From contig CP137667.1 in assembly GCA_037976565.1 (NCBI GenBank), forward strand, positions 33,177,420 through 33,241,419: a stretch of 64,000 nucleotides of DNA, in the 5' to 3' direction. The DNA comes from Mesocentrotus franciscanus (lineage: Eukaryota > Echinodermata > Echinoidea > Camarodonta > Strongylocentrotidae). Below are positions 1 to 64,000 of the stretch, one piece after another. The position numbers and the translations under genes are program-made. The notes under the pieces were generated by a model. It saw only the letters and a list, made by a program, of their open reading frames with translations, had not been told where the DNA came from and did not search any database. Within the stretch, counting starts at the first letter, position 1; each line of letters begins with the position of its first letter.

Positions 1-1392
1 TATATAAATAGTCAGTCTCCCCTTCAATAATCAGAGCCCTCAAAAAAGTGATTTCCTAACTGAACTATACTGGGTCGCAGGAAAACATATATTATGCCGC
101 TCCCGATGCCAAGGCCTTGATATGGGGTTGTCAGGTCAATTTTCCCCTTAAAGCTGATAGAAAAATATGTATATAAAAAAAATAACGACCTGTGGCTGTA
201 CTATACAATGAGTATAAAACTGACAACATTTTTCATCAGGAAGGGGGTGGCAGATCTAGATCTCTGCAGAGACTACAAAAGTGCCTTCCAATTTCGCACC
301 GAGAACGATTTTAGTGTATAATGTTGCTTCAAACTTGATCAATAACAATTTAAAGCCTTAAGGAGTACTTCAACACATTTCAAAATAACATTTCCACAAT
401 GTATAGTCATGCAAGACAGTGAACTCTACTGGGGATAGCGCTACACCTAATGGACGCAAAAATTGAATGGATGAACGATTGATTGATAGATTGATTTTTA
501 AGTATAAATACATGTACAATTATTCACAGAATGATAATGAGAAATAGAAAAAATATAAACTTTTACCGGTGAAAGCTGGTAGTTTTCTTATTTCCATTTC
601 CGTTAGTTCATATAAAGTTGTAGGTTTTTTTCATTTGATTGAGTATGCAATCAAAAGCAAGACCAAAACCTGCTCACCAGTCTCATATTTTTTTAAATCT
701 TTTTTTATTTCTCCAAATGTGTAATACAAACAAAAACATACAATTGAATATAATAACTAAACGTTTTCCATATTGATATGAATTGCTTATACATAAACAT
801 AATTAAACAAAAACTTCTTTGCAGTATATAACTTGGCAACAAAGTGAACTTAAGGTACATAAACATAATTTATAAGTCAATTGCACGTTATTCACTTATT
901 AAAAAAAAAACCTTAACAAATCTGGAGGTTATTTCACTGGTGCAATGCCTGCCCCACCCTGCCCCCCTCCCTCCCACAAACACACACAACACACGCGCAC
1001 GCACACCACACACACACACTACTTACTCAGTGAATGTCTGCTAACTTTCTCAACTGAAGAAAAATATACTAAATAATTAAGTTGACCAGGCCGCACAAAT
1101 AGAGTTATACTTTAACAAGCTCACGATGGAGAGGAAAAACAAATCTTATTTAACCCTTAGCTGCTGCCACTTTAGAAAATGTAATTCCAGCTTTCCCATT
1201 TCTTTTCCTCATCCCTATAATTAAAAATGCTTTTCTTCATTTTGTCTAAAGTTAGTACTTGCCCCCGATCTTGACATAAATATAACATACTTAACCATGA
1301 AAATTATAGTATTACAGATATACTCACGTATGAACACATGAACGCACACACACACCCAAACAAGGCCCGTATCTTTACTTTATCTTTAATAG
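1..1392. other. Region without a recognised gene, upstream of the EGF exon
   Basis: I see no exon with convincing splice sites or domain here. A CA-rich low-complexity tract lies at about 963-1020 and the rest is AT-rich. The EGF exon at 1393 starts in phase 1, so the gene needs at least one more 5' exon; it either lies unrecognised here or before the window. Confidence 0.5.
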
Positions 1393-1494
1393 ATTGTGAC
1401 AAGGAGCTCTGTCAAAACGGCTGGTGTGAGGAGACTCTGGAAAGCTATCTATGCCACTGTTCACCTGGATTTCAAGGGAAACATTGCGATGAGC
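1393..1494 (+). CDS. EGF-like domain exon of a fibrinogen-related protein (gene C, 5'-most exon seen)
   Basis: The exon is bounded by an AG acceptor at 1391-1392 and a GTGAGA donor at 1495. It is symmetric (phase 1 to phase 1), as usual for EGF modules. The translation has six cysteines in EGF spacing, running from IDCDKELCQNGWC to CHCSPGFQGKHC. It is not a calcium-binding EGF, since the usual acidic residue pattern before the first cysteine and the Asn hydroxylation motif are missing. It lies about 4 kb upstream of the next exon in the same phase, which suggests an EGF plus fibrinogen secreted lectin. The upstream signal-peptide exon was not found, so the gene is 5' partial in this annotation. 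Assignment to the same gene as the fibrinogen exons rests on phase and strand and is inferred. Confidence 0.8.
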
Positions 1495-1897
1495 GTGAGA
1501 ACAATATTACAGAGAATTTTAGTTATGATATAGGTTTAAAAAAACATGTTAAGAGTATTTTGTGACCTTTCCTATTCTTTTTATGTCATGTAAGTTTTGA
1601 AGAATATCATAGCAGTAGACCTAATACGTAGTAGTATGGTCTATGGTTTAGAAAGTTTGAATGTGCAGACAGTAGAAGAAGGTATCTTGAGGAGTAAAGA
1701 AAGAGCTGCGTGTTGTGAAACTGTTGTCAGGTCTGATAGAAAAAACATAAGTCCCCCTTGTCCCTTGATAAATCCCTCATTAAAGAGAGTGTATCCCTTT
1801 TTTAAAGCGTTTTTCAAATTTCATGACATTTGGCACAGATCCGCATTTTCTATATAATATGAAATCGCACAGTCACAGTTTCCGTAAAATGTGAGTA

Positions 1898-2148
1898 GAT
1901 GTGTTGTGGTCTAGTAGATAAGTCCCCGGACTGTGAACCACAAGGTACGGTGCCCGAATCCCTGCCGCATCACTAACGTCCTCTGGAAAGATATTAATCT
2001 ACATTTGCTACACTCGACCCAGGTGAGGTTACTGGGTACCTGGTATGAATTAATTCCTTGAAATGATATAGAGACATATCTGACAGACATGAGAACCCAC
2101 TATCATTATTAATATTATTATTATCATTATTATCATTATGAAGGGGTA
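1898..2148 (+). mobile_element. tRNA-derived SINE, family 1
   Basis: An A-box-like segment (TGGTCTAGTAGATAAGTC) and a B-box-like segment (TGCCCGAATCCC) stand in tRNA spacing. A non-tRNA body with CTACACTCGACCCAGGTG follows, and the copy ends in an (ATT)n run at about 2104-2140. The same body recurs on the minus strand at 32118-32410 and about 21270-21390, and its 3' part at about 49478-49590, which shows it is a dispersed family. Confidence 0.75.
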
Positions 2149-2149
2149 T

Positions 2150-3267
2150 GCCCTTAACATCATTGGCTTTAATTTCATAATTGACACTAATTAATGGGTA
2201 CGCAATTTTTTGTCAATTTTACAAGAACCCATTAATTCTAATCGTCAGACTTGCAATGTTGTTTTAGGTGTCGTTTATAGGCCGCCACAAAGTAATCTAA
2301 ATCTCTTTTTAGATGAAGTACACAATATTCTGTCAATTACACTACTTAATAACAAGACAATTTTTCTTATGGGTGATTATAATCTGAACTTGCTCACTTG
2401 CGATGGAAATAGCTGTATTGATGATTTTTTGAACCTGTTGGTGTCCTTTTCATTGATGCCTTTAATCACTAAACCTACAAGAGTGTCTGAAAATTTCTCT
2501 ACTCTCATTGACAATATCTTCACTAATTTGCAACCCTTTCCAGATGCTGGCATCATTATTTCTGATCTATCTGACCATTTTCCTATTTATGCCAAGATAC
2601 CATTGAGTAAACCCTCTTCCATTACTAGGCAAAACAAGCATGCCCGTAGGAACAACCCCGTAGGAACAACCCCGAAAATATTGCAAAGCTTAAGGAAGCC
2701 CTAATTGCAACTGACTGGAGTGATGTTTTGCTTGATCAAAATGTTGATAGCTCTTTTGATAACTTCTTTGAAAAATATATATTGCTGTATGATGACAAAA
2801 TACCTATATGTAAAAGTGATAGCGGAAATCACAGGAAAATCCCCCGAATGCCATGGATTACAAGATCGCTAATGAAGTCGATCAATAAGAAAAATAAGCT
2901 ATTTTATAAATACAAGACAACTAAGTCAGAACAGTCACGCTTGAATTACACTAAATATCGGAACACCTTAACTACAACATTACGTGTTTCAAAGAAAAAT
3001 TACTATTCCACTCAATTTCAGGCAACCTTGAATGATATAAAAGGAACATGGAAGGTCATCTAAAATATTTTTAGAAGAAACAGTAAATCATCCAGCATAA
3101 GATCTCTGCAAATTGATGGAGAATTAGTAGATGATACAAATTCTATTGTTGAAAAGTTCAATAATTATTTCTGTAGCATTGGTCCGAATTTGTCGGAGGG
3201 TATTCCAAATTGTGATAAATCGTTCCATGACTTCTTTAAAGAACCTAACCAGCAAAGTTTGTTTTAA
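2150..3267 (+). pseudogene. Degenerate non-LTR retrotransposon (LINE) endonuclease and linker region
   Basis: The conceptual protein has the marks of an apurinic-type (EEP) endonuclease of LINEs: GVVYRPP at about 2262, FLMGDYNLNLL at about 2371, a TLIDNIFTN motif and SDLSDHFPIYA near 2560-2595. It continues into the usual linker before reverse transcriptase (PWITRSLMKSINKKNKLFYKY near 2860). The frame is broken: a 14-base tandem duplication at 2647-2674 shifts it before 2704, and a stop at 3061-3063 ends the next stretch although a shifted frame stays LINE-like to about 3265. Reverse transcriptase is absent, so this is a dead 5' fragment. The clade looks CR1/L2-like, but that is uncertain. 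Confidence 0.85.
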
Positions 3268-3314
3268 TGCCATCAAATTCTAGCTTTGCTCAAATTTCTT
3301 TTGTTGTGATTGTC

Positions 3315-3475
3315 TTCACCCACACCAATCCGCAAACACGCACACTCCCATACATATACTCCCATTCACGCATGCACACGCACCCACCCACCCCTTCCCC
3401 CAACACACGCACAACACACGCACCCACACCTCACACACACACACACTCGCACATACACACACACCCCCACGTGCT
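3315..3475. repeat. CA/CAC-rich low-complexity tract
   Basis: Imperfect repeats of CACACGCA and CACCCACC. Open frames on both strands here consist of low-complexity sequence and were not called as genes. Confidence 0.85.
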
Positions 3476-3736
3476 ATTAGCGGCGAACCACTCATACATA
3501 TAAGATAATAATAATAATAATAATAACAATATTTATGAAGCGCAACATATCCATCTCTAGAGATGCTCAAGGCGCATACAAAAAATTTAAATTTATATTA
3601 GGAATTTAACATACTTAAGATTAAAGAAATATCAAATATTAACTTACATGTAAATTCATCATGGCATCGACATGGTATATACAATGTGGCACAGGGTGAT
3701 TATTTGGCATGCATTGTATAAAGAAAACATTGAAAT

Positions 3737-4060
3737 TTAACAATATGCATTTAGCATCAGGTGAGTTTTAAGCCCAATTTTAAAAGTAGAAAGAGTGTTG
3801 GCCGTCTGAATAGAGAAAGGTAACTTATGCCACAAAGAAGGAGCGGCTGATGCAAATGCTCGATCCCCCCCCCAATTTCTTTTGGTACGTATTTCTTTAA
3901 GCCTAACATTATTATGTGATGAACGTAAACCAGAACGACCTGTGGAGTGGGGTGATAGAAGGGATGAAATATATTCTGGAGCTAGATCATTTAGTGCACG
4001 ATAGGTTAAGAGAAGCATTTTATAGATCTGATTATAGATCTTACAATTAATATCATTAAT
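3737..4060 (-). pseudogene. 3' end of a LINE reverse-transcriptase ORF
   Basis: On the minus strand the frame ending at 3737 reads as the typical C-terminal tail of CR1/L2/Rex-type ORF2 proteins: KMLLLTYRALNDLAPEYISS, then LRSSHNNVRLKEIRTKR, then GDRAFASAAPSLWHKLPFSI and FKIGLKTHL before the stop. Only the extreme C-terminus is present. The upstream side runs into an ATT microsatellite at about 4078-4165. This is a 5'-truncated insertion, opposite in orientation to the LINE fragment at 2150-3267. Confidence 0.85.
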
Positions 4061-4097
4061 GTTATTACTTTTAGTTTTATTATTACTACTATTAATG

Positions 4098-4135
<38 letters not shown>

Positions 4136-5139
4136 TATTATTGTTATCTTTATTATCCTCATTATCACTATTTATTTCCTTTCTATGATTCCACAGTTTG
4201 CATCATTCAGTACTACAGACATTCCCCAAACAATATTTGTTTTCTTCATAATAATCTCTTAACCAAATTAAAACAATCGTAATTCCTGAAAATGTCACGG
4301 TGCTACTCGTTACTAACAGATCATTCTGCTGAAAGCGTATTTGCAAATGAATGATTAATTTTTTAAAAGCCGTTTTTGTTGTTGAGAGATCTTAAGTCAC
4401 ACTGGGAAAAGAGGCAAAGGGACATAAAGGGGAAGAGAGAGAGAGGGGGGAGGCAAATGATTCTATCTTCTGTATCCTTGCCGATAAAAAATACAAACAT
4501 ATTTTTTAAAATTTATTGATCAGAAAGAAAGGTTGACGAGACAAAAATGGCAAATAAGATCCCTGTCACCAAGTTGACATTTTGTTTAGTGTCGGCAAGG
4601 GAACTTGGCATAATAAGGAAAACATAACGAGTGGGCTGATCCAGTCACTTTGAAATATTTTTAAAGCGAAAAGGAAAGCAAAACATTCCAAGTGGGCCTC
4701 AATCCTTTGAATTCGGAGGGGGTGTAGAGATCATGGATAAAGTAATTAGAGTAATTTTGGGGGAAGGCGCCCTAAAATGTACCAGCATTAGAAAAGTTTC
4801 GATATTGGCTTTGTGAAAGTTGTTCTTTTAATACATCCTTCCACAATTCTGACAGCTGAAATGCAAAGGGGCGGAGCAATATTTGTAATAAAACGGTGGA
4901 TCTCATGTGACCCCTTGTGAGGTTATTTGATAGACCTGTAGACCATTTCGGAATTACAACATGGTTCAAATGAACCTAAATGTCCACATATATTTTACAC
5001 ATGGAGAATAATCACATTTCATAAACCTAATACGATTGGTGCCCCGTAGGTATCCTCAACACCCCATACCAAAAGCCATAATTGTTTTTGTTATCATTCT
5101 TCTCGTTCTTCTTGTTCTTGTTCTTTTTCTCCTTCTTCG

Positions 5140-5152
5140 AATTATGATGATG

Positions 5153-5187
<35 letters not shown>

Positions 5188-5214
5188 CATCATCACCATA
5201 ATCATCATTCATCA

Positions 5215-5266
<52 letters not shown>

Positions 5267-5289
5267 CATCATCATCATTTTTATTGTGG

Positions 5290-5332
<43 letters not shown>

Positions 5333-5383
5333 CATTATTATCATTATGATCATCATTATCACCATCATCATCATTCATCATCA

Positions 5384-5420
<37 letters not shown>

Positions 5421-5460
5421 CATTATGATCATCAATATCACCATCATCATTATTATTATT
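5140..5460. repeat. ATT/ATC trinucleotide microsatellite block
   Basis: Nearly continuous (TTA)n with interspersed ATC and CATCATT units. Several overlapping frames on both strands encode poly-Ile, poly-His, poly-Tyr or poly-Asn only, as expected from the repeat. It ends about 30 bases before the acceptor of the 5493 exon. Confidence 0.97.
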
Positions 5461-5492
5461 CAATGCTTTCTATGAATCTTGTGTCTCGACAG

Positions 5493-5555
5493 AAGCACCA
5501 ACAGTTATGTCTACGATCGTACCGGCCGAAACGACGCAAGTCATCGCCACGGCCG
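5493..5555 (+). CDS. Thr/Val/Ala-rich linker exon between EGF and fibrinogen domains (gene C)
   Basis: A pyrimidine-rich tract and CGACAG acceptor precede the exon, and a GTGAGC donor follows at 5556. The phase is 1 to 1, matching both neighbours. The 21-codon reading is Thr- and Val-rich (APTVMSTIVPAETTQVIATA) and has no cysteine, so it is a likely flexible, possibly O-glycosylated spacer. The call rests on splice sites, phase match and composition; there is no domain evidence. Confidence 0.6.
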
Positions 5556-5559
5556 GTGA

Positions 5560-5900
5560 GCATATCATATCATTCCCGTTGCACACGAGGTTTCATTTTG
5601 TTGACGCAGGACTGTGTTATTTTTAATCAAATCTATGATGGCTATTAATCTATAAGTCATTTATTCAATGCAATTACGTTTCATTTTGCAATTATTATCT
5701 ATACGGTGTCACCCTCCTACGACGCGTCAAAGACGACACAGGTCGTTAACTCAGTCCTACGTCAGGCAAATGACACCTCCCACTCAACGTCCGGCGTTAT
5801 AAGCACTATATGCCTCTTGCATACGAAGCGCCATTCTACTGACGCATGGCTACGTCAGTGATTTGTGCGGTGTTTGACGCACCATGGGAGAGTGACATTC
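5560..5900. repeat. Degenerate copy or copies of the GTTGCACACGAGG MITE family
   Basis: The block has CCCGTTGCACACGAGGTTTC at about 5574, followed by TTTTGTTGACGCAGGACTGTGT, and further TGACGCATGGCTACGTCAG and TTTGACGCACCATG motifs at about 5838-5890. The same ordered motifs occur in cleaner copies at about 34262-34497, 45615-45815, 53340-53530 and 60310-60535. Boundaries here are unclear and two copies may overlap. Confidence 0.5.
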
Positions 5901-6399
5901 AGGAATTGTCAACAAAATGAATAAAATATGAACAGTACAAGGGTCCTTTGGAATTACTGACTCACACTCTGTAGTCCTTATCTTTTGTGGCACTATATGG
6001 CAGAAAAAATATTGATCATAATAAAATGTAGATTAGAAGGCCATTTTAGTATAAATGTTTTTTTTTTCTCTCAGTGAAATATTTTATTCAATCATTCGGG
6101 ATCAAAAGCGACTTAATGAAATGTTTTTTTTAAAACCTCCTAATTCGCCTTTTGGTATGATCACTCTTCCTATTACTTGTTAACTTGACATTTTCTATAT
6201 TAAGTTTTCCATAGTTTTACACTGTATTTTCAGTATAACACCATCGCTATACTACGTCGAACACTACTGATATTGGATTCTTGTCAAGGGCTCTCATCCA
6301 CACGTAAGGTGCTCAAAGAACTCCGATATTACCTAAGTTATTATTTCTATTAGCTATGCTATCGATTTTGGAGCTCACAAACTTCATGAAGGTCTTTCC

Positions 6400-6600
6400 T
6401 TAGAACCAGTCAGGAGCCCATTTATTACACCTTGTAGAATATATGTTCAATTTAATATGCAAGACATGTATGTCTCCCTGGGTCGGAAGTATACCTTGTT
6501 CAAGGATGTAAGTACCAAGCAAGAATTGAATCCGAGACCTTTTCCTATGAGAGGCCGGTCTACCGAAATTCAATTCTCTCAACTACACCTTTGTATTTCG
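6400..6600 (-). mobile_element. Possible tRNA-derived SINE fragment
   Basis: The reverse strand carries a B-box-like GGTCTCGGATTCAATTC and lies next to a dispersed AAGGTGCTC motif at about 6305 that also marks other SINE tails in this window. No full second copy was found in the window, so the call is tentative. Confidence 0.3.
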
Positions 6601-6606
6601 TATCAG

Positions 6607-6752
6607 TTCTTAGCCTCCCACGTGACTGCGCTGAGATTCAGACTGGTGGACTATCCCATCTCAGTGGAGTGTATCCCATATATCCCGATGGAGCTGGTGA
6701 TGATCCTCTCTTCGTTTACTGTGATATGGAAACGGACGGTGGCCGATGGACG
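6607..6752 (+). CDS. Fibrinogen C-terminal domain, exon 1 of 3 (gene C)
   Basis: Acceptor TATCAG at 6601-6606, donor GTGAGA at 6753, phase 1 to 0. The exon encodes the start of a fibrinogen-related domain: PRDCAEIQTGG, then SGVYPIYPDGAGDDPLFVYC, then DMETDGGRWT. DC and YCDMETDGG are the standard N-terminal hallmarks, and the two cysteines form the first conserved disulfide of the fold. It directly continues into the VFQRRQDGSVDF exon at 7507. Confidence 0.95.
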
Positions 6753-7199
6753 GTGAGAAATGATGATAGCAAGAATTTCATCTTTTTTTAACCTCATCCA
6801 CTTTTAACATGATCGCAAAGACTTTCAAGATGAATTTCAAAAATGAACCTTGCCTTGTGCGTCATTTATTGAAATATGCGAACATTACAATGAAGTATTA
6901 CGTAATCCGAAAAAATCCACTCTCCACCCTGGTGTAAACGGGTATCTGATAATTGCTGGGGTAAATTGAAGGGCCCTACTTGGTTATTGATATTGATTTG
7001 GTCGATTTTCTAAAAGTCTTTGCCATCGCATTCTTCTTTGTCCACAATCTAGACTGCGTATCCTTATCATTGGAGCGAAATCTGGTAACAGCCACTCTTC
7101 TTCGTGCTACACTTTTCAAAAGTAATTCCATAAACTGTGATAATAACGCACATCACATCTTCAATCATTCCTCTCTCAAGTGTTATTAATGTCCTGAAT

Positions 7200-7506
7200 T
7201 AATTATTAATACACACACTCACACACACTCTCTCACTCTTTCTCTCACCTCTCTCTCTTTCTCTCCCCTCACTCTCTCTTTCTCTCCCCCCTCTCCCTTT
7301 CCCTCGACAACTTTATTTATCTTTCTCTCTCTTTTTCTCCCTCTCCCTCCATCTCGATATCTTTCTCTATCTCTCTTTCTTTCTCTCTCTCTCTCTCTCT
7401 CCCTTTCTCTCTCTCTCTCTTTCTCCCTCTCTCTCTCTCTCTCTTCTCTACCTCTCTCTCTTTCTTCTTTCTCTCTCCCCCTCTCCCTCCCCCTCTCTCT
7501 CTGCAG
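7200..7506. repeat. CT/CTTT microsatellite at the acceptor of the fibrinogen exon
   Basis: Long imperfect (CT)n with CTTT and CCCT variants, running straight into CTCTGCAG at 7499-7506, the acceptor of the next coding exon. It therefore also provides the polypyrimidine tract. Reverse-strand frames here encode only Arg/Glu repeats. Confidence 0.95.
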
Positions 7507-7768
7507 GTCTTCCAGCGTAGACAGGATGGTTCTGTTGACTTCTTTCTCTCCTGGTCCCAGTATAAATACGGTTTTGGAAACGTTTCCTCCGAGCATTGGC
7601 TCGGTAACGACAACATCCACCGTCTTTCCCGTAATAAGACATACGAGCTACGGATCGACCTCGAAGACTTCGATGGACAAACGCGCTATGCCACCTACAG
7701 CGATTTCAGTATTGCGGACGAGGTCGCAAAGTACATCCTGTCCCTTGGCAAATACTCCGGAGACGCAG
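7507..7768 (+). CDS. Fibrinogen C-terminal domain, exon 2 of 3 (gene C)
   Basis: Acceptor GCAG at 7503-7506, donor GTTTGT at 7769, phase 0 to 1. The translation begins VFQRRQDGSVDFFLSW and contains YKYGFGN, SSEHWLGND and YELRIDLEDFDGQTRYATY, the core of the fibrinogen-related domain (the usual forms are W.VFQRR.DGSV.F, GFG...EFWLGN and LRIDL.D). The end of the exon, YILSLGKYSGDAG, leads into the loop that normally binds calcium, encoded in the next exon. Confidence 0.97.
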
Positions 7769-7959
7769 GTTTGTTATAGGGCGATCCCCTGCAATGTGTC
7801 TTGTACATTATATTATTCATTTTAATTCATCATAAATATGGTTCCTCGTGGTATCACTAACCTTATGAAATAGTCAAAACAATTGTTTTTTTTTTGTTTT
7901 TTTACATGAAATAAATGAAGTCATGTCGTATTGGACCCATTGCAATGCACGGAATCACC

Positions 7960-8240
7960 CCCAAAGGTACGGTAATATTGTACCACATGATACGTTATAC
8001 GGTTATATGGTAATACGATAGGCTACACTACGGTAATACAGTAAAAAAGGCAATTCTGTAATACCGTAATTTGGTAATATGCATGGTTCATTGTAATACG
8101 ATGAAAGGCCCTATGGCAATACAATCATACATTTATACGGTAATACGACAAAACGGTTATACGGTAATAGTGTCAAAGGGTAATACTGTAGTTCGTTTAT
8201 ACAGTAAATTTACGGTATTACGGTGATATGGGATTATAAC
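7960..8240. repeat. Degenerate GGTAATAC/ACGGT short-word array in an intron
   Basis: The words TACGGTAATA, GGTAATACGA, TATACGGTAA and close variants recur many times with irregular 8-25 base spacing from about 7970 to 8235. It is not a clean tandem satellite. Similar degenerate word arrays with different words lie at about 19195-19320 and 22380-22650. Confidence 0.7.
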
Positions 8241-8595
8241 CATCAAACGCACTCTCACATATGACGAGGTAAACGGCAGCGGTGTTTCATTTGCTTTTTG
8301 TGTTGTTGTTGATTGTTTTTGCTTGCTTGTTCGTTTGTTTTCTTTAACCCTTAAAAGGATAGCAAGTAGGGAATGGAGGGGTGAGAAAAGTATCCATGCT
8401 TAATAACGAATGCTCCTAAACGCATCCGTCTGTTACATCGAGATACAGAAGACACAGCATTCACCGACGGACGGACGGACGGCTTGGTACAATACAAGCA
8501 CACAGCCTCAAGTCGAGTAAGGAGAGATCGTATATTGAACTAATTTATATCATATGTATATGTATACTATAATTCAATTTCTCATTTCTATGCAG

Positions 8596-8843
8596 GTGAC
8601 AGTATGTCGTACCATGCTGGTTATCCGTTCAGTACACAGGACCGCGGTCATGGTAGTAAAGGGGGATACTGCGTCGGTCTTTACAAAGGAGGCTGGTGGT
8701 ACAATAATTGCTATCATGCTAACCTCAACGGCCTATACCTGAAAGTTCCAACAGAGAGGCACACCAAGGGTGTGGTATGGAAAGACTGGCTCGGTTTTAA
8801 ATACTCCCTCAACAAGGCGGAGATGAAGCTTCGCCCGACGTAA
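8596..8843 (+). CDS. Fibrinogen C-terminal domain, exon 3 of 3 and stop (gene C)
   Basis: Acceptor TATGCAG at 8589-8595, phase 1, stop TAA at 8841-8843. It encodes DSMSYHAGYPFSTQD, then YCVGLYKGGWWYNNCYHANL, then LNGLYLKVP and the terminal YSLNKAEMKLRPT. The WWYNNC motif and the second pair of conserved cysteines are intact, including the Asn-Cys step that forms the acetyl-group pocket in ficolins and tachylectin 5. The calcium loop is not: the family form DRDND is DRGHG here, so the second Asp is lost. As a secreted lectin it may act in opsonisation or adhesion; ligand and calcium dependence are unknown. Confidence 0.97.
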
Positions 8844-9115
8844 ATAACAAAGGCCTGTGATAAGAAGGTGCTGGTTTACCGCGGCGTTTCGTAAACACAC
8901 TTAAGAGCACCGCACTGTACATTTTGTATCTTATCACACACAGCTACTCAGCTTTTGTTCCTTTGATAAAGATACGAATTACAACACCCTTAAAACAGTG
9001 TTATTCATTTTCATATTAGTTTAATATGAAGGGAATTATGCCGTCTTGCTGTAATACGTGTTCAAAAATAATCACTTAAATAGATGTTATCCTACATTTT
9101 TGAAAGTTGTTCGGG

Positions 9116-9121
9116 AATAAA
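9116..9121 (+). promoter_or_regulatory. Poly(A) signal AATAAA of the fibrinogen-related gene
   Basis: Canonical AATAAA 273 bases after the TAA stop; GT-rich sequence follows (TGTTGTAGTACTGTTTC). It would give a 3' UTR of about 300 bases. Confidence 0.6.
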
Positions 9122-9474
9122 CACTGTTGTAGTACTGTTTCTTACGTCTGTTTAAAATAAGGAAACCTCAATTAGATAATTTGCTAAATTTTGTCTGGCA
9201 TGATTTAATTATTTTCTACAAGAATTTTAACAACGAAAGAGTTGTAGTGAATTATATCCATGTATTTAGGAAAGAGGCAGAATAGAGACAAATACAACTA
9301 TATTGTTTTTTTTCATTTGCACCTTGGACATACTATTGATATTGAACTGACGTGTTTTACAAACATTATCATTGCTCATACTGTTATTTTCCTTTTCTTA
9401 TGCTCTTCCCGAGGTGTTTCATTTCACATAGTGATCATCATATATTTACATCAATTTACATCTTAAACATAAAG

Positions 9475-9672
9475 GCCCGAATTCACAAAGGATGTTTAAA
9501 TTTAACCCATGGTTTAAACCCTCATTTACATAACCCATGGTTTAAAATAAGCGCAAATTAAGCGTACCTTGCGTTGCGCGCGTCTAATATTGGACCTCTG
9601 ACTTGTGTCGCGCTTATTTTGCGCTTATTTTAAACCATGGGTTAAATTTAAACCTCCTCTGTGAATTCGGGC
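9475..9672. mobile_element. MITE with about 43-bp terminal inverted repeats
   Basis: The left arm starts GCCCGAATTCACAAAGGATG and continues through TTTAAATTTAACCCATGGTT. The right arm is its reverse complement with a few changes (CCTCTGTGAATTCGGGC at the end). The centre has GCGCTTATTTTGCGCTTATTTT. The whole can fold as a hairpin. No coding capacity. Confidence 0.85.
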
Positions 9673-10392
9673 GAATATAAAAGACAAAAGTAATTAATTT
9701 CTTTGTGTTTCGTCAATAAAACACTCTGGTTATTTGCTATATGATATCGTAGTTTTGATTTGAAATTGATAAACAGAATTTTACTATTGTACTGTTTACC
9801 ATCATAGAGAATTTGAATATACATTATTTATATTACCTATTGGCCTAAAGTTAACATGAAGTTTATCACAAAGTTTTCTTTGTTTTTCTTCAATCTAATA
9901 ACCTATAACCAATGCTTTTCATTAATATCTATTTGCTTATGAAAGTAATTATAAAATAAGTTTCCAATAATTTTTCCATAAAATTCGAACCTTATTATAT
10001 TTTGAAAAGTTGTTTCTGTTTCTTTACATAATCACACTGGTCAGTGTCCATCATACGCCATCTGCATAGATTATGTTTGGATGGAAATATAGTATGCAAT
10101 ACTTTAAAATTAATTCATTAGCTCATACTGTTATTAGTATTATTATTACCTTCATTAATTAATTGTAGCAAACGTACTTCATAGAGGAGAGTATATGTAG
10201 GGAGATATAGAGATAGATATCTTACGAACACAGTTCTCGCATTTTTGCATATAAAGTAACAGTCAATCTACTAGTCATCAATTTTAAACAGACACACATT
10301 GATGATGAAATAATCATTAAATATTATTAAGTATCGATTTTCATGCAGCCCCATTCGTTTTCAATACTTATATCATAGTGTAAGAAGCACAT

Positions 10393-10398
10393 TTTATT
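10393..10398 (-). promoter_or_regulatory. Possible poly(A) signal of gene B
   Basis: AATAAA on the minus strand about 440 bases after the stop of the large gene. No nearer canonical hexamer was seen, but the region is AT-rich, so chance occurrence is possible. Confidence 0.35.
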
Positions 10399-10836
10399 CA
10401 TAATAAATTGTTTTTTCTTAAATCTCATATCAACAATCTCTCGTTTATATTTTCGTCTTTGTTCCTACTCTTCGGCAATTCTCAACAACGTCTCATTCGT
10501 ATTTCAATCATTTCTGAAAAGGCAACTCAATGAAGTGTGAAGGTTTCTCGTGTATTGGGAGATAATGGGAAGATGAATTTTAAAAGAAGAGGTATTTCAA
10601 AATATACCACGAGAAAAAAAGGCTATGGGAAGGAAACCGATTGCAACAAGTATACAATCCTAGCTAATACCTCCTTTTCATAGTAATATCTTGTTTCAGT
10701 TTGTCCAATATCAATTTAAATTCATTCGAAAAACATCTTGAGTAAAACAAAATGAGCATTTACTGTATAGATATAAGGTCTCCGGCAGAACTTTATAAAA
10801 CATCCCATGGCCAAGTGAAAAAGCATGAAAGGATGA

Positions 10837-12682
10837 TCATTGCACCAAAGTGAATGGTCTCAGCTCTTTTTGGCCTTGCCGAGCCTCCTGTGATTTCGGA
10901 TGAAGGGGACCGAGATAAACCTTGAAGATCTCAAAGGCTCTCTTGTACTGGTAGAGGGAATACTTGTACAGCTTAGCATTGAAGAAGTAGGCTGCGAGAT
11001 TGGTTCTGGAAATGAAGTAGAACGATTTAAAACAAATATTTTTTCTTTCTTCAGACAATCTGAGAGAGGAGAAGACAAGATAGGATGTAAGTTTGTGTGT
11101 ATGTGCGGGTGTTTGTGTGTGCATTTGTGTCAGAAAGAAACAGAGGCTGGGGATATGTAGAAAGGGATCAAGTCGAGAGATTGAATGGGTATGTGAATCT
11201 GAGATATACAGCGAGTCTCACAAAAGGTGGACTACTTGCACAGTCTCAACAATTTACATTTCAAAAGCATCAGATTATTTGGTGTCAGTTGAAAGACGAT
11301 ATTCTCTGCTATCCATAGGAATGAAAATTGCCTGAGATTATTTTGATATACATCTTTTGGGAGACTTTTCTCAACTTCAAACTTCATTTTTTAGATGAAG
11401 TGTAAAAAGATAAAAGCAGAAGTAGACAGATTGCCATAAATGAATACAAAACACTGTTTTGCCGTTACATAGCGGTGAAAGATAAATAGACAAATATGTG
11501 GATTATCTAGACAAGAATGGGCAATGCTGTACATTTCAATAAATTCACTTATAATTATAGCGCGTTTACAAATTGAATTTGTGTTATTAAACAGCACCAC
11601 AGATTAGTAAGAGAGAGAGAGAGAAAGAAAAGGGCATGTTGAATCGAATGAAAATTTGAAGGAAAAAAAAAAATCGATATAGGCTGTATCATTGTTTTTC
11701 TTGTTTTCATGTTTCAGATCTATCCCTAAAGTATACTTTCAAAAATGCCTTTAAGAATGCTAAATACCTGACAGATGCGACGTCGACATGTACCGGTCCA
11801 TATGCATCAATGAGTATCGCTAAGGCCTCAACAAAGAATGGTAGGGCGTCCTCTACAGTTGGCTCAAGCTCCATCAGAGCCAAGCCAATGTTATTCAAGA
11901 TGGTCGCCACTCTTGGTTTTCCCAGCCCCGCAGTGCGTTGAGTCTCTATGATGTCGAGAATATGGTATTGCAAGGCCTCTGTTGCCCTGCCTTGCTTCTG
12001 AAATAACTCTCCAGTCTAGTAAGGTTCAATCCGAAAATAGAAATATAATTAAGGAGGCGTCATTTTCTCAAGTATTAATAATTAAAAATATAGTTTCATA
12101 AAATATGTATCCGAACAGGGCCGTATGTTAACTTTTGTATTAGTGAAACTTATATTGTCATAATGACCTAAAATTGTGAGGAACAATTGTGAAGGTTCGT
12201 TCATGCCGTGGTAAAACCGCTGTTTAGCTCCAATTACATAAACATATCAGATATTGTTCATAAAATCCCAGATTTTTTAATTCTCCGATACATTAGATTT
12301 TTATTGCATTCCCTGACTTTCCATGACTAAACAAAGAGGACAAAATTCCAGGTTTTTTAATTCTGAATTACAAGATATCTGGACCCTTGGGAAACTCTAG
12401 ACATATTTGTGATAGTACTGCCTATATATGACTCAAACAAAAATTACGGAATTATGATGAATTACCAGTCCATTCAGGGTTGCAACATAGTGATGATTCA
12501 TCGGTACAACTTGGTTGCACATCTCAAGGGCTTTTAAGAAGAACCGGCGAGCTTCAAAGAGTTGTGACGTCACACCATACACTTGGCTGAAACAAAAACA
12601 GAGAATGAGCAATTGAGAGAGAGAAAGAGAGGGAGAGATACAGAGACAAAGAGGAGCGAGAGAGGGAGAAACAGACAGAAAG

Positions 12683-12713
<31 letters not shown>

Positions 12714-15700
12714 TAGACAGAAAGAGAGAGAGAGAAACAGACAGACAGAGAGAGAAAAAACAGACAGAAATAGAGAGGGAAAAAAAGGGGAAAACAGCAA
12801 AGAGATCAAAGTGACGGTCAAAGAAATTTTTTGGAAAAAGAAAAGATGAAAAGTTAGAGTCATCAGCAAAGATGAATACCCTTATAATAATAATAATAAT
12901 ACTAATATATAAAATACATACAAATAATGATACTAATAATAATAGTGATAATAATAAAGTATGTTTTTATATAGTGCATTATACTCATGAAATTTCTAGG
13001 TGCTTTCCATAGTACGGAAAAATGTTGATAATTTTATTCTACTATTAGCCAATTGGTACATTCCCAGAATTGCCACGAGCGCTGATTTGTACAAACAAAG
13101 GTAACCCAGGTTATTGTGAATGTTTGTTAATATATCACCTAGTTCCTTCTAAATAAAACTTTAAACAAGGCTTATATTGTTACATGGCATAATTCAAAAC
13201 ATCTTGTTAGAAATTTCAATGCATAAAGAATGAATTTGTTCAAAAATTGCTCTTAGAAAAACGATGTGGCACATGGAAGTTCGGAGGATCCATTGCAGGT
13301 AGCTCTAGACCATTTTAAAAGATAAAAGAGACTGGTTTCGATTACAGTACGAAGACTTGAGTCGGCCTTACAAATAGCTACAAGCTCTAACGTACAAAGA
13401 GACCCTTATTCTGGAAAGTTGCCTAACCTTATTAGGTTTAGGTTTAGCCCCCAATAATAGGTGCATAGTGTTAAACCATTATGGAGTGGCAAACGGCAAG
13501 CTCTCTGTCCTGAGCAAATCATTATAATTTTGTAACAAAACGACCCCCTTACAAAAAAAGGTTCATTGTGAAATTGACCTAAATATTATTCCCGACCAGA
13601 TTATTCATATTCATAATTTTGCTAATATTTTGCCAAAGGATTAATCCTCTTACCCGAGACCAGTAAGCGCCTCGATCGTCTGGAGGCGCTGGTCAACGGA
13701 GTCAGGGTGAGACAGCCTTGTGAGGGCGTCCTCGAAGTAGGCAGCGGCGGCAGTGTAGTCTGCTAACTTCTGACACACGATACCCAACTCAAGCAAGTTC
13801 TGAAATGAATGATAGTTAAAATGTACTCATAGAGATGTATGTTAACCCTTAATATATTTGTATTGTTCCATTAATGTTTTGAACAGCTGCCAATTAGTTA
13901 AGAAGGAAATCGTGATATAATGAAGGAAAACAAATATATGACTAGGTGGCGACCCGACTATGCGTAAAGTAGACGTGTTTTATTTGTTGAAAATGTGCTC
14001 ATGTGACCTATTACATGACAGATCACCCTGTGTTATATTTATTATTTACTACTAATTGTTTGTGGTACCATGGGTGTCGATCCGGGGGGGGGTATATCCC
14101 CCAATATAACAGGTGGGGGATGGCCTGTACAATCATCCCCCCCCCCAATAATTCACTATCAAAAAAATGAAGAGAAAATTAATGATGAGAGCCCGATGAG
14201 AGTAGTTAATGGTTATTACTCGCAAGATGACCATCAATATACACATTTTGCTATCTCATTTTCATAATACATACATATATAAATAGAAAACGAAGTAAAT
14301 GAGACAACCGTATATGAGACAAGAATAAATTGAATTCTCGCTCATACGGCTTCATCAGGAATTGATGAATTTATTCAATTTATTCAATCAACAGCATCAT
14401 AGAAATGCAGTGCGCCAAATGCAAAGCCGCAGCGTTAAAAAGCAACGAGCTAAATGTAAAGCGCGAAGCGCAAAAGTGCAAAAAAGAAGTAGAGAGGAGA
14501 GAGAGTTAATGAGAGACAGAGAGGATAATAACCCAGGTAGCAAGCCCATGTGGGACATGGGTCCCATATTCTCTGAAACATGGGCCCCATATGGAAAACC
14601 ATCTGGGGCCCTAAGGCATCTGCACCCAAGAAGCATATGGGACCCATATGGGTAAACCCATATAAGACAGATGGGACCCAGATGGGACCCATACCAAACT
14701 GGGCCCAAATGGGTATGCCCAGCTTAATCCCATCTGGTACCCATATTGGTTAACCCAGATATATCCCATGTGGGTTAACCCAGATTTTCCCCATGTGTTA
14801 CCCATATGGGCATATTCATATTCTACCCATATATGTGTACGCCCAGCTCATTCCCATCTGGGACCCATAAGAACTGGCCCAGATAGATCCCATATAGGTT
14901 ACTAAATATTGGCCCCATATGGGATACATATATGGGTTCCATGTAATAGCCCAGATGGCACAAGTGACCCATATCATCCCCATATGGGCTTGCTACCTGG
15001 GAAAAGGGAAAAGGGGAAGAAACGGGCAGAAGAAAAAAGGAAGGGGGAAGAGAAAAGGAAGAAAGACAAGAGAAAGAGGGACATATATATTCCAGCATTT
15101 CCTTCAGGGAACTGATGTGAATGGGCGATGAAAAAGAGGTTGACTTTAAAGTAACCTACAATGAAATATTGCTCATGTTTATTTCTTACAATGTCAAAAT
15201 TACTTTACGGGATCCCCCTAAAAAGCTTAGGCATGGGTGATGGTAGGTATGAGGTTAATGCATGATCAGGAATTAGTTGAGTGGATGGAAAAGAAGTGAG
15301 AAATAAGCTGAAAGAAACATGGAAAATTGCCATGGAATGATGGAAGGCAATGTGAGACAGGCCCAACATGTTCTAAAACAAGTAATAATATTCAAGAATA
15401 GTTATGATTTCTTTCACTTAGGAGTTCTTCAAAAACTAATTAAAAACGAGTAAATAATCAATGCCACATTATTGACAGGGCTTAAAAGTAAAGTGAAGTT
15501 TGAAGTTTTGTTTATAACACCCTTCCAATAATAATGCACCTTCTAAGACTGGTTATAGTTTTTGAAAAAAATATAGTGCTCTGGTCAGGGCCTTAGGGGA
15601 ATATTATGCTTATATTTTAGAGCGTATCTGGTATGATAAGTATATCTGGGTGAAGAATGAGATAATGGAAGTTTGTTGTTTGGTAGTTGGAACGTAAGTT

Positions 15701-17406
15701 TTATATTATGTTTTTAAGTTTGTATGAGATCAGGAGTGGAAATTTTCTGTCATTTTGAGAACCAAATTTTGCATCAGTGATATTCTGTTTCATTGAATTG
15801 AGTTTCCCGCAGAGAGGATTCAGTTGGTTTAATTAAAGAAGGAAGAGAGTCAAATGAAGAACCAAAAGCAATATGTTTTTCATTTACTAATGAGAACTAT
15901 GTTTTTGGAGATCTCCTTACACAGAATATTGGAATGGGTTTTTCACGATGAATGTTGTTTGGAGACATCAATATTCATAAAATGTATGTTTCTATCACCA
16001 GGAAATAAAGAATTTTCTGTCTACATGAACCTTTCCTGGTTGCTTATTAATGCATTTGCCCACTGGTAACATAATACTTTCACAAGTTGATATCCCTCAC
16101 CATTGGATTTTGTTTTGGTAATGTCTAAATTTCGTTTAAAAATAGATGATATCAGTCTGGTAGGCCTACACTGCAGGCAAGAGTCAGGACTAACATTTAG
16201 CATGTTATTAATTTTATTACCACTCTTATATTCTCTGAAATGTTATCTTTATTGAGGGTGACTTGAAAAAGTTAATAACTTGGAAGGGAGGGTGCAACCT
16301 GCCACACGCTTCTACCTCTTAGTTGCTTTGATCCATTGCCGAAAATATTTTGGCACCTATCATCCCCCAACCACGGATACAAATCGACACCCATGTGTGG
16401 TACACTGTGGATCATATGAAAGACAACATAATTACATACTCTTTCAATAAACAATGACATCATTGAAATCTACGGTTATTTTATATAACAAGATTCATTG
16501 CCGCAACAGGTTACATAATTTGATTCTTAGGCACTAAATATGCGTAGTTTTTAAGGTATGGGATGCTGACTTGAAATTCATGGCATTTTCTTCATTAATT
16601 TACTTCCTTTGACGCAAAATCCGAATATTTCCCTTTAAAAAAAACTCACCTCAATGACGTCACGATGTCTACCGGTCCTCCTGTTCTCATATCTCACGTG
16701 ATGTGTCACATGACAAACGTCATTTCTAGCATGAAGGTCCTCCAATGTACTCAAAAGTCTTTCATTCAATTGCCTGCATGTAGATACAAGCACATTGATA
16801 ACTAAGAAATGGATGAAATTCGAAAAGGTTAGGCATATTAAATCTTTTAGATCATTATTTTATGACCCGACATTGCCTCCTCCGACAATATTTATTGGTC
16901 CGGGCATTATTTCATCAAAGTTACAGGGTTAGGATTATACGGTCGCAATTGGGTTTAAGGTAAGAGTTACGGTAGGTGTTAGGTATAGTGTTGCGTCAAG
17001 AATTCGGTTAGTGTAGAAAATTTGAAGCGGAGCCATTGTCGCAGGAGCAAGTGTCATACAATCCTTAATTGCAAAGTCAACTCGGTAAACGCACAAGTAT
17101 AAAAAAATTTAAAAAAACTGCTAAATAATTCTAAATTATTATCTCGACATGTTTTCAAGAGTAACTTTTGATTTTCGTCTAGTTCTCCTTACACTATGGA
17201 TATTTTTATTGGAATGTTATGGCCCAAAGAGTTGTTATGCGATCAAATTAATACAGATCATACCTGGCAATTTTGAGGATACCCAGCTCTGTGAAGAAGT
17301 CTGTGAGACAAGCTAGAAGGGATTCCTTCTCCTTCACTTCCTTAAAAGCATTAGAGTGGTTGACGTATTCCAAGTATGCCTGTCCTGCTTGCTCAAAGCC
17401 CCCAAG
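10837..17406 (-). CDS. Gene B, C-terminal TPR-like exons
   Basis: Exons in transcript order are 17264-17406, 16650-16773, 13654-13799, 12466-12586, 11768-12015 and 10837-11005 (stop TGA 10839-10837). The translation is helical with TPR signatures: LLELGIVCQKLADYTAAAAY followed by FEDAL; LFQKQGRATEALQYHILDI; ILNNIGLALMELEP; FFVEALAIL; and in the last exon NLAAYFFNAKLYKYSLYQYK with RAFEIF. Such Ala/Leu/Tyr spacing is typical of TPRs of the kinesin-light-chain and NPHP3 class, which act as protein-binding scaffolds. In STAND proteins these repeats often form the sensor or autoinhibitory part. Here the lectin-like domains are at the other end, so the role of the repeats may be partner binding. 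This is inferred from family architecture. Confidence 0.85.
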
Positions 17407-20400
17407 CTAGATAGAAAATTATAAGTGTAATGATAATAATTAATTGTCAGCGCTCACAAGGCATCAAGCTTCGCTTATCTTGGAGCCCTGGCCAGTTCTA
17501 TTTCAAATTAGTTTATGAATCTACATGTATGTTTTGATGTATGCTTATTTTATCATGTATTTAGAACTGAAAAAAAATGAATGAAAATTAGAATAATACC
17601 AATAATTATAAATTGGTGCATGATTCGCTTTCTCACAGCCATATGAACATAATAGATTTAATTTGAGGTCCATTTAATTTCCATGTAGATCGTCATACAC
17701 ATACAAACGCTTAACGCATATAATCAAACAAAGAAAAAAAAGGGGTCGTCATAAACACAGATTCAGCCCAGGTTCTCATCATGCATAAAATGGTCGTACA
17801 ATAAATATACAAGTGCAATCTATGCATAATGGAAATCGGAAGCAAGCTCCTTATTTATTTTCGTGTTATTGTCCATATACAGCTTATATCCGATAATGAG
17901 TCTACGTGCTCACAATTGTTGATGGAAGCAAATGAAGAAGAGAATACTCATGATTTTAAATCCAACAATTTTTATAAGTTACAATTTGTTGACGTTACCT
18001 AACGTCTTTCTCAAGCGAATTGACAACAAAATAAGAATAATAATCTATGTAGCGTTTTCAAAGCAATGCCCAAAAAATGTGTGGGCCTGTGGTTCAGTGG
18101 TTGTGTGGGTGTATATGTGTGTATAGTGACAGCGAACATACACATAAGTAAAAAAAAAATAATATCATAGAAAAGGAAAAGCATCAATCTGCAAATTTTA
18201 CAGCATACAATTAGAGGAGAGTGCATTTGTCTTAGGAATCTCCATTGATCTTCATTATGTTACGTTATAAAATGGGTTCAAGAATGTAGCCAATGAGAAG
18301 CGTCAAAATGGATCACGTGTGCGTGCATTAATTTTAACCATACGCGCACGGGGAGTGCATTTTGGTGATATCAGCCGTGCAAAAAGTGCGCAACAAAAAA
18401 GCATAATGCACGGCTGCGTGTAAATCAATGGATGTTTACCATGCATTGCACAGTCTGGGTACGAGGTCACTGCCCTCGCGATCGTTATTTCTTATGAAGG
18501 TTGCAGGTTTACAGTGTTTAATATCGCCTTGCTAAGTAAGATTGTCGACCCATTTTATCAAACAAATAATACACAGGTTTTCGTTCGTGACGTTATGGCG
18601 ATGCAGCGCTATTCGGGTATTCACAATGGCATAAAATACACTCGGCTACGCCTCGTGAATTTTATTGCACCGTAGTGAATACCCTCATGCGCTGCATCGA
18701 CCATAACGCACTCACACCTGTGTATTATTTGTATAATAATCTCCATTAAGGCAGTGTTTCAACATAACTTTGCATTGCATTCTCGTAACACTCACATTTA
18801 AACAAAATATTAAGAAATGCGACTGATATGTTCCATGATGCCAGTCGCCAAGAGACTACAGCAGAGACACTCCCCCACACGCACACACATAATCGCCCAC
18901 ATGCATGCCCCAAACCTACATTCTCAAAGGACAAAAAACCACCTACTTTGTAGGCTAACCGGTGGCAATTAGATTTCTTAACACATGTCTTCATTCGAAA
19001 TTTTAGAAGTCTCCTCGAGACGATGGCCATTACATTGTTAGTATTTTATCATGCACAAAACACCAACAAACACAAAAACACACCAACAAACGCCAACAGC
19101 ACCGAAACATCCATTCATGCACAATTTTCATATTGGTTCTTTTCACTGCGCTCACGTGATGTCTAATAAGCATTTAATGATTTTTAGATCATATGATAGT
19201 AGACAAAATGGGAATTAGACAAACTGGAAATTTGACCTACTAGAAATTAGACTAAATGAGCAATAGACCGAATGGGCAGTAGAATTATTGTAGATTAGAT
19301 TAAACGGCAATGAACCGCCCTAACACACCCTTACCATTCTCCATGCTTGGATGAGCCGCACCTTGCCCTCTGATGCCTTCATGAGAAGTTGGAAGGCCTT
19401 GGGAATCATTACCACCGCCTTGAGTCGTGAGAGGTCACTCAGCTCCATCAGAAGGGTTGGTAATTCCTCCACCTGTAAGGGATTGGAAATTGTCTCATAT
19501 TTTTTATTATTCAGTTAAAGGTCATGCAATTTCATTATCGAACACTGACATAGCCTCCCAAAAATAAATATCTATCTAAAAAATATTATTTCATTTTTTT
19601 CATGGAGGGTATTCAGTTACTAAGTTTTATAATTTTTTGAAGTCTTTTGTCAATTCATGCCGTTTTTATTTATACACTTTAAAAAAAAAATCCTGATCAT
19701 ATATGTTTTAACGTCTGTCAGCGATTTAAAGAGAGAATAAAATAATATATATTATAATGAAAGTTTTCAGCCTTGTCTGCAAATTTGATCCGACACCTCC
19801 AATGCACTGTCAAGTGCATTGATGATAGCCATGCTGGCCATGTGAATTACAGGTAAAACAATTAATTCCCTTTCATGATTAACTAATTCATCATAAATTA
19901 GTTATACATACATATCTTTCGTTGATGTCCTGTTTCTCGAAGAACTCGGCTAGTTTGAGGAAGCCTCGTCTCTTATCTACCGGGATCGAGACGTACTTGC
20001 GCTCTACGGCCTGGCGTAGATGATCGTGAAAGAAGTTGACGATGCCGTTCCGATTGACGAGGTTTTCTTCGAGGGAGAGGTAGAACGGCGACCAAACACG
20101 GGATGGAACCTACAGCACAAACAAAAATAGAGAGAAAAAGAAAAAAACAACTTCTAGATTTAGTTCTGACTTTCCATCCGTCCTAGTTTAGATCATGACA
20201 GACAATGTTCCCAAAAAGAGTTTGAAACAGTTTAAAACAGTTATTGACTTATTACCTCACACAAAACCAGTTTTTCCTATTCAATTTTCCTCCGGCATAT
20301 TTTTATATCATGGTGCACATAGAAAATGTCTAAAATGCCGAACAAAAAAGCCAACTGTTTGCTCTTTATGGGATTTCTCACCTGCAGAAATGATATAAGT

Positions 20401-23400
20401 TCCTGTTCACTCATTCCCCTGCTACTGCACCAGATAGCGCAAGTTGTATCACGAACCAGGTTAGGTCTATGATAAGGAAATATTAAAGAAAGCACCCGTA
20501 TGCAAGTAAAATAGCACGAGATTTGTAAAGGGAAGGATCTTGCATAAAATCATACCCAAACCATCGGGGCTGATATTCTTAAAACATCACTAAGTCTAGT
20601 TGTCAACTAACTATGAACTTTAGCCTATGTAATAAGTTGACAACTAGCTTGTCTAGTGAATAACCACAGTATTAGTTACAATGTCATTCATAATGGCTTG
20701 CAAAATATTCACGCAATTCTTGAATCTCAAGCTCATTACAGCGTTCAGGAAAAACACATACAAATCTAAACATAGACGAGAAACAGAACTTTACAAACCT
20801 GGGTAGTATGTAGTATTATATATCACTGCAACGAAGTGCGGAGGCTATATGCGAATAATTGGCAGTTTCATACCAGAAAATAATAAGTTGTTCATCCTTT
20901 AAAAAGAAAAGGAAGAACATAAAGGCAGGAATGACTGCCCGATTTACCTTCCGTGTTCCCCGCGTTCGAAGTCGGACTCCAGTCGCTCTAAGACCTTGAC
21001 AAAAAGTTGTCCTGGATCCCGAGCTTCTAAGTAGGTCTTGATGGCTGCCGTGAGCTCGTAAAATGACCCATAAACACGCACCTAGGACAAACACAAGTAT
21101 AACACGAAAATATCATGGAAATAGTTCAGATAATAATACTAATAGCTTGGATTTACTTTTCCCAACTTTTAACGACTTTTGGAACAAGCAAAAAAAACTT
21201 TCCGAATTTCGTCACGTGTACAGTATCCATGAACTTAATGACCAACAAAATCAGTAGTCCACCGGTTTTAGAATGGCAAATGAAGATTAATGTCTTTCCA
21301 AAGGACAATAGTGATGTGGCAGGGATTCGAACCTCGAGCATTGTAGTTCATAGTCCAGTTACTTATCAACTCTACCACGATATATCCATATATATTTATC
21401 AACTATCAACAGAACCGACCTTATCCCGTTGTTGTGAAACCCCTGTAATAATGGAGAGACTTATACAAATCTGCACTGAGAATTTACACTCTGTGTAGAT
21501 ATTTCTGCCCTTCATAACGTGTTAATTATCTTATGTATTCTTGAAGACGATTGTCAGAGGTTTTCTGGATTCAGCTTTATAGGGACGTAACTACAGTACC
21601 TCCTGCCATAATGGCAAGGGGTGGGGCTAGAAAGAGAAAAAGAAGTGATAGCAGGAAATGGTGATAAACGGATAACATTACGTGAATAGATCATATAACC
21701 ACTTCTCACATCATCCAGTCACGCGATAGCTGATCATACAAATTATTTATTCTTGAACTGGTAAAATAATTTAATACAAATTATTATCCATCTGATCAGG
21801 ATCACTCATTTAGAACTTGTATTGGTGAAACACAACTTTCATGTACGAAGCCTCAGCTAAGAAATCAGGATACTCAAACCGAAATTTAAAGTCGACGTGA
21901 TTGGATTAGCATGTGCATGCTCTAAAAATGTGACTTGCTGATATTATTATCAGCGGAGTGGAGAGTAGGCAACCGTAAAGTCCAGAAATGTAATTGAATC
22001 CAGTGACTGGTATAATATCAATACTGTAAAACCTTTGGTCGGTTAACGTGAAAACAGTCATTATAAATTCACCTCATCTAGCAAGGCTCTTAGGTAAAGT
22101 GCGTTAGATGTCTGCTTAGCGTTAACAATCATATCTGTTTGTTCAGCATTGAGACTCTTTGAATAGAGCTCCATGTAGCATCGTATGATCTCCCCTTTCT
22201 CTGCCTGGTCTAATGGTTGAACGTGGAAGACTGGCCAGTTAAATGCTTTCACTGCTTCAAGTGCCTATGGATGATAATGATCGTAATAATGTCTTGATTA
22301 ATGGCAACAGTAGCAGGGAAAGATATTTTGAATGACATATGAAGGTTCTTATCACAAAAAGCTCACATTGCTGAATGTTCATAATTCCAAAAGCGTAAAT
22401 TTCCCATACCAGAGGGTTCATAAGTAAAAAGAATGATTACAAATTCACAATTTAGAAAAGTTTCGGCACTCCGCAGTTTCATTATCCGATGGATATCCGA
22501 TGGATCGTTAATCCGAAGGTCCATTATTCCAAAAAGGAATACAGTTCATTCTTCCTTATGTTCATCAAATTAAACATGGTTCATAATTCCAAAAATTAAA
22601 TCGGTTCCATCATACCAAATGGTCGTAATTCCAAAAGCAGCATTGAGGATAACTTGACATTTTCAGTATTATGAACAATTCGGAAAAGGAACATTTAGCC
22701 ATGAAGTAATACTCATAACAAAGCTGATTTCTGATATAAGTACTGAACACAATATAATGAAAAAACACAATACGAAAAAAGAAACAGAAGAAGAAAAGAG
22801 AGGTTGTGAAAAGTAATGAAGAAAGATTCTTTTATAGACGTAGAGCCATAAACTTAACGAAATAATATTCATATTTCTTTTTCATAAATAAACACTTTTT
22901 TCCGTAATGATTTCATATCTATTACCTTTCCCGGCAATGTGGAAAGAAGCATATGAACATTCGGCGGGAGCTCACGAGGTAACCATTTCAATTCAAGTTC
23001 ATCTCCTATTATAATGAAAAAGTTGATATATATATATCAGTTAATCACAATAATAATGTTATTCAGAACGGCTAATGAGAAATGAGGCACTCAACGAATT
23101 AAATCTTGGTGATGATCTAACGTTCTTTCCGACAACATTTCCTACATGTGTCTTTCGTGAAAGATAAGGGTTATGGTTATAGTTATTATGATTGCAATTG
23201 GGTCTTAGATTAGGGCATAGGGTAAGGTATATTGTTGGGTACAGGGGTGGAATTAGATTGTCAGAGAAGCATAAGTTTTAACGTGCTATCTATCTTGAAT
23301 GCTCAGTATTTCAGATGAAAAATACCGAATATAAAAATTAAAAAAATAATAATAATAATAACTGATGTCAACTTAAAGGATAATAGCAAGTGAATGAAAT

Positions 23401-26400
23401 GCTTCAACACCACAAACACCTGGGAAGGAAGCATCCATAAATTTGAATACATTTAGTTGATAAACGACTCCGCATAGTACGTCATGCAATCAAGAAAATG
23501 GCGATGCCCATGTCTTGCTGAAAAACTGTACTTTATTCTTGCTTTATGTGTTTCTCATAAACTTTAGTGGGGAATTTTGTAGATTGATGGGCAAGAATGC
23601 AATCAATCTCTCAGAACAACCAAAGGTTTTCAGTGGGGTTGGTTCTCCTTTAAGAAGGTAGTACTTTACAAGTATCTCCGAGAGTCTTCAGGTCATCTGA
23701 AATAATTTTCAGGGCATCTGCATGAATCGTCAAGAGTGAACGTGGCAGAGTCAGCAGCAGAAGAAGAAGAAGAGGAAAAATAGGGGAAGAAGAAGAGGAA
23801 GAAGAACAACAAGAAGAAGAGGAACAAGAAGAAGAGAAGGAAGAAGAACAAGAACAAGAAAAAAGAATAAAAAGAAGAAGAAATATTACCTTCTCCACCT
23901 GCCCCGGAATCCAGTTGATTCAAAGCATCGAGAACAATGAGCACTCGCCGCCCGTAACTCCCAGCGAGAGCTAACCACTTGGGTAGGTCTTGGGCTAGAG
24001 ATTTGTCAGATGTGGGGATTCCCAGTTCAAGATTGAAATGCTGCTTTAACTCTTCAAACAATCTGGGGGCGAGAAAATAAATCGAAGAAGATAAACTACT
24101 AGGCAGTGAAAGGGGTTCTATCATTTTCTGTCGACGTGTCCTGGTATAGTGGTTTATTCACATGATTCTCAATCCATAGGTGGAAGGGTAGAATCTCAGC
24201 CCGGCACACGTGTAAACTGGCGATTGATGGGGTAATAGGTCTAAAGACTGAAAGGGGCCCTCAGGAAGAAAAGCATTGAAGCTGATGAGGCTTCCCTGGG
24301 TTTAAAAAAATGTTATTGTTATTATTATTATTATTATTATTATCATTATGATTATTATTATTATTATTATTATCAGTATTAGAGCCTATTTGTCTCTCCC
24401 TCTCTCCGGCATCGTTAGGGACACAGGTCTTATGCGTTGAATAAAAAACAACTTAACAAAGCAACCTCTTACGGAGCAGGAGGGGGAGTTCCTATCTTGT
24501 ATTTCTCTTCCTTCTTGTTTTCTTGTTGCAATCTAATGGGCAACATGCCCCCTTGACCCCTCCCCCTCCCAAAGCTACGTCTCTTGGTTTATACCTTCTT
24601 AGTAATCTAAGATGCGAAGCACTGTCTGCGGAGCTACCTATGAAATGCATAAACATAAAATCATTCGGGTGCTTATCCTCAAATCGGCCACACCAGTTGG
24701 CGACAAGCGCCGATTTCCCGCTTCCAGATTCACCGAGAACCACAAGTGGTAACTTCGGATCTCCGGCAAAGTAGTCGTTGATTCTCGTGAAGTATTCGGC
24801 CCGCCCGATGTATACTCTTCGGCGGACTTCGGCAAAGGACAAGTGAGCTTCGCGTTCTTGCTGGAGTGGAGTGAGTTTTGATTCTAGTGGGAACTCCTGG
24901 TTGATGCATCGCTCCAAGTCCTGTTTGAAATAGACAGAGAAGAAAAATAATCATTAGTCCGTTTTGGGGCCATTACTATTTTTCAGGTTCGCTGTAGGGT
25001 CAGTTAGCATGGATTTCAATGTTATATTTATGAAAAACCTATGAATAATATGATCCATGACTGACATCTCAATCATGAGTTTAATTTCACCAAATTTATT
25101 TACTATCATTGAAAATATTGCAATACAGACTTTACACAACAAGAATGGTTATTCATCCATAAACCTCTTCAATCATTTAAAAACGGCAAATCATAACACA
25201 GGTTATTTGCACGTTAGTAGTTTATTTGAGCCTACGGGGCCTACGTACAAAGGTTTAACGAAAGGGAAGTTTAACTGTTATAATCAAAAGATCAATACTT
25301 CATAATTATTTAGATGAGTGTGGCATACCTTTCGAATGAAGTCTGTGCCTTCATCAGCTACAGCGTAATGGCGGACTGGCAGACCCGATTCCTCCAAAGT
25401 TTGGCGGAATCTTTTCTGCTGATCGATCTTCCATTCAGGCTCATGATTTTTCTCCTTCAAAAGCTCCTCTTTCGTCTGCAGTGAAGGAGTGAGTATGATG
25501 AAAGAAAGTATTAGACCAAGATCCTGTCCAGAGCACTGTTTCATAAAACTGGTTATCAATAATAAATGCTAAATATGTAATACACATTTGCTGTCAGCCA
25601 ATCAAATGACACTATTGCAGTAGCTTTTATGAAACAGGGCCCAGGATTAGTCACTCTATTATGCCCATCAAATTTAACACCGTAAAGTTACTACTGCTCG
25701 TTGAACATAAGGTATCCTTTCCACTGCGCTAATACCTGCGTCAATCGTCAATCGATCCCGTGAAGGCAATTATCCCATACACGAACAATCAACGAAATGC
25801 TTACACTTTTAATTTGGCTCTTTTAACTCTTTTTAATATATCTCTCTTACATGGTGCGTCAAACTCCATACCATACACTTACGCCCTTCCTGCGTCCTTA
25901 AGATGATGCTTCGTGTGTGACATGCTTGATCATCTAAGAGGTTTTTCGACAATAACAGTCAGTTTAAAGGTAGCCGTCGGGTTTAGCCCCGGTTGCCCTC
26001 GTAGCGGTCGATTTCACCCAATCTAGGGATTATCTCGAAAGATTACGAAACAACCGAATCCTTGATCTTGATTGGCTTAAAAAAATGAAAAAATAAACTA
26101 AAATCGAGATATATATATATTGTTCGCCCAGGGCCCTTTCCTTGTGACAATTTTTACGACAAATGGCAGTGCCTCTACATAGAAAAATTGTTGACCATGC
26201 AGTTATTTTACCTTCGCTTTTCGGAGATAGAAGAACGTCTTATCCGATGCATTCTCCCTTTCCCGAAGAGCCGAATGAAGGACTTCGAGCTATACAAATG
26301 AAATAGCATTAAAATCTGTTTAGCATGCAGCAAAACAAAGCATATTAAAAGAGGTTTCCTCCAATTTTACTTCATATCTCAATGGATTACAGAGTGCATC

Positions 26401-29400
26401 GTTTAGTTAAGCTTTGGCATATTAGACTTATTATATCTTCCACAGCACCGTACATGTAAATGCATTACTTTTAAGGTACAAAGATACACCAAAGGTGGTC
26501 TGTACTTTCACGGAAAGAGAAGAAGATTATTCGAAGTGTATGCTTTTATAACTGTTTTCTTCTTGCGTATGGAAATGCATCGTTTTATGAAAATACCGAG
26601 TTGGCATTAAACTAAATATATGAATTACTTTCTCTTTCCCTAAACGAGTTCAAAGTTTATAAACATAGATACCTTCAGAAGCTTGATCTTGATAGAATGA
26701 CCCTCAAAAGTACATTAGCGAATTTAATTTGTTACATTTTAAATACCGGAACCCCAAATGACAAACGTTTTCCCCGTACTTTTAAATACGACGATGAGGA
26801 GCTGACAACAACCTTGCTGCTAAACATATGTTGAGTTAAAAAAGATAATGAAAAAAAGATCAAATAAAAAATAACTAATAGTGTGAATGAATAATTCATT
26901 TGTATTCAAACAAACGAAAGAAGACGTTGATGTCCTTTAACGATTAAAGAACTGTCTCTAGGACACATGCTCCAAGGACCATTGCTCTGCGTTCAAACTA
27001 AACACTAAGCAAATCCTAACTTAACCCTGGACCTAATACTCTACTTAACCCATACCCTACCGCTAAATATAACACAGCATCCGATATTTGTCAATGTTAG
27101 CATGAATTACCTGTGTCACACTGCTATCAAATCTGTACTCCTCGATCCACTTCAGATGACTGAAGTTCTCGATGGCGTAGTCGTAGGATTTATTGAGGAG
27201 TTCATCGACCTCGCCTTCCTTTGACTCCAGCCGAAACGATCACCAAGAAGACAAAGAAAGTAGGGACGACATCGGTCGATCTAAAATCCGAGAAATTTAA
27301 TCAGAGAATTTTAACAAAATGCACAAGAAATCTGAATGTTTGTGGCTTATTTCAATTTCAAAATATGAAAACTTTGAGGAAAAAAATAACTTGTTATACA
27401 CCATAATGGTTTCTCTGAATCAAATCTTGAAAAAAAAAGACATCAGCAAAACAGGAAAATAGATTACAGCGAAATGCGAATCAAACACGAACGCACAAAC
27501 GTCGAAAATCAACCGAAGGCGATTTCATACGCTCTTTTCATCCCTTAATTAAATGTGCGTACATTGCCATGGCCCATGAGGCACTAAATAATCCGACCAG
27601 AATTTTTATAGAATATACAATAAGGTACTGAGGTGCCCTTAAGTTGATTTCTCGAATGTCTTTGCAGGCATGATTTTAATGATGATTCAAACAAACCTAA
27701 ATCATTTTAATATAAATCATTTTAATATAAATCTTATTGACTATATAATATCTTATCACTTCTACCGAGTTACTTTTAAACCCCAAATGAGTAAAATACC
27801 TGGGTGTTTAACTCTTATATTAAAGGCTATTATTTTCTTTCTGTTATTGTTTCTAATCTTAATTCTTTATTACATTTCTTTTCTTCTTTTTTTGGAGGGG
27901 GGGGGGGTCGAATATGAAATTCAGTAGTCTTATAATGTCTTATGGATCATTTCATGCGCTCATGCTTTATACCCGACACCTGCAAATGCCAAATGAAAAT
28001 GTGAACAACAAACCTCTCTGAGACAAATAGAGATAGTCTGGCCATCGTTACTCTGATCATTCGTGATGCCCCACCGGAGGTCCACATAACTGAAGAACAC
28101 TCCTCGATCAAGGCACATCTTCTTTAGTTCGTTGAACACCTTCTTGATAAGGATCTCCCTCTCTGCAGCAAAATCGAGGAAGGTGCTCGAGACGAAAACC
28201 CTGATCTCCCGCTTCTTCCTCGGGTTCGTTCGGGCTGGATCCCTGTTGGCGTCGTGACCAGCGGTAGCGTCATCAGACTTTGCCGTGGCGGGAAGCAGCT
28301 TTGGGCATTCCGCTGTTGATGATGTTGGTACTGAGCCTTCGAAAGATGAATAAGTAAAGACGATTTTAGGACCAAAACTAACTTTTGGAACAGGAGAGTG
28401 TACAATAGATATTGCATGGTTTTTAGCACACAAAACCAAGGCTGTTGAGATGTGAACCAAGACTTTCCTTTTAAAAAATGATTCTCGACAAGAATTCAAA
28501 CTAGGTTGATCAAAGAGAATGAGACGGAAGACTACTTTAACAATCAAATGGATAAGTAATTAAAGATATTCACATCTTAAGGTCTGTGAATATTTTGTCG
28601 CGGTTTCTTGTACCAATTAGATATGCAAATTTCAGAACTAGCTTAAAATTTCTTATAAGAATTTAACAAAGAAACAAATAATATCCTTGTCAAAGATATA
28701 TTATTTTAAAATATCCTAAGTATCAAGAGGAATTACTTTCACTTTCCGAGCGATCTGTCAAAGATGGAATTCCGTACTTCTGAACCACGTTGCGTATCAG
28801 GCTGGCCAACACCTTTGTGTCTCTGACGATCTTGACATCACAAAATGTATCCCTGAGGCCAGTTCTATGTGGTCGGCGACACTTCAGCCGCAAAGTCGCA
28901 GCAGAGATCTCGGCCCCATGACCTGTCACTGATATTCAAATATTAAAAATTAGCAACACATATTGTCTGATTACCTTTCGCCTTGCAAAATACAACTAGG
29001 CCTATATATTTTAGACATATTTGATCTGCCTTTGATGTCCTTCTTGCAGTTCTTCTTCTTTATTTTTCTTTAAAAGAAATAAATATCTTTCATTCAGAAC
29101 ATAATAATATTTCATATACGACATCCTTTTTCTGTCTTTATGAAGTATCTCGACCTTTGCTTGAACGTTAGTACAGTTTTTCACTCTTTCAAAGAACCCG
29201 ATACAAACATTTATAACAAATATATTTATGACAGAATATCAAGTATCTAGTGTCATATTAGTCCAGATTCTGTCCGCTTTTCTGTATTTTTCATTCTTCA
29301 ATCATCTTTGTCCTCCTCCCTAACACGCATCTCACACAGATCGCGCGACCCCCGAAAATACACCCATCGAGAGAATGAAAGGCAAGCTAGGACTGCGTTT

Positions 29401-32400
29401 TAGAGTAAGGGCATGTTATATTCTCAGGTGATTGGCATGGGCACACGACACGAAAACAGTCGAATTTGTTTTTGTTGTTGAGTTCAGCGTTATATGGCAA
29501 TCATTCAAATCAGACAGTGGACTATATAGTGTCACATACGTACCTTCAGTCTTAATCTTCACATTCCTTACACCAGCTCTGTATCCTTCAACGGTCAGTT
29601 TGACCCTTGACCAACTATACCTTTCCAGTGTTCCGCTCGTACATTTCTCTTGCACCACAGAGCCGTCCGATTCCTCGAGTGTGAGCGCAATGTTGTATAT
29701 AGCTCCCGAGGGGGCTGGTGACCGTAGCGATATTGAGAACTGTTTGAAAAAAAAGATGATTGATGAAAGGGACGATGGAAGCAACTTCTGGTGGCAAGTA
29801 CATAAACAAAATCATGATAGAAAAGGGCATAGCGTAGGTCTAGCTATTGAAGAGGGGAGGGGAGGGCACCGATGAGGAAAGACCGGTTTAACAGTGTAGG
29901 TAGATCAAATATGAGAGAACAAGGTTATCAGTTGAAGGGGTGGGGTAAACGCGATTCGAATCATTATCTTTTTGCGTTGTTTTGTCACCCACTCTCTCTT
30001 TTATTTTCACGCTTTCTGCCTTGGATGACAGGCATATGACACTCCCCCAATGCCCCAACACCCAGACACGCGTATGGTCACAACATTACAGATGCATGAA
30101 GGAGAAATAAACGGGCCTAAAGGATCGGGGTACAGACTTACCTGAACAGCCGGAGCTTTATCCAGACTACCCCCATCGAAAAAGTCTTCAAGGTTTAAGT
30201 GATATTCCTTTACACCCTTCTCACCAATCGACACCAGCCCTAAAGCAGAACCAGGGACACACGGGTATAATAAATATTTTTTAAATATCACAATAGCAAT
30301 GTGACATATCTAACGGATAGGACGAACTCCGCAACCAAAGGATCACAACTTTGGTCTAAAATTAAGAGCATTACAGCCATATTAGAATATATAATAAGAA
30401 AAAAAAATAATGATAAACGATCAATGATAAATGTTCCTTACTTTCTTCAACTCCGTCCCCGCCGTACAGTGATTGCCATTGAGTAGAATCTTGTTCCAGA
30501 ACCCTTTCCTGCTGGAAGAACATATCAGATTTACATTACTTTTGATTGGTGATGTATGAAGGCGCGATAGCTCAGTGGAAGAGCAGTGGTCTCGTAACCG
30601 GGAGGTCCCGGGTTCGAAACCAATTTCGATGCGCTAGTGCCTTTTGGTAAGGCATTAATCCTCATTACCAAGTCCTTCGGAGAGGACTTCAAGTCGTCGG
30701 TCCCCTGGTTGCTTAATTGCAAGCTTTACACATGCTTTCTTAGACGTCAGGTAAAACAAACAAACAATAAACATAATTGTTGATATCTTTTTTTTTTTGG
30801 GGGGGGGGGCTCCATTCCTACACTCTACAACTAACTTTTTCCTTCCTCGGATTACTATTTTCTTTCAAACAAGAGCCTTTCTTTAAACGAACCTTTACAT
30901 TATGGCTACATCTAGCGTAAATGATTTCAGAAACATAGTAGAAAGAGCGAAAAATCCGTGAAAATTTTGGTGGATCCTGATGCGAAAGCAACAGAAACCA
31001 AGTTAAAGGTTTTTTCTTTGAAAGATTACCAATACATTTTAATTGTAAACTTAACCGGGCTTAAGCTCACATTAAAAAAGGGTTATCTAGACAATAGATC
31101 GCTTTCTTTACAAACTTCTTTGCTTCTCTTTGAGAATAACATCACATCAGCCTCATTCCCGGAGCTGTACCTTCATATTGACTTAGTGTATGCATGATAC
31201 TTACTTTCAAGTATTAAGGGGGTAATTTGGGGGGGGGGGGTACTTGCTAACGTGTCAATGCTCGCAAATTTGAAGAAATTTGTTGTTGTGGTAAAGCAAA
31301 ATATTTCACAATAGGGGTCATATTCTTACAATGTTCCCAGACATATGACTATGCATGTAGCTGTTTTGTTTTCTTTTGAAGAAATAAGGTACTTGTGAAT
31401 GTGTACTTGATAAGCCAATAATAGGTTATACCCTAGAACCCATTTTGTACCTGTTAACGCAAAATGGGGTCATCTTGAAAATATGCAAATTGGGAGGTCC
31501 TCTTTGACCGAGCTAACGATCATATGTTACACCTTTGATTATGAAGGGGCTCCATTGGGGCCCCGCTATACACTTCGTTTGTTTTCTTCAAATAAAGTCT
31601 TTATTCAATTTTTCTCAAAGCATAAAACAGTATAAGCAAATGTACAACAATTATGGATACAAACGTTTGACAAAGAAAGGTACAATAAAAAACGAGATTC
31701 TAGTATGTTGTATTTAAATAAGTTGGACGTGCCTCCATCTATCAAGAAATAAAATAAACCGTAATAAATCTTATTGTGGATAGATTGTTTGTTCAACTTC
31801 GTAATGATATTCTATTTTCATTGTTTTAACATGGCAATGATAAAGATCCCTTCAAACATCTAATTGAAAAAAATTAATATTTTGCATACAAAATAACGAC
31901 ATTAAAAGAGGAATAATGTTCATTTAAAATGTCAAAGATTACATTATTAAATTTAATTGAAAATTAAATTATTGAATCAAATATATATTGCCTACCTTAT
32001 TCATCCTAAGGATATCTCCCGACCATGAAAGGTTGTTAAGGTCGTATCCAGCAATATGACGACCAAGAGGGGCAAGATCATCACCAATCTGTACCATAGC
32101 AAGTGAAAGGAAATATGCAATAATAATAATAATAATAATAATGATATTGGATATGTATAAAGCGCACATAATCCACCAAGTAAGGTGCTCAAGGCGCTCC
32201 AATATTATTACCCCGGCTCTGCTTGGCTACCGTATCAGTGCTCATAGCATTCAAGGTATACTTTCCTGTCGGTACCCATTGAACACCTGGGTGGAGAGTG
32301 GCAGATGTAGATTAATGTCTGTCCAAAGGACATTAGTGCCGCGGCGAGACTCGAACCGCGGGCCTTGTGATCGACAGTCCGGTGACTTATCCACTAGACC

Positions 32401-35400
32401 ACGACACCTCTATAAAAATGGTATTAAACAGCAGACTGTTTTGTACAACTCATTGACCACATACAAACACGCCTAACGATGTCGTAATGTCAATCGGTTA
32501 CAAATATATAAAACTAAAGATCACTGAACGATTTGACATGGATTGTATAATTGTGTAATGTCATCTAAGAGTTTCTGCAAACCAAATGAATCAAGATATT
32601 GGTTAAGCCAAGATGTAACAAAATGAATGAATAACTACAAATTCAATTAGTTTGACGACTTCATGCTAAACTTGAAGAGGTCTGAGATATTACAGATTAA
32701 ATTCAAGGGAAAACAGTAAAAACATGATCACTGCCCTACCTCTTGCTTTTGGTCCGCAGATAATTCTAGCTGTTCTTTACGGGAATGTGTTCCATTTGAG
32801 TCTTCATCGTGGACGAGGAGACCAGAAAGTTGAACACCACCACCTAAACAAAACGTTGCGAGAAATAAAGTCGCAATTTATATGTCCATAACGTATAATC
32901 ATGAAAATGAGTTATCAAATTCTGAATTTTGTTTGCATTGGAACACTTTAAGACTATCTGAAAAAATTTACATTTACATGGTTAATGATCAGAATAAAGA
33001 TTGGTAATGAAGTATTTACATTTACATTTTTGTCATCTCGTATATTATACTATTCTGATTAATCTTCGATGCATTTGATATACGCACTTTTTACATGTGA
33101 CTGGGTCATATTTATTCATAATTGAGAAGGTTTTTTTTGGAGGGGCTGAGTCTCCAAAATTCTGCCCCTGGCAGAAATCCATAGGATTATATTCCAACAT
33201 CAAGCAAAATCATAGCTTTATAATTTATTTTAAACTTGTGAATTTCATATCATTCAAAATTGACTTACCACGCTTTATGGAGATATCCAGACTATTGCCA
33301 GATGCAGTAACGGGAAATGATACTTTCTTCGCAGTGCATCCCGGGATCGAATCGACCTGACGACGTAATTGCTCCTGAATCTAGATTGAATAGGAATACA
33401 ATGGCGATGTACCAGATTAACTAGATCGGACCGTTCTGACTGCAGATATCATTGAAATATTTCACGATACACTAAGTGTCAAATTACTAAAATGTCTAAG
33501 CTGAATTATACAAATGTGTTTCAAAGAAATAACCGTCTGGCTTTGGGAATTCTTCAACAGAAAATGGCATTCGGTAACCTTATGTTTTAGAGGTGGCCAG
33601 TAGAGCAAGACGTAGTCTCAGTAGAACGAACCGTAGTTTTGAGATACTGAAGCTTACGAATTAATAATTCAGGTATACTTCGTAGTTTTCTGAACTAACA
33701 ATCAAGTTTTCTTCGTACCAAATTTCAAGTTGAATTCCTTACAATTAAATAAAGATTTTGTATATGGTTTTACTACAATTGGTATTCAAGTTGTCCAGAA
33801 AAGCAGCAGTTTAGAGCCAATCAGTAAGGGGCACATGTAGAGTACGAAAGAGGCTAGAGGAGTAGGAAATGGAAAGGGAGAGTTATGGGGCTTACTTCGA
33901 ATCATCGGGTCATCATTGCGTCCGGTCGGGTGGTCGCGTTACACGACCTTTCTTGAAACGAAAACGGAAAATGACGCGACATTTTGTATATTTGCCGTAG
34001 AGTTTTTACAAAGTTTCGGGTAAATTGGACCAGACCATTTGTAGATGAAAGGGTTTATTTCACGAACATTACCCCCGACATTGCATATAAAGGGAGAGAG
34101 AGAGAATCAAAATAATAATAGGAAACCAAGTATATGCAAAACGTGTATTGTAAGAAAACTTAATCAAAAATACAATGTTTAAAGTAATGATGGTTTCTTC
34201 GGGAGATCATGAACATCTAGGTCGGGCTGGTATAATATACTTCTTTCCTCGTTTTTCTTTCTGTTGCACAAGAGGCATCATTTTCCTGACGTAGCACTGT
34301 GTCAGTGATATGCTAGGTTTTTGACGCGTCACGTCATCGTACAAAAAATGATTGCAAAAGGAACAGTGCAGACAAACTTTCGATAATATCTTGTGTAAGA
34401 GGTAATTGCGTCCACAGGCTGGATTAGCACATTAAATAGCGCAAATGGAAGCGCAGGAAATAGCGCATTGGAAATGACGCATTATGTGCAACGGGCATTA
34501 CCTGAGTTGACACATCCTCTCCGTTCACTAGAGCTGTGACGTCATCTAAACCCAAGGACATCGTGAACAGTGTGACGATAAACCTCCCTTCGGGTACTGG
34601 GATCTGGAATTGAGAAGATAGCATCAATGATTGTGAAATGGATAAATAATAAATATTTATCACTTTTACACAAATCACAAATACAATTTATCAATAAAAG
34701 CTAAAGGTACCTGTTGACATGTTCATAAAAGTTGTTAATTTGCTCAGTAATTTGGCTGAGAATTAAATAAAGTGAACTCCTAAATAGCTGGATAGAAAAT
34801 ATTTCTAGTAATCCTTACTACTATCTAGTCAAAGAAATTTCAATACGAATAGGATTAACGAGAGGAGTAATATTTGTCGAAGAAAAAAAAATGATAGCCA
34901 ATACCCTACAAGTTTGCCTCGCATTTCCTTATAGATAGATTTTCACCCTGCAGTATATCGATAAGTGATAGGGGCATTGTCATAAATTGAACAGTTTAAA
35001 AGGGTCCACTTCGAATCATCGGGTCATCGCGTCCGGTTGTGTGGTCGCGTTACAAGACCTTTCGTGAAACGAAAACGGAAGATCATGCGACTTTTCGTAG
35101 ATTTGCCGTAGGGTTTTCACAAAGTGTCGGGTAAATTTGACCAGACCACCTGTAAAAGGGAGAGGTCATTTCACAAACAGTACCCCCGACTTTTCGGGTA
35201 ACGCGACCACCCAACCCGACGCGATGACCCGATGATTCGAAGTAAGCCGACTAAAAGCAAGTCTTACCTTGAACTCTACAGAATCAGTCTGGCTTGGTCG
35301 ATTCCCAATGAAAGTGGTGTACAACAGTCCATCTCCTGTGTTTCCGACCACTTGGTGATAGTTCCTGAATGGATCAATATGGCAGCCGTAGTAACACCCA

Positions 35401-38400
35401 TCTGCAATAACAACAACAAAAATGAGATTTCAGATATACTTTAAAAGCACTGACCGTAGTTTACGTGATTCATGAAGTGTTTGGAAAGCAAAAGGATATT
35501 GTTTTCGATAAGCAATTACGGGATCTACTTGAACGGCTAAACGACACATTTTATTGCCACATTATTGCTGTTCCGTCATTTCCTATAACTCCGAACCTTG
35601 ACCAAACACTTTATTTAACCCCAACCTTATCTCTAGACCAAACCTACAACCTAATTGCAAACCTAACGCTTACTCTTACCCTATACCTTTGGCGAAATAA
35701 AGCCCAGAGCAATTGTCCGGAGAAAAGGGTGGGTCACCATTAGGGCAGAGTTTCTGTTCCTGATAAAATGCCAAGTCCTGAATTAAAAATTCTGGGCCGT
35801 TGATATGCGTTGTTATAATCGTAGATTAATCGTAAGAGGTGCGATGAGTAAAATCAATTGGGAGGCTTGGTATTCATTTTTTCCTTTCAGGTAGCTCTTG
35901 TATTGTAAACTATAAAATGTAACACTTAATCACGGCATAGGTATAGAGAAAGTTACGTGGACGGAAGTCGCACTTTGTTAGAGGTCAAATTTTGGGGACA
36001 CCAACAGAATTCTCTCCCAAAGAGATTATACGTGAGAGGGGATGATTTGGAGCTGCAAGAAATGACTTGAACGCCTACGCTTGCGCGTGTCACAACTATC
36101 TTTTTCACTGTGTTATATATCAGGGACGGGCGCGATTCCTTCCATCATCTAAGATTTGCGAGAGAGGGAGAGATTCCAAACCTAAATCAAAGCACCATCT
36201 TATGTTATGACACAATCGATTTTCTCACCGGAATCTGAGCAGATAGAGGCTATCGCAGACCGTCCGTCATCAAACACGGTTCCATCTTCGTCCTCGTAGG
36301 CTGGGCCCCCGAAGTTGATGGCGAAGTGTACACCTGGTTTCTGCGTCCTGATTCGAAATGGCGAACCCGCCAATTCCACTGACACATCTTTTCTCTCTGC
36401 AAGATTTTTGTAAGAATGCTTTGTGAGAACGCTTGTAAATATTCGCACAGTATTATCTTCACTCAAATCACGACTAGACATGGCGAACCTGCCAATTCCA
36501 CGGACACCTCTTTTCTCTCGACAAGAATGTTGTGAATACTAAATTGTAAATTGAGCAGGTACAACTATCTCTCTTAATAATGTACGGTTCCTTGATGAAC
36601 TAGCACCGCCATTGTTGGACGCCATACAACTGACATGACGGACTTTATACGCTTATCATATTTTCAGAGAAATGATTTTAAATAATTTATTTTCATTTAG
36701 TTTTGTGTTTGGCAAAGCCGGTCTTCTTTGACAAAATTTGGTTTGATTTATCAATCATTTGAAATGTTAGCAAAGGAAAAATTCCCAATGAAAGACTTAA
36801 AAATGCTACCATTTTCCTCTTACCTTTGTTTTTTAAGGCAACGCTCGCCCTGAAGACCTTTACCCCCTTTCCTGCCTTGATTTCCCTTGAAACGTCTTTC
36901 TGAAGATGAACCGTCCTGACTTTTCCTCCAAGTCAGATTCCTGCACGACTTCGACAGCATCTTCGCCGGACTCGACCTTGATTTCGACCCGTCTGTCCGT
37001 CCAGACGTTCAGGAAACCCTCATCGACTGAGAGATGACCTCGGAACGGAGCATCAGCGCCGGTCGCGATGCAATCGCTCTGAAGACATCTCTTGTCGAGG
37101 TCATTAAGGTCTTCTGGTGCATTGGAGATGAATGCGTACCGACAGGGACCAGTAAGGTCTGGTTTCAGCCTCACCACCAACTTCCCAATCTTCTTACTCA
37201 CGAACCACAGTGATGGATTTGCCCGTGGAGTTGCCAGTGAGGGTTCATCTGTGCTTTTCGCGATGGTGTACACCCACCCTGTTCACCATCGGCGCCACGA
37301 AGTACAACACCGACGTGACAAGGTTAGTGTCAGGATTCGACCTGGAGCAGAGTAAGAACATTGCTCGGCCGTAGTGCGTGCGGATCTTGGGTACAAGAGT
37401 CGTGCTGTGCTCCCCGTTGTACGTTTGAGCGAAAAACACCTTTCCGCAAGGCGGGCCATCGGTTGCATCCCCAGCGTAATTTCGGTTGCAGAAGAACACA
37501 AAGTGACTATCTGGAGGGCCTTCGATCTTTACACCACTATCCTGTTTTATGTCAAATTTCCAGTTGTTTGTCATCTCATTGGACCCACATCTTCCAGCAG
37601 GGACAGCGTCCAACTTCCAGTCATCCCCAATCTTCTGAATCTCTACTTGATAGCAGCAGGCGACAGGTGTGTTTTCGTCAGATCTGGATGTGCTACATCC
37701 AATCAAGAAAGACCCCGTATGATCATCAACGGCATCCGCGGTGGAAGCAAATCCGAGCTCCTGTATGCTTATCACAAGGGTACCTTCTGGAGATGATTCC
37801 CTTTGCGGAAAGCGCCCTCCGCGGGTGAAGATAGCCTGATTGGAAAACAAAGTCACATTGTGCCGACCATCTCTCATCTTCATGATCAGATCCCCGTCTC
37901 GATTCGTTTGAAGATCCCTCGAGATAGAGTCCACAGAGCGTCCATTGTCTTTGGCTGCAGGTATACCTACCCCTGATGTCGAAATCAACTTTGTGTTGAA
38001 CGAATTCGAGTTGAAACCGGATTGAACCAGACTCAGCTGGCTTTTGGCGGTGGACTGATGTTGGTGGGTGTAGAGCAGGATAGCTGCAGCGCCCCCATGA
38101 CCAGCGTTCACGTTGTATGATAGGCCCTTCTCTCTTGAAAAGACATCCCCGTTGTACTCCTTGAAGGAGATAGTCGGTGGTGCTTCTGATAGTGTAATAA
38201 ATATACAAAAAAGTATAATTAAAAGAACGTGATTAAGATTCCAACGATTTATTTGGAATTAAAACGTAGGCTCACTCTACGAAATAGTACCCGAGCTTTA
38301 AAGATGGTATTATCAAATCATTCATCGTGTTAAGAATGGACATCTACGACTCCGCCAAAACATAATTATGAGATTCGTTGTATTGCAACGTTTAACTCCG

Positions 38401-39084
38401 ATGGACCTAAACGCTACTGATAACCTTGCAAATACTTCAAACGGATGTAGAACAATGAAAGGAGTTATATCCGTTTACGCCTATTGACCTGAGGGAAATC
38501 GTTCGTTCTTTCAAGGTCCCTCCCGTACTTTTTGGAAAAGCCAAGTAAAAGGCCAGAGTAATTCTCAAACTTGACTTCCCGAGGGCATATCTATCCTCTT
38601 TTCTAAGCATTGGCTTTGTTTCTTCTTTTTCTATTTCATGATACTAGGCGGAGTACAACTTTTTATATAATATCGTTAATCTCCCCTTTTGCATAAAACT
38701 GTACACTCATCGATCTCTCGTTTGAAAAAAATAACACGATGGCAAAGATTTTCCAGTAATCACAAATAGGGCAATTCCTTATCCATCATCTATTGAAATG
38801 TGCAAACAGATAACAATGACATTTTACGTAAAGCCTTCATGATTTCTATGGTATATATATATATATACACACAATTGGGCAAATTGTCCACGGGGGTAAT
38901 TTTCCGGTGGTAATTATCCTTGAGGTACCGTTTTCCGAAGGGGATTGTCCTGATACGCTCGAAAGTCGTTGCGACCGTCTTAAATAAAGGCTGGTGGAGG
39001 TGGGATATACTTACTGGAATAAGCTGCCATCGCGGAGGTGAACTCGCCTTCGTGTTGTGACCTGTCCGAGGCGTTCTCCCAATT
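10837..39084 (-). CDS. Gene B: malectin-FBA-DUF4062-NACHT-TPR protein, about 1,880 aa in 30 coding exons
   Basis: The gene was rebuilt from GT-AG borders, with exon phases agreeing at every junction. Coding starts at ATG 39030-39028 (G at -3, G at +4) in exon 39015-39084 and ends at TGA 10839-10837. The order is unknown N-terminal region (residues 1-459), malectin-like (about 475-665), FBA-like (about 715-882), DUF4062 (about 925-1050), NACHT (about 1125-1520) and TPR-like helices (about 1520-1880). The DUF4062-NACHT-TPR part resembles nephrocystin-3, TEP1 and NWD1-type STAND NTPases. There is no signal peptide or membrane segment, so a cytosolic site is inferred. Three single-base frame breaks (about 37275, 36922, 27235) sit in short homopolymers. 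The first two cancel each other and the third needs one added base. This suggests sequence error or a recent allele rather than an old pseudogene, as all other exons are intact. Neighbours are a lectin gene downstream and an Ig receptor upstream. Confidence 0.88.
12600..12800. repeat. GA-rich microsatellite in an intron of gene B
   Basis: Imperfect (GA)n and (CAGA)n with a short (TA)n. The reverse strand gives only Ser/Leu/Phe low-complexity frames. Confidence 0.9.
12880..13020 (+). mobile_element. SINE 3'-end fragment with TAA-type microsatellite
   Basis: An (ATA)n run at about 12883-12960 is followed by TTTTTATATAGTGCATTATACT and CTAGGTGCTTTCCATAGTAC, a form of the TATAGCGC...GGCGCTTT motif that flanks ATT microsatellites at about 3503-3580, 32118-32230 and 51145-51235. 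Confidence 0.4.
14532..15001. mobile_element. MITE built of CCCATATGGG words, ends CCCAGGTAGCAAGCCCAT
   Basis: The element starts CCCAGGTAGCAAGCCCATGT at 14532 and ends with its near-exact inverse, finishing GGGCTTGCTACCTGGG at 15001. The roughly 470-bp inside is a degenerate array of palindromic words such as CCCATATGGG, TGGGACCCA and AACCCATAT. Chance open frames on the minus strand (Met-Gly-Pro-Ile-Trp-Val type repeats) come from these words. It lies in an intron of gene B and has no coding role. Confidence 0.85.
16865..17060. repeat. Copy of a dispersed repeat with a GGGTTAGG-like core
   Basis: The copy runs from CCTCCGACAATATTTATTGG through GTTACAGGGTTAGGATTATA and GGTAAGAGTTACGGTAGGTG to AGCCATTGTCGCAGGAGC. 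Related orders of motifs, with ACCCTAACC-like cores in one or the other strand, are seen at about 23105-23275, 26940-27100, 35555-35740 and 45450-45610. Confidence 0.5.
18562..18735. mobile_element. Hairpin MITE with ends ACAAATAATACACAGGT
   Basis: The left arm CAAATAATACACAGGTTTTC continues to GCGATGCAGCGC and GGGTATTCAC. The right arm is its inverse (GTGAATACCCTCATGCGCTG to ACACCTGTGTATTATTTGT). The arms are about 65 bp with scattered changes, enough to fold over most of the element. It lies in an intron of gene B. Confidence 0.8.
19195..19320. repeat. Degenerate TAGACNNAATGG short-word array
   Basis: TAGACAAAATGGGAATTAGA, ATTAGACTAAATGAG, ATAGACCGAATGGGCAGTAG and similar words follow one another, ending just upstream (genomically) of the 19335-19472 exon of gene B. 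Confidence 0.6.
19335..25475 (-). CDS. Gene B, NACHT NTPase core and adjoining helical exons
   Basis: Exons in transcript order are 25329-25475, 24595-24920, 23890-24062, 22926-23005, 22073-22264, 20948-21081, 20382-20466, 19912-20109 and 19335-19472. The Walker A P-loop is VVLGESGSGKSALVANW at about residue 1185. Walker B is RRVLIVLDALNQLD at about 1270, with the Asp that would coordinate magnesium. Next come WLPRELPPNVHMLLSTLPGK, ALYLRALLDE joined to VRVYGSFYEL, and WCSSRGMSEQELISFL. These are the diagnostic blocks of the NPHP3/TEP1-type NACHT and its winged-helix tail (WLP..LP..V...LST.PG; LRVFGSFEEL; SRRGLSE.EL). The P-loop lysine and serine and the acidic Walker B are intact, so ATP or GTP binding and switch-like oligomerisation are expected of the family. 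All junction phases agree. Confidence 0.93.
21270..21390 (-). mobile_element. tRNA-derived SINE, family 1 (fragment)
   Basis: On the minus strand: GTGGTAGAGTTGATAAGTAA, then GAGGTTCGAATCCCTGCCAC, then TCCTTTGGAAAGACATTAAT. This matches the head and body of the copies at 1898 and 32118. It sits in the intron just downstream (genomically) of exon 20948-21081 of gene B. Confidence 0.7.
22380..22650. repeat. Degenerate TTCATAATTCCAAAA short-word array
   Basis: TTCATAATTCCAAAAGCG, CCATTATTCCAAAAAGGA, TTCATAATTCCAAAAATTA and GTCGTAATTCCAAAAGCAG recur with irregular spacing, separated by GGTTCAT or GGTCCAT links. Confidence 0.65.
23750..23885. repeat. GAA microsatellite abutting a NACHT exon of gene B
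   Basis: Imperfect (GAA)n on the plus strand reaching to within about 5 bases of the donor side of exon 23890-24062. On the minus strand it reads as an apparent Phe/Leu/Ser extension of the exon frame. It is excluded because a good GTAATA donor at the exon end precedes it. Confidence 0.9.
24128..24375 (+). mobile_element. SINE-like element ending in ATT repeat
   Basis: TGTCCTGGTATAGTGGTTTA (A-box-like) and AGGGTAGAATCTCAGCCC (B-box-like) are followed by a body and an (ATT)n run at about 24312-24375. It resembles family 1 in plan but is diverged. Confidence 0.45.
25531..25642. mobile_element. Short MITE with CCCTGTTTCATAAAA ends
   Basis: GAGCACTGTTTCATAAAACT at the left is inverted at the right as AGCTTTTATGAAACAGGGCC. 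About 112 bp, in an intron of gene B. A second, longer copy is at 43520-43659. Confidence 0.7.
26212..28336 (-). CDS. Gene B, DUF4062 domain exons
   Basis: Exons are 28014-28336, 27111-27280 and 26212-26289. The first starts with a polar linker (SSVPTSSTAECPKLLPA, later DPARTNPRKKR). It then gives the DUF4062 hallmark IRVFVSSTFLDFAAEREIL, SYVDLRWGITNDQSNDGQTI and SICLRE. The second begins IDRCRPYFLCLLGDRFGW, matching the LLG.RYGW block, but the frame then breaks. After W the read frame gives SQRKARSMN, whereas the +1 frame gives VDELLNKSYDYAIENFSHLK and ends YRFDSSVTQ. One added base in the AAA run near 27235 would join them and make the exon 171 bases (phase 0 to 0) as its neighbours require. 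The third exon, LEVLHSALRERENASDKTFF, completes the SVTxLE and FFYLR blocks. DUF4062 adjoins NACHT in NPHP3, TEP1 and NWD1; its own activity is not established. Confidence 0.92.
28737..30511 (-). CDS. Gene B, F-box-associated (FBA)-like domain exons
   Basis: Exons are 30442-30511 (NAGNAG acceptor, 3-base alternative), 30142-30239, 29544-29739 and 28737-28928 (alternative donor 6 bases earlier). The order of blocks matches the FBA beta-sandwich of FBXO2/6 and NCCRP1: YHLNLEDFF (family form QVIDL.AEG), GAIYNIALTLEESDGSVV (GC.Y.L.V.LL...VL), YSWSRVKLTVEGYRAGVRNV (W.EISH.FTDYGPGVRF) and GHGAEISAATLRLK (GARVTNSSV). Known FBA domains in FBXO2 bind high-mannose N-glycans. No F-box is seen, so this is not a standard ubiquitin-ligase adaptor. 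The match is by eye, and other galactose-binding-like folds remain possible. Confidence 0.68.
30558..30735 (+). mobile_element. tRNA-derived SINE, family 2
   Basis: The head GCGCGATAGCTCAGTGGAAG, TCTCGTAACCGGGAGGTCCC and GGGTTCGAAACC has tRNA A and B boxes and an anticodon-arm-like CGT. The acceptor stem does not close and a body (TGCCTTTTGGTAAGGCATTA) follows. A related copy lies on the minus strand at about 52470-52650. It sits in an intron of gene B. Confidence 0.7.
31996..36396 (-). CDS. Gene B, malectin-like domain exons
   Basis: Exons are 36229-36396, 35268-35401, 34502-34603, 33269-33380, 32740-32843 and 31996-32088, and all phases agree. The first carries FAINFGGPAYEDEDGTVFDD, the malectin opening (VN.GG..Y.D..G..Y..D). 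Next come HQVVGNTGDGLLYTTFIGN and the beta-sandwich core IPVPEGRFIVTLFTMSLG (family: pvpnG.Y.V.L.F.E) with VTALVNGEDV (FDV.inG). Then SFPVTASGNSLDISIKR and GGVQLSGLLVHDED give the closing strands. The last exon (IGDDLAPLGRHIAGYDLNNL and SWSGDIL) is less clear and may be a linker to the FBA-like part. Malectin in animals is an ER lectin for diglucosylated N-glycan; the domain occurs widely in other proteins. Here it has no signal peptide, which is unusual. Confidence 0.82.
32118..32410 (-). mobile_element. tRNA-derived SINE, family 1 (full-length-looking copy)
   Basis: Reading the minus strand from 32410: GAGGTGTCGTGGTCTAGTGG, CGCGGTTCGAGTCTCGCCGC, then CTCCACCCAGGTGTTCAATG. The 3' end is GGAGCGCCTTGAGCACCTTA and TTTATACATATCC with an (ATT)n tail at about 32121-32143. 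It is the best preserved copy in the window. Confidence 0.8.
33893..34083. repeat. Truncated copy of the TTCGAATCATCGGGTCATC hairpin element
   Basis: It shares ACTTCGAATCATCGGGTCAT, GGTCGCGTTACACGACCTTT, GAAACGAAAACGGAA and TTACCCCCGACAT in order with the element at 35009-35242, but lacks the right inverted arm. Confidence 0.75.
34262..34497. mobile_element. MITE of the GTTGCACACGAGG family
   Basis: Left end CTGTTGCACAAGAGGCATCA and right end TGACGCATTATGTGCAACGG are inverted repeats. Inside is TGACGTAGCACTGTGTCA, a near-palindrome shared with the copies at about 45615, 53340 and 60310. Roughly 235 bp; the right end lies 4 bases from the donor of gene B exon 34502-34603. Confidence 0.75.
35009..35242. 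mobile_element. Hairpin MITE with about 45-bp TIRs (CTTCGAATCATCGGGTCATC)
   Basis: The left arm CTTCGAATCATCGGGTCATC through TGGTCGCGTTAC is inverted at the right (GTAACGCGACCACCCAACCC to GATGATTCGAAG) with about three changes. It ends about 25 bases from exon 35268-35401 of gene B. Confidence 0.85.
36824..38185 (-). CDS. Gene B, large N-terminal exon of unknown domain, with two compensating frame breaks
   Basis: The 1,362-base exon is bounded by acceptor ATCAG (phase 1) and donor GTAAGA (phase 1). It encodes most of residues 6-459, following MAAYS and the split Lys codon from exon 39015-39084. The first part begins APPTISFKEYNGDVFSREKG; later segments include KIGDDWKLDAVPAGRCG and HFVFFCNRNYAGDATDG. 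The frame ends at a TGA near 37247, but from about 37275 a second frame carries on (VYTIAKSTDEPSLATPRANP, FVSKKIGKLVVRLKPD). From about 36922 a third continues (VRTVHLQKDVSREIKAGKGV, VFRASVALKNK) to the donor. The breaks lie at a GGG and a TTTT/AAAA run. They cancel, so total exon length fits both flanking phases. No known domain was recognised; it is rich in beta-type alternation and cysteines. Confidence 0.75.
39015..39084 (-). CDS. Gene B, first coding exon (start codon)
   Basis: Acceptor AACAG precedes 39084 and donor GTAAGT follows 39015. ATG at 39030-39028 has G at -3 and +4 and gives MAAYS plus a split Lys codon that joins exon 36824-38185 in phase. The frame is open upstream within the exon (from NWENASDRSQ), so a further 5' coding exon cannot be excluded. 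The only upstream candidate (42332-42426) does not fit the phase, which favours this ATG and a 5' UTR upstream. Confidence 0.65.
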
Positions 39085-40291
39085 CTGTTTTATCAAACCA
39101 GAGTAGAGGATGTCAAATAAATTCATGCAGCGTTTATTCATTATTGCTATCAAAACAAAAAAAAAACTTTGTGAAACGTTTGGATCTCAATTAAGTAATA
39201 TAGGTTACCCGTAATGAGTCAGAAAAAAGGTGACAAAAGTGAAATATTTTGCTCTAGTTTAGCCCTTATCCGGCCTTGTCAATAACAAATCAAATTTTGT
39301 TTAGAGTACCTTATCACTCAAAATAGTATTGTGTATGTTGTGGTAGCTATAGAAGATTAAACTAGGATGAAAGGAGAATTAAACAAAAATCTTAAACACA
39401 TGCTCGGGGGTAGATCTCTTTGATGGAGGAGTGGTGAGTTCTCGCTTTCTGATTGATCAAAATTGTTTAAAATATTGTTCTTATTGATCAAAAAGAGCGA
39501 TTTCCCCCTTCAAATTCGATATCTATATCATCAAATGCCTGCCGTGCACACGCCCCCTATGTGTAGATCTTCAAGGATCTGCCACTGCAAGTAAAAAGTA
39601 ATTCATCGGCTCAGAGTGCATATTGGATAGGGGGACAAAAGATGACAATGATTGTAATTGATCAAAGAAATCATGGGCTTACGTTAGCTTGTATACTTTG
39701 AAAGGGGTTATATTATCTCCTTTCTTTCAACAGTTTGAGTCTGCAAAGTGGCCAGAGTTGTCTCAAGCCGCATCAAAGGCTTCATTCATTTTGTTTAAGT
39801 CACGAAAGTGCCCAAATAAGGCACCTCATTTAGGTAATGTTGTCACTGCATGCTCTGAGTATGAAAACGGCTTCTACCAATAGGTTCTCAAAACAGGACG
39901 TTTTGATTATTGTCGACTTAACACGCGAAAGCGTGAATGAGAAACAGGATTAGTTGTGTACGTGGGCCCTATTACGATTGCCAGGAAGTTATAATGAGGT
40001 CATACAATTTCCCAGGGTCTTGGAAAAAAGTACATATCCGATCTCCGAACAAGTATGTTCCTCCATATACTGTACGATCATTCTAACCACTGAAACTGAC
40101 ACCACTTCGGCAACCGACCGAATAAAACATTACATTACCCGAATATCCAAGAATCGGTCTGTCTGGAGTCGGTGTTGATTCGGTGTTGATTCGGTGTGGA
40201 GCCGGATTTGAGTCAGAATGGCGTTGAGACTGAGGCTCTTTACGCAGAAGTGTGTGTGGGGTAAAATAGAATAGACACCTCACAATTATAC

Positions 40292-40434
40292 CTCAGTCAC
40301 ACCGTCAAACCGACTAATGCACATCGACTTCAAAATGGCAATACTTCCTCAGTCGAGGTAATGTACATGTAAATCTTTGTTCGGTCTGCCGTCGGTCTGG
40401 TGTCGGTCTGGTGTCGATTTGGTTGGTGTGAGCA
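40292..40434. mobile_element. Possible MITE with CTCAGTCACACCG / GGTTGGTGTGAG ends
   Basis: CCTCAGTCACACCGTCAAAC at the left is imperfectly inverted at the right by GTCGATTTGGTTGGTGTGAG. GTCGGTCTGGTGTCGGTCTG is tandemly repeated near the right end. Confidence 0.45.
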
Positions 40435-40725
40435 AGGAACGTAGACCTCCGTGGTATTAGAGTTCAGCTTTGCTATAGCTCAAATGGTCATATCAGCGGC
40501 CGTACTACCTACTTTTTTTGAAGGACAGAGTGGTTGAGAGTGCAGTGTTGAGTATGTCCCTATTGCTACAGTACACAATTAACGGTAAGGCCGCGTAGTT
40601 AAGAATGTCGAGTATGAATTTTCCTTAATTCCTATATGCCACAGACAACTGCACATGTCGGTAATAGGCTGCGGGGAATAGGCCATTTTCGTATTTTATG
40701 TAATAAAATTTAATGCACAATTCTT

Positions 40726-40952
40726 TGTTAAGTGCCTCGTTACAAATTATTTCATTCACCTGTTATGAATAATTGTATTTGAAAAGTTAGAATGCGAATC
40801 GCATATATTACGTGTTGTTAGGTAGAACAGGCCATAATGTTTGTCCTACCTTGCAACAATCAATGTAATATGCAATTTGCATTCTGACTATTAAAATACA
40901 ACTATTCATAATAAACAGGTGAATTAAATAATTTGTAACATGGCAATTAACT
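40726..40952. mobile_element. Large hairpin MITE, about 225 bp
   Basis: GTTACAAATTATTTCATTCA with the following CCTGTTATGAATAATTGT and AGAATGCGAATCGCATA is inverted at the right (TATGCAATTTGCATTCTGAC to AATTAAATAATTTGTAAC). The arms span about 80 bases each with a short spacer. Confidence 0.8.
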
Positions 40953-41212
40953 AAGATTCATGCAATAGATTTGATTACATTACAAAAATGGTCTCGCAAC
41001 ATATCTTTCACCCTCGTCTCTTTTTCCGTTTCTCAATCCGCATATATAATTTCGATGTCATAACGATGGCTGTTATCATAGTGATCATTATGTTTGTTCA
41101 TCACCTATGACAGCCGTCCATATTAATAATCAGTTCACCGGGACAGGGCATTTTAGCTTGTACGTAGTCTAGCCACAGAGACACCATTCAGATGTTTGGT
41201 AATATTCAAAGT

Positions 41213-41217
41213 AGTTA

Positions 41218-41257
<40 letters not shown>

Positions 41258-41294
41258 TGTTGTTGTAGTTGTAATTGTAGTAGTAGTAGTAGTA

Positions 41295-41337
<43 letters not shown>

Positions 41338-41365
41338 GGTGGTAGTAGTAGTAGTAGTAGTAAGC
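41213..41365. repeat. TAG trinucleotide microsatellite
   Basis: (TAG)n with a TTGTTGTAGTTG interruption and a TGG stretch. The open frame over it is poly-Ser/poly-Val and not a gene. Confidence 0.97.
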
Positions 41366-41567
41366 CTATATATAATTGATAATAATGATGATTAATAAAG
41401 TATTAATAAAGTAATAATAGGTCCTCGTATGCTGCTTATATCCGTCACTCTTGACACTCCTGTCACGGTCCTTCATTGATGTTACTCTAATGAGTCTAGA
41501 TGTAAAGACTATTTAAGACTAGCTGTCTTCATAGCCTACATAGGTCCAGAGTTCAATTATACATATA

Positions 41568-42100
41568 GAGGCTGTTCACACCGGCAGTGATAGCGCGGTC
41601 TAGCGCGCGCTAGACCGCGCTATCTCTGCGGTGTGGAAGGTACAACGTCGTTTCGGTCCGCCCAACAGCGAGCCACGGCGAGCCAAAACGGCGTGCCACT
41701 GGACCACCTCTTGGGGTGGTCCACGAGAGAAAGCGCTGTCTAGCGCGCTACACCGCGCTATCTCTGCCGGTGTGAACCCGAGCTACGATAGCGCGCCAGA
41801 AGTCATCGTTCTACACGCGGGGAATTTTATTCTCATTCTATTTTGTGCGATCTGAATCTGAATCGGTACAACTCAACACTGGCCTAATTCGTAATAGCGC
41901 GCGAAATCTTTGACCGTTTGACCTCATGACGTCACGCGTCATGGCAACGGGACCTCTCAAAAAAGGGGGTGCTACGATAGACCGCGCTATCTCACTGCGG
42001 TGTGAATCCGGCGAATGCCAATGGGCGGACCGTGGGTCGCGCTACGATAGCGCGATCCACGGTCCGCCCACGGTCCCCCCCTTGCGGTGTGAACAGCCTC
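41568..42100. mobile_element. 533-bp MITE with GAGGCTGTTCACACCG ends and TA target duplication
   Basis: It starts GAGGCTGTTCACACCGGCAG and ends CGGTGTGAACAGCCTC, flanked on both sides by TA (41566-41567 and 42101-42102). It is GC-rich inside with repeated sub-palindromes such as TAGCGCGGTCTAGCGCGCGC and GCTACGATAGCGCG. It encodes no transposase. The TA duplication points to a Tc1/mariner-type mobiliser. Confidence 0.88.
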
Positions 42101-42331
42101 TAGACAACCATGCAAAGTATGCAGGGTTTGTTTGTTTTTACACTATATTATTATCGCAAATATGCGTGTAGTTTTTCATGGACATGCAGCTTTAGGCAAC
42201 CTCGCATCGCTCATATGCGTGAGTGAATCAACTACCAATATATATTCTACTGAATCACGTCGTGCTTAAACATAATTATGACAGACCAGCTTTTACATTA
42301 GGGTTTATCAATATATGTGAAGCATACTTAC

Positions 42332-42426
42332 AATATATTCCTGGAGCCCTGTATGAAAGAGGGGCTTGAGTTTCGGACGACTTCCTTGTCACCTCCTCGA
42401 TGAGACCTCCCGTGCCGTTGTCTCCT
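42332..42426 (-). other. Candidate 5' UTR exon of gene B
   Basis: The segment is flanked by an AAATAG acceptor and a strong GTAAGT donor. It is open in two frames, but neither joins exon 39015-39084 in the frame used by gene B, so it can only be a non-coding leader exon or belong to another transcript. Evidence is splice-site quality only. Confidence 0.3.
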
Positions 42427-43018
42427 CTATTTCCGCATGTTTTCACTGGCTCAGACAATAATACCGAACTGCTCAGTTACAGTAACAAAATAAAGCGAAG
42501 GAATAGTCAAAGCCGCATACAATCATTTCAGAGTGGAGTGAGTACCACCAACAAAACGAATATGCGTACAACAAAGGGGATTGGGCAATTTGAGTCTCGC
42601 TACGGTTCGTCACTCTACACACACGGCAATCACTATACACTACCATAGCTAGTAGAGTAGAGAGAGTTACGTCACCGGAAGTCGTGCTCCTTCCTTGCTA
42701 TAGGTCACATACAAGGAGCGTTGAAATAGTTATCTGGGTAGAGATTTCGTGAGGGAGGCACAAGTTGAAGCTCCTTTGTCCTAACTAATTTTCTCTACCT
42801 GCACTACCACTATACTAAAAACACTTCTCAATTTTCATATTCGGGTGTGGGAGGGAATGCATGTTTAATGGAGTCTGGTCAAATGATTAGGGGTCAGGGC
42901 CATAGTATTGTTAGTAAACTACCATACGTCTTTGGACAATGCGGGCAATACTAAAATAATACTAACGCTAATACTCATTATATTCGGCACAACAGGAGCA
43001 GAATTTATACCTTTTATT

Positions 43019-43490
43019 AAATCAATAAAGTCGAAACACGTTTTGTGATCAAAACTTAGTCTGTTTATTTCAATCCGTGTTAAGTAAACATTTAGAGGAA
43101 TAATGAGGGATCAAAGGTAACAACAAAGCACAAACTTCATGTACTAGCTTGTAATCGTTTATATCAATAAAGTCGAAACAATTTTTGTAATTGAATTTTA
43201 TAAACTTTTATTTCAATTCGTGTCAGTATATCAATGAATAAATTGAACGTTTAGAGGAGAAAATTAAATGATGAAGCAACAAATATTACAAAGCACATAT
43301 TCATGTACTTAATTATGTTCTTATCAGCGTTAAAGCAATCATAGTCGATACACACTTTTGTGAACTTAAATTGTGTTCAGTTTTATTTTAATTCGTGTGA
43401 ATTACAATGAGTAAGTGAATGTGGAGAGGAGAAAATAATGAAACACAGACGATGTCAAAACAAATTATTCGTTTACTTTTAACGTTGATA
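43019..43490. repeat. Three diverged tandem segments of about 145-170 bp
   Basis: ATCAATAAAGTCGAAACACG at 43019, ATCAATAAAGTCGAAACAAT at about 43162 and GCAATCATAGTCGATACACA at about 43336 each lead to TTTATTTCAATTCGTG-like, TTAGAGGAGAAAAT-like and AAAGCACA...TTCATGTAC-like words in the same order. Copies 1 and 2 are closest. Confidence 0.65.
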
Positions 43491-43519
43491 ATATAGTTTC
43501 ATCATTCGTATTAGAACCG

Positions 43520-43659
43520 GCCCTATTTCACGAGTTCCACAAACTACCTATGAAAAGACATTGCCAAAAAAATCTTCTAAAAAGCCAACAATTGCAATAA
43601 TTAGCTTTTATCAATGATTGTTACTTGCTGTTTGTGGCGAGTTTTATGAAACAGGGCTC
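43520..43659. mobile_element. Short MITE with GGCCCTATTTCACGAGTTC ends
   Basis: The right end GGCGAGTTTTATGAAACAGG is its inverse. Same family as 25531-25642. Confidence 0.6.
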
Positions 43660-45070
43660 TGATAACATCCATGTATATACATATGATACATGATTGGATT
43701 TTAACAATAGCTATATAAAATCACCAAATAGCTTGCATAATTTTTCAAATTCAAATATCTACGCAAAGAAATAATCATGCAAGGTTTCCTTTGAGGATAC
43801 TATGTGTGTAAGACTATAATTATGATAAAGTATGCACATTGATAACTACATGTAATTGAAATAGCGATGACAGACAATAAAGAAAATTGAAAGAAGCCTA
43901 CAAACTTTAGAAATGTACCATTCTTAATATTCAAACACATCAGAATGATTAAAACGTTCAAACTTGTGCTCTGAGACTTCTAATCTTTACTTTTGATATC
44001 TTATCATGACTACTTGCACTTCAAGAACAACATAAAAAAGGCACAAATTCATTTTTAAAAAGAAATTAATAACAACCACTTTGCAAAGTACAGTACAATG
44101 ACATGTGAATTAAATTGCAATGAAGACATCTGACATAATTAATTATTCAAAACGCGGTATGAAAATTATTTACTTCATAATGAACAAATATTAAAGGTGA
44201 TGCTAACAAATAGATAAGATAAAGGAAACTGTGTGTTTGTTTGCTTTTTTGGTGTTTTTTAGGACTACAAATAACTCAAATAACGGGGCTTTCAGGATTA
44301 CAACTACACATACTATTTCTTCTAAACATACCATAATAATAGACTTTCACTACACTGTAATCTCGTTAATTAAAAATAATATATACTGATTCATAGCCCA
44401 AATGGCAGTGAGCAAACAAAAGGAGTCTAAGTCGACCCTTTTTGTAATGAGGGGGGACCATGAGAGCAGTTAAATGGGAAAAACAAATTAGTGAAAGTTT
44501 GGACAAACTGTTAAAATAATATAAAAGGCACACAAATTATAGTTTAAATATCTGCAGCTATCTAGAAGCGCCCTTTCTCTATATCTTTAAAGTAATTCTG
44601 AACAACCGTAAACTCACTAACGTCTATTTTTATTAAATCTTTTGTAATATAATCCCGTTGGGTTTTTTGTTTGTTTGTTAGTTTGCTAGTTTATAGGAGA
44701 GATCATTTATCATCATGAGCTAATGAAAATATTGGTACATTTGTTATTGTTAATTTTTGTTATTGTTAGTCCCAGTCAGTGGCTGTATTTACGAACGATG
44801 GTGCTTTGGGCTATACATTTGATGAGGATTATAGCATATGGTTGATATTTTCAATTCTTACTTATTTGGGGATTTATGTCACACAGAAAATATGTCACTA
44901 ACATATTTGAGATTTAGTATTTCTACTCAGATACATAAGCCATAACTAATTTTTATAATCATTTCAAATAAAAAGAAAGTGCTACCAACACTGCCACAGA
45001 CTACTACTTCTACAACAAATACTACTACTACTACTACTACTACTACTACATGTACTACTACTACTACTAC

Positions 45071-45101
<31 letters not shown>

Positions 45102-45614
45102 GCTCATACAACGACACCGATACTCATGCTCAGACATAATGGTGAAACGCATTACATCAACTATTCTATTTTTCTGAATGGTCATATATAACAGGTGTAC
45201 GTTAATTAGTGAACTTAATAATACGTTATTAATACAAAAGAACAGCTAAAACTGCAAATATTCTTAATGGAAAGGAGGAACACTTTACTGAACGGCAAAA
45301 GATATTACAATACGGGGGGGGGGGTTATATTTTTCTCAGTACAAAATACTTGGAGGACGGAATGTCTCTCTTTATAGTTAATTCAATGATATTAACTCCT
45401 CTGACAGTTGAACCTTTTATTTCACCTACCCGATGCATCTCTTAATCTAATGACGCAAGCCTGTTGTATGACACATTTCCCGCGACAATAGCTCCACATT
45501 TAACAGTAAAATAACCAATTGCTTACGTCAACCCTAGATACATAACCCTACCCCTATTATATAAACCTAACCTAACAGAGCCCCATCGCAACCTTACCCG
45601 AATGCCCTTTAAAC

Positions 45615-45815
45615 ACGGGGCGTCGTTTCACTGACGTAGCATTGCGTCAGCGACTGGCGCGATCTTTTGACTTTATGAGAGTGATAGCATACAATGTTTG
45701 AGTGCAAACACTGCGTTGAATGACGGGTGGATGCTACACATTTCCCGTATGGGCACTTTTGGCGCAGGTAATAACGCAAACGAAATGACACCCCATGTGC
45801 AATGGGTTTAACCCT
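45615..45815. mobile_element. MITE copy of the GTTGCACACGAGG family
   Basis: GGGGCGTCGTTTCACTGACG, TAGCATTGCGTCAGCGACTG and, at the right, CGAAATGACACCCCATGTGC. Same motif order as 34262-34497 and 60310-60535. Confidence 0.6.
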
Positions 45816-46181
45816 AGAGGTATTTGACGCAATAACGCCTGGAGCAAGTGTCGCCGAAGCAAAATGTCGAATCAACCACCAGTTTGCTACTGTTGATGGG
45901 ATGATTTGGTAGGCATTATTTAATCAGTCGTAGAGGCATATTGTTTCTTAAAATAGCCACAACCCTAACCCTTGCCCTAGCTCTAGCTCTCACCCTAACC
46001 CTTAACCCACCCCTGCCTGATGGACACGGTACAACTTTAAATATGGGTGTAAATTAGCTAACTGAACTACATTATGTTGTGGCTATTTTCAGAAACATGC
46101 ATGCCCCTACGACTAATTAGATAATGCCTACCGTGTCGTGTCGATGGGACGAATTTGGCTTTATGTAATCTCGTCCATCAG

Positions 46182-46411
46182 TCAGTCATAGCCACCAGGA
46201 TCATCGTGACTCGATCCACCACCACCGCCACCACCTCCACCGCTGTCACCACCACCACCACCACCACCACCGCCGCCACCACCTCCACCGCTGCCACCAC
46301 CGCCACCACCGCCACCCCCGCCACCCCCACCACTACTGTAACTGTGGCTATGATCCTGATGATCACTGTGATCCCCGCCTTGGCCGCTGTCCTTTGGATC
46401 CGGGTTCTTTT
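46182..46411 (-). CDS. Gene A terminal exon: His/Asp/Ser-rich segment and poly-glycine tail
   Basis: Acceptor CTGCAG, phase 1 entry. It reads KNPDPKDSGQGGDHSDHQ, then HSHSYSS, then long glycine runs broken by single Ser and by Asp-Ser. It closes with SSHDDPGGYD and TGA. The glycine codons are mixed GGT, GGC and GGG, which suggests the run is older than a pure repeat expansion. No donor in the exon would avoid the stop. A longer chance frame extends upstream through a TAG microsatellite but crosses the splice acceptor. Confidence 0.75.
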
Positions 46412-46661
46412 CTGCAGGATAAGAAGTGATAATATTAGTACGAGTAAAGCCTCGGTCACAAATGCCATTACGAACTGCTACGAACGCCCTACGAACGATT
46501 TTCAGACAATGGAAATTCGGGAAGACATTGGAAAAACAGGGAGATTCGTACGAAATTATCGTTCGTACGGACCTTTGTGACCGTAGCATAATTGAAGTCG
46601 TACTTACGAATATCTTATTATTATCACTATCACAAACATTATTAGTGCAGTAGTAGTAGTA

Positions 46662-46710
<49 letters not shown>

Positions 46711-48086
46711 TGTTGTTGTTGTTGTTGTAGTAGTAGCAGGCGCGCCGGAAGCAGTTTGGAATTGGGGGGGGGGGCAAAAATTCCAGGGGGCTCACCTTCC
46801 AAGGGCAGTGGCGTTTTGTTTGTTTTTTTTTGGGGGAAGAAGAATCTGCATCACCACCACTCTTACATGTTACATACAGGCCCCGCGAGACGTTTTTCAA
46901 AGTGGAGTATTAACGATCAGGTAGAGCGTAGCGAGCGTAAATTGGCGTGGGGTCCAGGGCCTGAGCCCCCGAAAGCTCAGGGTTTTTAGGCATTAAATTA
47001 CGATCAGATAAGCATATTTAGATACCTTTATTGTGACACTGGCAGGTCAGTAATTGGCGGAACGTCTAGGGGGCAGAGCCCCCGGAAGCTCAGGGGTTTT
47101 AAGTATTTATTTACGGTCAGATGAGCATCCAGGGGCCCGCCTTAGGGCCCTTGGTAGGGCTCCAGGCAGAGCCCCGGAAGCTCAAGGGTTTTAGATATTT
47201 AATAACAGTCAGATGAGCATCCAGGGGCCCGCCTTAGGGCCCTTGGTAGGGTCTAGGGGGCAGAGCCCCCGGAAGCTCAAGGGTTTTAGATATTTAATAA
47301 CAGTCAGATGAGCATCCAGGGGCCCGCCTTAGGGCCCTTAGTGGGGTCCAGGGGGCAGAGCCCCCGGAAGCTCATAGGTTTTAGGCATTTAATTACGGTC
47401 AGATGAGCATATTTTTATACCTCATTTGTGACATTGGCAGGTCACTTATTTTTTCTCTCTCTTTCTTTCTTTTTCTCTTTAACATACTTTTCAAAAAAGT
47501 GAGGGGAGCTCGAGCCCCCGAGCCCCGCCGTTCTGCGGGCCCTGACATGAAGGCTTCTAAATAAGCAAATTTTTCGCCGGATAGGAATTTAGGAATTTCT
47601 AATTTTCCATCAAACGCATAAAAAGGTATGACCTACACAAAAATTGAGAAAAATACCGGAAAATCATGTCATTTCAACAGCATTTGTAAATCACTGATAT
47701 CGAATTAGAAATACCCCCCATCAGTACGCCAGCGTTCAGGGGCTCTTGTCTTCTCATCCCTATAATAAAAACACACACGCTTTCCCATCCTCTCACAATA
47801 TTTCCACGATCGCTATTATAAAAACCTCCATTGATAAATATAGGTGGCATGCGGAATGTTTAGGAAATTTAATGGCCTTTTAACTTTCCTTTTCTTTGAA
47901 TGGAATATAATTTATATGTGATTCAATTCAGGTTTTATTATTTTTATGTTCTTTATGGTTAAAAAAATGAAAACCATCTTTACTTGTTTACTGCTTTTTT
48001 TTTGGGGGGGGGCGAAAATGAGTTTCCCCTCCCCACTTTTTTGGTTAGGGGGCGAGCGCCCCCCCCCCTCCCCCACTTCCGGCGCC

Positions 48087-48125
<39 letters not shown>

Positions 48126-48256
48126 GAGGAGGAGGAGGAGTGCAAGTAGTAGGAAGTGTAGAAGAAGAAGAAGCAGGAAAGGAGAATGATAACAACATCA
48201 TCAACAACAATAACAACAGCAACGACAACAAAAGCAAGAAGAAGAAGAAGAAGAAG

Positions 48257-48288
<32 letters not shown>

Positions 48289-51200
48289 GAAGAAGCAGCA
48301 GTAGTAGGAGTAGGGGTAAATAGGGCTATTGGTAAATATCGGAGCATTATACATACCATTCTTTTCAGGAGTGTCTTCGTCTGTCGTCTTCTCTACTTTC
48401 TTGTTGTCCTCTACTTCATTAGTGACTTCCTCAGATGTAACAAAGTTATCAACTAACAAAAGAGAAAGAGATAGAGGGACAGGGGGGACAGGGGTAACAT
48501 TCTTCAATGAGTATGTGTTGAAGTTTGATCTTCCACAGAGCAAACATCAGACCATCCTTGATTATGCATTAATTTGATCGAGGCAAGGCACATGCAAACA
48601 AAATTACAACAAACCCCCAATGCCCCAAAGCGCGCAATCATCCCACTCCCCATAATTGTATTCTTCTAGAATCGCGCCTGCAACAAATCATAGAAAGACA
48701 GACGATTTTTATCCTGGCAATTTAGAAATATATAGAAGCCTTGTGCACAATTATTACTACCTCTCGAGAAACATCACATGGTATGGAAAGTACCATGTAG
48801 TTGGCACATAAAGATTAAAGTACTTGTTTCTTTTATGTCCAGCTAGTTTCTCACCTTTTCCAGTAGTTGTCTTAGGCTCTCCCGCTCTCCGTTCATCATC
48901 CTCTTCCAAGCGCCCAGCTGGTTTCTTGGTGAGATCCGAGTATCTGTATTCCTTTTTCGTGCCTTATTAAGAATTCATAGTTAAAAAAGGGGGGTAATAA
49001 CATCAATTCAAATTACCGGTATGGTATGCACAACCACCCCGTCCTTTTCCAGACTTTGAGCATATTTTAGCAAGGCCTGTACATCTGTACTTCTGTTTTA
49101 TGCCTGTCAAATTGAGATCACATCCGGGAAAATAAGGGTAACAACATCATTTTGAATTATTGGTAAAGCCCCGCCCCCCTAACCCCTGTCCTCTTGAGAA
49201 CCCACACCTTTTTCTTTATTAAGCAAAAAATCAACAACAAAATTAATTGGGAAGCAAATTTGATTACACTTTTCTGGTCGAAGCTACTTAGCTATCGCAT
49301 GATAAACAATGTGCAGCTACTATTGAGCCATATCCTCTTTCTCTCATGATAATGGAGTTTACAGCTTTCTCTACAATCTTTCACTGATTTGGCGAGTCTG
49401 TTTAACAACCGGAACAGACAGTTTTAAAAAAAAGCAGCTTTAACATTCAGGTAGCTTTATTCTAGACATGATTCGTTATTTGCCACTCTCCACCCAGGTG
49501 AAGTAAATGGGTACCCGGTAAGATGAAACTCCTTGAAAGCTTTAGCGCCTTATCATGGCGGCTCAGCTACAGCCGGGCTAATAACTTTATAAGGCAATTC
49601 CAAGTAGCATTGTGCGCCACCTTTTGTAATATGCGAGCATGGCAATGAGGTATTACGTAATCCGAACATGAGTTCTATCCGATGTACAAAACGGCGTTGA
49701 CATTGCTCTTAAGTTGATTTTTCGAAATAGTTGCGATTGTGATAGTAGAGTTTGTGTACAGTTAACAACTAAATTATTCGTACCCTTACCAAGTTTTGTA
49801 ATTTTTAAAGTACGTGAACGATTTATGTTTCTTGAGAATGTGACATATTAAAGCTTACATCTAAAAGTATTCATCAAAGGCCCTAATTCAACCAGTCCAC
49901 CTTTCATTCTTGAGTTACGAAAAAACACAAAAAACATCACATTTACAAGGGGTATGAATACTAATCTGTTTATAGTAGCTGTGCTATATGAATATCCATA
50001 TTATTAGTATTAATATTGTTGTTAAAATGACTTTTCAGCTACTGTTTACCTTGAGCACGTTTCTTAACTATCAACACGTAGACCATGAAAAGGCCGAACA
50101 TGAGCACGAACGCGACTGCGATGACGATCCCGATTATCAAACCTGCATGAAGGACGAGGAATAATCGAGATGACAGAAATAAAAACAGTGGAATATCCTT
50201 CTCATCATTCACATCCTGATGACCGTCATCACAGTCGTCATCACAGCGAATATTAGGATCATCATCATTATCACCAAAATCATCATGTTACTAGTATTCG
50301 ATATAATCATCCTCATTTACATAATCATCTCCATAACCATCATCATCGTCGTTGTCGTTATCATCATCATCATCATCATCATCGTCAACATAATCATCAT
50401 CGTCATCATAATTATTTTTTATAGTCTACATCATTATCATCATCATCATTTATCATCATCATTATCAATATCATCATAGTCGTCATAATCTCATTATCTT
50501 TATCATGCAAAAAAGATGAAGAATAACCAAGATGACAGGGAGAAAATGTTAGTGGTTGATATTCGCATCGTCCTCATCATCATCAGCACCATCGCCATCC
50601 TCACCAATATGAATATCATGATCATCTAAAAGATTACCAATATCATCATGTTATTCGATACAAGCACCTAGCTTATACATAAGCATCTCTATCATCAGTA
50701 TCATCTTAACCGTCATCATACTCATCATCGTCGTCATTATTATTATCACCATTAAGGTCATGATCTTTATCATCATCACTATCATAACCACCATCATCAC
50801 CACTACCGCCACGTTTTTTTGTAATGATTACCACTGTCACATTAATGGTCACTTTTATCATTATAATAACTTAATTCCTATCATTATTTTAACCATAATC
50901 ATCATCGTCATTATCATCATCATCATCATCATCATCGACATATTTATCATCATAATTATCATCATCGCATATTTATCATCATCATCATCATCAAAACCAA
51001 CACATTTGTTATGATCACCGCCATCACATTCAGGATCACTATCATCTTTATAATGATCAAATCACCATTCCTAATATTATTTTGACCATAATCATCATCA
51101 TTATCATCACCCCTATCAATATCTTCATAATTACAACCATAATCATTGTAATAATAATAATAATAATAATAATAGCTAGTTCTTATATAGCGCTTTTCAG

Positions 51201-51378
51201 GACCGAAGGCCCTCTCAAAGCGCTTTACAGATACATTATATTATATAGTAATCAATATAATCAAGATTACCAGGCCTACACCCATCTGTATTATAATCAC
51301 TATTACTACCGTTATCATCAACAATACCAAATCAACAACATCATCGTCATCATCATCTTCATCATCATCATCATCATT

Positions 51379-51411
<33 letters not shown>

Positions 51412-54400
51412 TTTATCGTTATAATCACGACTATCACCGCATCATGGTTAAAACAATCACGTCCATAATCATTATCTTCATCATAAAAAAGAGTCTTCAT
51501 CTTAATTATCTTCAAATGAATTTCTACACTTACCAACTTCACTTGAGCCACCACCACCACCACCACCACCACCACCACCGTTGGTGTCTTTCGTAGTAAC
51601 ATCGGGAGACTGGCTCGCCTCATGTCCGTACACCTGCACCATGGCTCGTACGGACATCGGAACCCCGTCCCGCAGGGCTTTGCCGGTAACCGTGCAGACG
51701 TACTCCTCATCCTGCGGGCTCGCGGTGATCGTGACATTACCGCAGTAGGCCCCATCATCATTGAGATGCCAGTCGACTTCGACGGGCTTGACGTAGACAC
51801 CGCCCAACGACCATGTGATGGTGACGTTGGGGAAGAAATGTCCGACTGCGCATGTCAGGTTTTTCGTGTCCGTTTCGTTGGCGACGTCGATGTGGCAGTT
51901 ACCGTTGTCTTCGTTGTCGGGTGGACACTCTTTGATTTTCGGGTATGGCTCAATTGGTGCATCTACAAGTTGGTGGTATGAGTTCGAGTGAGAATTTATC
52001 AGATTAGGCGAACACAGTCGTAAGTATGATATTTTAAGATAATGAATCTTTTTCTCACTGGGGTAATTAGAACACAGTATATATTTCCCGCTCGCTCTCT
52101 GTCTGCCTGTCTATCATAGACTGTCTGTCACCATAAAGCTGTTGATTATTATGTTATATTGAAAATCATTAGTTTGAATATCATCACCAAATATAGAAAT
52201 CGCCGAAATGATTCTCATCACCATTTTTTTCATCATACTTTTCACGGCCTTTTATTTCTTATTATTATTTGTTTGCAATTATAATATAGCAGACAGATGT
52301 GCTCATCTTTGTCTGACGATTGTTTTACTTGACTGTCAAGAAGGGATGTGTATGTTTGTAAGTATATAAACATTAACAACCAGGGAAACGACGGATTTAA
52401 AGTTGCTCATGCGTGGGTATATAGAAGGCAGCACACGGGACAGGAGCACAATACCCGTTGGCTCAGTGTTATGTAGTGATCGCCAAGTTACCTACTTCAC
52501 GAACGACTATACCCACGTATGAACATCTTTAAGTGCTCCAAGTGGTATAATGAGGATCAATGCCTTACCAAAGGGCACTAGGACATTCACTTGGTTTCGA
52601 ACCCGGGGCCTCCCGTTTACGAGACCACTGGGCGACCACTGGGCCATCGCACCTTTTTTTTTTTAAAGATCAATTTGACCCAGAGGAGTCCTTCGCTTGT
52701 CCATGTTCGTCAATTGCTGTATAGCGCCACTAAACATGTGTCAAAATATGGATTCTTCATCCGAATGTCAACGAGAGGCAAATAAGTTTTTAACTTTAAA
52801 TGCCTACTTCCAAGGTATATTTCAAGGCATATAATATTATTCATACGTAAGATCAATTTGACCCAGAGGATTCCTTCGCTTGTCCATGTTCGTCAATGGC
52901 TGTATAGCGCCACTAAACATGTGTCAAAATATGGATTCTTCATCCGAATGTCAACGAGAGGCAAATAAGTTTTTAACTTTAAATGCCTACTTCCAAGGTA
53001 TATTTCCAAGGCATATAATATTATTCATACGTAAGATCAATTTGACCCAGAGGATTCCTTCGCTTGTCCATGTTCGTCAATGGCTGTATAGCGCCACTAA
53101 ACATGTGTCAAAATATGGATTCTTCATCCGAATGTCAACGAGAGGCAAATAAGTTTTTAACTTTAAATGCCTACTTCCAAGGTATATTTCCAAGGTATAT
53201 AATATTATTCATACGTAAAAGGATTCATTTAATCAAATAGGGCATTTAGAGGCTAAATATAACTGATTTTATTCTATTTGGGAGGGGTAAGGCAGTGACA
53301 GGGCACCAGAAGAAAAAAAAGCGTATCATAGTTGGCAATCTTATTTCGACTTTTTCTGACGTATGACTGCGTCAGCGACTTGCGCGGTTTTCGACGCGCC
53401 ATGTGAGGGTGATATCGTAGAAAAGTGAAGGCGGCAAAGGTATTGCTTTGTATTATGAGTGTGTACGCGAATTGACTTCGCATGTTTTTATTTGCGCTGG
53501 TAATGAAACCTCGTGTGTGCATGGCACGTGAGGCGTCATCAGTTAGTAACACAAAGTAAATACTTAGCTTATTCGTTTCATATTCACTTTTGTATACGAT
53601 TTCATTCTCACAGAGTCGAAAACCGCATCGGCCGCTGAAGCTGTCCTGCGCGCGCCAGCAAATAACGTCTCGTGTGCAACGAACAGGACTTACCGTTAAC
53701 TGTGACTTCCGTTGAATTAAGTCTTAGGTCCCCCTGACCAAAGCTAGCCACACACGTGTAATCGTGAGCATCTGAGAGAGAAATATCATTGATGATCAAC
53801 ACGAAATCTGGATCGTCCGCAGTCATGCCGTATTTTACATCCGATTTGATTAATGTTACACCTTCATCTACGTTCCACCTTGTAAGAATATCCGAGCCGA
53901 TAGTCCAAGTAACAGTTGGCGGGTTTCCCGTCGCTTGACAAGAGAGGGAGGCAGAGCCGTCCTCAACCCAGAGTGTCGCCTTCGTGGGCACGATAACCGC
54001 CGCGCCAGCAAATCCTGTGGAGTCGGGAGATAAAAAGAAGAAACGTGAATAAATGGTAGAAAACGTAACATTTTGCAATATGAATAATTAAAAGCAAAAA
54101 TGTTCACTCTAGATGTACTTTCGAATAATGAAGATTGTGAAGACGACCAAAAAAAGATGAATATACGTTTGATTGATTGATTGGTTCCTTTTATTCGTAT
54201 TCCATGTAAATTTAACGAAGCATAAATGCATTTTACAAAGCAATACATTTCTTTAAGTAAAATGGAAGTAAATAATCCTGGATCATAGTTATTAATGACA
54301 TGAAATAATATTCTGTACATCCTTAAAAATACATGATATGAGGAAATATGTTTTTTTCCGCTTGATATTGTTTAAACTATATGTTTTGTTGTTGATGTTG

Positions 54401-56472
54401 TTGATGTTATTGTTTTTGATGTTTCTTTCAAGGGCACTTGATAAGACCGATGAAAAGTTGGCGTTATTTAAGAATTTTAGAAAGGTACTATCACATATCG
54501 TGGAATGTTTTGAAGTTAAAACCTTTTTAAAGTGCTTTGAAATTCATTTTGTGATGAAGAGTTTGACTAATTAAAGAGGCATGTTTATTCGTGACGAGAA
54601 ATCAAGATAGTATTTAAAGCCTGTCTGCACTAGTTTAGCCAGGAGGGATTAGACCTCCCGGCATGGTCACTGACAGGTGGTTATCTCATCAAATCAGCTC
54701 TCAACTAACATGGGGGACCAATGATCACCGATTATGCATTGTTTGCTATATAGAGGGCGCAAGTAGCTATAAGTAGTGCAGTGGGGCTTTAATGAAATGG
54801 GGAACATCTTAGTACTATTCGACTTTAAAAAATAGACAGGACATAATTTTCGGGGGGGGGGGGGTTACAAGTGTAATAGATCAAGGCTGATTACAATTGG
54901 CCCATGTATCAGATGGAGAAAATAGGTTTAACATATCTATGATACCCTTTTAATACCTGTAATGTATATATATTACTCTTCCACTGGAAACGGTTAAGTA
55001 ATCTTGAAAACTTTCAAGGTAAATCTAGACCATGATAAATACATTGTTGCACACGGAGATTATTTGTTTGTGCGGCATATACAGGGTTACAAGCTCGGAT
55101 TCTAAAAGAATCAAGTGACCTATCTTTAAAGGCATTGTTTAAAAATGTCAAATATGAGGTGCATGGCCCTACGTGTTATCATTGTCTGTGATATGGTGTA
55201 ATATTGAAGCCCTAACAAAATTGCGCTTCAAAATTATCATGAAGTGCTTCAAAAAAGTAAAAATCTTTGAGTGACCGGTTTTACCATACTCATTTTCCCC
55301 AATAGACTGTAGTGTTATAAAAACCGTTGGGAAAATGGTTTTTGAAATTTCGAATTCCAATCAAAAATATCTTCATAATCAAACATGCAATCGGCTTGTA
55401 AAAGTCATGGGATTCCTAACTGACCTAAATGTTTATAAGTATGATTGCAGCATGAGCTTAATCAAGGATTTTGTTTAGAATCTGAGGCAAAGATACCTAA
55501 TCCTTTTAAGGACTTATTAAAGGGTACATTTTCAATAGAAGGGATTGAAAGGAGGGCACTTTAAGAGAAGTGAAAAGAGGGCGCTATAAAAAACACCTTT
55601 GAACACTCAAGGAGGGGTGGGGCACTGTGCATGCCTTGTTCACGGGCACGCCGCCTACGATCAAAGTACAAATCGAGAAAAGAAACACTAGAATAAATTC
55701 TAAGAATGGTAATTGACAATAATGATAACAGCTTCACTTATTCAGCACTTAATGCTACTTTTCTAAGGCTTGGCTCAATATCTTTATCACATACCGGCTC
55801 TCAAAACCCTGATATGATATGGCCTCCATTACAGACGTTAGAAGGGGATTATTCGTACCATGCACCCCAAATTCGTCGATTTGTGAACCACGAATATATC
55901 CACAATAAATCGGCATCGATTATCGATTCTTATAAATCATAAATTACTTCTAAAGTGAGGCGAGTATGGCACACGTAGATGCATTCCTCCAAGCAGTATT
56001 CAATGAAGGACATTATTCTTCGAGAAAATATAAATAATTCAAAGCGCTGGTCTGAGAAAAAACCAGGAAAACGAAAGCAGAAATAGCCAACAAATGCTAA
56101 TCGAAAGGAATATTTTGCAGGAATATTTACACAAAATGTGAAATATCATTTGATAATAACTAATAAATACCCTGCGTATAGGGTATTCTTTGTGGACAAA
56201 CGAGAGTTGGTGCAAATGAAGGACAAAACAAAAACTACTACATAATAAGACACCTAAGTAGCATATAAAATGATGATTATGACTTTTTTAAAGGGTTTTT
56301 ATTTTTACATGTAATAATCAAATGAGAGAGAGGAAGAGAGGTTGCATAGGAAAAAAGGAAGATAGAGCTAATTGTTTGTCATATTACATGTAGTTCTATT
56401 TGAAGTATTATTAGACCAAGGAATATATAGAGTCGTAAGAATATAATACCCCTCCCAACTACTTCTGTTATA

Positions 56473-56517
<45 letters not shown>

Positions 56518-56559
56518 AGCTACTACTGCTACTTATACTACTACTACTTCTACTACTTT

Positions 56560-56594
<35 letters not shown>

Positions 56595-56606
56595 ATACTA
56601 GTAACG

Positions 56607-56646
<40 letters not shown>

Positions 56647-56658
56647 ATACTAGTAACG

Positions 56659-56702
<44 letters not shown>

Positions 56703-57636
56703 ACTGCAAAAACCAGAGTGTTAAAATTAATACCAAGGGTGTCCAATTTAACACTTTCTTGGTATCTATATCGGGCAACTCCTCTGGTGTTACTTAACAC
56801 CATTTTCTGGAATTAGATAATTTCAATTCCACTTTTGGTGTTAATATTTGACAACTCCTACTGGTGTAGATTAACACCAATATCTGGAATCATAACAAAT
56901 TCAATTCCACTGTTGGTGTTTATATTCTTGTTGATCCATTAGAGATTTTTCTATGGGTTTCTTCTAATGGTCCCACATTCCATATTCCCTCTTATCGACC
57001 ATTATCGACCAGGGTAGAAGAACCAGTGGTAAACTGATAATTCATAATCGATGTTAGCAACTGTTAATTGCATTAACTCCATCACATACCATTTGAAGTA
57101 AATTCAAGATTAACATTTAAGTGATACAGGCTGGTACACGAATATATAATAAACATGCACGTTGTTTCTTGGTTAGTAATCATATAATCAATATATCTAT
57201 TGCTAAGACGTTAATGTAATTGTAACAAGATCGGACAAATAATCTATTGGTCAATAATTGCCAAAGGAAAATAAAAATCACAAAATTGATGTGCATTGTC
57301 ACAATTTGCTTAACAAATTATGATAAATGTATTCTGTGAACACGTGTAAAGTAATCATTTAACGCGCGTACACTGTGTGAAAACTTATTCGACCAATCAA
57401 CCGCCTTAAACAAAATCACGTGATGATACTTTCAACACCGAGCATAAAACTACACTATGTTACTTAACACCCAGTAATTATTAATGCATGCTTAAATCTG
57501 ACCGGTGTTAAAAATAACACCAATGAGACAACACACCTTTATAATCAACACCAATGGTGTAAAAAAAAATCAATACCATACTGGTGTAAGAATTTTAACA
57601 CCCTGGTTTTTACAGTGTACTACTACTACTACTAAT

Positions 57637-57672
<36 letters not shown>

Positions 57673-57686
57673 ATACTAGTAACGAT

Positions 57687-57718
<32 letters not shown>

Positions 57719-57754
57719 TACTACTTATACTACTACTATTAATTCTACTACTTT

Positions 57755-57786
<32 letters not shown>

Positions 57787-58124
57787 ATACTACTACTACT
57801 TCTACTACTTTTACTACTACTACTACTACTACTACTTATACTAGTAACGATTACTACTACTACTATAATAATTACTACTATCACGATCAATTGGGCAAAA
57901 AGAATTTCCATTTTCGGTTTAACTTAATAAAATTTGGAGTGGACTTTAAAAGATTATTATTAGTATATTAGTATATTATTAATACTTCTACTACTACAGC
58001 AAAAACAACAACAACTACTACTACTACTACTACTACTACTATTTATACTACTACTACTACTACTATTTATACTGCTACTACTACTTTTTCTACTACTATT
58101 TCAATTACTACTACTACTATTTCG

Positions 58125-58162
<38 letters not shown>

Positions 58163-58165
58163 ATG

Positions 58166-58208
<43 letters not shown>

Positions 58209-58290
58209 GGTAGTAATACTATTTCTACTTTTAACACTACTGCTACTCCTACTACTATACTACTACTGCCATTACTACTACTAATACTAT

Positions 58291-58338
<48 letters not shown>

Positions 58339-59376
58339 AACTACTACTGCTACTACTACTGCTACTACTACTGCTATACTACCACTATTACTACCATTAC
58401 TACTAATACTACTTCTACTACCGCTGCTGCTGCTGCTCCTACGACGAAAGCTGCGGCGAATACGACGATGATGACTTTTACTACTACCGGTAGTATAAGT
58501 ATTCATTATATATATATTTAGCATTATTTTACTAAAAAGTAATGAAAATCAGTTTTGGAGATAAGGTACACATACATTATCCGGACAGGAAAAAGATTTA
58601 AGGCAGGTGCAGAGAGAATAAAGTGATGTAACAGATAAGAAGGAAGCAGACGAAATATCCAAATGGAAAATAATACATGGCGCAATGAGGGAGACGGAAA
58701 GAGGGAGGGAGGGAAGGGGGAGATAGAGCAAGATAGAGAGAGAGGGGGGATTGGAGACAGAAGGAGAGTGTGAGAGAACGAGAGAGAGAGAGAGAGAGAG
58801 ATGGTGTGGGTGGGGAGAGGGAGAGCGAGAGCGAGATAGAGAGCCATACAGTGGCACATAATGAAAGAGAGAGAGAACAAAAGAGAGGAAAGAAGACAAA
58901 TAACGAAGACAATATTGCTTGATTTATCTCATATCCAAAATTAGTAAAGTTTGTGTATGATAGTTATGTATAATAATGTGTATACTGTATGATATCTAAT
59001 AACTTATTTTGTGTGTATATTTCCAACCATACAATCTTCCCAGGCCATTGAATATAGGTGTAAGTTCTAGCTCTCATCCACATTTCTAACCTCTTGTGAA
59101 GGCATTGAACGAAACATTGTTATTCCATGAGGAGAAATGAAATATCAAGATATAATTACAGTAATTTGACAATCAATTACGATCTAGACAAATTTGTATT
59201 TTTAAGCATTTATAAGTCACACATTTTCAGCATCACTTTAAAAAAAACACTAAATCATCGAGATTTTACCAATTACATAATCAGCAGTGAAATCAATCAA
59301 GCTGCATCAAACTCACCTTTGAATGAAATCCAGCACACAACAGGAAGAAAACGTATTTCTTTGCCATATTATCCAT
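46182..59376 (-). CDS. Gene A: two-Ig-domain type I membrane protein with glycine-rich stalk and tail
   Basis: Exons in transcript order are 59317-59376 (tentative signal peptide), 53694-54014 (Ig 1), 51534-51962 (Ig 2), 50050-50142 (transmembrane), 48855-48962 and 48357-48452 (cytoplasmic linkers), and 46182-46411 (terminal, stop TGA 46184-46182). All exons from Ig 1 onward are joined in phase 1, as is typical of Ig-superfamily receptors. About 425 residues plus signal peptide. The outer part has one I/V-like and one C1-like Ig domain. The tail is charged and ends in a roughly 50-residue run dominated by glycine. A role in adhesion or immune recognition is inferred from the fold only. The gene lies upstream of gene B on the same strand; no splice phase allows fusion to it. 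Confidence 0.8.
46450..46584. mobile_element. MITE with CGGTCACAAANG / CGTACGAACG ends
   Basis: CTCGGTCACAAATGCCATTA at the left and TCGTACGGACCTTTGTGACC at the right are imperfect inverted repeats, both followed inward by copies of TACGAACG. It lies in the last intron of gene A, about 40 bases from the terminal exon. Confidence 0.7.
46739..48088. mobile_element. About 1.35-kb non-autonomous element with ends AGGCGC(G)CCGGAAG and internal tandem repeats
   Basis: The left end CAGGCGCGCCGGAAGCAG adjoins a TAG microsatellite. The right end (reverse strand ATAGGCGCCGGAAGTGGGGG) adjoins another TAG microsatellite. Both ends then run into G-rich or C-rich tracts. Inside is the 93-95-bp repeat array. 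No transposase was recognised. It lies in the last intron of gene A. Confidence 0.6.
46940..47440. repeat. Tandem array, 93-95-bp unit, about 4 to 5 copies
   Basis: The unit includes GGGGGCAGAGCCCCCGGAAG, CTCAAGGGTTTTAGATATTT, GGTCAGATGAGCATCCAGGG and GCCCGCCTTAGGGCCCTTGG. ATGAGCAT recurs at about 47121, 47213, 47308 and 47403. The outer copies (toward 46940 and 47440) are more diverged and flanked by a shared GACATTGGCAGGTCA-type segment. Confidence 0.85.
48357..48452 (-). CDS. Gene A cytoplasmic linker exon 2
   Basis: Acceptor TTGTTAG, donor GTATGT, phase 1 to 1, 96 bases. The acidic, charged reading includes NFVTSEEVTNEVEDNKKVEK and TTDEDTPEKN. It has no domain and is likely disordered. 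Called on phase agreement and composition. Confidence 0.65.
48855..48962 (-). CDS. Gene A cytoplasmic linker exon 1
   Basis: Acceptor AATAAG, donor GTGAGA, phase 1 to 1, 108 bases. Reads TKKEYRYSDLTKKPAGRLEE then DDERRAGEPKTTTGK. YSDL is a YxxL-type motif just inside the membrane; it could be an adaptor or endocytic site but lacks the full ITIM context. Confidence 0.7.
49478..49590 (+). mobile_element. tRNA-derived SINE, family 1, 3' part
   Basis: TTTGCCACTCTCCACCCAGG and GGGTACCCGGTAAGATGAAA match the body of the other family 1 copies. The tRNA-like head is missing. Confidence 0.6.
50050..50142 (-). CDS. Gene A transmembrane exon
   Basis: Acceptor CATGCAG, donor GTAAAC, phase 1 to 1, 93 bases. 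It encodes a single hydrophobic helix, LIIGIVIAVAFVLMFGLFMV followed by YVLIV, and ends with a KKRAQ stop-transfer sequence, fixing the orientation with the Ig domains outside. Confidence 0.88.
50219..51440. repeat. CAT/ATC-rich low-complexity region with microsatellite cores
   Basis: About 1.2 kb of imperfect (ATC)n and (CAT)n with islands of unique sequence, between the transmembrane and Ig 2 exons of gene A. A SINE-tail-like segment (TTATATAGCGCTTTTCAGGA and CTCTCAAAGCGCTTTACAGA) lies at about 51183-51235 next to an (ATA)n run. Poly-Ile and poly-Met frames were not called. Confidence 0.92.
51534..51962 (-). CDS. Gene A second Ig domain (C1-like) and polyglycine stalk
   Basis: Acceptor TTGTAG, donor GTAAGT, phase 1 to 1, 429 bases. 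LTCAVGHFFPNVTITWSL carries the first Ig cysteine, the FFP step typical of C1-set domains and the core Trp. EEYVCTVTGKAL gives the second cysteine. There are four further cysteines (CPPDNEDNGNC, GAYC and neighbours), so additional disulfides are possible, and N-glycosylation sites such as NVT occur. The domain is followed by YGHEASQSPDVTTKDTN and a run of about 11 glycines encoded by near-pure GGT, forming the stalk before the membrane exon. Confidence 0.88.
52470..52650 (-). mobile_element. tRNA-derived SINE, family 2
   Basis: On the minus strand: GCGATGGCCCAGTGGTCGCC, TCTCGTAAACGGGAGGCCCC, GGGTTCGAAACC, then TGCCCTTTGGTAAGGCATTG. It matches the copy at 30558. Confidence 0.65.
52668..53218. 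repeat. Three tandem copies of a roughly 184-bp unit
   Basis: Units start GATCAATTTGACCCAGAGGA at 52668, 52851 and 53035 and are nearly identical throughout, with a few single-base changes and small indels. They contain TAGCGCCACTAAACATGTG and GGATTCTTCATCCGAATGTC. They lie in the intron between Ig 1 and Ig 2 of gene A. Open frames within are copies of one another and not genes. Confidence 0.95.
53340..53530. mobile_element. MITE copy of the GTTGCACACGAGG family
   Basis: TTTCTGACGTATGACTGCGT, GACGCGCCATGTGAGGGTGA and AATGAAACCTCGTGTGTGCA appear in the family's order; the left end is not clear. Confidence 0.6.
53694..54014 (-). CDS. Gene A first Ig domain
   Basis: Acceptor CTCCACAG, donor GTAAGT, phase 1 to 1, 321 bases. 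The Ig core is clear: VEDGSASLSCQATGNPPTVT with the core Trp, then LIINDISLSDAHDYTCVASF with the DxxxYxC motif, ending in a TEVTV G-strand. I-set or V-like; it starts AAVIVPTKATLWV. The first of two outer domains. Confidence 0.93.
56474..58440. repeat. ACT/TAC megasatellite, about 2 kb, split by a MITE
   Basis: (CTA)n blocks with TTATACTAGTAACGA, TTCTACTACTTTTAC and similar interruptions recur from 56474 to 56700 and from 57620 to 58440. Several interruption words occur on both sides of the insertion. Frames over it are poly-Leu/poly-Ser/poly-Val and not genes. Confidence 0.95.
56701..57619. mobile_element. About 0.9-kb inverted-repeat element with ACACTGYAAAAACCAGRGTG ends inside the ACT repeat
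   Basis: The left end ACACTGCAAAAACCAGAGTG and the right end (reverse strand ACACTGTAAAAACCAGGGTG) extend to GTTAAAAT. Inside near both ends are many GGTGTTAA or TTAACACC words. It was inserted into the ACT microsatellite; the exact target duplication is hidden by the repeat. Confidence 0.82.
58690..58880. repeat. GA-rich microsatellite
   Basis: Imperfect (GA)n; the reverse strand gives Ser/Leu/Pro low-complexity frames in all three readings. Confidence 0.93.
59317..59376 (-). CDS. Candidate signal-peptide exon of gene A
   Basis: ATG at 59376-59374 gives MDNMAKKYVFFLLCAGFHSK, then a strong GTGAGT donor. A short basic n-region and a hydrophobic core look like a signal peptide. It ends in phase 0, whereas Ig 1 (54014) needs phase 1. 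Either a small exon between is missed or this exon belongs elsewhere. Confidence 0.4.
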
Positions 59377-60309
59377 CTTAGAGGATGACGTGCCCGCTAA
59401 TCCGGAGTTATCCCGAAATGTCTTTCAAACTCGCTGGTATACGACTCTGTTTGCCCGCCGAAATCTGACTCTTACAGACGTGCGTGCTTAGCCCGAATCA
59501 ATCAATGGCGGTTGGTGATAGAACATGTAGAAGCCAAAGTCCATTAACAGATCCTCGGTCGTTTTTTTTTTCTTTTCTTCTTTTCTTTCTTTCATTTTTG
59601 TCCTTGTCTGGGGTTCAAGTGTAAGCACGATAGGTAAACTGAACACCACGTGGTTTACTTTTCATGTAAAAACAAATAATGCAGTATGATAAACTAATAT
59701 AATTGTATGATAGACGGTGCATCATGACTAAGACAGTATGAGGTATATCATAATGGTGTGGCGGTACATACGCCTTTGATAATCGCAGAAAAAGAAACTG
59801 ATGCGATGTTATCACAGAGAAATTCATGGCCATGAAATTCTTCAGTCCATTGAAATTTGAAACTGTCGGGTTTGTGTCAGGAAAATCTATTTTTGTTTTT
59901 AATTAATAGATTAGATAAAGAGCATTGTGGTTTTTGCCAAAGGCGACAAGTCTTTAATTTCCGTTTTTCACTTACGAAATAATGACTGTAAGCGAACACG
60001 CAAGCAGGAAGTACTTAGGAGATTCGGACGGATATTAAAGACAATATATCATTCAGCAATTCCTAACTTTTGAAGGTCTGCCTTATGCACCCATGCTCGT
60101 GACAATTAATTCTCAGATTTAGACATTATCTTTCCCACCCTAACTTTCACTTAAGATGATCGACGGATGATTTACTGTCGTTAAAGAGAAACGTTTAGAA
60201 TACCTTTTTTGTTACTCACTCCGATTCAAAAAAGAAATCCCATTCTGTATTTAGGTTTTCCATGATCATCCCCGGGAATCATCTCGTGCGAAAGCGAACC
60301 TGATGGCTG

Positions 60310-60535
60310 TTCGACACGATGCGCTATTTTGCTGACGTAGAACTGCGTCATTGACTGGTGTTGTCATTGACGCGGCAAGTGACGGTTGCATCGTACAAAA
60401 AGGAAATGCAAAATGCACAGCGCAAATAGTGCGTTGAATTACTGACGTATGGACCTATTGACTTCACAGGACTGATTAGCCTATAACACAGGTAATAACG
60501 CGATCGAAATGACGCAAAGTGCGCAACTGGCATAG
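60310..60535. mobile_element. MITE copy of the GTTGCACACGAGG family
   Basis: TTTTGCTGACGTAGAACTGC, GTCATTGACGCGGCAAGTGA, and the right end CGAAATGACGCAAAGTGCGC follow the family order of 34262-34497. Confidence 0.65.
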
Positions 60536-61569
60536 GATCTTACATGTACTTGAGTCTGGTATCCCGTGGCTATGCATGGTTCAAACGAATACTAGCCTTG
60601 TTCCTATAAATGTGGGGCAAATTTCACCGATACCAGCAGATTTATAGAAGAAAATTTGTTGCGTATTATTTCTAGACGCATTTTTTGCGAACAATGTTGA
60701 AGACATCCACTGATAGTGCTCCTCATACAAAAAAACGTATCGTTGTTTAGGTTTAGAAAGGATATTATGTCTGAGTTTTTGGCAAGCTGTAATAAACGTC
60801 AGATTGAGCACAAGTATAAAATTCACATTTCCCCTTTTCTTCAGGGTTATTTTAAATGTTAAACACAGACATACAATTAAACGATTTGTTTAAAACGCAG
60901 CTTCATTAATACTGGACAACTGGACCTCCAACAGTACGCTACAAAATGCTCCCTAAAACGAAAACCCCTCTACCAATTTTTGTGTCAATATTGGTATCAT
61001 CTTTTCATGTGAAAAGATTCTCCTTCCGCTGGTGCCAGTGAATGTGACCCTACATTATTGTAAGTATGCTAGTCCATTGTGGGGAGGGCATCATGTAGTT
61101 TAGTTTGGTGTTTTGTTTCGTTTCGTTTTTATTGATGTTAATGCTCCATATTCTTATATATATCTGAACCATGCAGTTAGACAGACAATACAGCGATATA
61201 TATACATGCGCAATGCATCCGTGTGTTCAACCTTATATCCGATTTAAAGTGCAGATATTGGCATATAGTTAGATGTGGTATAAAAAAACTAACTACTAAT
61301 TCTTTTCTTCATTGCATAAAGAGAACACACTATGGTTTCAGCCGTATTAGTTTCTTCAATTATTTATAAGGCTGAAGTCTAATAATGACTCTTTGGGTTA
61401 TTGTAACTTTGCGCTATTTTGATTCCTAGATAGAGCGGTGGCTACAGAATACAAAGCAACGTTGACAATCTTGTCTTCTTGTTTGCCACTATGAAGTTTT
61501 GAACAAAGAGGCTGACTCAGACGGTAGCAATTTCAATATAGGCTCATAGCACTACAAGGAGAATGAACC

Positions 61570-61860
61570 CAGTGGCGTATCCAGCAATTGAATGACATGG
61601 GGGTGATTTGCGGAATCCCGGGGAGGGGTGTGAGCAAATTTTTTTTTTTTGCCTCCGAAAATTGAAAATTTGAAAATCATGCCGGCCGATTTTCCGCTCA
61701 GTGGGGGGGGGGCGTAGTGTGAGGAATTTTTTTTTTTTTACCACACCCCTTGAGCGCCAGGGGAGGGGGCCCATCTTCTATTTTTTTCCCAAAAGGGTGT
61801 TTTTACATGTTTTATTTTTCTAGGGGAGGGGCCCGGGCCTCCCCCCTGGATCCGCCACTG
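61570..61860. mobile_element. MITE with CAGTGGCGNATCCAG ends
   Basis: The left end CAGTGGCGTATCCAGCAATT and the right end CTGGATCCGCCACTG are inverted. The inside is G-rich (GGGGGTG, GGGGAGGGG) with T-runs. About 291 bp. Confidence 0.75.
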
Positions 61861-62039
61861 ACTATTACATACACGCGTTAGGTCTCCAATACATTATGAA
61901 TATCGCTCACGTGCTATTAATGGCCATTTTGCATTGATTGACATCGCACCTTTGATCGACGGAAAGCAAGGGGAAAAAAGAGCTTTGTGCTTTGTAGCAG
62001 GCGACATAACATGATGGTAGAAGATTAAATACTAATTTT

Positions 62040-62280
62040 GCGAGAGATAGAGGGATATATAAGGAGAGAGAGAGAGAGAGCGATTTAGAGAGAGAGAGAA
62101 CGAAAGTGACATAGATATGGATAGATGCAGAGTGAAATGGGAGGGAGAGAAAGAGAGAGAAACAAACAGTATTAGCATGTTGAGAGAGAGAGAGAGAGAG
62201 AGAGGGAGGGAGATGGGGAGAGTGGGGAGGGAAGAGGGGATAAAAGAAAGAGAGTGTAAGAGAGGGAGAATGATGAGAGA
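62040..62280. repeat. GA-rich microsatellite
   Basis: Imperfect (GA)n interspersed with short unique words; frames in it are Arg/Glu or Ser/Leu low complexity. Confidence 0.93.
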
Positions 62281-63170
62281 ATCAGCCATAAAATATCCCA
62301 TAATAATGGTATTTATCAAATCATGATCAGAAGTTTGGTGTTTTATGATCTTGCCCAGCATAGCGACATAATTAATAATGACAATAATTATATTACTCTA
62401 ATAATATCTGCATAAGTCACGGTAGTCTACGCTCGAAACATGAATGGAAGTTGATATTGATATAATATTTTGAATTGAACCATTATACGCTACATACACC
62501 TTATGTTGACGTACCAGGGTCTGGTCTTCACTTTATTGACTTTTGTCATTGATGAGTATGAAGGATTTTTCAAGTCGAATCTATCGAATTTATTTGTCAA
62601 ATTTTATTATCGTGTGTAGTTCAATAAGGCGAATTCAATGAAAGCCTATGTTTTAGGATTTATGCCTTCTTCCTTGGGTTATAACTCTCAATAATCTTTA
62701 CATTAATTATGTCATTATGTACAAATTCATTACTTGAGTATTTTGTTGATACGGCCACACACCCCAAAAAAAAAAAAATGAAGAAAATAAATGCTACTTC
62801 GACCTGAACTGATTTAGGCCCATTGGGAGTTATTCTTGCCTTCTCGAAGATTTACGACCATTTAGAGGGACGATCGTTATACATATAAAAGAAAAAAATA
62901 TGTATCATTTTTGCTGCGATTTATACATTTTCATTTGAGAAGACAGAGAACATAATTCGTCTGCTTTACCACGTATATAATTTGTGACTCACCATGTTTG
63001 CCTTCGTTCCAGCAGATTATTATCAGAAATTATTAATGGACAAAATTCTTTGTGAATGATTCATTTTTAGCAATTCAAACATGTGTTTGTCACCCTATCT
63101 ATATTTCATTCTATTCAAATTTAACAACTTTTGTTGGGAAAACACAGACAAGATACGAAAGGAGATATTG

Positions 63171-63430
63171 AAAGGAAACTCCCGACCACTGGTGGACTTT
63201 GTTATATTTGAGATGAGTCATGACCGATAAATGGAATGAATAAGAAAATATTATTTTGCTAAAGGCCTTGATAATCAGTTTGAATTAAATGGTTTCAATA
63301 CGAATAGGGTGGATTCGGAAGCAGCGTTGGCATAACTTTACATGATTTGATTTTAAAGTCACAATGACTTTCATGCAAGCAGGAGAGAGAAGTTAAATCA
63401 TGAGGTGAAAAGGACAGAAATAGATAAACA
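63171..63430 (+). repeat. Diverged local duplication, copy 1
   Basis: It shares GTGGACTTTGTTATATTTGA, GGCCTTGATAATCAGTTTGA and later words in order with copy 2 at 63745-63980. Confidence 0.75.
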
Positions 63431-63744
63431 AATTGCCTGTTCAAAAGCAAGTCAAGTAAAATAAGGGGGAAGTTTGCCGTTTTTACAAGACTTAGTCTTC
63501 AGTGATCTTTTTGTTGAATAGCATTTATAATCACAATCATGATAATAAATTACCTTATCTAAAACACAAGTTAGTAAGCCTAATACTAAGTTGGCAATGT
63601 CAAAGTTTATCGTCAAAAGATAAACCGTATTATGTATTGGTTTTTCAATTGGATTTTCAAGTACAATGTACTTATTGCGCATATTAATTCCTCTGGGAAC
63701 ATATGAGATCACAGACAAGGAACCACAAATATATATTGTTTAAT

Positions 63745-63980
63745 GAAAGAAAACTCCGCTAGTGGACTTTGTTATATTTGAGATGAGTTATGGAGTGAAA
63801 AAATATATATTCTTGGCATATAAATGGCCTTGATAATCAGTTTGAATGGAATGATTTTAATTGGGTTGATTCAGAGGCCGCATTGCAATGATTTACATTT
63901 AAAGTGAGAATAACACATACCAGCAAGAAAGGAGAAAGTCATGAGGAGAAGGGAGGGGAAAAAAAGGATAATAAAAAGAT
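63745..63980 (+). repeat. Diverged local duplication, copy 2
   Basis: Direct repeat of 63171-63430 with substitutions and small indels; it ends close to the window edge. Confidence 0.75.
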
Positions 63981-64000
63981 ATTTCATATCATTAACTATT

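Follow-up and report, generated by a model that had tools for sequence, protein, structure and literature searches.

A putative lectin-like sensor half joined to DUF4062, NACHT, and TPR regions in a predicted sea urchin STAND protein

Does a single gene of Mesocentrotus franciscanus encode predicted malectin and FBA folds together with DUF4062, NACHT, and TPR regions and, if so, what might its product do? Within the window, that is, the whole stretch of 64,000 nucleotides analysed here, stop-to-stop frames, reading of the sequence, and splice anchors delineate a gene of 30 exons, all on the minus strand, running from 39030 to 10837. The coding length is 5,642 bases including the stop codon, and the product of ~1,880 residues is co-linear with predicted relatives of 1,874–1,885 residues. 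From the N- to the C-terminus, the order is a beta region, an Ig-like stretch, the predicted malectin and FBA folds, DUF4062, NACHT, and TPR.

Exon 1 (39030–39015) carries the start codon and the residues MAAYS, is followed by GTAAGT, and equals the start (MAAYSK...) of P0001, the predicted S. purpuratus protein XP_011660858.1 (1,884 aa). Exon A (38185–36824) encodes the beta-rich N-terminus together with the greater part of the Ig-like stretch, as placed with ortholog models and a second genomic copy. Exon B (36396–36229) holds the end of that stretch and the start of the putative malectin fold, which continues through exons C (35401–35268), D (34603–34502), E (33380–33269), and F (32843–32740). 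The putative FBA fold occupies exons G (32088–31996), H (30511–30442), I (30239–30142), J (29739–29544), and K (28928–28737), which lack the sugar-contact loop. Pfam places DUF4062, a TIR-like domain, in exons L (28336–28014), M (27280–27111), and N (26289–26212); the opening codons of exon N include the candidate catalytic Glu. Exons O (25475–25329), P (24920–24595), Q (24062–23890), R (23005–22926), and S (22264–22073) are mainly NACHT, as judged from Pfam and conservation. The helical region after NACHT and the first TPR-like part are divided among exons T (21081–20948), U (20466–20382), V (20109–19912), W (19472–19335), X (17406–17264), and Y (16773–16650), with a TPR_NPHP3 match short of its cut-off, and the TPR repeats (Pfam TPR_12 and TPR_10) and the C-terminus among exons Z (13799–13654), AA (12586–12466), AB (12015–11768), and AC (11005–10837, with the stop codon). 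An intron at 37276–36899, within exon A, was considered and rejected, since the ortholog encodes this stretch. The intron before exon B holds, at 36472–36533, a partial copy (62 bases, 84%) of the sequence spanning the start of that exon.

Splice phases agree at every joint, save for frame changes within exons A and M. With residues 1–870 of the joined window protein as query, five proteins (P0001–P0005) were returned among 7,991 scored. Four are predicted proteins, namely P0001, P0002 from Lytechinus variegatus (1,885 aa), P0005 from Diadema antillarum (1,883 aa), and P0004, a second S. purpuratus protein (1,539 aa) that lacks the N-terminus. The remaining one, P0003 (1,874 aa), is encoded on a contig of 5,944 bases, which is probably a transcript since it barely exceeds its frame, while the window gene spans 28 kb. 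Precomputed DUF4062, NACHT, and TPR domains are found in all five, and the joint between FBA exon K and DUF4062 exon L is read through in each of them. One might still suspect two adjoining genes wrongly joined, as unspliced exon K meets a stop shortly past its splice site; however, the P0003 contig could not accommodate introns of such size, and exons K and L follow in the same order in the second genomic copy. The window sequence has no AATAAA or ATTAAA between these exons, and exon L has no ATG ahead of DUF4062 in its own frame. We regard the two-gene reading as scarcely credible and reject it, unless all five protein models share one error. The original prediction had proposed a single spliced protein, which the matching phases, the start shared with P0001, and the read-through bear out; it had named a transcript break between the FBA and DUF4062 exons as the observation that would count against it, and the proteins of five relatives continue across exactly this joint.

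The window protein belongs, by sequence, to an old bilaterian family found in echinoderms, hemichordates, amphioxus, molluscs, and a nemertean. Among the 120 relatives listed (of 287), 46 have precomputed FBA (PF04300) and DUF4062 domains together, mostly under names such as "uncharacterized" or "FBA domain-containing protein", and no vertebrate, arthropod, or sea cucumber appears among the named rows of these 120. DUF4062-NACHT proteins are known, and the lectin-fused family is already in the databases. The original prediction knew of no described family with the full combination; we likewise found no description among the matches listed in open-licence full texts, but the combination is not unique to this locus. 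A tree of the C-terminal half with 38 rows (one intended row, without the start motif, was left out) unites hemichordates with amphioxus (91/90), molluscs with the nemertean (98/94), and all echinoderms (100/100). Echinoids fall into two clades, each supported at 100/100: clade "a", with the window protein and P0001–P0005 and a stem length of 0.57, and a canonical clade "c". In the genome from which the window is taken (773 Mb, 21 contigs), DUF4062 occurs at six places: the window copy and L003 belong to clade "a", L004 and L005 on contig C11 to clade "c", and two are other genes. The latter, L001 and L002 on contig C1, are not members of the window family. When eight queries were compared, a Balamuthia protein came nearest to L002, and L001 was about as close to Patiria as to Balamuthia.

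The N-terminal half should be interpreted with the family in mind. No Pfam family is matched at E ≤ 1 by the part of the window protein before DUF4062, and the FBA and Malectin (PF11721) models have no match in the window copy; of the Pfam matches anticipated by the original prediction, those to DUF4062, NACHT, and TPR exceed their cut-offs and the two lectin ones do not appear. In canonical members, FBA is recognized in 25/25 and Malectin in 5/25 at E ≤ 0.01, while the corresponding numbers among the sub-clade (clade "a") relatives are 1/5 (E 0.0015) and 0/5. The best structure matches of the lectin folds predicted for the S. purpuratus ortholog are FBXO2 and human malectin, as the original prediction had suggested for this comparison. 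The presence of malectin and FBA folds upstream of DUF4062 in the window protein, also part of that prediction, is therefore supported through profile comparison with relatives and the modelled ortholog, not through the letters of the window themselves. Two observations count against the overall reading given below: profiles built from the sub-clade alone matched neither malectin nor FBXO2 in PDB, and the malectin match is trailed by an unrelated aspartokinase at E 0.0027. The malectin-fold columns are also poorly conserved, with 5 of 188 invariant among 11 canonical members. Residues 1–380 of P0001, which correspond to window exon A, are beta-rich, confidently modelled, and alignable from molluscs to echinoderms, and have no convincing match in PDB. 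By eye, no signal peptide is visible at the N-terminus of the window protein, which is consistent with the cytosolic placement proposed earlier; the protein is probably cytosolic.

Whether the FBA fold could bind sugar can be assessed at three positions. In Fbs1 (FBXO2), Phe177, Tyr279, and Trp280 are described as essential for N-glycan binding, and the same source reports that FBXO44 has Tyr, Tyr, and Trp at these positions yet binds no sugar (PMC4603797). The window copy has Gly, a gap, and a gap. All six members of the sub-clade have Gly, Asn, or Leu at the Phe177 position and have lost the Tyr-Trp loop. The other 45 members have Trp (43) or Arg (2) at the Trp280 position, Tyr or Phe at the Tyr279 position in 31 cases, and His (25), Tyr (9), Phe (8), or another residue (3) at the Phe177 position, all of these columns depending on one MAFFT alignment. 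Both canonical copies of the window genome keep the Trp (GNDDKGW and GEDDKSW). N-glycan binding by the FBA fold of the window copy is unlikely because the contact aromatics are lost in all six sub-clade members; in canonical members, one should not take the kept aromatics as proof of binding, since FBXO44 keeps all three and binds none. The N-glycan sensing that the original prediction envisaged is consequently unlikely for the window copy and may apply elsewhere in the family, where Trp280 mostly persists.

The C-terminal half is more readily recognized. Pfam matches DUF4062 (PF13271) at 51.7 bits (cut-off 24.7; 1e-13), NACHT (PF05729) at 41.7 bits (cut-off 26.7; 1.4e-10), and TPR_12 above its cut-off (3.8e-21), in the order originally predicted. 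The Walker A motif GESGSGKS lies in exon P and the Walker B motif LIVLDALNQLD in exon Q; the Walker A Lys is present in 49/51 rows and the Walker B Asp in 51/51, and the window copy keeps both. By its NACHT domain and Walker motifs, the window protein classes as a predicted STAND/NACHT NTPase; it does not class as an NLR (NACHT-LRR) protein, since the part from DUF4062 to the end matches 19 families with no LRR among them and has TPRs instead. The NPHP3-specific models all score under their cut-offs: TPR_NPHP3 at 48.5 of 100 bits, NPHP3 at 16.2 of 33, NPHP3_N at 17.9 of 24.8, and NPHP3_hel at 16.2 of 27.9.

DUF4062 would supply the output that was missing from the earlier reading of this locus. 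According to a preprint of May 2026, DUF4062 domains act as TIR-like NADases both in bacteria, where they serve defence, and in human TEP1; in its account of TEP1, E1008 is required, R908A and R976A are less active, and R908 is not termed essential (PMC13174449). Between the DUF4062-NACHT part of P0001 and chain 11gz, a crystal structure of the TEP1 TIR-like domain, there is a match at E 3.9e-16; the chain was numbered by placing R908, R954, R976, and E1008 together, which 1 of 20 offsets allows. At the position of E1008 (SVTQLEV), 50 of 51 rows have Glu and the remaining one a gap, and the R976 equivalent is Arg in all 51. At the R908 equivalent, 42 of the 45 other members have Arg or Lys; the sub-clade (n = 6) has Leu in five, including the window protein, and Thr in one. 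NAD+ hydrolysis by DUF4062 of the window family is plausible on these residues. The R908 loss in the sub-clade counts against such an output, as does the lack of NADase activity that the preprint reports for human NPHP3, NWD1, and NWD2 despite their DUF4062 (PMC13174449).

Taken together, we consider it an even call that this is a lectin-like sensor with a NACHT switch and an NADase output; the protein is probably cytosolic, a STAND member of an ancient family shared among bilaterians. The sensor half, DUF4062, NACHT, and TPR in one chain are read from sequence and models, and the activation steps are inferred. A ligand on the malectin and FBA folds would free the protein from autoinhibition; the NACHT domain would then swap nucleotide and oligomerise; and the TIR-like domains, thus gathered, would hydrolyse NAD+, with cell death or a stress signal as the outcome. 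For canonical members, the likely ligand class would be glycans out of place in the cytosol, and exposed glycans would be a natural trigger, since FBXO2-type FBA proteins are linked in published accounts to damaged lysosomes (PMC7605537, PMC6389600). The window copy probably has another ligand, or acts as a helper for the two canonical copies of the same genome, because its echinoid sub-clade lost the FBA sugar pocket. A bolder version, which we think rather unlikely, is an old bilaterian cytosolic glycan alarm, in which sugars from ruptured endosomes, lysosomes, or entering microbes would engage the two lectin folds and act through NACHT to make the DUF4062 domain deplete NAD+, and which in echinoids would have split into pocket-bearing sensors and pocket-less partners comparable to sensor/helper pairs of immune receptors.

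Other readings should be weighed against the sensor-switch-NADase reading. The lectin folds may be scaffold or protein-binding modules, in which case the protein would resemble NPHP3 as an ATPase of cilia or trafficking and would have no NADase output; the NPHP3-type matches to the C-terminal half, the inactivity of human NPHP3 reported in the preprint (PMC13174449), and the variable malectin-fold columns fit this. However, the TPR_NPHP3 match reaches less than half of the required bits, the Trp280 equivalent is kept almost throughout the members outside the sub-clade, and the catalytic Glu is nearly invariant, which leaves this option somewhat unlikely. A tentative possibility, with less than an even chance, is that the echinoid sub-clade has turned regulatory: having given up the FBA sugar pocket as well as a basic position of the active site, its members would modulate or guard the canonical copies. 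The loss of the sugar-contact residues in every member, the Leu or Thr at the R908 equivalent, the long and fully supported stem branch, and the coexistence of clade-a and canonical copies in the window's genome all agree with it, whereas the retained catalytic Glu, Walker A, and Walker B do not.

The state of the window copy must also be considered, since its gene has three frame disturbances that the original prediction did not record. Exon A shifts frame near 37277 and near 36897, which jointly restore the frame, and exon M has one disturbance near 27220. The second sub-clade copy (L003), at a distance of 6.4 Mb on this contig and compared with P0001 over residues 5–1321, has a single frame in exon A and likewise in the region of exon M. 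One TAA occurs within its DUF4062 match; this probably lies just beyond the exon end, because the exon as aligned holds no stop. One could conclude that the window copy is a young pseudogene and that the second copy is the working sub-clade gene. Yet two of the three disturbances cancel within one exon, the 27 other joined exons have no in-frame stop (B–L, 531 codons; N–AC, 833 codons), and an assembly error is equally possible. Private changes per branch, counted with Lytechinus as the outgroup, are for the window copy 21/309 sites in N1, 3/135 in N2, 4/170 in malectin, 8/185 in linker plus FBA, 8/76 in the next linker, 1/225 in DUF4062, 6/410 in NACHT, and 8/324 in TPR; the P0001 branch has 20, 3, 6, 6, 4, 3, 2, and 3 in the same regions. 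Changes that are frequent N-terminally and rare in DUF4062 are what one would expect under selection, and from these counts constraint on the window copy seems to have held until recently. We think a pseudogene rather unlikely.

Comparison with known systems helps to place the sensor-switch-NADase reading. As in TEP1, the vault-associated telomerase protein component 1, a TIR-like DUF4062 domain precedes NACHT, and the catalytic Glu and R976 equivalents are present in the window family; unlike TEP1, the window protein matches no TROVE or WD40 family, its sensor half is lectin-like, and its sub-clade has lost the R908 equivalent. The DUF4062-NACHT-TPR order and weak Pfam matches recall NPHP3 (nephrocystin-3), although the models remain below cut-off. 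To our knowledge, NPHP3 carries neither malectin nor FBA folds. FBXO2 and FBXO6 (Fbs1 and Fbs2) are cytosolic N-glycan-binding F-box proteins, whereas no F-box family is matched in the window parts scanned, and the sub-clade is without the sugar pocket. Malectin resides in the ER and binds Glc2-N-glycan, whereas the malectin fold of the window protein is predicted in a chain with no visible signal peptide. The bacterial Swarozyc DUF4062 systems likewise join a suspected NADase executioner to a sensing module, but KpSwz, as the preprint describes it, consists of DUF4062 and an auxiliary domain, has neither NACHT nor TPR, and is triggered by a phage portal protein (PMC13174449).

If canonical members do bind cytosolic glycans and hydrolyse NAD+, they would represent an invertebrate glycan-triggered, NAD-depleting immune or damage switch. 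This would join two subjects studied apart so far, cytosolic FBA lectins (in lysosome damage and the disposal of glycoproteins) and DUF4062 NADases (in phage defence and the vault), and would offer a candidate trigger for animal DUF4062, which the preprint's vault account calls unknown (PMC13174449). The loss of the pocket in one echinoid branch, beside Trp-keeping copies in the same genome, provides a built-in comparison.

Several features surround the gene in the window. Ig-domain exons on the minus strand at 51502–52110 and 53608–54087 (Pfam C1-set E 1.4e-6; I-set 2.5e-9) were considered as part of it and rejected, since exon 1 at 39030–39015 matches the ortholog's start; they are probably a separate upstream gene on the same strand. 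EGF and fibrinogen_C exons, identified with Pfam on the plus strand at 1275–1565, 6456–6791, and 8544–8843, probably belong to an adjoining fibrinogen-related gene. By eye, an intron stretch at ~14450–14980 on the minus strand is rich in degenerate CCATATGGG-like repeats, and plus-strand frames at 2195–3063 resemble a retrotransposon endonuclease.
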